Below are positions 1 through 64,000 of a DNA stretch of 64,000 nt, piece by piece. Source of the DNA: Ectocarpus siliculosus (lineage: Eukaryota; Sar; Phaeophyceae; Ectocarpales; Ectocarpaceae); the NCBI GenBank assembly GCA_000310025.1, contig FN648647.1:30859-94858 (forward strand). The letters run 5' to 3'. The position numbers were made by a program, and so were the translations under genes. Under the pieces are notes generated by a model, which saw only the letters and a program-made list of their open reading frames with translations, did not search any database and was not told the DNA's origin. Numbering within the stretch: position 1 is the stretch's first letter; the number at the start of each line of letters is the position of its first letter.

Positions 1-3000
1 ACAGCCGCCTGGGACGTGTGGACGCTCGGGATCCTACTCTTCGAGCTAGCTTTCGGCCATCCGCCGCCGGCGTACGGCGAGTCTCTTCGTCGAGGGCTCT
101 CCTCCTTGACGCTTGACAACGCCACCAGCGGCGGCACCAAGGTCACCCCGGTTCCGAAGCTCGACGATCTGGTGACCGCGATCCAGTACGATTTTCTTTC
201 GGCGGTCGGCGGACTCACCAACAAAGAAGAGGGGAAAGAGGGGAACGGGGTGGGGTTGGCGACAGCGCACGTCGGCGATTCTCCTCTCGAGAAGGCACTG
301 GGATGTATGTCCCTAGGGGCTGCCATAGGAGAGGGAGATCCATTCCATGTGGCTTCGTCTGCAGGCGTGGGAGAAGGCACGTCTGCCATCTGGGACGATG
401 GTCGGAAATCGGTCCACCGGTTTCGACGAGCTTGGGTCCGGCGGCAGTTGCAGATGGAGGAGGGCGGGGATCTCGATGTGACGACATGGCAGACGTTTCA
501 GGAGAAACTCCGAGATCACCTGGATGTCTCCGTTGCCTCGGCGGTGGCAGCAACTACCCCGTGGTCGCCGATAAGCGGGGGAGACGAAGGCGGCGGCAGA
601 AAGAAGGTCGGGGCCGTCCATCATGACCACGGTGTGCCCCTTTCCAGCAAACGAATGACACGGCAGGCGACCGAAGTCGCCGTCGACAGGACCGCGGCGC
701 AACTGGTAGGAGCGGACCCCAGGGGGACCGGTCGACTTCCGTTCTCGGTCGTGCGGGGCGTCGTGCGTGATGAGCTCCAGCTGCCTTTCTCGACCAGCGA
801 AGCCGATCTCGTCGCGTTTTGCCTTCGAGACGCAGGAGGGCCGGAAGGCAGCGGCGGCGATGCTGAAGGCCGCGACGCTGACAGTCCTGCCGGCCAATCT
901 TACCGCGAAGGCGAAGGGAATGTTTTGTACATCCCTTTGGTGCACGTTCTTCGTGCGGCCAGCCTATCCTCTGCCGCCTCCGGCCCCGGCCTATCAAGGT
1001 CGTTACGCGCAGGAGACGACACGTTGCATCCCCCAACCCCGGCGTCTTTCGTAGAGCTCCTCTTTGCCTGCCTGGAGCCGAACCCGAATCGCCGTCCCTC
1101 TTCGGCTAGTCTTCTGGGTTTTCCTTTTTTTTCTCCCCGCCGACAGCGAACGAGTGGCGAAGATGACCTCAAGGCCGCTGCGGAGTACATGGCCGGGTCT
1201 GGAAACGACTTGTCGCCGACGATGGCGTTGCGTGATCGTGTGGAGTCCCGAATCCAAGCTCTGGAGGCTGCGTCTTCTCAACCCAAGAACAGCCAGGAGG
1301 CTGTGTGTATGCTAAACCATCACTCTTCGACCAGGGCGAGGCCTGTCCGCGGAAGGGGAGGCGACGGTGCCTCGGCAAACGTCGGCGTAGGCGTGCTAGT
1401 GGAGGCCTTGAAGGAGCTGGAGGGTCTGGTGCATCGATCATCGCCGCCTGTTGACCGTCTGGGCGAGGATGACTACCCGCAGCAGGCCCGCAGGGTGACC
1501 CTCGGCCACTCGAAACTGATCGGCGAGATCTTCGAGACTGGTGTTCTAGTGAGAGCGACGGCGCTCGCCCTTAGGTTCTTAGATCGAGAAGAGGTGCGTG
1601 CTTATTCTCCGACTAGGGTTTCATTTGCAGAAGAGGTCTGGTCATCACAGGTATCCTTTCTACTAAATCTTTTGTTGTGTAGAGCTTTGACTGCACCTGT
1701 TTTTCCTCCTCTCTGGCCTATGCCACATAGATTCACAAACCAACACCACACGGCGAGACCCAAAGTTGTCACAAAGACGATTGGTTGTAGCAGCTGGTAC
1801 GATATAGGAGGGCCAACAAAACTGCGCATTCCATGGAGGTTGACGTGTCTTGGGTTCTCTAGATTAAGATGTGCCCCGACTTGGTGGGGCGCACCCCGAG
1901 CCCCTCGCCACCCTTGCCTATTTTTCTTGCTCTGTTTCACCACAGTGTCTACAAACCACCCACCCCCACTCTCCGACAACGGTCCCAATTTACAATCTCG
2001 TGTGCCTGCTTTACGAAATGTTCCTCTTGCCTATGGGACCCAACCGCATGAAGCAGGCCGAGGCAGTAGGCCGCGGGGTTTCGGGCGTCGGTTTCGTGGA
2101 AGGCGACCCTAAAAAAACTGTAGGGGCCCGCGTCCTCCTCGCTCTGGCCAGGGTGCTCGAGGGGCTGCTGTCGGACCTGAGGAGACCAGGCAGTGCGGTT
2201 CGGCCGTACGCCGACATCGTCTTGCGGTGTCTTGTCACCCTGTTTCTCGGGGAGGAGGGGTTTCTTGCCGTCAGGGTACGCGCTTTGGTTCTTTGTCGTT
2301 GCTCGCCACCTTGGCAACCTCCCACCCACGCGGGTGCTCTTAGTTTTCGAGTGTCTCTACCAATACCATATGGGCGTTTAGTTTCTCATCAAAGACGGGT
2401 TTTGCGGTCATCAAGGGGACGTCACCGAGACTGCACCTAGGAGTTGCTGCAAAGGTGCACGTTTCTTCCGCGATGCTGCAGAGCAAAGGCACGAAAACCA
2501 GCGGTATTTTTTCAGGTTCGTTCACTTCTTCCCTCGACTCTCTCGGGAAAATGACAAACGCGCTCGCTTCCCGCTCGTCCGCTTCCGCTGCGTCGCGCAG
2601 TATGGCAATATCAGCAACACTACGGTCGGGAAGCCTGGTGCTGCAACCGAAAGCGCGCAGTACAATTCAAGCACGGGCGGCTGCGAAGGTGGGAAGTCGC
2701 ACTGGCAGCCTGCCATATCGCAGATGTTCGAAGGACTGCTGGTCGAAGCGGTGGGAGAGACGGGAGAGGGAGGGTACTCATACCTCACCATCCAGAGGTA
2801 TATTCGCAGGTGTGCGTTGGCGACACATCAACCTGGAGCGGGTGCATTGTACGGTGATAGTGATGATCTGGAAGGGCTTGGGGATGCTAGTGGCGACTGG
2901 GCAAGCTCCTCCTCCGATGACGAAGATGACGGCCGCGATGATGACAACGCCGGCTTTGGCGACACTCGCGGGGCCAGCACCACGGGGAGCAGCGGTCTCA

Positions 3001-6000
3001 TCCGGTCACATGTACCACCCATGTTCGTGCGCGCATCCACGTACTTCGCCGAGCTCCTGGCATTAGGGAGGGTTCTGTATGCACTCCATCGAGGCAGCCG
3101 AACAACCACCGGCGGATTCGCCAGCGCCACAGGCCGGGCTCGCCGACAGGCGACCGCGTACTGCCTGACGGTAGTGCGGATGTGCTGCGACGTCGGCAGC
3201 GGGGGGCTCGACAAAACCGAGCCTCTCGGCTGGATGGGTGGCGGGCGGGAGCTGGACGAGGACGGGGCCACCCTGCAGCGGACGCAGCTCTTGGTGGACG
3301 CGCGCCTCGGGGAGAAGCTGGCGCCGTGTCTCCACGACCCCGACCCCGACGTCCGAAGAGACGCCGTTAGCTGCGCGCTGTCGGCCCTCCAAGGGGGACA
3401 CAAGCGCCTCCAGTGGGTTTCCATGTCGGTTCGGCGGTTGGACCCGCGGGCTCTCCTGTCGCTGGGGTTCTGCACGACGGTGTGGGTTTCGGCGTTTGCG
3501 GCGATAATCCGCGGCCGCGGCGCTCCCGCCTTGGGGTCCGCCAACCCCAGCCGCTCAGCCCGCGAGTCGGAAGAAAACTTGAGGAGAATGGCCCTCCAGT
3601 GTCTCGGGTACATGGCCGAGGGTGGAGACCTTGCCACGTACAGCTGGCGCGGGTGTCGGGTGCTGTCTGCCCTGCAAGGGCTACTCAGCCGTGGCGGACC
3701 TCCGGGTGTGGGTGAGTTGATGCCGGGGGGTCGTAGCGGCGGCGACGGTCGTGAAGGGGGGGGGCGGGTTGACTCCAACGGGTGGAAGGAAGAGGTCGTG
3801 AGAGTGCTTCAGTCTCTCGCCCAAAACGGGTCAGGGGGAACCCAATCCATGATTCGTGCGCAGCCCGGGCTCACTGGGGCGCTAGGGGACCCGCAGGTGA
3901 TTCTTAGTTCGGAATCGTTGCCCTCTCCCAAGGGGTTAGCGTCCACGGCCACCGAGCTGTTGAAAGGGGCCGGTACGCAAAACGAGATATTGGCCCTAGT
4001 GCACCGCGTCAGATCGATGTTGGCGACGGCGGTTCGGATTGGCGACCGAAGGGTTCTTGGGTCAACCGACCGTCTAGGAACTATGAACACCCCTGAGGCT
4101 ACCAGTGTCACGATGTCATTGGTGTGGGGCTGGATGCAGAGGGCTCTACTGCAGCTTGCGCGCGATGAGTCGGACCACCCGTCGACCGCGGCCAGGGCGT
4201 CCCTCGCGTGGGAGTGTCTCGGGCTGATGCACTTCCTTCTGGGCACGGCGGCGGCTTGCAAGCTTGCTCGCTGCAAGATTCATCCTGACCTCGCTGGCGA
4301 GGTTTCTCGAGCATCCGGTGGCGGAGACATCGGTACATCCTCGCCGTCAGATGGCAAAGGCAACGGCCGTGACACAACCACCCCCGACGCAACTTTTGAT
4401 TTGGCGAGGGCGCAAACGGGGTTGGAAACCCTGGTGCTTCTTTTGTCAATGGAAGCCCCGACGCCGCTCGATCTTTACCGGGCCCACCCCATCCCACCCC
4501 TCGCAGTAGGGGCGACCGATACGCTGGCAGAAGCCCTGGCCCACGGGGACCGGGAAACGGTTGACGCCATGGAGAACCACGGCTTGGGAGTGCGGCTTGG
4601 TCAGGCGGTAGAAGCGTCGACGCGGCTTACACGAGAAAGCCGCCGGCTAGGGGTGGAAGAAGTTCACCTGCTACGAACATACCCCGCCGGAAGGCTGGCG
4701 AGAGTGAAGCTATTTGATCGAATTTTGTGCCACCGAGGGGACCGCGGCGGCGGCGGCGGCGGCGGCCGCGGGCTGCAAGCCCAACTTATAGTTTCCGGCC
4801 TTGTGGAGTTTATCGCGATAAATATGCTGCCCGATTGCGCCGTAACGGACATCGTTAGCACACGGCTTCCGGCCGCTTTCGTGCGGTACAACGGGACCCC
4901 GCTCGTGAGAAACGAGGGCATCGCGTTTCTGGAGCGGGTGGTTGCGAGGCGCGCTGGTTGCCCCGCCGTCGCCCGCGAAACCGCGAGGCAGGCCGTGAGG
5001 CATGGCCTTCCACCCGCAGAGTGCACCCGTCTCAGAGGAAATCGCCACCGGTCTGTACGAGCCGGGGTGAGTGCGTGTCTCAGGTGCCTGGCTCGGTTGG
5101 AGAGTCCTCCCGTCGACAGGGCGTTAAAGCTCGCAGGCGTCCCGCGGCGGGCTGTGCTTCGTGCCAGGAGAGACCATGGGGCTGCCGAGACCAGGCGGCA
5201 GTGGGCTCGTTGGGTTCGCCGTAAGGCTACCACCCTTGGCGAGGCTCCACCGACGCCGAGCACCCACGTGGCGCCCATCGAGGATAGGACCTTCGACAAC
5301 GGAGAACCGCAAGCACTGGCACGGCACGATGTCCATAGCACGACAGTTACGCCGCAACCGAACAACATACAGGCAGCGCTAGGCGTCGGGATCGATGCAC
5401 CGCACCGCAGGGAGAACAGACCCCTTTCTTTCGTTGCAGAAGGGGCAGATGGTGCAGCCGGTAAATCACCAATACCGAACAACACATCAACCGCACCCGA
5501 GAAGGAAAAGAACGCCGTGCTGACAATAGAGGGGGAACTATCGACGTTGTCCGTCCCCGGTATGCGTGGGCTTCTCGCAGCGGAACTCGCCACCGCCGAA
5601 GAGAGCATTCGTGTCATCGAAGTCGGCGGTAGCAGCAACGGAAGTAGTACCGGTGGTGGCGATACCTCTCGCCAAGCTCCTACTGCTACCAGAACAGCTC
5701 CATCTTCGACCTCGGATGGTAGGTCGACCCTGAAACTCGCGCTACCAAGCGTGATCGCCGCCCAGTTGTACACACGCTGTCTCGCTGGAGTTCTCCGTGT
5801 CCCGGGGCTTCTGTTCGTGGAGGTGAGAAGTGGCCGTTGGCATAGATTCTCTCTCGTGTGCTTGTCTGTCTTCTCTACTGGTATTGTCTTGTGGACCCTT
5901 CGGGTCCATTTTATTCGAGTATTCCTTTCTAGGGTAAGTCAGCCTGTGACCACGGGAATCGACCGCGTCATGTGTTAGATCGGTATGGACAGACGAAGAA

Positions 6001-9000
6001 TTGTACTAGGTAGAGAGATCGGAAGGGTTTTATAGATGTGAAGACAATCACAACAACAACTACTGCAACTACCACAAGCTGGCACCGGAACCAGTTACAA
6101 CAAGATGTCTCCGAAACAGTCACGCAGGAAACCAGCTCCAAACGATCTTGTCCCTGTTCTCTACGGCCCAAATTCCATGTTTGTCTGTGATTTGAGTTAG
6201 TTCGTGACACCGGATTTCGCTCATAGCATGTGAGAACAAAGTAGGAAAGCGGAGGTACAAGCCAGAGGGTAGAACGACTTTCAATAGTCCAATACACCAA
6301 CAGCGGTGGCAACAGCAGCAGCAATAACGCGTCTTGTTTTCGCGAACCAATCGCCTTAAGGTCGAAGGCAAAGGAAAACTCGCTTGGAATGGAGAAGAAA
6401 TCGTCCCAGATGAAGTCGCTCCTCGCCGTCTCCAGTCAGCACTGTCACCAGCGCCAGCCACGCCCCCGCTGTCGAGGCAGCCTCCACCACCTGCTTATGC
6501 GTCACCCCCGAAGGGAGATTCAAGAACCCCCTCCTCACGACGACACCCGATCATCGTCGGGTCAGATCGACCGTCTTCTGTTGGCGAATCTCGAACCCCA
6601 CCAGTGCCTGACGGTTTTAAGAAAGGGAAGCAAGGGGTGCAGAAGACTTCGCCAGTACAAGGTGGCGGCGGTGCGCAAGGCATTTCGAAATTCTCCTGGT
6701 TAGGCGGCCGGGCACCCGGCACCACCAAGAGAAACAGCGACGATGAAGAAGACAACGACAACCGCGTGGCCCACCGTCTGGGTGCTAGGGTCAACCTGGA
6801 CGCAGCTGGTGAGGACTCCGCTCCACCTCGAGGACCTGCAGCACTAGCGTCACGATCAGCACCACTCCTATCCCCTCAGGAGCAGCGCGCGCGCGTGGCA
6901 GTCGCACTCGATCGCATGGGAGCATCCGTAGTGGAGGTGAGAGACGCGTTCCAACGGTGGGTCCCGCGCGGACGGGCGACCGCACGGCCGAGTGAGTCTC
7001 GTGCACAGCGGGCAAAGAGCAAGAAGACCGTTTCGTTCTCCGACTCCGAAACTGCCGCAGAAGGCGGGCCCGACGATGATCACACGGCCGCTCTTTCTAA
7101 GGAGGGGATGGTGCACGCTATGGCAGAACTTCGGCTTCCTCTCGAAACGGCGGAACAAGCCTGCGACGGGGCGGGCGGGGACGGGGCGACTGCAGGAAGG
7201 GCTGCTTGTACTTTCTCTGATTTCGTCTGCCGTTACGCGGATGCCTCTGGGCTCCTGAAGGAAACCACATCTTCCGGCAGGAAAAGTCAAGGAGAGATCT
7301 GGGCGGAAGGACGCGGTGGGATGTGGACCGCGATCCCACTGAACGAGTGCAGGGGCGCCAGAATAATTTTCGATGAGCAAGCCGAGGAGCACAATCAAGA
7401 AGACAAGTCAGACGACGGAGGTAAGACCACCATCGGGCGTTGTGCTTGACGTCGATGCGGTTGATAGGGGAGGGCCTATTCCTCCAAACAAGCAGGCCGA
7501 ACACCTCTTCATGTAGAGCAATACGTTTGAAGACGGCACAGCTTGCCGACAATCTTCGGAAACGACAACTTATCGTGCTAAACCCCCACGCCGACAGCTA
7601 CCAAATCTATTGCGTCTCACTCGCGCTGTTGGCTGCTTTACAAAAGGCTTAAGCCTGGAACAAAGTCTCGACAAAGAGGGCGCCATCGCGACTCTGGAGC
7701 GTCTTCGGGTGGAAAATCCCGACGGGGTTGCGCTGAAGAGCTACTTCGACGACCGCGGCGGTGTGATCGATGAGCTCTTCGGCGGTCGGGTTTCATTCCA
7801 GGTTCGGTGGGAAACCCGATGGGTCGAAGAGTTTTGACACTCAACAACCGCTGATTTCCGCGTTTCGCGTTAAAGTCGAGGTGGTTTCATCACGAGGGCA
7901 AATGCTGTCAAATATTGAGCAGAGAAGACATTCCCAACAAAAAGAAGAACAGAGGTTACTCCAAGCATGAGGAACCGTGGCACTTCGTGCACATGACACA
8001 CAAAGATGGGATGGACCAAGGATACAAGCATCCCCAATACCCTTGAACGATGTGAGCTGGCCCTGAGTTTCCCGGACAAACCACCGGATACCCCCCGTTC
8101 CCCCTTCCCCCCCCGCTTGCGCCAACCCCAACCAGGAACTCGTGAGGGCCATTCTGATTCTCGACCCCAGAGCATTGACGCTCCACAGCCCTGGTCACAC
8201 CTCCACACTCGATGATGCCAGCGGTGTCGGCATTCCATCGAACGCCCGAACAAACGTATCTAGTCCGGGGGGGTACTTCGACGGCATGCCCGGGCGCGTG
8301 CTCGGCGATGGCGGTGGCGGCGACGCAAACGGGAACGACCACCACCAGGGGCATCGTTCTCGATCCTCTTCAACGGAGGAGAAAGCGCGCTCGCCCCCCC
8401 CACCCTACCCGGGATCTCAAAGGGAGGATGGCACTAGGGTCAAGGCCGCCGCTGCGGTCAACGATCGGGACGAAGAAAGGTCGACGGCGGTAGGGGTCGC
8501 GGCGGCGGCCGCACGCCTGCGCTTGGAGCGCGACGAAATGGAAGAGCGTCGTGCGTGGGCGCAGAGGACGGTTGTTGGACGGACGTTCAGATCGAGCCGT
8601 CCGGCGGCACCGCCGAGTTCTTTGGGTGCTGCTCGTCCACAACACGCGGGGCGGGAAACAAACCGTGTGTCTTCCAGCAACAAGGGCACAGGGGACGGCC
8701 TACTAGGTCAGGGGAGACCTACACGCCGAAGGCGTAGACACGCACAAACTACGAAGGATACGGCCCCTGCTGACGTCACGGCTGCCAGCGAGACAGACGA
8801 AACCGCTGGTGACGTCGTATCTCGAGCCTTTGAGCGGTACGCAAGCGACCGAGACAGGGACCGAGAGCGAGGCTTTGGTGGCGGGAGGGTAGGACAGCGG
8901 CCTTGGCTACACCCCGCGTCGTCCACCTCTTTTGCCCTGCCTGGTGATAGTGAGCGACAGCAGCGTTCGCCGTGGACGTTGCGAATTGATGGCGAGTCCG

Positions 9001-9927
9001 GTGCAGAGTCAGACGGAAGCTCCGCGGAGAACGACGACTACGCAAACGCTTCCACTCTCGGCTACAAGCGACGACAATCTCGAACGGACCGAGAGGCGCA
9101 GCAAACAGGGGTACCGCCATCGGACATATATCGCGGCGCCCCCTTGGGGAATGGGACAGGACAGCAGGTGATGGGGGTGAACAGCGGCGACGAGGGCGGG
9201 GGGCGCAGCCGGCGGAGTTCGTTTGTATGGAGGCGATCGATGGAAAGAGAGGGTGCGGGAGAACACGGGGAGGGGCTGGGTGGCGGCGACGGTGCCGAGA
9301 GGTACGGCAGTGGCAGCGGCGACGAACGGGGATACGGGGACGGCGATGCTGCTGTCGGCAGTCCAGAGAGAGAAAGAGCTCTTCGGGGGGCTTTCGACAT
9401 GTACGATCTCAACGGCGACGGCTTCATCACGTATCTGGAGGTCTGTGACGGTACACGAACATGAGTGGCATGCACCATGCACACAGGCCTTGGTCCGCTG
9501 ATGTCACGAAAGCAAACGATTGCCGCAGTCGAGCAGAGAGGTGCTACAGTTGCTCGTCACGCAACCGTATTGGCGCAGCTCACCTCTGGGAGAAATGGCG
9601 GCTGTACAGTGCTCCCACCGGCTGACAGAAGATCTTTCCTCCGAATGACCTCCAATGTGTATCGTCACAATAAGTGTCGTTGGCCATTCAAGAAAGTGTG
9701 ACCCCTCGCAATTCCCAACTTATACCCCAACACTCAATTCTTCGTAAAACGTCGTTCCGGATGTGTTTCTCCGTTTGCCCGCATCGCAGCTGAAAGCCGC
9801 GTTCCAGCAGCGAGGAGTGACAGCATCGGACGAAGACCTACGCGAGTGGATCAAACAACGGGACACCTCGGGAACCGGCGCCGTCGATTTCGCGGACTTT
9901 TCAAAGGCCTTCGTGTTTTCGTCGTAG
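1..9927 (+). CDS. Large protein-kinase-like protein with helical middle and C-terminal EF-hands (5' end outside window)
   Basis: Seven exons are proposed: 1-1593, 2057-2275, 2601-5822, 6361-7420, 7647-7801, 8136-9440 and 9790-9927, with GT-AG borders and compatible phases. The protein opens inside a kinase C-lobe (DVWTLGILLFEL, subdomain IX). About 320 residues later it shows the end of the lobe (ELLFACLEPNPNRRPS, subdomain XI). The long insertion between them holds an EF-hand-like stretch (DPRGTGRLPF). The 1100-residue middle is helical, Leu/Ala/Arg-rich and looks like ARM/HEAT sequence, followed by Ser/Pro-rich disorder. The C end carries one canonical EF-hand loop (DLNGDGFITYLE) and a second one (DTSGTGAVDFAD) before the stop at 9925-9927. 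The family is not recognised; kinases with ARM tails such as ULK4/Fused are a loose analogy only. The weakest junction is 5822/6361 (poor polypyrimidine tract), so 6361-9927 could be a separate EF-hand gene. EF-like segments on both sides favour one gene. Catalytic residues lie outside the window. Confidence 0.6.
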
Positions 9928-12900
9928 CATGATGTGACTTCATCGACCGATTGGTGTCGCCAAACGTTCAGCACTGAAAACGCCTTCGTTGAACGTCGTC
10001 GATCTTGTGCATGGATGATGGGTGCATGTGGGTACATAGCCTGTACAGTGGAAACCATACGTGTAAGTACTGACCAAAGGCGATTCAACACGAAAATTAG
10101 AGAGAGAGGGTGGGGCGTGGAAGCCATGTTTCGATGGCGGGAACTACAACATTATAACGTGTTGGTGACGAGCTTTTCACGAAGGACATGCAGCGTAGGT
10201 CGAGGTGGGAATGTCCGCTCCTGATCGCCGCCGTGTATTTCGTGTCGTATTTGGTGCGGTCTGTTGGTCTCAACGTTCGTTGTGTTTTCCATTCCAAACC
10301 TCTGTAGGTTTAGCCCCAGAGTATCATGTTCCCCAGAGCGCGAAAATTCATTGCTCCACATGGTTGGTGGGAGCGTAGCCTTCACCACCGAGTTACAATT
10401 AATCTGTAAAGGATGTTGGCAGGCAGGCCACAAAAAATCTTTTCACGGCGGTGTGAGTAGATGGGTGTAGAAGGGGGATAACCACAACAAGGACTGAAAC
10501 ACGGTTGTTGGAGCAGTGACGACAGCTTTCGGGAAAATATCATCCGGCGATGGTTGTGGGTCTACAGTACTTTGATACCTCCCGCGGTCGAAGCGAGTTG
10601 GGGTCCATGTAAGTGGTGGCGGTATGCTGTGAGTGGTGAGGTCATGAATGGGACGTGAATCCGAAACCCTGAACAAATCATCCAAATATCAGTCTGCCGG
10701 CGATCGATATGGTCGCCTGAGGCGCCACTCACGCGAACGCGTGTTTCGTGAGAGTTTTTGATGTCGCCGCCTTTGATACTTTGCTCGCTCCCAAGATTAA
10801 CGTTTTATGACCATCGGGCGCATTCCCTACCGTTTTATGCCTGCGGTTCTTTACCACAGCCAGACTTCGGGCGCTCAACCCTAAGGCGAGTGAATGTGCA
10901 GACTCATGCAACAGCATATCCGCGTGACCTCAATCGACCGTGCGGAAGTGTATCACTTCAGGTAGCGCAAACCAGGGTCAGCTATATAACAACTGGCCGT
11001 GCGCATGGCGCTTGACCTTCGTCATGATCGTCGAAAGCCCCCACCCACCCTTAATACACACAGTGCTACATGGAGACGTGTTTTTGTGAGGGAGCTCATA
11101 CCCCCTGCGCCATGCAGCTTGCCGTGACACCTCACCTCAGCGCACAGGGCATTCTGCAGCCAAGACAACGCCTCCACCTCCAAGCATGCCCTCCTCACGC
11201 GCTTGACAACGTCTCCTCGTGAGGAGGGGCAAGCGGAGGCAACCTCCACAAATGAAGCAGATCAAATATTTTTCGTCTCGCATTCACCCCAGTCTCTCTT
11301 CTCAAACAAATCGATGGATACTGCTGAAGTAGGCATTTACCGAACCACAAACGACAATCTCGTACTCAGGCATAGACTAGATCGCCAATGCAGGTCCTAT
11401 AGATTTTATCTGGGCAGAGAAAAGCATACCCTAAAAAGGACGGTTCAAGAGGAAAAGCCCCAACACCTTGAGATACCCTGGCACAACCCAATCATTTATT
11501 AGAAGAGAGAGTGCCCGGTACGACCTGTCATCAGCAACAGCAGGCGAGGAGGTTCTACAACCTGTACGCTCAGTCGGGGAAGCAACTGTAACACATTTCT
11601 GGCTCAAGACGAGAACCGACGGCAGCAACATGTCCTATCCTTCGCCGCACGGCATTGTCGGGCCGGCAAAGGGCGCGCCAACCCTTTTCTATGCAAGTGT
11701 TTCGCATTGCAAGGAAGGGTTGCCGCTCACTGCAACTCCACTACTCTCAGTTCCTACCGACAACGTAAGCCACGAAAGTTCCTACGGAAAACGCATTAGC
11801 CACAACCCCGAAAACAGGGGCCATCCAGGGGCAAGAAACCAATTTGCAATATTGAACACATGTTGTCGCGTGTTGCGTCGGAACGTCATGGTATGCCTCT
11901 AGCAGAACTCGAGGTTCTCATGGTGGCCGGTGGCGGTGTTTGCAGCGGTTGAAACACTGAATCGAGTTGATGGGCACGTGATCTTCCTTTGCGGTGGGTG
12001 CGTCTGTAACGTCCGGGAATTTACAGTCAACACAACGAACCGTTGTATTTCCAAGTCCAAGAAAGCTTGGCGGTCTCTGACAAAACGAAAACAAGCGAGA
12101 TACGCGACGGCCCAAGTGCGATTCTGGTCCGTACCGCAGTAAAACCGGAGTGACCCTCGCCTTCGTTGACTTGCTGCCTAAGCTGCACAAGCTGCGCTTG
12201 GCCCTTCCACATAACCAGCGGCATATCATGACGCACGTGCTTGTCAAAGCTGACAACAGAAGAAAAACTATAAATACGAGAGCGAAAGCATCCTTACCGC
12301 CCGTTGAACACAACTTGCTACGATAGGCAAGATACGTCGACGACACAAGAAAAAAATCAACTGCTGAACACACGAGAAGAAGCGTTCAAAACACAAAAAC
12401 ATGATCATCGCAACACGAGCGGCAGGTCGTGTGGAAGCAAAGGTCAGGCAGGCAGGCAAACAAGCCTGCCCTTAATACAGCTGCCTGGCTCTTCGTCCCA
12501 CACACGTACTTGTACACTCTACGGACCCGCGGCATATAATTACATCTACGAATCAAAGGAGAGGGGAGACAAAATTGGGGGTACGGCCGCGGCGGGGAAA
12601 TGCGCCAAGGCCAATCAACGCGTGAAATATCCCCGACCTAAAAGCCTCCAAAACCAAAGAGGGAAACGTGCTAGTCTTCGCGTCCGTCACAAGGGCCGGG
12701 TTGTTTTACCCCTCAGCGTCTTTCGTAAGCGCTCTAACCTCGCACCCATCTCTGTGTCGGCAGTCGTGAAGCCCCAAACCTGCACGTTCACGCACACACA
12801 CAAACAGTCAGGGCACGAATCGAAAGTGCACCCGACAACGGAACAGAGGGGAAGGGAATGTTAACGAGCTTCTCGATGCCGCGCGACTGCAGCTTGCGGA

Positions 12901-13600
12901 AACAAACACGTTTCGAGGGGGGGGGGGGTCAAACCCTTCTTTCAACGTGACAACAACAGAATTCCCGGCCCGCTTGAAAATAGAGCAGAAGCGCTCTGTT
13001 TTGGGAAGTTTAGCACCACTCCGCCGGCCTCGATCGGAGGCACATCCTCCACCTCCACTTGACTTCACAGTCGTTCGAGACAACCCGCTGAATGGCGATC
13101 GCTTCATTTCACTCGCTGTGGCTGAGATCGACCCACCGGGAACAGGCGTCGAACACTGCACGAAAATAATTGACATCCCTGGTGATAAAACCACGTGCGA
13201 ACGAAGCAAGAACGCACGTTCTGCGTATTGCAAGAGTGGAATGGAAGGCCACCATAGCTTCCGTTGCGTCTCCCTGGCACAACTTGAAGCGTGAAACCAT
13301 CCGTTGCTGAACATGAACCTAATGTCGAACCACAAAAATTACCTCGACGTCTGTTTGTAGACACGAAGTGATCCTTTGATTCGTCCTTCTACAACAACTT
13401 ACTTAACAAAAAACAAAAACTGACGCCCATCTCTACATGACAACGACAAAGCTTTGGAGAAACAAGCACCCCTCTCGGTGTGAACGCCAGTCTTTTCCCA
13501 ACACAAGGCTGGGCGTGAAACGATAACGCTAAGGAAAAAAAGGCAAGCGCATGCCCGAAACATAAAAAAAGTCAGTCATGGCAACAACACGAGCCCAGAC
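9928..13600. other. Gene-poor stretch between convergent genes
   Basis: No supportable coding exon is visible here. It should hold the 3' UTR of the kinase-like gene (+) and the 3' end of the OXR1-like gene (-), whose last coding exon, if there is one beyond 13619, was not located. Short open frames are present but lack domain signals and coherent splice sites. A poly-G run lies near 12918. Confidence 0.5.
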
Positions 13601-13618
13601 ACGAAACGGTAAACGCAC

Positions 13619-16600
13619 CTCCACTTGCGAAACCTGGAACTGCTCTTGAGAGCAGAGCGGCGGGTTCCCGTACGTGTCGCATCTGTTAAGAGTTAGGATA
13701 ACGATAGGGTATGAGTACGGTCAGGGGTATAGAAACACGAGGGAACGTCAGCCCGGTGATTCGAGCTTTCTGTTTTGAAGTTCTTGAAGCCATGCACCCA
13801 CAAGAACTAGATGCACACGATTTCGTGCCATCCCGCGGCACCAATATCGAAAGATGGTCAGTACGCGACCTATATTGTCGTGTACCTGGTATGGTATGGT
13901 TTTTATCCGTAACCACCACCAGCGAACAGGATGCACACATCAAACGACATGTTTTCGGAAAGCCCTCGACAAGACGGTTCCCACACTGTGAAGCAATGGA
14001 GCTTTGAAAACTTTCTCAAAGGTGTGTGGTATCCTGTGTCACCTACAGGTACGCTTGGAAGCGCCCACACAACGTGCTAACTTTCCCGTGCTGCCAGTCG
14101 GTTAGGAAATATTCCCGAGACTTTTGTTGAAAAGTCGGTCACGGGTGTGTGATATTCTCTGACACCTAAGCGGTACGCTCGGAAGCACACACACACTTAC
14201 TTTCCCGTGCTGCCGGTAAGGAAATCTTCCCCGATGAAGAGGCCAAAGCTGCCGTCCGCGCCGCCCCCGCCCATCGCGATCCCCTTGCCGTCGCTGTACT
14301 GGAGGTACATGTTCATCCCCGTCCAGCCGAAAGCAGTCAAATCTCCTTCCAGCAGGGTTTTCGATGCCGCGACGGTTTCACTGCTGCCGGTTCGGCCGTC
14401 GGCGGAACGGTCATCGGAATCGTTCTCGGTTTGTTCCTCTTCGCTCTCGACGGTTACACGTTCTCCTTCCATCTTGAACAGGAAGCACTCCCCCGTGCCG
14501 TAGTACTTGACAAGACAGAAGAAAGAAAAGCAGTCCAGGCAATTGCGAACCGTGCGTGTGGAGAAACAGCGAGGCCCAAGGTGGCTATTTGCAGAAAATT
14601 TACATACAAACACAGACTAATACGCGTTCGAGATAGAACCACAGCAGTCGAAGTGGATGAGTTGGTCTTTTCACAGTAGTGAGGTGGATATTGTAGCGGG
14701 TGCCGCACAAAAAACGGTTGAGTCAGGGTTGGGGGGGGGTAGGGAGGTATACTGGGAGGGGCAAAATCGGACACACACGCGTAAAGGGCACCATGGCATG
14801 ACACCAGACAATCCTTCGTGGTACACACCACACGCTGCGGTGCACTGTCCTGCAATAGGTCGACACGTCCGAACCTCAACCAAAACCGCAAAAGCAGGCA
14901 GCATAAGTAACACGAGCGATAAAACACGGCTTCGCACACAATTAGCACCAACAGCAGCAGGTACAGAGCGCCGCCGTCTGCAACGCCTAGGTAGGTAGGT
15001 ACCTGACAACCCGAGGACCACGCCGATGTCGCGAACCCCCCGAAAACCTCCCCCCTCATGCTCTCCACGATGAGAAACGTCGGTTCCTCCCCCTGGATGC
15101 GGTTGTACAAGGTCGTGTAGCTTGCCCCGTCTCTGTCGTGTTTTAGCAATGTTGACCAATAGACCGCAGCGGTAGCAGCGGTAGCAGAACAACATGGTCA
15201 ATGAGCACCGGGCGAGTGCGGGGGGGGGATTCCGGATACCCACTTGTGTGTGGTACTTTTTGATACTGGCTTGAGTGCGACATTTAAGTGTGTGGCATTT
15301 TGATGACGATGGTTTGGGCTTTCAATGTGGTAAAAAACAAGAGGGGGGAAGAAACGAGACAGGCTTAACCGGAGACTGCTTGTTGGATTTATCAACACGA
15401 CAAGCGCACTCGATGCTTTGCACACCTTCAGTCAGCACGCGTTCCATACCCCCATCATACAACTATTGGATGGTGATGTATTGGGTGTCACAGAGGGATA
15501 TAAAAAGTTAGAGCTGAAAGTTACGGGCGTGAACTTGTCAAGACGAGACATGCGTGCAAAAGCTGGACCGGTTCAGTGCAAAGGGAGGCGACGACAGCAA
15601 CATCACGTATCTCATCTTGCTGCGGCGATGCCGGTGGTGGTACTAGCACCATCGACAGCAGCAAAACCACCAGCAACATGACCGGCAGCAGTAGCAGCAG
15701 CAGCAACAACAACGGCACACATACAGCAAATAACAGAGGTATCGTTCCATGTTCAATCGTCAAAAATACGCTCCCAACCCATACTTTCCAACAACAGCAC
15801 AGTCGAAGCCGACCAACAAGACAACCAACTCAAAAGCACGAACGAGCCGCATGCCTCCTCACCTAAAGGTGCTGTACAAGAGGTACCAGTTGTAGCCCCT
15901 GTGGTGCTTCGGCTGCGCAGCCTCCATCCGCGCCAACGTGGTGTGCGTCACGATCGTGCTCCCCCCACACACCAACCCCGGGAGTTGCAAGGGTGCCTCT
16001 GCCGGCGGCGGTGATGGCCGTACACCGGGGTCCCCTGGGAACAAGCTCGCATCGTCCGCTGCGGTTCCCAAACACGAAAAATTGAGCGTGCCAGGGGGGG
16101 GGGCGTACTCTTATGTTTTGCATGCCTTAGCGGGTAGGCCATTGACCACGAGTCCTGGAGAGGACGGAGAATTGTTCCCACAGGACCGATTACCGATGAC
16201 CAATCGTTCCTTCCTACTTTGCGCAAGGTGACTCAATAATGTACCGAGGGGGGCACTCTCATGTAAACTGTCGTCCGTAGACCATTGACCTAGCATCCCT
16301 GCAAGTCTGGACAGAGCGATATGCCTGGTTTTCATCGGCCCAGGCTTTAGGGTGGATCAGAAGCTGGTCATTACCCGTGTGTTTGCTGTGCCAAACCAAT
16401 TATATGCCATGAGAGTTGATTGGGCATCCCGGCAAACCAGGGGGGGCGGGGGGTCCGGGGTAAGCATCGACCGCAAAACTTCAAGGGGACACGACGTGAC
16501 ACGACGACGCTCCCATCAAGAGCGGGACGAACACGAAGACCCCGAGTGTCCGCGGCGTTCCGTGGGACATCATACCGTGGGTGACATGACGCAAGATAGC

Positions 16601-19600
16601 GCACACCCTAGATCGATCTTCAAAGATATGACGAAGAGCATGTGGTAAAAACATAAAACGATACTCAGTACGTTTTCGGAAAGCTCTCGCTTTTCGATGA
16701 GATGGTTCCAACGCCGTCATTTTGCGCACCGCCGCTCGTTGTGCTGTGGAGAATGGTCGAGCTTTGAAACTCGGTCCATGGGTGTGATACCAAACGTCAC
16801 CTACGGCCCTTGTATGCACCCTACCAGGAGGCTTATTCCCCAACCATGGGGACGCACTTCCTGCGGACCATGCTTTTGGGCAAGACTGCTGTATTCTACG
16901 TTTAGTTCTCCTTTTGGTTTCAAGAGAAGACCGCATTCAGTATTGGAAACGAAATGAAGAACACCAACCAGCGCCATAACACGAAACACACCACATGTAA
17001 CGGGTCATCTGTCGAATTACCACCGCGAATTGGATGAGCTAGGAAGTGCTCGACTAAAAACCTGCACAAGACATGGTGGAGAAGCATGGTGCTATGCATA
17101 TGCCTTCGTCAAACTAGACAGTTGGGACGGGAGGGAGGGGGGGGGGAGCGACGTGGGAAATATCTATAATAGCAATTCGGTAGAACTGATGGTCCACCAG
17201 ATCGTAAGCTCGCACCCCTCTTTTCATGGCGAGGAGGAATGAACAACGTATGAGTAAACAAAAACGATGGCAAAACAGTCAGAGAACACCCGTAATAAAG
17301 TGCGAAGATCATCCAAGAAAACGCGACCGCCTTGACCTTGACCCTATTCGTCATATACTGCTCAACGAACAGAGCCATCACGGAATGTTAAAAGAACACG
17401 TTCGATTACACTAAATGCGGAATGTGTGGTCATGGACAAATTGAATGATACCATGGTATCTACCAGAAGCATCAAGGAAAAATCTGTTTCCGCGTGAAGC
17501 TTCACCCCGTCGCTGGGGTACTGCTGTTGAAAGTCGGAACACAGCACAGACTCCGTAGTGTACAGTTTGAGGGGCGCAAAAAATCTATGTAATAGGACAT
17601 AGCACTGCCAACTCACCTAGAGAGTGAAGGATCGGCCCACTGGAAGCCGTTTCCTCGAAGGACCCAGCACCGCCAGGCACGCTAACCCACCGATCGCTAC
17701 CTCCCCGCTCCCCTCTCCGACCATCGCCGAACCCAACCGGGGACTCGCCCGCAGGGCCCCCTCCCCCCTCCGAGTCCGATCTCCAGTAGCTCGGCTTCAC
17801 CATGGACAGGAAGGCCTGCGCGGTCGACTGCGCCACCTCGGACACGTCCCGCGCCGCCGATTGCGCCGCGGCAAAGGCTGCCGCGTTCCCCGGGTCTTCG
17901 CGCGTGCCCGCCCACATCTCCGCGGGCGGCAGGCCGGCGGGGGCTAGCCCCTCGTCGACCGAAGGAAATCCGGGCGTCGACGGCATCGAGCAACCGCCGC
18001 CGCTGCTCGCGTAGTGTGACCCGGTGTCGCCGCCCCCGTTCGATTGTCTGGAGTTACGTCGGGAGATTTTACCGCCGCCGCTGCTCGCGAAGAAGCTATC
18101 GCCGCCGCCGCCGCCGCCGCCGGCATCGCTCGCCGTGGGCGTTGTGACGACGGCCGCAGCCTTCGACCGAATGTAGTTGAACATTCCCCGGACCGAAGCC
18201 GCCGCCGAGGTCGATGCGTCGGAACCCTGCCGGGAGCGGCTCGCGGCGCCGCCCCCGCCGCCGCCGCCGCCGCCGCCGCCGGCACCCCCCCAGTGCGGTG
18301 GCTCGTACAAGAGCTCGCCCGGCACAGCCGATCGCACCATGGCTTCCTCAACGGGGGCCATCAAAGATGACGACGACGCCGCGACGGTGCCATCGGCGGC
18401 GCCTCCCGCGTGGCCGCCCCGGCTGTCCTCGAACCAGACCTCTTCTTCTGGCGGCTCGACGAGGATGCCGTCTTCTTCTGCCGCTGCCGCTGCCGCCGGC
18501 GCTATTCCCGGCGTGGTCATCGTCGCGGTCACGGCCACCGCAAACGCAGACGCCGCCGCCGCTCCAGCCCCTGCTTCCGACACGGATCCCGATTTTCGTT
18601 GAGCGGCCGGCAACGGCTCGGCGGGGACGGGGTAGACTATTTTTTCTTTGCTGGCGGATTTGACCGGTCCCCTTGTCTTCAACACCTGGAGAGAGAAAAA
18701 GAAGGAAATTCAGCATCATTGCACACAAGGCCAGGGGGGGGGCTTAGGTTTGTTAGCACTGGCACCATAGGTCCATCCACACCTTTTCTTTCGCCGTTAT
18801 ATATATATATATTTTGTTTTCTTGTCTTCACTTCAAGTCAGCTCTCACAGCACTTGTGCCGGTTACTCCACAACCCGTGTATGCATAAACGACAAACATG
18901 CCGATAGTTAATTAATGAGAATCGCAGAACTCGGCCAGCGATACAATGCCGGGTGGCAATGATGTTGTGGACTCACTTGCTAGCGTTCTATAATAGGATG
19001 GAGGGGATATGATTACAACAAAAATAAATATCGTAGGAGTTAAAACAACCGGATGTTTGTCCTCGCCCTCGTCCACATTGAATTTAGAGCGGAGGCGAGA
19101 ACATCACGCCATATATGAGTGAGTTTGAGAAGTATAAGCTTGCAGAAAAGAAAAAACCCAACCTCTGGGCAGACCAGAACAAGGCTGTTCGGGGAAAAAA
19201 AAAGAAGAAAGTGATTCGACGACGTTCCCGTGAGCGAGGGGCAGTACATAGGTACATATGCGGTAAATGTTACGTATGTACAAGCGATTTCCGTCGACTT
19301 TTGAAATGTCAGGTAACATGTACAAGCGATTTCCGTCGACCTGAAATGTCAAGAATGTCCGCGGTGAGGGTTTGTTTCTACCGACATAACTACCCGGAGC
19401 TCGCGCAACAAGCGTGTTCTCGTTCTACAACACAGCTGAAACAGTAAAAAGCAGGGTACGTCTGCTTCGTGCGCTGCCCTTACGTCCAACATATCGACCA
19501 AAAGTTCAACATATCGACCAAAAGTTATAGGCGAGAGTCCATCCTCATCCGGTCGAACGCCTAGCCAACCCACATAGCTCCTTCGAACAAGCGGGCTGTG

Positions 19601-20575
19601 GCACTCTTTCTGATATCCGCGAGACGATGCCCTGTCGCCCCGGTCACTCTTTAGAGCTTTAGAGGAAGCACACGGCAGCAGCGCAACAGCAGCACGCGTC
19701 TTTCAGCGACAGCAGCAACCCTACCTATTCTACTGGCACGTACGTACTCTTGCAGCGAACGGCAAAAACAACGGCAGGGATGGTGTTAGAGCCGGTGACA
19801 AATGATCCAGCCCCCCCCTGTATTGTAGCGTTGTGCCCCATGTTTGGGAGACCACCTCACGTACGCGCTGGCTCTTTCCCAGCACACAACAAAAAATGGT
19901 CTGGTCACACATGAGCCTGCAGGGTTGATCAAACAGCAATGACCATACCGTACGTATATATACGTATGAAGGACGACACCCTACTCAGGGCAGCAGCAAC
20001 AAGCCACCTGCAAGGCGGAAACATAGGTAGTTCCCTACAGTAGGACACAACCCAGGCACAGCAGCGTCGATAGCACCGGTTCAAGTTATGGGCCAGAGAA
20101 GACAACACCTCCACCGTGATTTCAAGTTCCCGGTCGCCATTCTCCGATACATAAATACGAACTGCCCGCGTGCGTCTCACGCTTCCTCCAGACTTGAGTC
20201 GGTTTTATCCACCCCCCTCCATCCCCCCTTGCTCCACCCGCACACACGAAGGCTCGGTGGCAACTCACTGGGTGAGCTGCTGCTGACAGACACGCTGCTT
20301 TTTTCTTCAACATGCCTCCGCATGACAACATACCTCTCGGGTAAACAGCAGCCGTATCTCTCTTTTCCCCTCTCCTTCATGAAGTACCCTAATAGGGCCA
20401 ATTCAAGTACCTGTCCCGCGACCAGAGTTCGACTCCCGAACATGCTGTTCGCGCGCTTCAGCTCCGACTGCTTCACGCCGAGCCTCAGCGCTACCCCGGC
20501 CAGCGTGTCCCCCCGCTGCACCACGTACGACGAATCGCGATCACTTGCTGACTTCTCTTCCGCTTCCTTCATCAT
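13619..20575 (-). CDS. OXR1/NCOA7-type protein: LysM domain, low-complexity linker, TLDc domain
   Basis: Six exons on the minus strand keep phase throughout: 20575-20411, 18685-17617, 16058-15863, 15132-15003, 14505-14201 and 13682-13619. The proposed start gives MMKEAEEKSA. Residues 16-58 form a LysM domain (YVVQRGDTLAGVA... LVAGQVLKTRG) interrupted by the first intron exactly at GQ/VL. Residues 59-411 are a Gly/Ala/Ser-rich, probably disordered linker. From about residue 412 a TLDc domain follows: YNWYLLYSTFRDGASYTTLY, EVFGGFA, YYGTGECFLF, FGWTGMNMYLQYSDG, IAMGGGGADGSFGLF, then CDTYGNPPL. An acidic insertion of about 45 residues interrupts TLDc after the GTGECFLF strand. Known LysM-TLDc proteins (OXR1, NCOA7) protect against oxidative stress and can regulate V-ATPase; that role is inferred here. 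The C-terminal end is uncertain: after 13619 there is a good donor, but the final exon was not found. Reading through would add about 25 residues. Confidence 0.85.
13948..14052 (+). repeat. Partial copy of short inverted-repeat element (family A)
   Basis: It contains ttttcggaaagc, a gagctttgaaaac block and the terminal motif gtgtggtatcctgtgtcacc that the copies at 16.6, 40.1 and 56.1 kb share. The left inverted terminus is not evident, so this is a fragment. It overlaps the first unit of the tandem duplication. Confidence 0.45.
14018..14240. repeat. Two-copy tandem duplication spanning the end of a TLDc exon
   Basis: Two units of about 110 bases (about 14018-14120 and 14133-14240) share blocks such as actttcccgtgctgcc, ggtacgct.ggaagc and gtgtgtg.tat. 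On the minus strand the second unit contains the last bases of the TLDc exon with its donor. The first unit, downstream in the intron, is a diverged copy in which the donor GT is kept but its context is changed. Confidence 0.7.
16094..16183 (-). mobile_element. 5'-truncated LINE 3'-end copy with poly-C tail
   Basis: On the minus strand this reads ctccgtcctctccaggactc, gtggtcaatgg, gcatgc and gagtacg followed by a C tract. It matches the 3' end of the LINE at 62412. It sits in sense in an OXR1-like intron with its C tract about 35 bases upstream of the acceptor of the exon starting at 16058. Confidence 0.6.
16247..16320 (-). mobile_element. Second 5'-truncated LINE 3'-end copy
   Basis: On the minus strand: gcagggatgctaggtcaatg, gtctacgg, catgagagtg and then a C run. 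The gggatgc.aggtcaatggtct block is shared with the copy at 47963. It is in the same intron and orientation as the copy at 16094 but about 190 bases from the acceptor, and is more degraded. Confidence 0.45.
16560..16806. repeat. Short inverted-repeat element (family A, MITE-like)
   Basis: The left end reads gacatcataccgtgggtgac and the right end gggtgtgataccaaacgtca followed by cctacgg; these are imperfect inverted repeats. The interior shares cgttttcggaaagct and gagctttgaaa with the 13.9 kb and 40.1 kb copies. It lies in the intron between the linker exon and the first TLDc exon of the OXR1-like gene. No coding capacity. Confidence 0.55.
18100..18282. repeat. GCC-type microsatellites inside the OXR1-like linker exon
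   Basis: Two runs of GCC/GCG-type triplets (around 18101-18121 and 18248-18282) code on the minus strand for poly-glycine tracts in the linker between LysM and TLDc. Such runs usually vary in length between strains. Confidence 0.7.
19268..19352. repeat. Two tandem copies of a ~38-bp unit
   Basis: The block gtacaagcgatttccgtcga followed by a gaaatgtca segment occurs twice in a row. It lies in the first intron of the OXR1-like gene. A shorter direct repeat (caacatatcgaccaaaagtt) occurs twice around 19486-19526. Confidence 0.65.
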
Positions 20576-22218
20576 GATGTGGTACGCCACAACCGTGACA
20601 CCACACCAAGCCAGGGGGGCAAATCATCATCATCCAAAAGGCCATCCCATGGGCGACAATACAGCCACGGGAGGGAGGGGGGACATCCCGTCAACTTATT
20701 GAGCGGGCTTCCCTCAGAGGAACGTTCTTGCATCGTCTCTACAGCAAAATGGATTCGTCCGTTACAACGGTGGTTGATCCCCTTTCGCTTTGTCTGCAAA
20801 CTCTCGTGTCTTGTCGACGAAGACGGGGAATGTACTTGGAGAGCTGAATACAGCAGCGCATTTTATAATCCAGGGGACGTGCAAGCTCAAAATATTTGCG
20901 GACGGGCTTCTGCGAATCGACGAGTCAGCCCCACACGCGCGCGTTTCACGCCTACGGCGTGTAGCAGCGGCTTGGTCGTGAGGTTCTACGCCGTGCACCT
21001 ACAGAATACAGCAGTCTATTATTGTAGTCTCTATCAGTATCGCTTCTACGTATCATCCCGCGGTGCCTCTACACTCTCTTACACTGCGGTACTGAGTTCA
21101 AGCGTGTGGTTCAGCAGTCTGTGGGGGTAAGACATTCTAGACGCAGTACTCATGACGAAAAGTACCACGCCAAGCTGAGGGCCAGCGATGTTCAACGCTG
21201 GAACAGAGAGAAGAACAGCAACCTTCTCTTACGTGTCATGCCTCCGCTGCGCTCACGTGCTCTATTCGTGCAAAACTCGAGCAGCGTTTTTTCCTTGCCG
21301 CTTTTTCCCTGCGACCAAAAAAGACAGAGACTCTCTCGCTTCCTCCTCCCAAACAACGCCAGCTCTCACCTCCATATTTTCGGGACCAACTCCACCGGCA
21401 AGTATCGTTATCGGTAGGCCCTTGTATCCCAAACAACAGCCGTGTACAGCACGTAGTATAGAAGGGGCCTAAGGTTGCCTTCTACTGACCTTCGTGGTGT
21501 CCCCTGTCCCCCCCCCCACGAAGAAACGCCTGCGTAAACCCCGTTTACAATCGAGAGACAACCCCAGTATCACGAGTCGTGACTACCCACCTTTAGAGGA
21601 CGAGAGCGAGGAGTGACGGTGAGTACAGGGGGGGAGAGATAGATAAGAGAGGTACGGAGAACGTGTGGGGGGGTGCTTTACGCTTTCCTATCTTCCACCG
21701 GTGAACGTGTGTTCAGTTGTTCTAGAGAAACAGAGAGGGCATCTTGGGTACATACCATGTGATACACACCATAGAGGTGAGCTACTGGCTACTGGGCTCG
21801 TGTGTGTGAGAGGAACACATATATCTGTTGAGTTCCGAGCTACTGTATGGCTTCGGCAGGTGAGGGAACGGCGCGGTGGGAAGTGTTGTACCGTTGGTGT
21901 ATTGATGGTCCCCCCCCAGCCTTCTCAGCGATGTCCTCCTGCAGACTCGGTCACGAACCTGCTATTTTTGTAGACTAGCGCCCCTCTCACTGCAACCGCG
22001 TTGTGCAATATCGTCTCTTGCGTGAAAAATCTGCTGGATCCCGTTTTTGATGCACACACCAGCAGCAGCACCAGCAGCGGCGGCCAGGAATACGAAGCCC
22101 CAGGTGGCGTTTGGAGGGCCTCTTACAAAAGCACACGGCGAAGGGGTTGCAAACGATCTCGTGGGCGTGAACGAGGAGTCGTCTGCAGTATCATCGTCCT
22201 ACCAGACCTTCGGCGAAC
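20576..22218. other. Intergenic stretch upstream of the OXR1-like gene
   Basis: No supportable exon was seen on either strand. If the start at 20575 is right, this is the promoter side of the OXR1-like gene and perhaps of a divergent plus-strand gene beginning near 22.2 kb. No TATA or other regulatory motif can be assigned with confidence. Confidence 0.4.
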
Positions 22219-22542
22219 ATGCATCAAATTTCCGCATCATCACCCAGCTTGGCAACCCCGTGCCACCACGCCGAAGAGAGCGACGGCGGCGGCGGCGGCA
22301 GCAGCAGCGGCAGCTTTCGAGATTTCATGAGCGCACCGGCGTGCCTCATGCCTCCCCCTACCGGCTCTGCGGGGACGTTTGCATCAGAGAAGGACGGCTG
22401 TGACAACAACAGCGGTAGCACAACAACTGCTGTCCGGCGGAAAAATAACCAGATCAGCGGCAGCGCGGACGTACAGCAGCAGCAGCAGGCTCGCTCCTAC
22501 GGTGAACGGAGATCTGGAACAAGGTCGCGGAGAACGCTTCAG
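22219..22542 (+). CDS. Candidate first coding exon (108 codons), possibly of the FHA-PP2C gene
   Basis: The ATG at 22219 opens a Ser/Gly/Gln-rich frame (MHQISASSPSLATPC..., then GGGGGSSSGS and a QQQQQ run). It ends in phase 0 at a good donor (cgcttcag/gtatgc). The next credible acceptor in phase 0 is at 26679, where the FHA-PP2C frame begins, so the two may be spliced across a 4.1-kb intron. No domain is visible and overlapping frames are also open, so this is only a candidate. Confidence 0.3.
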
Positions 22543-23764
22543 GTATGCACGTTACGTTGTTGACCTCTTTTTTCTTGTCGCTGGTACGGGAGCCTCAAGA
22601 GGCGTCCACTCCGATTTCCCCCCTTTTAGGCTTAGGCACGCGTCACCGACAAAATATTATTGCTGCTCGCTCATTGTTCTCTCGTACATGAAGGGGTTGA
22701 TGATGATGTCGTGATGGCCACTGCTCCCTGAATTTTCCGTTCGGTGGTTCGGTGGAGGTTGATTTTGGACTCCGCGCATGCACGCGGTCTGTCGGTTAGC
22801 CTTTACTGGCGCATTTGCACGCTGGTCTGCTTAAGGCCGTGCATCTGCTGCTGTGCAGCCCCATAGCGCAGACGCCACTCCGTAGGACTTCCTTCGCTCG
22901 ATGCCCTGGTGCACGTCGAGGAGGGAGAGGTAGGTAGGTGACCCAGCAAGATTTCTTGGGGGCAGAAAATCAAAAGGGAAAAGGTCAACCATGGAGAGAG
23001 GCTCTGAAAAGCAACACACTGTACCTTCAAGTATCAGAGATAATGCCGCTGATGACTAGTCTCGCAGTCGACCAGCTGTTAGGCTGAATTATACATTCGG
23101 TGTGGGAACAGGGCGTCTGGATATGGTAATGGATAGTGTCGATTGAGCACGAGCGGTATGTCCTCTCGTTTTGGGGCATGTCATATAATTTTGTTCTCGT
23201 TCCTTATTTTTTGTGAAAGTCACCGGATTTGACTCTGCCGCGGTGCCGCGGTACATAAGCGCGAAAGAGCCGCTTCCGGCAGCCCAGGAAAAAGAAAGGA
23301 AAGAAAGAACGAACAAAAGAGTCGTTGCGTCACGTGTGAAGCACCCGGCGAGACTTTTTTTTTTTTTTCTTAATATGACACAACGAAACCATCTCTATCA
23401 TAGAAAAAGAGTCTGAGACAGATTAGCTATGGATTCATAGCGTCAGAAAGTACCTGTATGTCTACGATTTCCCAGACAGCATATAGGGACATCTCCCCTG
23501 CGGGTAACAGGCTCAACAAGACAGTTTGGTAGCTGTCTTGTGTGTCTCATATATGTTATGTTGGGAAGGTGCAGATGATATGTGTTAGGTACTGGTCGGG
23601 CGTTTTGTGTGTGACACCCTTTTTAATACCTTTCTTTTTTGCATCCTACATGTACAGTACGCATTGGCTTGTACGCATGAAGGAGCACCCAAAGCTGTCA
23701 CTGCCTTACATGCGATCGGCGTTCCTCCTGTCTCTAAAGGAATAATTATTAAGTACTTCACAAG

Positions 23765-23935
23765 TAGCGGTAGGAGCAGCAAGGAGCGTGTGTGGTCGAA
23801 CTCCCGAAAGCAAGCACAACGTACGTCGGAGCAGCAAGGAGCCGTGTGTGGTTGTCGAACTCCCGAAAGCAAGCACAACGTACGTGGGAGCAGCAAGGAG
23901 CCGTCTGTGGTTGTCGAACTCCCGGAAAGCAAGCA
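23765..23935. repeat. Three-copy tandem repeat, unit ~58 bp
   Basis: The unit contains ggagcagcaaggagc, gtgtggttgtcgaactcccg and aaagcaagcacaacgtac. Copies two and three are nearly identical; the first lacks a few bases and the third degenerates at its end. Confidence 0.8.
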
Positions 23936-26006
23936 AAAAGCAGAACATCAGATAGAAACAGCCATTTTAGAGGGCTTTTCAACCTTTGCGAGTATGATGC
24001 ATGCGCATGTTTCACTCAAGAACACCGAACACCGAATGTGTACGTGAGAGGTGAGAAACAGCGACATTTTCTGCTCCACTTTTCAACTCAACTCGCAAGT
24101 CCTCATGGTTTGAGTACAAAAATTGCTCAGGCAACATGACCATCGCGGGTCCCTGTATGAAGGAATACCTATTGCATTTTCAGCTTTTCAGGTTTACGGA
24201 GTACATAAAAAGAAGAGATATTTTCGGAGTAATAATAAAAACGAAAGAGGCCCTTCCGAGCATGGCAGCGAAAGAGCAATACAATACATACAAATGAGTT
24301 GAATATTGCCGTCAGGTCTGTGGATGACTGCACGGGAGGTCGCTGGCCACTCTTTCAATGCCAGACGTGCCCACTCCGATTCCGGGGGACTAGCATATGA
24401 CGGTTGTTTTGGGGGGACTAGATGTGGGAGTCCTCAGTAGCATTCAAGCGTTTGATGGAAAAAACAGCTGCAGCGTGGTCATGATGCCCGATTCATCCAA
24501 TCATGGCGCTGCTGCTGCGTAGATAGACCCATCCCATTTTCAGCTTTGCGCATCAGGGTAGTATACGACGCCTGTGTATCGGGTCAGAGGGGTTGTGCTT
24601 TGCGATGCTCGGTGGGGACGGGGAAAGTTTATCGTTGTCCTCTGCAGGGTGGGCTTATTGAATTCTATCGAACGCGGATGTGGGTTCTTGTGGCCGGTGT
24701 TTTTTGTGGTACGTCTGTAGCTGACGATAGTAACGGATATCCGGTACAACAAAACATTTGTGCAAGAACCGTCAACCAGGCGAGAGTCGGCTATGGCTGG
24801 TCGCGTGTGGCATGAAGTGCGTTGCACCTGTGCTTCTAGACCTGCAGGGTGAGCAGCATACGGCCGAGCCGCGATGCACCCCGTTCCGTCTTGTGGTGTC
24901 GTAGGGGCATCAAGTCAGCATTTTAACACGTATGGATTTGAGCTCGATTTATTGGCTACGGTACCGCAGCGTTTCCTACCTTCTCTCTACGCTTCCGTTG
25001 GTGTATGCTGCTTGCGGTCGTCGGTATATACTGCTGCATGCATAGCATGGCAGATGCGTGCGTGCAGCAGTAATATGCGCCGAATAACCACGCATACTCC
25101 TCTTTACAAGCGTGAAGTCCCTCTGGATGAAACCTTGGCAGACTCGGAAGGCGGCAACACTGTCGTCCAGCACATTTGCCGCATCTAGATATCAATCTGA
25201 AGGAGGTGAAACATGGAGATGACTTATGTTGATAGTATTATTCTTGGAGATGAGTATCAGTGAAGACACTGGTAGTCTAGATACGCTGCTGTGCTTCAGT
25301 GCTCATGTATCCCCGGACCGTTCATCTGTGAAAAGAGATGGAATTTGTTTTTGTTAAGGTTAGTAAAAACCCATGGGTGAAGGGCCACGCACACGAGTGA
25401 CTCAAGTACTGCTAGTACTGCTTCCTTGGGCCGTCCGCCAGCAGTTGCCTAGGTCTCAGTGACACGATCAGGACGAGCAGAGAGAGCCACACAGGAGGGA
25501 ACACAGTGCCAAACCTCACCACGCGAGTCGCTGAGAACCGTTGTTGCAACCACCGGAATTTCGCGCGGAGACGTGGCCCCCGGTCCCAAGAGTTAGGCCG
25601 GGAAGACACTCACAGCTCTCGGAGCAACAAAAAGTGTGGTGTTTCCTTACGCCTTCGTTCCGCAGCCAGACCTTTCGGTGAACTTGAAGTCAAGAGTTAG
25701 CAGTGATGGCAGTCCCGCCCTGACGTGGGCTTGCGGCTAGATAGCAGAGGGTAAAATGTTGTACCGAGTATGCGTGCGTATGCACATGTGATGTGTTTTT
25801 CGAAGGATGCAATATGTACACAAGGGGTGTTTGCCACAAAAGATTCACAAACTCGTCTCGGGATCCGAGTGGGGATTGGGATGGCCTCGCCGTAGCCGCG
25901 CGCCACAGGGGGACTGTTTGAGCGTGGCAAAACAAAAGAGGAGCGGTACTTGTTGAGAGGTTGGTTTACATCGTTGAGGCGCTGTTGGCTGCTGCCGGCA
26001 CCGCCG

Positions 26007-26007
26007 C

Positions 26008-26037
<30 letters not shown>
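26007..26037. repeat. (CTG)n microsatellite
   Basis: About ten uninterrupted CTG triplets lie upstream of the FHA-PP2C exon at 26679. Not in a supported coding frame. Confidence 0.85.
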
Positions 26038-26038
<1 letters not shown>

Positions 26039-26678
26039 AGTCACGCTGCTGCTGTTGTGTGTTGGTCAGCATCCGAGACGAACATGCTGTGTCCTCGCGC
26101 GTTGGCAGGGGAGCCCACTATGTGTGGTGTGCCAGCGTGCATGCTCTCTCTCTCGTGCATGTTTGGCGACTGCGTCCAAACGACTGTTTTTGCCCTCATC
26201 CGAGTGTTGTATGACCAACCGTTGGGAACTTCGGTTGCGGTTCGCCTAAGCTTTCGGTTTTCATGATCGTTTTTCGGCACGTTTCAGAATGTTCAATGTT
26301 CGGCCGCGATTCCGACGGGACGGGGAGTGCAGCTTGCCGGAGTTTCAGTTGAAAAATCATTCTCTCTCTTGAGGGATCCTGCTGTTGTATGCATAGTTGA
26401 ACCCAGTCACATCGCGGGTTCTGCGATGTTTCCGGACTAACTCTTGGTCTGGGAGTGCAGTGATATGCAGTTGTGGTGACGAAGTCGACATGTTCCAAGT
26501 ACGCACTATGGTGGGTAGCTTCTTTTCTATGGATACCAGCATTTTCGATGCCATACACGGAGCCTGCTCTTCTCGCCATCACTCAAGTAGCCGTGCCGAA
26601 TGCCCCACCACTGCGAGGAGCGTTCCCTCCACGACCGACAGCACCCTGCCGCACCCACGCATGCCCGTCGTTTCGCAG

Positions 26679-29600
26679 GAGCAAGAGCTGAGGGAGCTAC
26701 TAGAGGCAGCCGTCAACCAATCAACGTCGTCGTCGTCCATGCCGGAAGGCGCCGACGTCGACATGCCGGACAGTCCGGTGTCAGGATCACGGCAGTTGGC
26801 GACGGCGAACGCCGCCGACACCTTAACCGCCGCCGACAAAGGTCAACATAGCGGCGACGCCCTCACGGCAGATCCAGCTGGGGGTGGGGGCGGTGGCGGT
26901 GGCGGTGGCGGTGCGGCGGCGGGGTCGTATTCACACCCAGTGGTAGAGCTGTATAGATCCATCGGCCAACCGCTAGATCAGGCGAGCTTCGAAGAGCTCA
27001 AGCGCAGGGTAAAGAGCACCATGGGGAAGGTGGGTGGCGAGGGCCTGGCTTGTGTTGCTGTTGGGGAGTGACCTGTCGGTGGGGGGTGTATGCTTACGTG
27101 TGCGCGTTTCTTCGTGATAGCCAAGGGAGATCCCGCGTGTGTATCGAATGCCGGCCTCAGGCAAAAGCCACGTCGAGCACACAGCCGTGGGTTATTTCTT
27201 GCTGTTCCGACCCCTACATCTTCAATGGGATAGGTACGTTGGGAGGGGGGCAATCAATATCCTCCACGGCACGAGTGTTTGCAAGCCCAGGCACGGGTTC
27301 TACCTCCCGCAGCCCTTCTCGTCTTTCGAAGCTTTGCCGCCGACGTTGTTCATAACGGCGCTTCCACCCGGTCGATCTTAATATTTGACTATTTCTTGAA
27401 AACCCACGAGAGCGCACCCGGCTGTTTCACACGCGAGACACGTTGGACCAGGTGGTGGTGCGCAGCAAGAAATCAGCTCGTTGTTTGTTGCGCGGAGCAG
27501 CCAGCGGTTGGAGCTTTTGTCTCCACCAGCACACCTGACGGAGACTACCTCCGCACACCTTCTCTCGAACTACACAAAATTACTCCACAAACAGTCTAAT
27601 TTTTCAAGGCGAAGCAGGCGATACGGCAGTTGCTCAAGCAGATTCTTTCAGGTGGTAGGAGCCCTGACTGCTGTAGCCGGTATACCCGCTGAGGACGTGA
27701 TGCAGCAGCGAAACCCGCGCTGGCTGGCATGCCCAGATCTGTTGTTGGCGGGGCCGCCTGGTGGAGGGTTGCAGCCGCGGGCCGAAGAGTCCGCAGATCC
27801 GAGTCCATACGTGTATCGTCGTACTCCATCTACTTTGCTGCTATTTCATGCCGTCGTCACAGGCAGACTCAGTCTCCGGGTGCACATACATCAGTAGCAC
27901 ATTTTGGCTGCCATGGACGACCCGCCGCAGTGCGGGGGATAGGGGGTTGTGGTGGCGAGTACAGCAGTGGCGTGCGTTGTGGTTAGAGTCCAGATTTGCG
28001 GAGTTTTTGGACCTCGATGCAGCCTCTTGAACGACGTCACAGCAGCCCCATCAGCAGACCTTAGCGTGCGTTGTCGCTGGTTCATGGCGTCCTCCCTCTA
28101 CCGAGATAAAAGGGTTTTGAGGTCGAGGTCCCTACGGCCGGCCGGACGGACGTTTTGGCTCTTGTCCCTCATTTTCTAGACTAGGACCCAATTGCCACCT
28201 ATGTACTCCGACTATCTTGGATTTATTTAGACTAGAAAATAGGTCCCGATTGCCACCCTTGTCGCGAACACGTGAAATGTTGTTTGACCCCTGAAAATGT
28301 TTGCGTCCTCTCATTCGTGCCCAGGATGGTGCGGGGGCGAGTTCAATGTCGGAGCTAGAGGATTTCGTGGGCGACTTGAATCGCTCCAGCGAGGGCGTAC
28401 TCGAGGGGGGGACGCAGAAGGACAGCCCCTTGCCTCCACCGCCAGCGGCGGCAATGGAGGAGGAGGAGGAAGAGGAGGAGCAGGAGGAGGTCTTGTCGGT
28501 GGGGGAAGATTGTGATGCGATGGAAGGCGTGGAGCAAGGGGGAGGAGGAGGAGGAGGGTTCGAGGATAGCGGGATCGCCGAACAGCAGCAGTGTTGCGAC
28601 GCTGCGGGTGAGGGAGGTCTTATTTTGTTTACAGCCGTGGGGGTGGGGTGGTCGCTGTATTCGGCGGCATAGTGCTAAGGCTGGCCGTATATGTACCTGG
28701 CACCCAGCACTCTTGAGAGTTTCGCGTGTGTGCACGCATATCTTTTGCGTGTTTTGCAAAACCGCTGCTGCTGCTGTGCTACAGCGGTTAACCCCCGCAC
28801 TCGGGCAATTCTGGAAACGATCCTCGAAAAACTCATAAACCACTGGTGAGCCCGGTTAAGAATGTACTTAAACCTAATTATATATAGCGGCCATCTGTAG
28901 CCCACAAGAGGAACTAAGAACCCATACACTATGGTAGCGGGCGTTTGTAGCACATTCAAAGCCTCGACCAAAACAAGAGGTACCTAAGCGCGGGCGCTTA
29001 CTACGAATTTTCCAGCAGGACCGCCGGCGGGCGCGGCCCCCTCCGCTCCGGGGTCTCTCTCGGAAGTCATCCTCAAGTTCACCACGGTCGCCGACGGGAA
29101 CGAGGCGTCTAGCTTCACGGTGAAGAGGGGAGGGGCGACCGTGGGGCGTGGGTCCTGCAACGACATCTGCATCCCGAACGACTCGTGTATGGGCGAGTCG
29201 GAGCACGCGAGCATTGTGTGGCGGGAGGGCGCGTTCCACGTTGAGGATAGGGGCCTCCCGTACGGGGCGTCTGTGCGGATCGGAACGGGGAGGGGGGTGC
29301 GAGACTGGCCCCTTGACCAGGGGGCTATGTTCTCGGCGGGCAACAGCGTTTTCCATACCACGTGAGAGCTGTTGGTGGTAGTGTATTTTCGTCTTCCGTA
29401 TGATGTATTATCTTTCATACCGAGGCAACCGCGTCTTCCATACCACGTGAGAGCTGTTGGTGTTGTAGGGTAGTGGTGTATTTTCGGTTGCATGGTGCAT
29501 GTTTATATCTTGTACACGAAGGTGATTGGTGTATTGTGTTTTGTGTTTTGTGTTTTCGGTATTTTCGTCTTCCGTGTGATGTATTCTCTTTCATCCCGAG

Positions 29601-32600
29601 GTACACCGCGTCTTCCATACCGCGTGAGAGGTGTTGGTGTTGTAGTGGTAGCGTATTTCCGGTTTTGCATGTTGCATGTTTATATCTTGTACACGAAGGT
29701 GATTGGTGTTTTGTGTTTTTTTGTATTTTCGCATTCCGTGTGATGTATCTCTGTTGTACCAAGGGGGGAAGTTTTCGTTTGCTTGTTGTGGCGGGCTTGG
29801 CACAGCAGGAACAAGTGGGAATGAATATCATTTGATTTCGGCCACCCTCTTCGTCGTGGGCGTACACAGTCGAGCTTTGAACATCGATGTCGGGGGTGCG
29901 GTATCTTGTGCAACCTACGGTGCGAGAACTTATCCTGGATACGTATAGTCGGTGTGTCCAAGTGTTTGCTGCCATGTCCTGATCTCCCTCCCACCTTTTG
30001 TCCCAAATGTTGCAGGGAGATCGACGAGGATAAGGGCATGCTGCTGGAGATAGTTGCCGGTCCCCTGAAGGGGCAAAAGCGGCGAGTTCAGAAGGATGGT
30101 GCCAACATCGGCCGCGCCACAGAAAGCACCATCAGGTATGTATTGGTTGGCGTATCCTGTTCGCAGCGCGTCGGCACGTGTAGCATGTGATGGGGGAAGA
30201 CTACTCTGTTTTCCGTGCTCGTTGTTGTTTGCTAGACTGATGTCAGTAGTACTTTTTGTTGATGTGGTGCAGTGTGTACCGTTTTTTGTCCTGCTCGTCT
30301 GCTCTCTCTTCCATTGGTTGTCATACCCCCCTCCCTCTAGGTCAATGGTCAAACGACTACGGCATGCACGACTATGAGTAACCCCCCCCCACACACACAC
30401 ACACCCTGAACGCGCTGTAATCTCGTTTCTCCCCACCGCACACGACTCGACAGCATCGCCGACCGAGAGCTTTCGCGAAACCACAGCACCATTGAGTGCG
30501 ATGACAACAGCCAAAGCCTTAGCTCCTTCGGGTGGGCAAGCAGCGGCGACGGCGGCGCCGATGCCGGAGGAGGAGACGACCGCCACTCGGCTGACGCGAA
30601 GAAGGACGGTACGCTAGACCTCTCCACCGCGGAGAGCGTTGACGGCAGCAGCGGGCAGGGAGAGGCCGGAGGGGGGCGGATGGAGTACTACCTCTGCGAC
30701 GTGGGCAGCACCAACGGGACTTACGTACAGGTTCGAGCGATTTTTTCGTTTCGTGGAAGTTGAGATGGGTGACGAAAAGACCCCGTGTTAGGTTTTTTCT
30801 CCCGTGTAGTCGTTGCTTGTGATTTTTTTGGGGAATGGACAAAAGTAGGTATACCCATGCCATTCCCAGACAAAGTGGGTACTCGAAAATCCAGCTCGCG
30901 CGCACTCCATAGGCGACCCCCAAACGACTCAAAACCCCATTCTGACACCTGGGCGACACAGCCAGGGATTTTGTTTTCGTGTCGATACATGCATGGGCAA
31001 GAGTGCCCCCCCGGAGTGGACTCATGGAAGCGCACCAGTGTCTTCGAGGGGAGATACATTAGATGAAATTGCAGTTCGGAAATCTGACAGCCAACACTTC
31101 TGACTCAAGACGTCAGCGAGAAAAAACTTTACAATCTGTACGCAGTCACTGTGCATTAAATGGAGTTGTGGGCTGGCGGGTGCATTTGCTGGAGCTGACG
31201 ATATTGCAGACATGTTTTGTCTCACCTCCTCGTTGGAACGTTTATTATTTTGTCCCCCTTACCCCTCTTGCCTCTATGGAACACCCGCGTTATTATTGTC
31301 GTTGGCAGCTGGTGGGACCGTATGCGAATAGCCGGCGCTTGGAGCTGAGCGATCACATCCTGATCGGTCGCACGGGTTTCAGCATCAACCGCTACGACTG
31401 GGGCGTTTGGGAGGACCGGGGCGCGCGGAGATCGATGGAGGACAAAAGCGTCGTCATTCAGGTGATGATTCGACCGAGGCGCGGCAGCAGTATCGCCTTG
31501 TGGGCAACTACGAACGCCTCGGTACATTGGGTATCAGCTCGGAGGGGGGAGGGGGGGGGGGGAGGGGGGGGGCAGCAAAAAAACGTCTCTGTATTTTGGG
31601 ACAATTGCAGCATCTCCTTCAACACGGGTTGAGTGGGAATGGTGGAATAACGTGGGGGAAAAAACTCTCTGAATACAACCGCGGTCTCTTGGTCCGTCTC
31701 CGACCCCTCCTTATCCTCCCCTACGCTCATCCGGGGGCCGCAGGAAATGGGGGGGGAGTCCCTCACGTCGCTCGGCCTGGGACCCCAGAAGTTCCTCGCC
31801 GTGGACGACGGAAACGGGGGAGGGGAGGCGAGCACCTTCCTGTGGCAGCGGCTGCACGTGGCGATAGCGGAAGCGCTGGAGGACTCTACCTCACGTATCG
31901 AGGAAGCTCTGCAGCAGGACCGCGCCGCCGAGCGCCTGGCCACGTTCGGCAGCAGCGGCGGCGGCGGGCAAGCCACGCGCTGCGACGACTGGGACGGGGA
32001 CGCGACCACGCCGGCGGGAGGAGGCTGGACGCCCTCCGCCGTGTTTTCGAGCAGCAACGGCGGCCCGACACCGCCGAACCCGAGCGTGGAGTCCTTGCTT
32101 CACGCGTTGGCGATGGCGGCGTCGTCAGGCGCTGGGTCGGAGGACGAGCCGCGGTCTGGGGAAGGCGTCGCGGGGCGTAGCGAGTTGCGGTGGGGCTATG
32201 ATACGGCGCCGGCTTGCATGGATTCGGGCGAGAGCTCTCCGCGCAGACCTCCGGTGTTGTCCACGGCGCCTAGCCTCCCTCCCGAGTGGCTCTTCGGGGC
32301 GAGGGAGGTGGTTGCAAACGCCGCCTGTAGCGATGAGGCCGCCGCCGCCGCTGCCGCCCCCACGGGGGTAGAGGAGGAGGGTCCGCAACACGACGCTCCG
32401 CCGAGAAGCGGTGCGGCTTCGGACACCGGCTCTGACGGCGAGGCTGCCGCCGCGGCCGGCGGCGACGCCGCTAGCGGAGTGTGCACGGAGACGGCCGGCG
32501 GCAGGCAGGCGGAGGATCCCCGGCGGCAAGAAGCGGATGGCGGGGCGGGTGGCGAAGAAGAAACGTTCGGGGTGGCTTCGAAGCCCCCGCTGCCCTCCGG

Positions 32601-35600
32601 GAGCGGGAGACAAAGCGGCTCGCAGAGCCCGGGGGGCGGGCCCTCGAGGCCGCTGGCATCGGCGGGGCTGCCGGCGGAAGGAGGGGGCGGAGCCGTCGCC
32701 CGCGAGGGCATGGCTAAGCAGAAAGCGCCGACGGCTGTAGACAGGTGAGGCGGCGGCGGCGGCAGGGGGGGGGGCGGTAGGTGGGGCCGGGCGAAAATCA
32801 GCTTGCGGCTTGCGATTGACCGAGTGGCGACGACCACCCTGGCGGGAGGCCGCGTGGGCGTATGTTGCCGTCGCCGTTTGCAAGCAGTGACTTGTTGTCA
32901 AGCGTGTTGTGCTGCTGTCACGTGGCGATCACGAGCCAGATGGTCGAGGCGTTATTGGATTGTGCGGCCTTGCTTGTTTTGCGACCCGTGAAGCGTACGC
33001 GCTGGCATTTGGGGTCACAAAACTGGTACCTTTTGCGGCGGCGGCCTCGCCTACGTGGGAATAATGCAGTTGATGTTCACACTAAAATTGAGACAATTGG
33101 GCAAAGAAACACAGCTATTTAGCTCAGCCGAGAGTCCTCCTCTAACCTCTACTTGGAAGTTAGAGGTTACACGATGGTGGCGACCAAAATACTCAAGAAA
33201 TTGGACCTCGACCCGATACTGACCTTTCGTATCTCCGGGCCCCCTGCTGCTGCATCTGTTGCCTTGAAACTCCCTAACTCAAGTTTCTTACCTCCTGGCC
33301 CGTTACTGTTGTGGTATTTGTTACCTGTCATGGTCCTTGACTTAACCTTGTCGTCGTCGTTTCCCGCGCGACAACCCCCTCCCCCCCCCCGGTGTTGTGT
33401 GCTCTATTATAGGGTGATCGAGGACGTGGTGACCGCAGCCTTCTTGGCCACGGATGAGGAGTTTCTGACGACCGCCAGCAAGCCCTCGAGCGGCAGCACC
33501 GCCACGACTGCGATGGTGCTGGGCGATCGGTTCTACGGCTTCAACGTCGGGGACAGCCGAACCATCTTGTGCCGCGCCGGCCGTGCGGAGGTCGTGTCCA
33601 AGGTGCGAGGAGCCGGGATTGGGGGCTTAGGCGGCGCACTAGACGATGCTGGAGGAATCAATGTCGGAAGAACCGAAAACTGAAGTTTGCACTGCTGTTG
33701 GCCAGGCAATAAACGAGAATGATTTCGATTTTTTCTGATAGAAACCTTACGTTTTTCGAAGTCAGAGAGATTAAAATCGATCTATGCGGAAACTCACGCA
33801 AGGCGTTATTCTTGGTGTTGGATAACATCTTCTACCAATAAGAACTCATGCTTTTTTGGTATTCGAACCTCGTCATTGTAGACTGCATGATTGGCGACAG
33901 GCAGTTTTTCCGGGAGAGCATCTCCTGGGGTTGAGGGCGACAGCATTGGCGTTTGCTCTCCTTTTACCAGTTTCGTTTGGTGTTTCCACGTCTCAACGCG
34001 TCAGGAGAGGTGGAAACAATATCGTTTCGTCTGCCACGGGTCAGCCCCCCGCACCCTTTGGTCCATAACACCATGTCGTCTCCGGCAACGCGGTGGAAAC
34101 CCTCTTCCGTTTTTCACCGGGTCTGGCACGTGCTGTGTCGTGTTTAATAATTGTGTTGTCTGTTGGCAGGACCACAAACCTTCACGCGAGGACGAGACGG
34201 AGCGGATCAAGCGCGCCGGGGGAATGGTGATCCAAAGGCGGGTCATGGGCGAGCTGGCGGTGTCCCGTGCGTTCGGCGACCGAGCGTTCAAGGTCGGCAT
34301 TAAGGTGCGGCTCAACACGGTTGCAGCGACTAGCGGAGGAAACGGCAGCATTGGTCTAGAGGATTGAATCCAAGGTGCCTTGTGGTTTCGGTTAGTGTCA
34401 AGGTTTTCTTTATTTCGAGGGAACATGGTAACGCGGACACACCCGCGTGTAATAATCAGGAACGTTACTCGGAACGTTGGAGACATGTGTTCCCCGTCTG
34501 TTTGGATCATCATGCAGGACAGAACACTTGGGCGATCTCCGCTGGCGTGTCCGGCTACGCACCCGTGCTTAAGTAGTCTCCGACCCGTTTCTGCAGCCAG
34601 TTGCGAGCATGGACCCGCATGACCGCTCGAACCTTTTTGACCGACTCGCTCCGACGGCGTTTACAAAATCTCACCATCACTACAGTAGTACTGCTGTAGC
34701 GGTGTGAGCATCAGGTCTCAAGTCTAGTATTGCTCGTTTCAGCCATCTGGCGGTCCGCCTCTTGTTATTTGCTCCTCTTCACGCGCGCTTCTTTTTGCCT
34801 GGACTCTTACCGCTGTTTTTTTTTTGTCATGCTGCTCTTCCAGGCGATTTTGAGGGAGGACAGTGGACACCAGCATGGTTCCGACCTTGACGATGACCTG
34901 GGTAAGTCCTACTAGTAAATTGCACGTGCAGACAAGACCTTTTTTTCAGGGTTTTTCTTCATGGACTTGATGAATTGAATAATAGAGCAGTGGTGGGCCC
35001 GGTTTCGCGGTCCCTAGTGTCACGACGAAATGTGGCCGCTATTCAAGGCAGGTCGCTAAACCGAACAAACAATTGTAACAAATGTATAGTAGTTTTACTA
35101 CCGGGGTGCGGCGGTGCCACGTGATTTTGTGGTCGCGAAAAGGGTATGCCTCTAAACAGGGGGTCGCAAAACCGAGACCCCTACCGTACAGCAGTGGTGG
35201 GCGGGCGTTCAGTGCGCAGTGTGGAGGTAGGACAACGGCCTCGCGTATGATATGGCGACAGCCCACTTTCGAGCAAAGGATACGTTTTTTGTAACAACTC
35301 AGCAGTGCCGCTGATATGTCAGCACAGCAGCAAGGAGTTCGTGAAGCATGACCTTCGATCCGGGGCAAGACGCCTATTCTGTGCTTGCTGCATCTCTCAC
35401 ACGTAACTTGGGCAGGAGAGGTCCGTAGGTCAGCATGATAGTTCATAGTTGCTTGTTTTTTTGTTTGCCGCTGGGGTGCTCCTGGCAAAACGTGAATCCT
35501 CAGCGCTGCATGTATAGCTCACGCAAAGCGCGTGGCGCCAGCCACAGCAAAATAAAATACACCCTCGATGCACGTACGGCCTTTGTCACGGCACGTCGTT

Positions 35601-36661
35601 CAGATGAAGATGATGACGAAGACGATGGCTTGAACCACACGGCGCCACCAACGGGGTCCCCGACCAATGGCGGCGACGCCGCCGAAGCTCTCGCGGCAGA
35701 TCATAACAGCCGGACGATGGGGAGAGGGTCGTCCAGCGGCCAGCTGCTGCCGCCGCCGCCGCCGCCGGGGNNNNNNNNNNNNNNNNNNNNNNNNNNNNNN
35801 NNNNNNNNNNNNNNNNNNNNNNNNNNNNNNNNNNNNNNNNNNNNNNNNNNNNNNNNNNNNNNNNNNNNNNAAGCCCGTGAAGGACCCCACGGGGGCTTTC
35901 ATCACCGCGGAGCCGGAGATGCTGTCGTGCCGGATCACGCCGGAGGAGGAGTTCGTGCTCCTGGCGTGGGACGGGTTGTTGGATGTGTTCACCAGGGAGG
36001 AGGTATGTATGGGTGTGGCTTTGGTTGTCCCGGGAAGGCCCCTGGGGAGATGGGGGTGCGTTACCCCGGGTTTTCCCGCATTTTTTTTCGGGAGACACAA
36101 CATTTTTTTCTTTTTTTTCACGTGGGACAGGGATGCGTTCCCCCCCTTCGGCAGTTGTTCCGGGAGACGGGCCCACGTTTTTTTTTTTTTTTGTCCCCCG
36201 CGGGGGGGGGGGGGGGGGTCATGCTTGGTGGGGGTCCTTGTTTGAATGGAGGGTGGAAGGTTATTTCGACTCTACATGAGACAAAACACGGTCTCGTGGT
36301 CTGGAATTTCTCCACCCAGCTCGCCCACTTGGAAACAGGACGTGGTCGACTTGAGATTAGCCTTCCGTGTGACTGTCGCCATTCTTGTCTAGCAGTGGGT
36401 TGGTTGGTCCCCATCTTGAAGGTGTGTGGTAGTACCTTTTGTGTTCCTCCCTCACTGGACCTGGAAGGCGGACAGCGTACGAACGACGCTTGCATGTTGT
36501 TTCTGTGCTCGTTTCAGGTGGTCAGGATCGTGCGGAAAGAGCTGCGCATGCACGGTGACACCCAGCGTGTGTGCGAGACGCTAGTGCGCAAGGCAATCAA
36601 CGAGCGGTACACGCAAGACAACGTGTCCGTGGTTCTGGTGGTGCTCAAGAAATTTTGGTGA
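26679..36661 (+). CDS. Protein with two FHA domains fused to a PP2C-type Ser/Thr phosphatase
   Basis: Main exons: 26679-27029, 28325-28607, 29019-29361, 30016-30135, 30454-30730, 31309-31461, 31744-32744, 33413-33602, 34170-34304, 34844-34901, 35604-35770 (into the gap), 35871-36002 and 36518-36661. A small exon near 27609 ([13 protein letters not shown]) is possible; the link across 27.0-28.3 kb is unresolved, so the N end is tentative. FHA1 is degenerate ([18 protein letters not shown], no NG). FHA2 is canonical ([25 protein letters not shown]). PP2C motifs follow in order: RSMED, DDGNGG (usual DGHGG), [44 protein letters not shown] and TQDNVSVV, so the metal-binding Asp residues are present. 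Two long low-complexity insertions interrupt the phosphatase, one after DDGNGG (about 310 residues) and one acidic insert before the gap. The likely role is Mg/Mn-dependent dephosphorylation of pThr-containing partners bound by FHA2, as in plant KAPP-like enzymes (inference). Confidence 0.85.
28820..28978. repeat. Dispersed repeat (family C), copy 1
   Basis: It shares, in inverted orientation, gtgagcccggtt, tatatatagc, ggccat.tgtagc and gcctcgaccaaaac with 53440-53585. It lies in the intron just upstream of the first FHA exon of the PP2C gene. Confidence 0.55.
29340..29760. repeat. Tandem repeat array copying an FHA1 exon end and donor
   Basis: The end of the FHA1 exon with its donor (ccataccacgtgagagctgt) recurs almost exactly at about 29437 and, with two changes, at about 29617. 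Between them longer units repeat (gcatgtttatatcttgtaca; cgtcttccgtgtgatgtat; gtgattggtgt). Only the first donor fits the reading frame; the others are in the intron. Confidence 0.75.
30340..30390 (+). mobile_element. 5'-truncated LINE 3'-end copy with poly-C tail
   Basis: It reads ggtcaatggtcaaacgacta then cggcatgcacgactatgagt and a C run, almost identical to the copy at 48 kb and to the LINE terminus at 62412. It is in sense in the intron before the FHA2 core exon, with the tract about 63 bases upstream of the acceptor at 30453. Confidence 0.7.
35771..35870. other. Assembly gap (100 N)
   Basis: Exactly 100 N sit within the PP2C region, directly after a CCG run coding for poly-Pro. The frames on the two sides do not agree across 100 bases, and [10 protein letters not shown] begins at once after the gap. 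The true missing sequence is therefore of another length and may include an intron. Confidence 0.95.
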
Positions 36662-38098
36662 AGACCCAACAGTTAAACCTTCCAAGCCCGCATGTTGCTT
36701 CTCGTAATATTCCCCAACTTGGGCTTGGAAGCGGCCCAGGAGGACTTGAGACAGTGAAGATAGGATATGCAAAAAATGTGCAAGTGGGGAGGGGGGGCGG
36801 GGGGGGTGTTCTTGTTTTTCAGCCGATGTAATTGCGCTCTTGTCGATGCTTGTGATCACAACACGCCAATTTTTCGTCGGTTAAGTACATTGTGCTTCGT
36901 ACGGGGGTCGGGAGGGGGGGGGGGGAGGCAAGCGGTACGGAGAGGAGTGTGAAGCAGTGGCTCGGCCAGGGGAGAGAGTGTATTTGTGAGATTGGATTTT
37001 TCGTCCGTGGAATTAATCGGCATGTTTTTAAATGGGGGGCTTGGGGGGGCATTAGTCGTACCGCGTGGTACACAACACGGGTGGGCATGCATTGGGATAC
37101 GATCCCGTTGGAGAAGGTGGCGAAGAGGCCACATATGCGTTTGAAGCGGCTCGTGGAGACGGTACGGTCGTAGTCGTTATATGTTGCGGAGGCGGATGTT
37201 TTGCAGGGAGGGGGGGAAGCGTTTCGTCGTTACCCCCTGAGCAAGGGTCGGTCTGAATGGATATATATGTCGAAAGCGTTCCAGCGAGTGCGATATCAAA
37301 ATAGTGTTACAAGATGCGTGGTAGCTCCCCAGTACTTTTCGAGTTGCATGGCCCCATCAGTCGCTCTTACGGGGGTGCCTTGGGCAGCTTGGGCTGCCTA
37401 AGGAAGAAGTGCGAAATGTTTTTTGTGTGTGGGTATTGTTTTATAGCAGAGCGTGTAGCTCTCGTGTTCCCTACTCTGTATTTTGACTCGCAACTTGTTG
37501 CGCTTACGTATGTATCTGCACGAGATAAGTAACGTATGGTCTTGCGTGTCATTCATCATGGATGGGAGGAACGTTTGTCGTGGTATCGAGGATATTTGCG
37601 TGATCCCCTCCCAGACGTCGGTAGTAGCTTCCTGTTCTACCAAAACCATTGACAGGGGTCAACATGTACATCCTTGTCGCCTCTGGAGCTGATGTAGAGC
37701 TCTCTTTAAAGATGGAGCTGTGTAGCCCCAGGCAAGCGTTCTACTTCTAGGAGGGGGAGATCTCCTTGTATTTTTTTCTTGCGTGAGTGTCTACGTGTGT
37801 TAAGTCAGATGGTCCGTGTGTGTAGCCTATTAATAGTCGCTGATGAGCTCTACGTTCGCCCGATGGCACGGGCGGTTTCCTTCCCTGTATCTTCGGAATA
37901 TCTGCGCTTCCCCAAGTCTGCCGAGCGTCGACTCACCGTCAGTCCCTCCAATCCGTGTGCCGGGCAACATGGACAGTAGACGTCGCCGGGATGGGACGTG
38001 TGCGCAGGATCTGTCCTATCCAGCCTCCACACGTCTCTCGGTTACAGTAGCTTAAAAGACTGAGCTCAACCACCGTCTACGAAGTAGCTACAACTAGC
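36662..38098. other. Intergenic stretch between convergent genes
   Basis: It holds the 3' flanks of the FHA-PP2C gene (+) and of the methyltransferase gene (-). Several poly-G tracts are seen (about 36790, 36913 and 37045). No coding or RNA feature is supportable. Confidence 0.5.
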
Positions 38099-40106
38099 CT
38101 AGTGACCGATCGCACTGAGCCCCAGGCTCTCCCTAACCAGCGCCTCCAACACCTCGCGCTTCTGTCTCTTCCTTTCCTGGGACGATCCTCCACGCCCGTT
38201 TCCCCTGTCTTTGACACTCTGGAGCAACAATGACGACGCCAGCGCCGTGCCAGCATCATCATCACCTCCCGCAGCTGCGCCCTTGGCCGCACCCGCCTCC
38301 GCCCGCGTTACCAGCGGAATATACGCCTCACCGTACGGGAAGTACGGGCAATTTTCTGGCACGTCTACCGGAAACGCTACGAGGGGAGACAGCACGCACC
38401 CCGGTCGCTCCAATGGAAGCGGTCTCGCCAGATATCTGCGGAGCAGAGCGGGGTGAAAATCGCACGAATGTTACAGACAGTGGGGGCTTGGTTGGCGGGG
38501 ATGCGCGACGAAACAATCGCCGCACACAAGATGTTCGGCGTGGGGGGCCCGCAGTTGGGATCGCCTTCGCGGGGCTTATATTGTTAATCTTTACTGTAGA
38601 CAGGAGGGTTTCGTATCCCTATCCTTATCCCTAGCCCCACACCGTGCCCCCGACGAAACCCAAGCTTTCATATCATCGCGAATGCTAATACTACTGCGGA
38701 ATTGGGGGTTGGGAGCCGGAAGGGTAGGCCCACGTGGCGCACGCGTACTTCTTCATGGCGACAGAGCCTCGACGAAAAGGTGACGGAAGAACACCTGTCT
38801 GTCTTGTATCATAAAGATCAAAGGGCCACCACCCTACATACTTTCATGAAAACAACTTCTCTCAACATATATATACTTTGAAGTATTTACCCTGTTATTC
38901 GGCCACCGACTGGGAGGTGGTGGGCAGCGCACAGGTCTATGAAAGCGTGCCATCGCGACGCGGGGCCTCTCAAATCGGACGAATCGGGGGTGTCCGGCAG
39001 CTGCAGGTGTTGAGGGTGGACACGGCAAGACGCGGCAGGGGATGGGTGGGGGGTTGTACCGTATAAGTTGCTGATTCGTCCCGACGTCATCCAAACACTC
39101 GACTGGACATTCGAAGCCTGGCATGGAGGCCGTTTCTGAACTTGCGGGGCCGTTCTGTACAGCAGTCACGCGGCTTCGGGCACCCGTTCGCTTCGATTGT
39201 GGCGGTCGCCGGAGGAAACAACACGCCAAGAACATGCTTCTCACAGGAAAATCGTCGAAGAACACGGCATCGAACTCTCCCAGCGTCGCCAGGGCCGTCT
39301 GCCAAAAACCCTCGACGATCCGGACCCCCGGGCGTGCAGCCGCCCATCCCCTTAATCTGGCGAGAACGACCGGGTCCGGCTCGATGATGGTGTGGGATCG
39401 GGGTGAAAATTCCTGGATCCGATCCGCGCTGTATCCGATGCCGTACCCTATCTCAAGCACTCGGCTTTCCTCTTGTAGGTGGAGCGGGGCATCGGAGGGA
39501 CGGGGGTTAGGATGGATCGGTCAACTGAGGATGAAAGCAGGTCCAAGAGCCCCTCTCGTTGCCTCAGCGTCTTTTCTTACCAGGCACAGTTGGTGATGCC
39601 ACCGGGGTTAGTTGTTCATGTTGTTGTTATCTTCACAGTAATAACCGTTTCGGTCTCCGCTCAGTGCCTTCTAATATCCGTACTTGTTTAATTGACGCGG
39701 GCGCCTTCCTTGTGGTCACCAACAAGTAAGTGCAAGCATCATTGGACTCATCTTGCATCTCTCCGCGAGCTGACTACCGCCCCGACCACCCACCAGTTAT
39801 TGCCAAGGCGTCCACAAGCGCTCGCATGTATGGCTTTTCCCACTCCATCATAACGATGGTATTTTCACCCTTGTAGGGCATGCTTTCGCCCCCCTCCCCT
39901 AAGCACGCTGCTGCTGCGGCCTCTGTTGCGCCGCCTGCTGCACGCTCGTGATCGTCCTGATCCCTATCTCCGATCGATGGCGCCGCCGTTATAGCAATAG
40001 CGACGGTTTCAGAAGGTGCGGCAGCGGGGGTGGCCGGCACAAGCTCAAGGATTTCTTTTCCGAATGCATCCGTCCCGAACTGCAGGCACGCCATGCCTGA
40101 CGCCAT
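38099..40106 (-). CDS. SAM-dependent methyltransferase of the GAMT / arginine-N-methyltransferase-2 type
   Basis: Four minus-strand exons in full phase agreement, 40106-39794, 39471-39245, 39000-38891 and 38435-38099, code for 328 residues. The N part has VMMEWEKPYM, the segment that precedes the fold in guanidinoacetate methyltransferases and yeast Rmt2. Next comes SAM motif I (RVLEIGYGIGYSAD, residues about 109-122), the acidic strand-2 end (IIEPD), EGFWQTAL, FDAVFFDDFP, SRWHAFIDL and VGGRITG. The late segment DVPENCPYFPYGEAYIPLV is typical of the family's C end. The last 50 residues are charged and low in complexity. The family methylates guanidino nitrogens (guanidinoacetate, or the delta-nitrogen of protein arginine); which substrate applies here cannot be told. 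The start is the first of two close in-frame ATGs (40106 and 40094). Residues 30-70 are an Ala-rich insertion. Confidence 0.85.
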
Positions 40107-40109
40107 GCC

Positions 40110-40348
40110 TGACGTCTACACCTAGACTACCGTCGGTGACACAAAATACCACACCCCGTGGACCGATAGTCAAAGCTCCGTTTGTCCACGACGAAGAGGA
40201 CGCAAATATGATGAGACGGTACGTTTCCGGAAAGCTGCCGACGAACGCCGCCGTTGTCGGCGCCTCCTCTCTTTCTGCAGGGGATAAATCGAGCAATGAA
40301 AACCTGTCCAGGGGTATGTGATATCTTACGTCACCTACGGTATACCCC
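40110..40348. repeat. Short inverted-repeat element (family A, MITE-like), best copy
   Basis: The left end is ctaccgtcggtgacacaaaa then taccacacccc; the right end is gggtatgtgatatcttacgt then cacctacggta. The interior contains acgtttccggaaagctgcc. The terminal repeats are imperfect and about 35 bases long. It lies next to the start of the methyltransferase gene. Confidence 0.6.
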
Positions 40349-42017
40349 TTCACTCCACGTTCCCGGTTTCCGTGCTCTCGCAAGTCCCTTTGCTGCTACT
40401 TTGGACCTGTCGTTGTTCGTTGTGAAAAGAAAGGCGCGCGCAGGCAAAATACGTGCGGGTGCAACTTGTATATTGTTTCTGCCATCCCATTTATCAACCG
40501 TCGCACGCAGCTTCAACGTAACATCCAGCGGTGGTATTTTGCCTCGTTTCACTGAATCAAGAACTCTGACCCGGGACGATTGCCTCTAACACGGTTGGTT
40601 GAGTTCTGCATTGCACGGCTGCGCGAAGCAGTCTTTTTATATGAGTGGTGGCCAATAACGGGTATTTCCAGTGCGAGCACGGTCACAATCGGGTACTACA
40701 CCGCGACAATACGCCGCGCGCAGCGGCCGCATGACGCCATCTGATTGGTCGACGCCCGCCGCCACCCCGTGCCTTGACCGTCTTTCGACCGGATCGTGGT
40801 CACGCACATTGGGCTCCGGGAACGTAGCATACTCGCGTTTCGACTCTTTGAAGACCATTTTCCGTGCGTGTGTGTTGACTAGATAGTAGTCGAATAGATA
40901 TGTGGTTTTGGTTTTGGGCAGGACAAGGTTATCAAACAGTCTTATTATGTAGATCTGCAAGAAAAATACTCGCCAACATGGATGATGCAGGTTGTTGGGT
41001 GCAAGTGAGAGAACGGAAGAGATGTCAAAGCTTCGCCAACTTCGTTTCCCATGAATCTTGTCACGACATGGCCCGCTTCGGCACTACAATTTTTATTAGC
41101 AGAGGGGGCAAACGTGATAGCAACGCCAGGTGGCTGCTGACGAACACCACAACAACGCGCACCGACTCTCTTCAAGTTGGTCGGACACGGAAGGTACAAT
41201 ATTACGACGTGCCCGCTGTGTCTGGCGGGCGTGTTCTAAAACAATGCAATTTTACTCAGAGAAGAGAGAGGATTCATTTATTTGTGCTCCATATCTTGTG
41301 GGACCGTCGCGCAAGCGCGTGGTAGTTGCCTCTTGCTACAACTGCTGTGGTGTGTACAATTCGCTAGCAACCAGCGGGCAACACCATCGACGTCCGTCCG
41401 CCACTGCTGTCGTGCTCCAATGGAAAAATTTCACACGTAAATATTTGAACACTATTTGAAAAGTACGTACAACAGCAGTGCACAGCAGTACCACCAAAGA
41501 AAAGTGGCGACAGGTACACATGCGCACTGTGGTCCACATGCTACCGTAGCTAGGCATACCCAGCAGTACTACTGCTGTAGTCCACCTACGGCTGGCTGTG
41601 CTACTCGGTGTCGGTATGCTACAGCAGTCGTGCAACACAGATCTGTGTAAAACTAAACTTCCTCGCGGAGAAAAAATACCTCAGGAAGGGTGATGTTTGT
41701 GTTTCGTTCAGGGCACCCTCCAAGGGGGATCCTATTCCTGAGAGCACGCTTCTGTTCATATTCCTTGGCCCTCACCGTACCTGGACTGGACAGCAGACAG
41801 CAGACGAGCGGGGGGGAAACTGCAGCACCTACAGAAGGTAGACACAGCACACGCATAATACCACCCACCATCATGATGCTGAGAGGGTGGGTGAGAGAAC
41901 CGGTATATTCACGGAGCCCCCCAAAGCGTGCCTGTCACATTTTGTTTTGTGCACACAGCACAAGCAAGGAGGCAACACAAGAGCGCCTCACAGTTGAGGC
42001 TCTCCGACAGCAGCACC
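40349..42017. other. Intergenic stretch between divergent methyltransferase and transporter genes
   Basis: It carries a family B repeat (40640-40830) and a cluster of ACAGCAGT/ACTGCTGT words between 41340 and 41640. It should contain the transporter promoter. No exon or RNA gene is supportable. Confidence 0.45.
40640..40830. repeat. Dispersed repeat (family B), copy 1
   Basis: It shares with 56500-56690 the blocks aatcgggtac, gcatgac.ccatctgattgg and ccttgaccgtctttc, in the same order and orientation. It is about 290 bases beyond a family A element, and the 56-kb copy has the same arrangement. Confidence 0.6.
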
Positions 42018-45000
42018 ATGGACAAGCCACTGACGGTGACGACAAATTATGCCCGCTACGTGTTGTTTGTGCTTCTTGGCGTGTATGGTGAGTTGGGTGT
42101 TTCACCTTAGTCCCGCCGGCCTACGACGGTCGGTGTATTGCATGCCCTGCTACTGCTGCTGTGGATCCATCACGCGAAAAGTAGTAACCAAATATGTAGA
42201 CGGGTACCAGCGTTGTTGTCGAGAGCCCTCTGTACCCCGATCCCGTTCGTGTCTCAGTCACCCCACCTTTGATCCCATCATGTCTTCTCGCGTGGGAGTT
42301 TCGACAGTGGCGAAGGCGGTTGTGTCGTACACGATAACTGACGCAAAATCGCTAACAACAAGGTTGTCCGTAATTTGTCCGCGTGTGGTCTCGGCGATCG
42401 TGCCGTCATATGCTCATGACAATGCTTTGCAGTCAGCAACCAGTGGGCGCGCTACCTCCTGAACTACCTCTACGCCGTGTCGGACGACGACTACGACGAC
42501 GATGACGCGGTAGGAGCCCCTGTAGACGACCCTGTGACAAGGCTTAAGCGTGTTTGCACTTCGTTTTACTAGCGACGGCGCTGCTGCTGTGCAGGTGTCA
42601 CGGCACGCCCGGTGTCTCTCGTCTCCACATCCACATCTGTGGTGTGCGGAGAATACGTTACAAACACCCGCGGTCCAACACCCGGTCGGGGGGTCGTACA
42701 TCCATGTCCATACATACCAGGCGATGCAGCTATATGCAGATCGGTAGTGGCTTCGCTCTACGTAGTAGGCAGACAGCGGATGTAGTGCCCCGTGGACGTG
42801 CTCGCTGCACGATCTTTACGTGCGGCGCATCCATCGCAGAGGGTCCAATAATACATGCAGCAGCGGTAGGTGTCACCCCCTGTGCACCAGAAGTCAGCAG
42901 TATTTTTCCGAAAGAAAGAGATAAAAATGCATGGAGCCTTGTACTCTGGGTGAGCGGAGAGTCCGGAGTGTGGTGGCTGTGACCTCCCACCGGAGGCTGG
43001 CTCTTTCCCTCTGGTGCGATGTGGCGAGGAATGTCCGGCGTGACCGAGCGAACTAAGAGTGGTGCCGAGAGTGGGCGAGCCTTCTTGGACTCATCTTCCC
43101 ATCCTCCTAAAGATTCATCCAACCATTCGCAGCTGTGTTGGTAACCGGAAGAGTCATGAACCCTGGGGGAAGACGTGATCTTCATCACCTCGTATTACAT
43201 ACAGCAGTATTCCTCAGACCCTACTAAATATGTACGTGTGTCTGTGCTTGTTGAATCTCGATATCCTGACCTCCACATAGCCCCCCCCTTTTCTTCGCCG
43301 AAAGCTCAGCTTGTTTAAGTTTGGGTTTTGTGTTGTGTTATAGTATGTATGGATATATGTATCATTGATGTAAACACACCTTTTCGAAAATTAAATCCCT
43401 CCCTCACTAGCTGTTGGCACATATAATGTTTTTCTTGTATTTCTTGCTTGCGCCACATCATGGCGCGTCCACGAGGACACGTGGACGCGGGATGGAATCC
43501 CACGATTAAAACCCACACAGCTGGTCTATAAACGACCCATGGCGAACGATCTGTTCAAGAGACGAGCTTTTCTCGGCGAAGCGTGTGTGTACAGCAGTGT
43601 ACGGACGCTTTCGAACCATCGGCTGAAAAAATGCGGTGTTAGTGCCGCATCTGCAGCTGTGCGGTGGCAAGCACACAAACCACCAAGCAAGGCTACATGT
43701 ACGGCGGAAAAGGGCCCATGTTCTATCTAGAGGTAGCAATCGTATTTACGTTGTCACCAACTTGCTGCTGCTGTGTGGGCAACACGGGATTCGGATGGAA
43801 CAAATCGTCATCATCGTGGCTCGGCTATTTCCTATGCAGATGCAACCCATGGTTGTATGCATATGCATATGCATACATTGTGTTGCTCGGCCAGAGACGG
43901 CCTGGTACCTCCGTCATGCTTTCAGCAGCAGCAGCAGCAGCAGCAGCACCGTTCACGGCATTTCAAGCAAACATCACGCCACTGCCGCTAGGCCGTAGGC
44001 ACCCCCCCCCCCCGAACAGCAGAAGAGTCCCACAAGCCGGTTGGTGAAATCGATTTTTCATGCCTCCGTCAAGAGAGGGGGCCGGGGGAATGGTGCTGTG
44101 CTCCCCGCGCTATTGTGATTTTGAGAGATGCCGCCGAACGCGAACGCGAGAAGGACAAAACGAGGAAATGCCGCTCACACACACGTACACGTATCACCGA
44201 CGTCGGGGGTCCGCAGATATCACCCACCCCGCTCCCCATTTGTACACGCCCACAACACCGCAACGTCAGCTGTGCCCTGCCAAGCATATATACAGAATCG
44301 TGGGCATTGTTACGAATGCGGAGGTTTGATGTCAATCAACCGTTGCAAGATGCCTTGCTTTTGATCGACCCCTATATCCTAAAATATGCGGGGCATCCGT
44401 AGATCCAGCTGTTTACCCTCTGCAAAACTGAAGATACCACACTCCGTAGTATTTTCCCATCAATTACTTAAAAATAATAGTTTCCTCTGAGGCCGAAATT
44501 TCTGGAGGGGGGGGGGGTTCTTCTGACGTAACATAGGGCGCTTGAGTTTACGTCTTAGATGCGATGTTGGTAAATAGGGTTAGGGTATTGACATTTCCTT
44601 GTGTTCCAGCTTTCTTTGCAAACGTAATGAATCCGCTGGCTCGTCCTCGTTAGACTTGAGGTCTGTTAAAGTTTTGCCGTGTGTCTGCCTGCCTCGTTCT
44701 GAGTCTCTCTCTCTTTTTCGCTTCTCCGTTTCTCTGACACTTTCTCTCCCCCCACCTTTGGTCTTCCTCTTACACAAACCCTTCCCGTTCCTTGCTCCGT
44801 CTCCTCTACCAGAAAGATTTCATCAGCATCGAGGATGCGACCGGGATCTCGACCAGCGAGTATGGTCTTCTTGTGGGATACGGCTTCTCCTTCTGTTACG
44901 TAAGACACGCACACACCCCTGAAACGTTTGCAGATCGCCAGCGTAAGATATTTTGTTGTACGCAAGACACGCACACACACCATAACGTTGCAGATAACCA

Positions 45001-48000
45001 GCGTAACATGTTCTCCTCCTTCTGCGCAAGGACGGACACCCTACGACTTTGCGTGAGATCTTGGCACTTGAGGTGTTAGAATGCAAGAGGTTTATCATAC
45101 TTGAAGTGTTAGAATGCTAGAGGTCTATCACACTGCTGTAGGTATTAGAATGCAAGAGGTTAACACGCTGAGGTGTTAAAACGCGAGAGGTTTATCACAC
45201 TTGAGGTGTTAGAATGCAAGAGGTTATCACAATTCAGGTGTTAGAAAGCAAGAGGTCATCACAGCGCACCGCTCGTTGTGATGCCGGGTCAAGGACCCCG
45301 ACAGATATCAGTAGCCTCCTCGAAAATAGTATGGTTGGTTGCTTGTTTGGGTTAGGGTTGCGAAACCTATCGCTCTATTCCACATATGGCACGTAGTATG
45401 CTCGCGAAGACGGGCCCAGAAAAGCCTGCGTCAAGCTATTGTACGTGCATCGCAGCTGTTGGAACCCACAGTAGCACAGCAAGCAACGGCTGTTATGCCC
45501 CTAACACACACACAACTAGAACCAGGAGCTTTTAGGTCAACTCGAGCGCTTGTCTTTGTGGCATGCATGGATACCTCTTGAGGTTTATTTCGTCGGAAAG
45601 CTAAGAGACTGGAGGCACGCTAAATGACCAGGCGGGAAGGGACAGGCACCATGCTCCCAGGGAGAGTTCGTATCGCAGCTTAATATTCTGTCAATCTCTC
45701 GTCGACATTTAATAGGTCGCGCAACATTTCCCCCCAAAGGAAGAATCTATTACCATGTTTGCGGGGAAAGTTGTATCACCGCATAAATTGTCTTGTGCCA
45801 CATCAAGGGTTGCTGTTCCGAACACGCGCATACTCGCTGGGTGACAGGTTATCTGCGGGCTGTTCATGGGCCGCGCGGCCGACCTGTACAACCGCAAGCT
45901 CATCATCTTCTACGGCTTGGTGATCTGGAACGTGGCGACTGTCTGCCTCGGCATGTCCGAGAACTTCGTCCAGCTCCTCCTGTCGCGGATCCTTCTCGGC
46001 ATCGGGGAGTCGTTTTCGATGCCCGCGTCGTACTCGCTGATCGCGGACTACTTCCCTGCGGAGTCATTGGCCCAGGTTTGTTGTTGTTGTTGTTGCTGTT
46101 GTCGTCGTCTTCACATTCAAAATCTTTCCGGTCTCTACCCAGTCAGTACCCCGTCATGTCCGTACTGGTCCAACTGGCGCGGACGCATTCCGTGGTCACG
46201 TGCCAAAAGAGGGGTACTGTACACCGTTCGGATGAAGTACTGTACATGGATGCACGACAGAAACAGCAAAACTGAACACCATTGGCGTATTACCCGACGA
46301 CCTCCCTCGTGAAAACGCGCCTGAACTACCAATGTTGCATAGTTCTGTTGTTTCCGCCGTGCACTATTTTCCGCTGTCTACTTCATCAGCACGAAAAAAG
46401 TAAAAGTAAGAGTGCCTGTTTTTTTTCTTGTCTCTGTGTTGTCCTCCGTTACACGACAACAACAGTCGGCCGTGTCCTATTAAATTTTGTTCTCTCTTTC
46501 GTCCTCCGTTATGTACGTGACAACTAATCTACTGTTTTCAGGCCAATGGAGTTTTCGCCTTCGGCGTTTACGTGGGCGGAGGCCTGAGCTCCCTGAGCAT
46601 TGCCATGGCCCAGGGGATCGGTTGGAGAGGCAGCGCCTTCACCGTTGCCGGTTACGGCCTGCTGCTGTCGCTACTGGTACGCTTCACGGTTAGGGAGCCC
46701 GCGCGCACGCCCGCCGTTACCGCTCCCGCTCCCGCGAACCGTACCTCGGAGGCGGAGGAGGGGGGAGGCTACGCGCCTACCAACGGGTCTTCAGGGGACG
46801 CGGAGAAGGACTATACCGCCCGCGAGAGGTGGGTGAAATCTGCCTGCTGTTGCACGCGGGCACGTCATCCTGCCCCTGCAGTATATATAGAACGACGCTT
46901 TGCTTTGCGAGAGACAGCAGCAGCCGCCAACAACCAACCAATCAGCGAATTGGTTGTACAGCGGTCGCGGTCTCCTAAATGGCGGTCTGCATAAAAGTCG
47001 GTCGCCCTGTTTACAAGGCGGGTGAAACTTGCTGCCATACAGCAGCAGACGGAATATTTAAGGTTGTTCTACCCATGGAGTATGGCGGATGCCTCAATAC
47101 GGCGGTCGTTTATCAGCTGCTCCACCACCACTGTAGCAGGGTTTTAGACAACAAAAAGAGTTGCGGCGGTTGGTGGGCGGGATCGAGACATCGGGGAAAG
47201 ATGCCGTGTCGTGTCCATCCGTGTTTTTGTTAGCATAGCACGCCTCTAAGTTGCGGCTCAGCGTTCGTTCCTGTTCGTTGGTGGTGCGCGCAGGGATGGG
47301 GGGGATAGTCCCCTTTGAATGACCTAGGGGTGGGGGTGGGGGGGGGGCAGTAGAGGCGAAAGGAAGGAAGGGCTATGTACGCCATCGAAAAGAGCAAGGG
47401 GCCAGTCAGGTGGGATAAATGGGCTGTTCTGCGTGAAGCTTTCAGCAGGGCAGAAGCATCAGTTTTTCGATGCCCCCCCTTGTCACCGTCCTAACACGAA
47501 GGCATGCAGAACATAATTACCCCCGCCCCCCCTCCCCGGTGTTTGCCATCGGGGTTGGGTTTTCGTCGCTTGGCAACGACGTTGTAAAAGAAGCCATTTC
47601 ACTTCGTGAACTCGGCAACCAGGTTACCGGGTTTTTTTTTGGCGGTAACCATAATGGTGGTCGAGGAGATCATGTTGTGCGGGGTGGAGAAAACTCACTC
47701 CGCGCAAGGGGGATGATCGCACCACGTTGTGTTAAAATGGTCAAGCATCCTCGAGGCATTTACGCAGTGCTTCCAACTGTCTCTGGAAGTGAACGCACCA
47801 GAAAATAAATTAAGTCATACGCAGCTGTCATCCGTACGCAAGGAAGTAAGCACAAGATGCCGAACACCCTTAGCAGGATGCAGGGCACTCTTCATGCGAC
47901 TCGCCGAATACCTCACGGCGTTTCGTTCATGATGTGAGAGCCTGGTCCGGCGAGAACCCGGCGTGCTCCGTCCCGGCTTTGTAGGGATGCGAGGTCAATG

Positions 48001-51000
48001 GTCTAATGACTACGGCATGCACGACTATGAGTACCCCCCCCCCCCCCCCTGGGCGTCTCCCCGCCTTGTGTGTTGGCAGCGCTAAGCTAATTTTCGGGAA
48101 CCCGCTGATCGTGCTGCTCATTTTCGGAGGCATGGTCCGGTTCATGGCCGGGTACGCTATCGGCTCTTACCTCCCGGACTTCTTCAGCCAGATCTACCCG
48201 GACGACAACACCATTTGTGAGTAAGGAGTCGTATACAGTTCTACTTGTACAGCAGACTGTGAGTAATTGGTGCAATACATCATGCAGTTTGAGAGTAACA
48301 TTCAGAAGCGCGATACAGTACTGTGTGCAGATATACTCGGACAGTTAACACCATCTGTCAGGAATCAGTTTAAAATAGTAGTTACAAGTACAATTTTACC
48401 AGTCTCTCGCGTGTGTTTTGTTCTCTTGCCGCTATCAGGGGGAAACCTCTCTCACATGTTATCCGAGAGACGAGATTGCAGGAGTTGGTGGAGGTCTCTA
48501 GGCATCACCGCTAGCGCTATCTCACTGGACGATTACTGCACACGAGTTTGTTTTTGGGGTGGGTGTGGTCATAGCTGGGGCGCGGACGTTCCCGCGCCCT
48601 CCAGTCCCACCAGAACCACGCAGTTATTTTCTGACATGCATGCTTTGCCCACGATGGTCGCTGAAACTATCCATACCACCGGTCGGTGGTCCTGTGAACC
48701 TGCTCTCCCCGTGTGCTTCTCGGCGATCTCAGACAGCTACCTGAACGCGTCGGTCGTGTCGGTGGGTGGAGCGCTGTCGTCGTACGCCGGGGGTTACGCG
48801 GCTGATAGGTGAGGGGGAGCCCCCGTAATTGGGTACTACACAGCACTGGCTGGGGCTCGCGCCCATGGGATAGTGTGTGACGGTCGGCGTGCCTTGGGGG
48901 GCCGAGCGGCACTTGAGGGGAGCGGCAAGAGCTTTCAACGGATCCTTTTCCCACGCAAGGAATAACAATCTCTTTTTTGCTGACACGCTTACTAACGACA
49001 ACACGCCTCGAAAATGCCGGGTCTGAACGGCTGGGCTCATCGCGCATGAATAGAGCGAAGGAGTCGGTCGTGTTTCTGTACGAACAAGGTAATCGTTGTT
49101 GTTGTCTTGACCCTAAGAACTTTTCATCTATCACTTGACGGGGTCGACTCCCGTGGTCACAGGCCAGCTTTCCCGACAATAGGTCTACTCAACCACAATC
49201 GACCATAGGGGTTCGCAAGCGATGTACACACAATCCACCATCAGCATATAGCATGACCGTCTTTTCCCGCACCGCCGCTCCTGAAACACCGCCGCAGGTG
49301 GGAAAAGGCTGGCCAGCACAGGGCAAGAATGTACATCCCTGCCATCGGAGCGCTGTTAGGAGCCCCGACGTTTTTCCTGGTGATCGTCACCCCCAACTTC
49401 TACGGCGCCATGTTCTTTCTATTTGTGGAGTGTGAGTTTTTTTTTTTTTTTCTGCAGACTTGCAGTTTTGGGAGTGAAAAGCGAAAGTTCTCCAACAAAG
49501 TACTCCATCTTTTTGATATCATTTTTTTTTTTCTTTCCTACGGGTCAAGTTGTGGTTGTGTTGTACTAAATTATTGACAAAATGAGAAGAGCTACAGATA
49601 GAGAGAGATGCGTGTGGATGAGTACAAAAGTGGTGCGGTGCGACCTCCTTCACTCCCAGGGTTCACTCCCAGAGTGATGGTCTCATCTGTCGATTTGACT
49701 GACCCTATATTCTCCTAAACCAGCTTCGCCTTTTCCGCGTTGTCTAATCCGTGGATTTGACTGACATTCTCCTATACCGGCTTGGCATTTTCCGCGTGGT
49801 CTCATCCCCTATATGACCGTCGAGTTGGCTTCACAATTTACCGCTTGGTCTCATCTCCGATACACCCGTCGATTTGACTGACCCCACATTCTCCTAAACC
49901 GGATTTTTCGCGTGGTCTCATCCCCGATGTAACAGTCGATTTGACTGGCCCCACCTTCTCCTAAACCGGCTTCGCATGTGTTTTTTTTTGCTCTCCGGAA
50001 TGTTCCGTGACTGTTGTTGCGCCGCTTCATGTGCAGACCTGGTGGCGGAATGCTGGTTCGGCCCGGCGATCTCTGTCCTCCAGAAGGCCCTCCCTGCCCG
50101 CGTGCGGTACGTCTCCCTCAACACGCAACCTATCCGCACAGCACTATGCCCATGATCGAACTCCTCTTTTTTTTGTTGTCCTCTGCTTTGCAAGGGACGT
50201 TTGCGTTACACACGAGTTCCGTTGACTTGGACATGCATGCGTCGACGTTTCTCCGAGATTTGGTTGGTGCCTGTCTTAGTGGTTCCTGGCTTTTGTTTCT
50301 CAACCAGTGTCGCAGTCACCCTGTCGTATTGAACCAATCACGTATTTGACGCGGACCGGCCGCACAAACTCAAGCTGGGCCAAGGGAGGCGCATTTTTGC
50401 GTTGGGTGATGCTGTTGACCTTGGTTGGTTACTGTACAAAATTAGAGGCGGGGGGTGTTTGTCCGGTCATCCTCTGGCCCTCCCTCTCTCAACTAACCTA
50501 AATAACTCTTATCTCTCTCTCTCCGTCTCTTTTTGCTTCTCTCTGTTCCTTCGTCCCCCTCTCCCTCTCTCTCATCTCCTGCCTGGTCTGCAGAGGTGTG
50601 GGCATCGGCTACTACAGCTTCTTCACCACGATCGCCGGGAGCTTCATGACGTACATTGTTGGCGTTATCCTTGACGCGTACACGTCCGACGCTGCTCTCA
50701 AGGTGAGCTTGCGACACACGAGAAACCAAGACCCATTTTTCGGTTCCGGTCCCACATTTTTCGGTTGCAGTGATTAGTTGGCGTTTGCACTTGGTCAGGG
50801 ACCGTGTTGGTGTACCTATCGCCCGTGAAGATTTGTTCTTGCCGGCAAGGATCTCTCCCAAATCTTAGTGCCGCCGCGCCGCATGCCCATGTCTGTCGTG
50901 GGAGACGACGCTAGGTCACCTCTTGTCTACCCCGTCTTTCTCGCTGGTGCTGGTGGAAGAAAATATAAACCTTCTAAGGTTTTCTCTCCTCCGCCGGTGC

Positions 51001-52034
51001 CCCTTCCGTTATACCCCTTGATCACAGATCACATTACTGATTTCCGTATGCGGGATGTACCTGCTCAGCGGGGCCGTCTTCCTGGTGGCGTCTCGGTATA
51101 TGCCTGCCCTCGACTCCTCAAGCTTGAAAGGAAGCGAGGTGCGTATGGGTGACGTCGCTCTCATGCTGTTTGCATTGACGTTAGGCCAACAGGCTTATGG
51201 TGTAGCAACCGATCACTCGGTGGGCGGGCGTTTTGTTTCGGCGCTGGATCAGTTTGTTCTGCTGACCCATGTGTTCACCTTCTCCACGTATGTTAGAGCG
51301 TAGCCTTCATGCTTCCTCTGTCGAATAATACTCGCTCCCGCCTGCCTGCAGTTTTGGCGTTGGATCCAATCTGCTTTCCCGCTACTCTCCGCCCTCTCGA
51401 ATGTCGTTGTTGGTATGCTCCGTAGGCGTCGCCGTGTGCTTCCTCTGTCGACTATTGGTGGTCCCCCCCGCCTTCAGTCTTGGCACGGGGTCCATTTTCC
51501 TGTCCCGCCTCCGCCTCTGTTGTTGTCATATATGTAGCATGTTACAGCGTCGCCCTTTGCTTCCTCTGTCGACTATTGGTAGTCCCTCCATGTCGCAGTC
51601 TTGGTGCTGGGTCCGTTATGCTTACCCGTCTCCCCTCTGTTGTAATTTGACTATGATACAGCGTCGCCCTCGTGCTTCCCCTGTCGACGAGTATCCATCC
51701 CGCCTTGCGGTCTTGGCCCTGGATCCGTTCTTCTTACCCGACGCCCCACCCTCTCTCTATGGATGATGGTGTAGTTGTTGTTGTTGTTGTTGTTGTTGTC
51801 GCAGCGGCCACATTGGCAGTCCCCCGCGCGGGTCCCTGCTGACTTTGGCGCTGGGTCCGTTACGCTTACCCGACCTCCCCACCCTCTTTTCTGTTGTCGT
51901 TGTTGTTGTGGCAGAGGCAACCGCTCCTGGACACGCGGCAAGACGAGTTCGAGACAGACGACGAGGTTAAGACGGCCAACCGCCGGGGCAACGCGGCCGC
52001 CCGCAGGACCAACAGCAATCGGGAGACGTTCTAG
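42018..52034 (+). CDS. Major facilitator superfamily transporter, Spinster-like (complete, 12 exons)
   Basis: Exons 42018-42087, 42433-42509, 44813-44899, 45848-46075, 46542-46828, 48080-48216, 48733-48808, 49298-49431, 50037-50106, 50594-50702, 51028-51138 and 51915-52034 join without a phase error to 501 residues plus stop. The start follows caccATGG and gives MDKPLTVTTNYARYVLFVLL, the first membrane helix. The MFS loop 2-3 signature is GRAADLYNRK (residues 86-95). Helix 4 has the conserved Arg (LLLSRILLGIGES), then SMPASYSLIADYFP and GVYVGGGLSS, a combination typical of Spinster/sugar-phosphate-like carriers. A hydrophilic central loop (about 209-252) precedes the second half (NPLIVLLIFGGMVRFMAGY, SVGGALSSYAGGYAADR, GVGIGYYSFFTTIAGSF, VCGMYLLSGAVFLVAS). 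Members move lysolipids, sphingolipids or related solutes, often at endolysosomal membranes; the substrate here is unknown. Several introns contain minisatellites and one holds a LINE fragment. Confidence 0.9.
43921..43949. repeat. (CAG)n microsatellite
   Basis: About nine CAG triplets lie inside the second intron of the transporter gene. Confidence 0.85.
44895..45010. repeat. Two-copy direct repeat at a splice donor
   Basis: The block acg.aagacacgcacacac followed by a gttgcaga..accagcgtaa segment occurs twice, about 60 bases apart. The first copy starts at the donor of the transporter exon ending at 44899. Confidence 0.65.
45058..45265. repeat. Minisatellite, about six copies of a ~35-38 bp unit
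   Basis: The unit is approximately cacttgaggtgttagaatgc followed by aagaggtttatca. Copies vary by substitutions and small indels. The array lies in the third intron of the transporter gene. Confidence 0.8.
47963..48049 (+). mobile_element. 5'-truncated LINE 3'-end copy with poly-C tail
   Basis: It reads cgtgctccgtcccggctttg, then gagg, tcaatggtctaatgactacg, gcatgcacgactatgagta and at least 15 C. It is homologous to the LINE terminus at 62412. The insertion is in sense in the transporter intron, and the C tract ends about 30 bases upstream of the acceptor of the exon starting at 48080. Confidence 0.75.
49665..49990. repeat. Minisatellite, about five copies of a ~60 bp unit
   Basis: The unit contains cgatttgactgaccc, acattctcctaaaccgg and ttccgcgtggtctcatccc. 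Copies are diverged and one is shortened. It lies in the transporter intron before the exon starting at 50037. Confidence 0.8.
51299..51900. repeat. Minisatellite, four to five copies of a ~120 bp unit
   Basis: The recurring core is cgtcgcc..tgcttcctctg, tcgactattggt, a tcttgg.gctgggtccgtt segment and cccgcctcc. Copies start near 51299, 51424, 51548 and 51661, and a degenerate one lies near 51800. A (TTG)n run at about 51776-51800 interrupts the array. It fills most of the last transporter intron. Confidence 0.75.
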
Positions 52035-53439
52035 GCTGCTGCTGCCGTGTGGGAGATACACGGAGCCCACACACAATTAATCTTATTCTTCGTCGAAACG
52101 GGAGTGGTGTGACTCTAAAGTGTGTCTCTTTATCTTTTTTGCTTTTTCGTGGTGTCTTTGCCACCCCGTGTTGACAGGTATGCATATCGTTTTTGCTGCG
52201 TTATCGTGTAGTTGCCACCCCCGTGGGTATGGTTGCTCACGGAGAGATTGTGCCTCAGTTCTTCGTCACGACCGGTGTGTAACCGCGGGTGGGGATGCTT
52301 TTGTCTGCCCTGAGGGGCACTGTCTGTGTCCGTGAGGACTTGATTTATATGCCCTAGGGGTGCCTTTCTGCCTTGAACATGGCGATCTGTGTGATGACTT
52401 GATTTATATGGTATGCCCTGCACTTCTGGGAAAACACCCCCGTTAGGGGCGAAACGGGTTGGTCGAGGCTGAGTCCCTCTTTTTGGCACGTAAACAAACG
52501 GAGCTGGACCAGAAGCCCGATGTTTTTGCAGTCGTTCGTTATTCTGTGTTCCCCCTCGAGGTCTTTTCCGTGGCTATTTTGTTTTGGCTTGTTTCTTTCG
52601 TCGGCGACATGCAGATTACCCCCACAATACGGAAAGTGACAGGTGTGGTTTCGAAACCGAACGGCTTGGCTTGCTTTTTGTACTTTTGTTTTTCGAGGTC
52701 TTCCAACCCTTCTCGATCAACCGAACCAATGGTTTTGAGACGAATCAATCGCCTTGGATCGATTTTTTTGGGCCCGATACAGGGTTGTGTGGGGGCGGGA
52801 AGAGCTTTATTTTAACCACCGGTCCCGATCACATCCGTACATACATGCAGGTGTGGTGTCATGAAGAAATATAAATGTCCTTCCGTTGCAATTATACGCC
52901 AGCACGTGGGAGACGCGGATAGGAGGCGGTGGGTCCTCAGAAGTTTCTCAGAATGTTCCTTGCTCCGTCACTGTTTTGTGCGTCGTGGCGGCGGCATAAT
53001 ATGTAGGGGACTACGCTGTTGGGGGCGGGCGAGGCATTAGTTGTTCACAGGTATCGGCGGTGGCCGCGGGACGTGAGGGAGGCAACGACGGTAATGTACA
53101 AGGTGCCGTGAAATGAGGTGCAGACCATTGTTAACGTGCGGTGTATGTATACGGGTGGAGTAATTTATGGTTTGGCAGTATCTTGTTTTGTGCACAAACT
53201 GCATGCCTGTAGCACACCCTTTCGCGCAGGGGCGCAGGGGGACGCCCTCATGATGTCCCGTTATCTTGGGCATGGGAGAAGTATGCGAACCATGGGAGTA
53301 TCGAAAAAACGGCGCAACTACACCGTGAAACTGTAGGAGGAATGATTTGCGACCATGCTCGCTGTCGGGGTGATGTGCAGTGCACCCCTCCAGGGCTATT
53401 ACTACAAGTTCTACAGTTTAAGCCCTCTCACCGTATGTA

Positions 53440-53585
53440 GGAACCTCTACTGCTGTAGTTTTGGTCGAGGCAGGGGTTCGTAGGGTCATGCTACGAATGG
53501 CTGCTATATATATAGGTTTTCTGTCTAGGGTTTCTCAACCGGGCTCACAAATGGTGCTGAAGACTGAGTTTTTCCAGCCTTGATT
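53440..53585. repeat. Dispersed repeat (family C), copy 2
   Basis: The reverse complement of 28820-28978 is recognisable through gttttggtcgaggc, gctacgaatggc, gctatatatata and aaccgggctcac. Similarity is patchy with indels. Confidence 0.5.
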
Positions 53586-55343
53586 TCATGACTGACTGCT
53601 AAAGGTCAAATGCCAGCGCTAACTGCCATGCATGGCGCTGCGAAGGCCGTGATGCTTTACCACCACCCTCTAATTTTAATTTTTTATAGTTCTTCAAGAT
53701 GTCCAACCTTCTTGCGAGAGGTGACAAAACATGGCACACACCACCAGCAGCTACAATAAATAATAGTTAATAGTTGTGACGATTCACAGGCAGCCGTGAG
53801 TGGCAGCAAGTGACATTTTACAGGTGCTTCTTCCAGCTACTAACTGTACATACACCAGTACACGTAACTAAAGGTACTGCTTCACTGAAGCAACATGCAT
53901 GCGCAGCAGTGTACTAAAATAAACGAAACGCCTACGGTACCTCTGAATGAAGTATTGGAAATCAATTCAACATGATGGTCCGATCTGGAGAGTATGTGTG
54001 TGTGAGGGGTATGGGACCCTGACCAACTTCCCTGATAGCATGCTTTATCCAACAAGCTGGCGCGGTACTTGACCGACGGATCTCGATGATAGAAAGATCA
54101 TTTGTTTGTAAAATCGCAGACCGCTACAATACTATTTGTAGTCTGCCGTGTATCACAAAAAGGGCTACAACCCAGGCACTAACATTGTACACAAACAATC
54201 GACCGCGACGGACGGTTAATTTGCATGATGGCAGTAGTAGTTTCGTATTGACTGACTGGTGGTGGACGACTGGTGTTTAGACTTTGGAAAACTGAGAACA
54301 TAGTATGATACATCATCGCATGCAGAGGCTACCAATACAATATATCGTAGAAAATATTGGTAGCCTACGCTGACGCTATCGCTGTATGCTGCTTGGGATA
54401 TCATCGTAGAAAGTATCGGCAAGCCTATGCTGACGCTCCGACTTCATTGCTAATCTATCTTTTAGACTCTACAGTAAACGCTTTTTTTCTGTAGATCGAG
54501 ACAAGATTTGATACTCGATCGAAGCCCACTATCTGCCGGAGTATGTTGTACCAGGTATGTATGTTGTTGTTGGAGGTCCCAAGTGCGGGGCCCCAAGAAA
54601 AGTGCACCCGCGCACCTCCTCACCCGGCGTGGCCTTGTCCACACCAACCCGCACCGTCAGAGCCAGCAGGGCCGACGAGTAGGCAGCCTGTTTCACAGAC
54701 AGACGTATAAGCATGTGAGTAAGGGGCTGTATATATTTTCGCGTAAAACGTTGCGTGTTGACGGTTATTACGCGGTTTCACAGTTCACACCCTCTGGCAT
54801 TCCTTCTCGTTTCTTTTCCACCGAAAGTCGTACCGCCGGAATGTAGTGGTGAGTTTGCGACGAAGCAGAGAAGCACATCATTGCATCGTTGAAACTAGAG
54901 GGTCTGTGGCGTAAGCCCCGTGCGGACCTTTGATGCTGTTGTACACCGCTGGGTTGAAGCAGTTGTTTCGTTTGGCCGTGTCCCCGAATGTCTACGCTGT
55001 TGTTACGCTTTTTTTCTGATGATCGTCCGGCCGGATGGTACTACTTTTGTTCTTTCCCCCCTCGTACCATACACGAGGCAGCCAACAACAGCACTAGCCA
55101 GGGCGCGTAGGTGTAACCACCTTGGAGAGAGAGCGCGCAGACAAGTGCAGAGATTAGCAGTGAACGATATGACATGCACGCGGCGACCCCGGTGAAGGTC
55201 GGCGCGTGCCCTGGCAAGTCGGTTTCTTTGCCCCGGTCCTGTTGCTCTGTTGTCCGTTGTTGTTTTGCTCAGCGTGTGTGAATGATTGAATGATCGGAGA
55301 GGGAGATCAATGACCCGACAAACCGGTTGTCCCCGTCACGCAG

Positions 55344-55420
55344 TGTTAAGATGCACAGCATATCCACTATGCTACAAGTCAGCGCTGACTTGGTGGATAT
55401 ATATGCTGTGCATCTTAACA
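55344..55420. repeat. Imperfect palindrome, sister of the one at 55601
   Basis: The left arm is nearly that of the 55601 palindrome (tgttaagatgcacagcatat...aagtcagc), and the right arm differs by a small deletion and substitutions. The right flank (aaaagtacaaccaaccgggg) is the inverse of the left flank of the 55601 unit, so the two units form a larger inverted arrangement. Confidence 0.85.
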
Positions 55421-55600
55421 AAAGTACAACCAACCGGGGTCCTTCAGCCTGTTGGAGCTGTTGGACCTCGGTAAAACCCAGGGTTGTAATCCCTGTAACC
55501 AGCGCTGCCCCCATGCGGTTCATCGACTCACAGGGCGGGAATATGTGTCTTCACTTGGACGACTGGAATGTATACCGTATTCGAACCCCGGTTGTACTTT

Positions 55601-55680
55601 TGTTAAGATGCACAGGATATCCACTATGCTACAAGTCAGCGCTGACTTGTAGCATAGTGGATATCCTGTGCATCTTAACA
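55601..55680. repeat. Perfect 80-bp palindrome
   Basis: The arm tgttaagatgcacaggatat + ccactatgctacaagtcagc is followed without spacer by its exact reverse complement, with the centre between 55640 and 55641. An RNA from it would fold into a 40-bp hairpin with essentially no loop. On the minus strand, a tRNA box A-like tagcatagtgg is followed about 33 bases later by a box B-like ggttcgaatac outside the palindrome. Confidence 0.95.
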
Positions 55681-56084
55681 CGCAGATCATCCATACATCG
55701 CGCCCGACGCATCGATTTGTGCCGTTTCTTTTATGTACTAGATCTTACAGCAGCTAAGCTGCTACTGGACCATCCTCCGCAACACTCTCCGTGCTCTCGG
55801 TGGCCCGTACCCACGAAAAAGGTAGCCAAAAAAAATGCGGGGGAACTGAAGACTATTTGTCATAACACTGCTGTTCAAGACCCTACTTACCGTGTGCGGG
55901 GAGACGTCGATAAATGAACATGTTTAGCGGATTACTATGCATACAATGTAGATAGGGCAGGGTAATGAGCCGCGGGGTAGCCGACTCAATACCTTGCAGT
56001 AGTCTGTGTGTCTGCGATGCTTTCGATCATTCATTTTGAAAATAGGCTCCTGGAACAAACGGCCGGTCGTTGACGTGGTCATAC

Positions 56085-56278
56085 GGTAGTACCGCAGGTG
56101 ACGCAGCCCCTGGACCACAAAGAGTGGCGGTGCCGATAATGGTGATGCGGGGACCGTCTCGTCGAGATTTCCGCCAAGGTCTCGCTGGGTTTACGCATCC
56201 TCTTCGACGTGGAGTACTCGAGCCTTTAAAATTTATACAAGGGGTGTGGTATCTTATGTCACCTACGGTAGACGTCAT
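56085..56278. repeat. Short inverted-repeat element (family A, MITE-like)
   Basis: The right end is ggggtgtggtatcttatgtc then acctacggta. The left end (gtagtaccgcaggtgacgca) is a weaker inverted match. The interior differs from the other copies. Confidence 0.5.
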
Positions 56279-56499
56279 ACCAAATACATCCGTTCCCGCA
56301 CCGATTTGGGTGTTGGTGGTTTCTGTGCACAGAGTCACGCAGCAGCAATTGAAAAACTATTCTCCGCGAGCTGTGTTTATGCAACGTCTTGTGTGGCGAC
56401 CGATAGAGGACTCGGGACCGTAGGACCCAAGGAAGCTGAGGTGGCGAGAGTCGGCAAAACGCATGCATGCGAGAAAATAGCAGTGGCCAAAATCAGACA

Positions 56500-56690
56500 A
56501 ATCGGGTACACCCGGTCCAACCACGGCCATAATCGGGTACCCCTACATGACGCTGCTGGGAGCGATCGCATGACACCATCTGATTGGCCGATGCCCACCC
56601 CTCCCCGACCTTGACCGTCTTTCCGCCGGGTGTGCACCCGATCTGGCTTCTCGCCCCCTGGGTACCCGATTTTTCTTTCCCCTACCCGAA
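56500..56690. repeat. Dispersed repeat (family B), copy 2
   Basis: Shared with 40640-40830: aatcgggtac, gcatgacaccatctgattgg and ccttgaccgtctttc in order. It also contains several gggtac words. Confidence 0.6.
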
Positions 56691-56962
56691 ATTAGCTAGG
56701 CTGTTCGGCTAAAACCCATGCACCCTCACGACTCCCGGCGAGATCCATAGCTCCCAGGGCCGACGGAGCTTTTTTTTCTTGGTGGCTACAATGTGCCCAC
56801 CCGGAGATGCGCTATGCCTCACGGACTTTTTGGCCAACGTTATTTCGCCGTCGCCGTATCGCTGTCTCTGCGGTTTGTCTCTCCTCTGCTCGTTGCTTAG
56901 TAACACCAACATGACGGTTTTCAGCATTTGGAAGAAGACGCTCGCTCGACTTCGGCCCTCGG

Positions 56963-59900
56963 ATGATCACCTCGGAGAGAATCCCCTTCGGGTCCAGAAG
57001 GAGGCACAAAAGCGTTATCAGGAACAACAGCAACGGCGGCGAGAGCATCTTTGTGTTTGTAATGAGCATGTCCGTATGGAGTGCTGGCTTAGAGTCTGTG
57101 ATGGCCGGGGCGGGGGCGGGGGTCAAACGCAATGTGGAAGTCAAGTTCGACCCATCCGCTAGCATCAGTAGTGCAGCAATAAGACAGGTGGTGGTCATTC
57201 CGCCAGGGCACAGCCATTGGTTCGAGATTCCCCGTGTAGCTGGCGGAAGCTTTTTCAGCCGCAAAGCGATGGTGGTTATTGCCTCGGAAGGGGAAGACCC
57301 CAAGATGCAGTTGCAGGCCGTGGTCCATCTCCGCAGCTCCACGCTATTAACGGTATCTCTGGGCCCCTCATCTCGTACGCGAGGGAGGGTGGTTGTTGAC
57401 ACGCTCACTAGGGAGAATCTTATCTCCCACGACAAGGCCAACGAGCAGCACAGTTCGCCACAGGCGGACAGGAGTGATACCGAGACTGCTCCGGCATCTA
57501 CCTGCGACACTGCGTCGAACGGAGAATCATCTCCTTTTGATTTTGTTGAGGTCGGCAGTGAAGATGGTGGGATTCTTTCCCAAATTATGCGCGTTATCCA
57601 GACGAATCTGTCTGCGTCAGCCGCATTTCCGAAAGAGGCAAACACGGCATCGACGACCTGTGACGGCAGTAATTTGAAGGTATTGTTCATGTTCTGTTGG
57701 ACCATGGTATCAATGACAAGTTGCGGTCGGCAAGATGGGGCACTCGCTCCTAACGCATCTAAGAACGGGCAGCATGCGGTGCCAAATAAGCACATTACTT
57801 GCATCCAACTCGTGCTGTTACACAGCAGCAGTTCTGAACACTAACCATCGTCGCGTTTGCCGATGCTAATTTTTTGGTGGCGAGGAAAGATCAAGAAGCG
57901 AACCCTTGCGTCGAAAGCAGCAAAGCGCCGGAGGAGACCATCATCGAAGAGAATACCACCGCGCCACCTTCATGCCACCACATGTGGTTGCGATCCCGCG
58001 GCGACGATACTAACCCAGGGGCACGGATGGTGGCTGGTGGTACTCGACTCGCGATGCACTCAGTTAGGACGCGTACCGCGCACTTGCGGCCTGACGGCAA
58101 TTTAGGTGATGTTCCATGCTAGGAATTTCTGCACTTCTCACCCGAAGTACTTAGATGACCGCCTGAAATAAGTTTTTTCCAAGATGAGGCCACGCTAGAA
58201 TTTGCTGCTTGTCATCCACCTGCCGCGCAGGGCACGACGTCTCATGCCAAAGATGGCGGGATAAGTACGGTCAAGTCGAGGTTGTGGTGGCTCCGCAGGA
58301 CGGAAAGCACGTGGAAAACGTGCGACTACTGGACAACGTGTACATGGAAGAACTGTCGCACAGGTGAATAACCAATGCTGTCATCCACATGACACCGTAT
58401 TTTACATGTATTTCAGTTCGAGGAAAGCCGTAGTGTCTCTTCGATTTACCCTGGAGGGTAAAATGTGCTTCTGTTGGTCGCTTATCCCAGGGTGGACTCA
58501 AGAGGGGGGTGGCGGGTAGGGTATTGAACTTCTTTTGTAACCGTACCTGAGGCCAGCTTTGTCATGTTCAATTGGTTTGGGGGGCAGGGTTGAAGTAGAT
58601 GGGGACGAAGTCTGATTTGTTCACGGCAGTGATAGTTGAAGGCCCCACGACACCTCTCGATGCTTGGAAACGATCTTGTCTGTACCATGATTTACGATAA
58701 TCACACCATCCTATCATTACCGCCCTTTGAGCTACCCCGAATTACAATTTGGAGTGCATTCTGGAACATGAACTTGCCACAAATGAAAGAGGTTGTTCAG
58801 GTATGCCCGTGTGGCAAACCAAAGCAAAGGAGAGAGGGAGCGCGAGTTGAACACAGATGAAGAACATAAATATTGCATACTATAGGCGAAAGACGAGGCC
58901 CCAGTGGAGGAGACAAGAAACACATGTTGTCACATGGCCGAGCTTAGCACCATAGAAAATGGCGAGATAGCAATCGCTAGAAAATTGGTTGGGTGGGAAT
59001 GAGATAAAGAAGGTTGTGGGCGCAAAATCGAATAGAACATCCACATGTTGGTGGTGCCTCCGAGTGGTAGAAACGGCGCCCCATCTCGAAAGTGGCATGA
59101 TGCAACAAATGGGTAACCCCCCCCGGGCGTCACATACAGTGGTTGCGACGGCGCTCTCTCGCCCGCCTAGCCGGGCGGGGGCAGATTGTGCAGAATACGA
59201 TGACTTTGTGGGCTCCGGAACATCCAAGCGGACTTGTGATTAACTGTGTTTTGGTTGGATCGAAACTCAAGTCCTTTCCAGCTTTTCTGGCGGTTGTTCG
59301 GAGGGCCTCCAGTGGTTGGCGGTGATGGCGGAAAGACTGTTTCTCGTTATGCGCTTGACCTAGGTTGTGCCCTTGTAATTTCCTTCCTATCCCCCCTTGT
59401 TCCCGTGCTCATAAGAGAGGAGAGCGGGACGTGCCTGATCGACCCGGTCATCTCAGGGCCAAGTGGGGTTGCTTTCGCTTCAGGAACAGCATCTGTTCGC
59501 TACTTCGTTTCAACATACGACGTGCTGGTCCAGACGAACGGCGACAAAGGGGGAAGAACGGGCATGCAAAGATACATTGGTGAAACGTATTTCCCAGTGG
59601 TGAAAGGCGATGGACCTCACGATCGTTGGGAAGCGGACGGCGACTTTGCGGTGCGAAAGCCAACCACCTTACTGTCCAAAACAAATGTGTCTTAACGTGC
59701 AGCGATTTGGCCTTGTGTGTACACCATTTATGCTCATCAACCTTGTCGCTTATCGCTTTGCACTGCCCACAGTTCGGCTGGTCTGTAAGGTACCTGGAGG
59801 ATGACTACTATATGTTGTCGCCTGCGTTCAGGTGATTTGGAAAGGCGAAGAGCTCTGGCTGGAAACTGAGCTCCGGCACTTTAGCAGCCTCGGCGTGGCC

Positions 59901-61315
59901 TTCAAAAAAGCGTGGAGACGTTTGTTCGGACGTGAGGACGACGCGCTTTCAAGTGGTCCAGTCTCTCTTACCCCCCTTCGCACGCCGTTTGGCAGTACTC
60001 CTATGCCAAAGGGCTACATCAAGGTCTCCAACTACTCGGACGTGAGTAATAGAAGAGTGTTCGATGTTGCAGCTGGCACCGCGCGACTATCATGTTGGTT
60101 GATTTCTGGCGGGATGGCTGGATCTTGTCGTTGTACGACACCTTCTCCCATCCGTGCAGTATGGCCGCCCGCACGTTCTCCCATGTTGCTTATTGGCCCC
60201 GTTGCCTGTTCGTCGGTGCTGGTCCAGGTGTGTGTTCGTGCTGTTCTTGCCGCAGAAATAACCACAACAAGTGACGCGACTACGGGCATTGCTGGGAACG
60301 TAGGTGTAGGAGCTTTCGGAGTCGACGCCTCGTTGGGTGCCGAGGTGGAGAACAGCAGGAGCAGGACATTTCAGGTAAGAGGTGACATCCGTTCTGCAGG
60401 CTACTTTGTGTCGTTTCCCGCCGCTTCTAGTCCTCCATCGAACTTATGCGCTTTTCGGGTTCCGTTAACTCTCTTGTTTACCGCCCCGTACTTGCAGCCG
60501 ACGTCCGTGTTCGGAACACCCTCTGCCAGCCAGGTCTTGGCTAAGACAAGTGGTTTCCATCGGCTGCCGGGGGATTCTCAGGTACACCTGGTGTTCTTCG
60601 CTGTTTTTGCTGCGTTTAGTTGGCTGAAACGTACCGGACTTCGTGCATGCGGTTGTTCCCTATGGTGAGCCAACCACCAATGGCATTAACGCAAGAGTGA
60701 AGAAAGCTTGCCCCCTCTTTTCTACGCAATCATTTGTGTCATGCCGATTTTAACGTGTTATTGGTTTGCCGTCATCGAAAGCCGCACGAGATCGGGCGAG
60801 CGCGAACGTGTTTCTATTTTAGATAGTTGATAGGTCTCTGTCTGGGGGCTATGTTTCGTTCCTTGACACCTGCCGTCTACCTCCATGCTACGAATCACTA
60901 GAGATGGTTCTGTCTAAGTGGTCATTTCTTCACGGGTTCGTCTGCGTGCATGCAGTCTGCTCGCTTCCTGTGGTGCACCGTCTCGATGGCATTCACCCCA
61001 GAGGACCTACCGATGGACGACATCGGGCCGGAACCCGTGTCGACAAAGGTGCTCGCAAGGCATGGGTACTCGAAAGTCGGCGGACATGCCTCCCCCGCCT
61101 ACTTCCAGAAGAAGGCGGGGGGTACGAGACACGAGACCTTGTTTGTCGTTCGAGTGTGGGACAATGCACCCATTGCTGCGGGTGATGCGAAGACGATATC
61201 CCAGGAGTTGTTTTCGCAGGGGTGCCTATGGGATGCTTCCGTCCCCAGCAAAGATGACGTTGAAAGAAGACTTCACTCGTATTTGAATAGACACTCCCAA
61301 GCACAGTTTGCCTAG
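56963..61315 (+). CDS. Unrecognised multi-exon gene; possible distant VPS13/VPS62-type lipid-transfer protein
   Basis: The best supported part is the 3' end: exons 59832-60041, 60228-60374, 60498-60581 and 60956-61315 (stop 61313-61315) all join in phase 0. Upstream exons are about 56963-57679 (start unclear), about 57878-58109 and about 58231-58361 (the last pair phase-consistent). Likely exons also lie near 58640-58800, 59180-59320, 59400-59560 and 59700-59789, but their joins were not resolved. Visible pieces include VVIPPGHSHWFEIPRVAGG, GQVEVVVAPQDGKHVENV, TLWAPEHPSGLVINCVLVGS, VCTPFMLINLVAYRFALP and GYIKVSNYSD. The TLWAPEHPSG piece recalls the W-x-P-x-x-P-x-G segment repeated in VPS13/VPS62 proteins. 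This is a weak, single-motif hint and no function is asserted. An open frame on the minus strand (57804-56812) overlaps the first exon and is judged a shadow. A LINE fragment at 59047 lies inside. Confidence 0.5.
59047..59122 (+). mobile_element. 5'-truncated LINE 3'-end copy with poly-C tail
   Basis: It reads ttggtggtgcctccgagtgg, agaaacggcgccccatctcg, aaagtgg and, after a deletion of the gtcaatggtc block, gcaacaaatgggtaa and eight C. It matches the LINE 3' end around 62412-62530 in order. It is in sense relative to the host gene and lies in a probable intron. Confidence 0.6.
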
Positions 61316-62411
61316 TTGCATGGACGCTGGCGGTGTGATTGCTGGTCGTAGAAAACCAGAGCATCCGTGGGGCCAAATGCGACGAACGTATCGCGATATC
61401 GCGGTTGCCATGAACTTTAAGAGTACATGTGTTGCGCTTCGATGAAGCTGGGGCGACGTAGGCAGAGATGGAAAAAGCGGGCAAGATCTTGATACTCGTT
61501 CTCGAACAGTGCGGTTGGGTAGCGGGTATGCTTCGATGTGCAATTGTGCACATATTCGGCGAAGATTGCAACGCTTTTTGAGCAAGATTCGTGTTGGTGG
61601 GGGACTAGCCACCCACGAAACGCTTAGAGTGAGGCTCACTTAGTGTGGTTTATTATAGAACCACTCGGCGGCCAACAAAGAAAGTTTGTTGACACATTTT
61701 TTTCTGTGAGCTAGCCTGTTACCACGGAAATCGCCCGCATGACCGGTTGGGCAAGTGCGAACATGGGATGGTATTTGATTTGATCAAGAGAGATCGGAAA
61801 TATTTCGTACGTACACTAGGCTTGACTACGTGAATGTGCTCTTTTAGACCTCACTGCCTGTGGCTCTTGTGACCATCTCCACGTGAGGAAGATTTGGAGT
61901 GCAAAGTTCATTTATTGTGTTTTGACCAATCAGCGAACTGCGTGCCACAAAACCTTTAAGCTCTGTTTCCTCTGGGATGGAATCATGAGCAGAAGAACCT
62001 AACTAACCCCTTGTTTGCATCACTCGGTCAGGCAACTTGCCGATGAGCCATTCGATAAAGCTTGGCGCAGGTTCCCGTGTTCTGAACTGGTTCATGTGGT
62101 TGTACTGGCTATCATAGGCGTTATCAGTCCACGTGTAACGGTATTGCTGCTGTGAGGTCGACAGGTACCATCCATGGGACGATACTCGGGCAGAGCTAGG
62201 CCTTTCCCCATCATGTTTTTTTTTCGAAATGTAGTCTACACACTTTTTTCAGGCAACTTTTTTTTGGGCAATTATGCTCGACACACTGCCGCCGCCCAAA
62301 ACTGCCATTGATGTCGTTTTTCGACAATTATGCTGACTTCGGTCAAATATGCTCGACTTATAATTTCAATATGCTTTAGTAGTGCTTTTTGACGGTTTAC
62401 GTAGCTTTCTT
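61316..62411. other. Intergenic stretch
   Basis: It contains the 3' flank of the plus-strand gene and the sequence beyond the LINE terminus. A piece at about 61705-61810 resembles 5935-6030 (both have a gcctgt.accacgg.aatcg.ccgc block and gagagatcggaa). Repeated attatgctcgac/atatgctcgac words occur at 62270-62360. No gene is supportable. Confidence 0.45.
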
Positions 62412-64000
62412 GGGGGGGGGGGGGGCGTACTCATTTGTTGCTTGCCGTAGTCATTTGACCATTGACCACGCGTCCCTTTCGAGACGGAGCACCGTTCCTA
62501 CACCTACTAGAGACACCACCAACATTTGGGAGCTCTTTACGTTTCTGCCACAAACTCCATAAAATTTTCTTGCACATCTTATCCCCGTCCTCTAGGGCCT
62601 CTTGTGCCCACCATCCATCCCCAATTATCGCGATCGTTTTTTCGCTGTTGTCTAACTTACCAAACTTGTCCATGTCACACCCTCTCTGTCTCATTTCCTC
62701 CTCGAGATCCTCTCTTTCCTTCCTGTACAGCTCACACTCCCCAACTATGTGGGGTCTACTCTCCTCCGATTTGCCACATGGACATGTATGTGTGTCTATC
62801 CTCCTCTTCCTCTCTCCTACGGCTGGTATACCTCTTCCTCCGTTCTGGCAAGTCCAGATCGCCTACTCGAAATTGCAATTTCAGCTTTTTCGCATAGTCC
62901 ATGGGGCCGTCCAAGTACTTCTTCATCCCTATCCCTTCTTTCAACTTCCCGTATATCTCCAAGTGGTCTTCGCTTCGTACCTTCTTCCGAAGGGTTGCCT
63001 CCTCCCTACTCTCTAGCATCTCCTTGACTTTCGTCTTGAACCCCCCGAACCCTTCCGTGTCCAACGTCTCCTCCTCGTCTCCTATCTCCTTCCAAACCTT
63101 CTCTACCACCTTGTCCCATCTGATTCCCTTCTTCCCTGGAGTCGCTTTTCCCCAAGCTGCCTCGTCAACCATGGCTGGTAGTCTATCGTCCGACGTTCTA
63201 CTTACCTTGTACTGCCAATTCAACTTCTGCATGTCTCTCTTTGTTTTAAGAGAGTACATTCCCAATTCTGCTCTCAATACAGTGTTGCTCGTTGTACTTG
63301 AACATCCTAGTATTTTCTTGGCCGCTGCCATCTGCACCGTTTCCAGCTGCTTGACGGCCTTTTCGTTACCTTCCCATATCTCTCCTGCATACTCTAGCTT
63401 AGGTACAATCACATTCAAGAGAATACACCTCTTAATCCTAGTGTCTAGGTGTGGGTCCGTAAGGATCTCGTCCATCTTGCCTATCTGAGCTTTACTCTTC
63501 CCAATCAACTTCGCTATGTGTGCGTCCCATGAGCACTCATTCGAAATCTCTACTCCCAGGTACGTATACTTGTCTACTACCGGTAGTTCTTCCTCCCCCC
63601 ATTTCCATTTGAATTGTACGGGATTTTTCTTATCTTCGTTACAGACCACTACTGCGCATTTTCCTACGTTCGCCGACAGTCTCCATTTTCGGGTGTATCC
63701 TACCGCCGCATCTATTTGTTCTTGCAACCCTTCTGGTGTTTCGGATACCCCCACGAAATCATCTGCAAACATCAGTCCGGACACACTCTTTCCCTCTACT
63801 TGGACTCCCTGTCTTACTGCTTCAACCGCCCTTATCAAATCGTTGATGTAAATCTTAAAAAGAGTGGGTGACATCGTACAGCCCTGTGCGACTCCTTGGA
63901 GTATATCCACGTACTTCGAAATTTCCCCATCCAACATCACCGCACTTCTTGTGCATTCTGTCATCTTTTTCAACATCCTCCACATTTTCCCCCGGATGCC
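62412..64000 (-). mobile_element. LINE-type non-LTR retrotransposon, 3' part, frameshifted
   Basis: The minus strand from the window edge codes for the C-terminal half of a reverse transcriptase: GVAQGCTMSPTLFKIYINDL (fingers/palm), GLMFADDFVG (catalytic F-x-DD box) and KWRLSANVGKCAVV, then the thumb-like KYTYLGVEI region and a long linker. The frame closes at 62756. The next segment (CPCGKSEESRPHIVGEC, a C-x-C-H-C knuckle usual at LINE RT ends) continues in the +1 frame down to a stop at 62431-62433, so one frameshift lies near 62790-62810. The 5' part, including any endonuclease, is outside the window. The element ends with atgagtacg and a C tract (poly-G on the plus strand, 62412-62425). 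Copies of this terminus occur at 16.1, 16.25, 30.3, 48.0 and 59.05 kb. Confidence 0.85.

Follow-up and report, generated by a model that had tools for sequence, protein, structure and literature searches.

Two LINE families (B and C) and a short non-autonomous family (A) in Ectocarpus siliculosus share a 3' end with a poly-C tail, and this consortium of non-LTR elements very probably enters existing C-tracts by target-primed reverse transcription, including the C-rich stretches that precede intron acceptors. The elements are real and probably equivalent to published ones, and their preference for C-tracts is strong and strand-specific. A preliminary description of the window (the whole 64-kb stretch of DNA that was analyzed) had emphasized sense-oriented copies close to 3' splice sites; we read that pattern as mostly a small-sample view of the C-tract preference, with perhaps a weak excess near acceptors.

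Copies of the shared 3' end in the window

The family C LINE lies on the minus strand at 62412..64000, where it is cut by the contig end at 64000. Its reverse transcriptase open reading frame spans 62756-64000, the shared 3' end extends up to 62467, and the terminal sequence, GGTCAATGGTCAAATGACTACGGCAAGCAACAAATGAGTACG, is followed by C14 (62412-62425). Within the window the same 3' end is seen again at 16094 and 16247 (minus strand) and at 30340 and 47993 (plus strand). The five recurrences listed in the preliminary description are thereby recovered at three positions; at a fourth, the element noted at 47963 is a whole element that begins at 47538 and has its shared part at 47993, and the fifth, at 59047, is by eye a decayed relative from which the middle of the shared part is gone (BLAST match of 23 bp at 87%).

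The copies differ in completeness. The element at 47538..48049 (plus strand) is a full-length family A element that starts with GGTGTTTGCC, has a C16 tail, and is followed 30 bp on by the acceptor of the exon at 48080; it directly adjoins, head-to-tail, the remains of an older superfamily member, recognizable by eye as a decayed tail and C-run (47502..47537, plus strand). A strongly 5'-truncated copy with a C9 tail (30339..30390, plus strand) ends 63 bp before the acceptor of the exon at 30454, and has a C-rich stretch, CCCCCCTCCCTCT, immediately upstream. On the minus strand, a family-B-like copy of the shared 3' end with a C10 tail (16094..16145) lies 35 bp before the acceptor of the exon at 16058, and the same intron holds a second, diverged copy with a C6 tail (16248..16290). 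The decayed copy at 59047..59124 (plus strand) resembles the 3' end of family C and has a C8 tail. The three acceptor distances agree with the spacing of about 30–65 bp described previously.

Host exons were called with a codon and splice-site model trained iteratively on the window and the fetched loci, and are predictions from genomic DNA. An earlier version, with codon usage from four long open reading frames, was dropped as its calls conflicted with homology, for example by missing a WD40 exon at locus L012. The copy at 30339 lies upstream of exon 30454..30730 (plus strand, model-called) of a predicted FHA-PP2C-like gene (28325-36657, plus strand), in which Pfam PP2C and an FHA match just under the cut-off (20.0 versus 20.7 bits) fall on other exons. 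The family A element at 47538 precedes the model-called exon 48080..48216 (plus strand) of a predicted MFS transporter gene (45848-50702, plus strand), with Pfam MFS_1 over the cut-off on an exon further upstream. The 16094 copy precedes exon 15863..16058 (minus strand) of a predicted LysM-TLDc gene (20566-14201, minus strand), with LysM and TLD both over the cut-off on other exons; here the acceptor was placed by eye, the model having called 15863-15958 only, and one reading frame has no stop between 16056 and 15863. Wherever a host gene was called, the copies are in the sense orientation, as had been claimed for all window copies; the host strand at 59047 is given by one predicted exon (58253-58363), and no host exon was called by the model near 62412. 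The general observation that 3' fragments of the element are dispersed, with some sense-oriented just before 3' splice sites, therefore stands.

Families sharing the 3' end

A search of the genome (189 Mb, 492 contigs) with a strict pattern (GGTCAATGGTC...GAGTA..CCCCC) yields 2,844 raw matches, against 0 for the reversed control pattern, so recurrence of the 3' end is far beyond chance. From the 74 distinct places among the 100 matches listed we estimate about 2,100 strict copies genome-wide, and 72 of these 74 places were fetched (60 loci). Another sample was drawn with a LINE-type 20-mer, GGTCAATGGTCAAATGACTA, covering 81 of the 100 places listed, from contig C2 to C16:2293883 (80 loci). The 20-mer lies outside the tail and therefore provides an independent test of it: at least three C's directly follow the shared end in all 79 readable copies (81 copies, two of them masked), and at least five do so in 78. 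The tails are C-runs with a median length of 11. The 156 tails available, including those in the window, were assigned to LINE C (81), A (57) and B (18), where a fourth variant (L020, L040) is counted with A. Most of the sampled fragments outside the LINE-specific set are sister families with the same 3' end. On sequence comparison, the shared 3' end of about 45 nt is common to several non-LTR families: LINEs B and C, and the non-autonomous A of about 530 bp.

Family A is about 530 bp long, lacks a long open reading frame, and frequently has an extra copy of its head of about 58 bp. Its consensus was built from 31 spans, four of them overrunning into neighboring elements: L021 (second), L024 (first), L045 (second) and L060. 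Neither a tRNA (ARAGORN) nor a B-box match was found in this consensus, which has one A-box-like match, and Rfam gave no match in L012. We considered A as a classical SINE and rejected the assignment, as neither an RNA polymerase III promoter nor a head of tRNA, 5S or 7SL type was identified.

The LINEs are identified by their reverse transcriptase, with a Pfam RVT_1 match in LINE C (E 4.8e-13) and another in the sequence immediately 5' of a B copy (L147, E 3.4e-24); relatives in the PDB are R2 and LINE-1 ORF2p. The 40 matches scored, of 1144 candidates, for the last 200 bp of LINE C are all 99–100% identical, and LINE C has a sister family at about 60% protein identity. Other LINE regions are less complete, one truncated to about 530 bp (L145) and one containing 2,743 N (L146). 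No endonuclease was identified in LINE C itself; the one endonuclease-like domain, an Exo_endo_phos_2 match (E 5e-4) below the Pfam cut-off, belongs to another element that is nested behind the tail of a LINE C copy (L090). A reverse transcriptase domain, 5' truncation, target duplications (strict in 7 of 63 copies) and a 3' tail are all present, and the element at 62412, with its RVT_1 domain, is, as first described, a LINE that terminates in poly-C. A common RNA hairpin at the 3' end was also considered; each family's consensus (A, B and C) folds into a stem, yet RNAalifold on all 89 distinct tails finds no common structure.

Probable insertion into existing C-tracts

The upstream flanks of 5'-truncated copies are strongly biased in composition. 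The flank is readable in 63 such copies; a run of at least five C's lies within 40 bp upstream on the same strand in 48 of them and a run of at least five G's in three, where the background in random 40-mers is 6.4% for each. After removal of 18 flanks that may come from the tail of another element, a C-run is present in 34 of 45 and a G-run in two of 45. No C-run lies within 40 bp of the other 15 of the 63 copies, so the preference is strong and not absolute. The 20 nt downstream of the tails are 36% C, compared with a background of 27% (n=141).

Target duplications point the same way. Strict duplications of at least 8 bases occur at seven of the 63 copies, compared with a mean of 0.28 and a maximum of 2 over 200 shuffles of the 3' flanks. 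All seven start with at least four C's, in a comparison whose test string itself began with six tail C's. Examples are CCCCCCAACAA at L066, CCCCCCTACA at L101, CCCCCCTTCCCCGGCAAA at L139 and CCCCCCTATT at L143; at L024 the duplication consists of the simple repeat (CCCCA)n, present in both flanks. By eye, the full-length copies at L044 and L055 have a C-run followed by AGATGCTGT and a C-run followed by ATGGTCGACAT, respectively, on both sides.

The elements also insert behind one another, and almost always in the same direction. Genome-wide exact-word patterns, which may include segmental duplicates, recover 87 cases, at 86 places, in which a full family A head starts within 28 bases behind a tail and points the same way. 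The opposite arrangement, in which GAGTAC and the 3' end of A face each other, has six matches at five places, and a C-run meets a G-run at only one of these, the other four having no C-run behind GAGTAC. The ratio of 86 to 1 is probably conservative, because the head-to-tail pattern demands a full head and the tail-to-tail pattern only a 3' end. For LINE C, the corresponding genome-wide counts are four head-to-tail and none tail-to-tail. The C-runs in the upstream flanks and the head-to-tail excess indicate that the C strand of the target determines the direction of insertion. The concentrated target and fixed orientation of a target-specific LINE are seen here as a strong preference (48 versus 3 of 63 flanks; 86 versus 1 places), and targeted insertion, one of the options raised earlier for the orientation of the window copies, is the best fit among them.

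The best documented case close to an acceptor is L040, where an exon encoding a MoCF_biosynth (molybdopterin-binding) domain lies 56 bp downstream of the copy. The target duplication, CCCCCCTCCCCCGACTG, lies 20 bases before the 5' boundary called for the copy and includes the C-rich stretch, which indicates that, at this one locus, the C-rich pre-acceptor stretch is older than the insertion. The proposal that the LINE supplies the pyrimidine tract of the acceptor is not supported, and we found no evidence that the element makes such tracts.

Orientation relative to genes and competing explanations

Orientation outside the window was scored in the 150 copies that are followed by 400 bp or more of sequence, using the nearest predicted exon within 400 bp (35 sense, 22 antisense); the intronic location of these copies is deduced from exon positions. 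Removal of L090, whose 'exon' is a nested LINE, leaves 149 copies with 34 sense and 22 antisense neighbors (p=0.14). Exons within 120 bp are 17 sense and 12 antisense (p=0.46), and with one copy per locus the count is 31 to 19 (n=134, p=0.12). Sense acceptors lie within 120 bp of 17 of the 149 copies and of 354 of 5736 random non-coding points in the same loci, an approximately twofold enrichment (p=0.016); antisense donor ends, at 12 of 149 copies and 348 of 5736 points, are not enriched (p=0.30). We read the acceptor enrichment as mild because the random points are non-independent and the next 120 bp are mostly masked in 32 of the 150 copies. On contig C1, neighboring copies less than 5 kb apart are on the same strand in 10 cases and on opposite strands in 5, but at 0.4–20 kb there are 13 of each.

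Neighboring genes were examined by single-exon Pfam searches of exons selected for their conserved look. Among ten antisense neighbors, five have matches over the cut-off (L001, L011, L045, L075, L104), three have sub-threshold matches (L027, L038, L124) and L071 and L051 have none; among ten sense neighbors, seven are over the cut-off (L002, L012, L019, L020, L032, L040, L056) and L076, L138 and L005 are sub-threshold. The WD40 exon behind the L012 copy was also recovered by genome search (C1:732280). One of the searched exons encodes an EsV-1-7 motif (E 9e-9), a family that occurs in brown algae and their viruses.

The preliminary description had anticipated both a sense bias and proximity to acceptors when copies were counted by orientation and distance. 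In the 149 sampled copies and their predicted exons the proximity is seen, at about twofold, and the general sense bias is not supported (34 to 22, p=0.14), with five antisense neighbors confirmed by Pfam. Orientation relative to genes should instead follow the strand of the C-tract. Retention of the tail in the sense direction as a polypyrimidine tract, whether by exaptation or by selection against antisense poly-G, seems unlikely to us. It accords with the uniform sense orientation of window copies with a called host gene, the same lean in the outside sample overall and within 120 bp, and the enrichment near acceptors but not near antisense donors; however, both sense excesses fall short of significance, some antisense copies are close to a predicted exon end of a Pfam-supported gene (20 bp at L045, 108 bp at L104, 110 bp at L011), and the C-tract at L040 seems older than the insertion.

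A possible compromise, which we advance tentatively, is that near orientation-neutral insertion by targeting is followed by a mild purge of antisense intronic copies, leaving a modest sense excess. The 34 to 22 ratio would fit this, as would the smaller skew of C-runs of at least five outside the elements (76 sense and 64 antisense of 413 in the loci; 34 and 32 of 149 in the window), although the difference is not significant for 149 copies and exons from a home-made model. That the elements are introners, creating introns with an acceptor that is part of the element, is hardly credible. They resemble introners in being high-copy mobile elements in introns (PMC9860276), but there is no sign of intron creation here: element ends do not coincide with splice sites in the copies read by eye, where other intron sequence separates tail from acceptor, and copies are also found antisense and nested in each other.

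Proposed mechanism

We favor entry into existing C-tracts, for which the simplest mechanism would be target-primed reverse transcription in which a G-run acts as primer on a C-tailed RNA. The G-rich strand of a C-tract would be nicked, and the 3' end of the G-run would base-pair with the element RNA at its C tail, priming cDNA synthesis. The insert would then point along the C strand, in keeping with the statistical bias of the flanks, and the C-run with a few following bases would be duplicated, as is seen at some copies. Every insertion would leave a new C-tract open to further insertion, giving rise to head-to-tail chains like those observed. The C-rich stretches before intron acceptors would be one class of target among others.

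Relationship to known elements and implications

The genome of Ectocarpus is reported to contain RTEX-N1_Ec32, a non-autonomous family of about 600 bp that is the commonest transposable element, with more than 6,000 copies, and that shares its 3' end with the autonomous LINE families RTEX-1_Ec32 and RTEX-2_Ec32; Ectocarpus LINEs are often 5'-truncated and common in introns (PMC12477816). A with LINEs B and C presents the same arrangement, a short non-autonomous element with a 3' end common to two LINE families, and by this description A, B and C are probably equivalent to the published RTEX families (PMC12477816). The C tail, the C-tract targets and the orientation are described here for A, B and C and not in that paper's passages on the RTEX families; its main text does not contain 'poly' (as a whole word), 'c-rich' or 'orientation', and the terminal motifs in its Fig. 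1C may note the C tail (PMC12477816). Among the literature matches listed, we found no paper about insertion targeted to C-tracts.

The nearest parallels are in other LINEs. Bov-B (RTE-clade) LINEs and Sauria SINEs, with a Tn-TA target signature, likewise combine an APE-type LINE and a SINE that share a 3' end; the 3' repeat is thought to affect target choice or priming (PMC13295347). The flanking target of Bov-B rarely resembles the 3' repeat (PMC13295347), whereas in our sample most truncated copies with a readable flank sit at a target similar to their tail. Togen, which inserts in (TG)n and is related to the NeSL clade with its restriction-like endonuclease, similarly prefers a simple-repeat target (PMC4640811). 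Site-specific families among APE-type LINEs are said to occur only in Tx1 and R1 (PMC13295347). A broader reading, whose chances we put at about even, is that a lineage of APE-type LINEs other than R1 and Tx1, together with a non-autonomous partner, employs the poly-C tail as a targeting device, such that pairing of C tail and G-run picks the site, the target is regenerated, head-to-tail chains form, and C-rich pre-acceptor tracts in host genes are a recurrent landing place.

When few copies are examined, insertion into C-rich targets can thus look like a sense bias near splice sites. For RTE-clade elements it is not settled whether the 3' repeat of a LINE must correspond to the target sequence (PMC13295347), and with a match of tail and target in most readable copies, and about 2,100 natural replicates, tail-directed targeting becomes testable in Ectocarpus.

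Host genes in the window

Three host genes are recognized in the window from model-predicted exons and Pfam matches: a LysM-TLDc gene (14201-20566, minus strand), which we take to be OXR1-like, an FHA-PP2C-like gene (28325-36657, plus strand; the FHA match is just under the cut-off), and an MFS transporter gene (45848-50702, plus strand).

Structure and distribution of the copies

Some LINE copies of families C and B (sampled loci L066-L143 and others) share a recurrent 5' start, located 19-27 bases upstream of GGTCAATGG in 21 of the 81 LINE C copies and in six of the 18 family B copies. This truncation point lies close to TGCTCCGTC, and perhaps reflects reverse transcription halted by a hairpin. 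Many copies of the non-autonomous family A (e.g. loci L005, L006, L012, L021 and L045) have an extra copy, approximately 58 bp long, of the element's own head, followed by a C-run, often then ACTC, and then the full element.

At seven loci (L009, L013, L015, L087, L114, L115 and L130), runs of N begin immediately after the C tail, and these may be assembly gaps at C-runs. Contig C1 of the source genome (G000) contains 65 distinct strict copies of the shared 3' end in 3.73 Mb, so that copies are more closely spaced there than the estimated total would give on average across the genome. G000 also contains a sister LINE family with approximately 60% reverse transcriptase identity (e.g. C2:3500942 and C26:2759400), many copies of which have long open frames.
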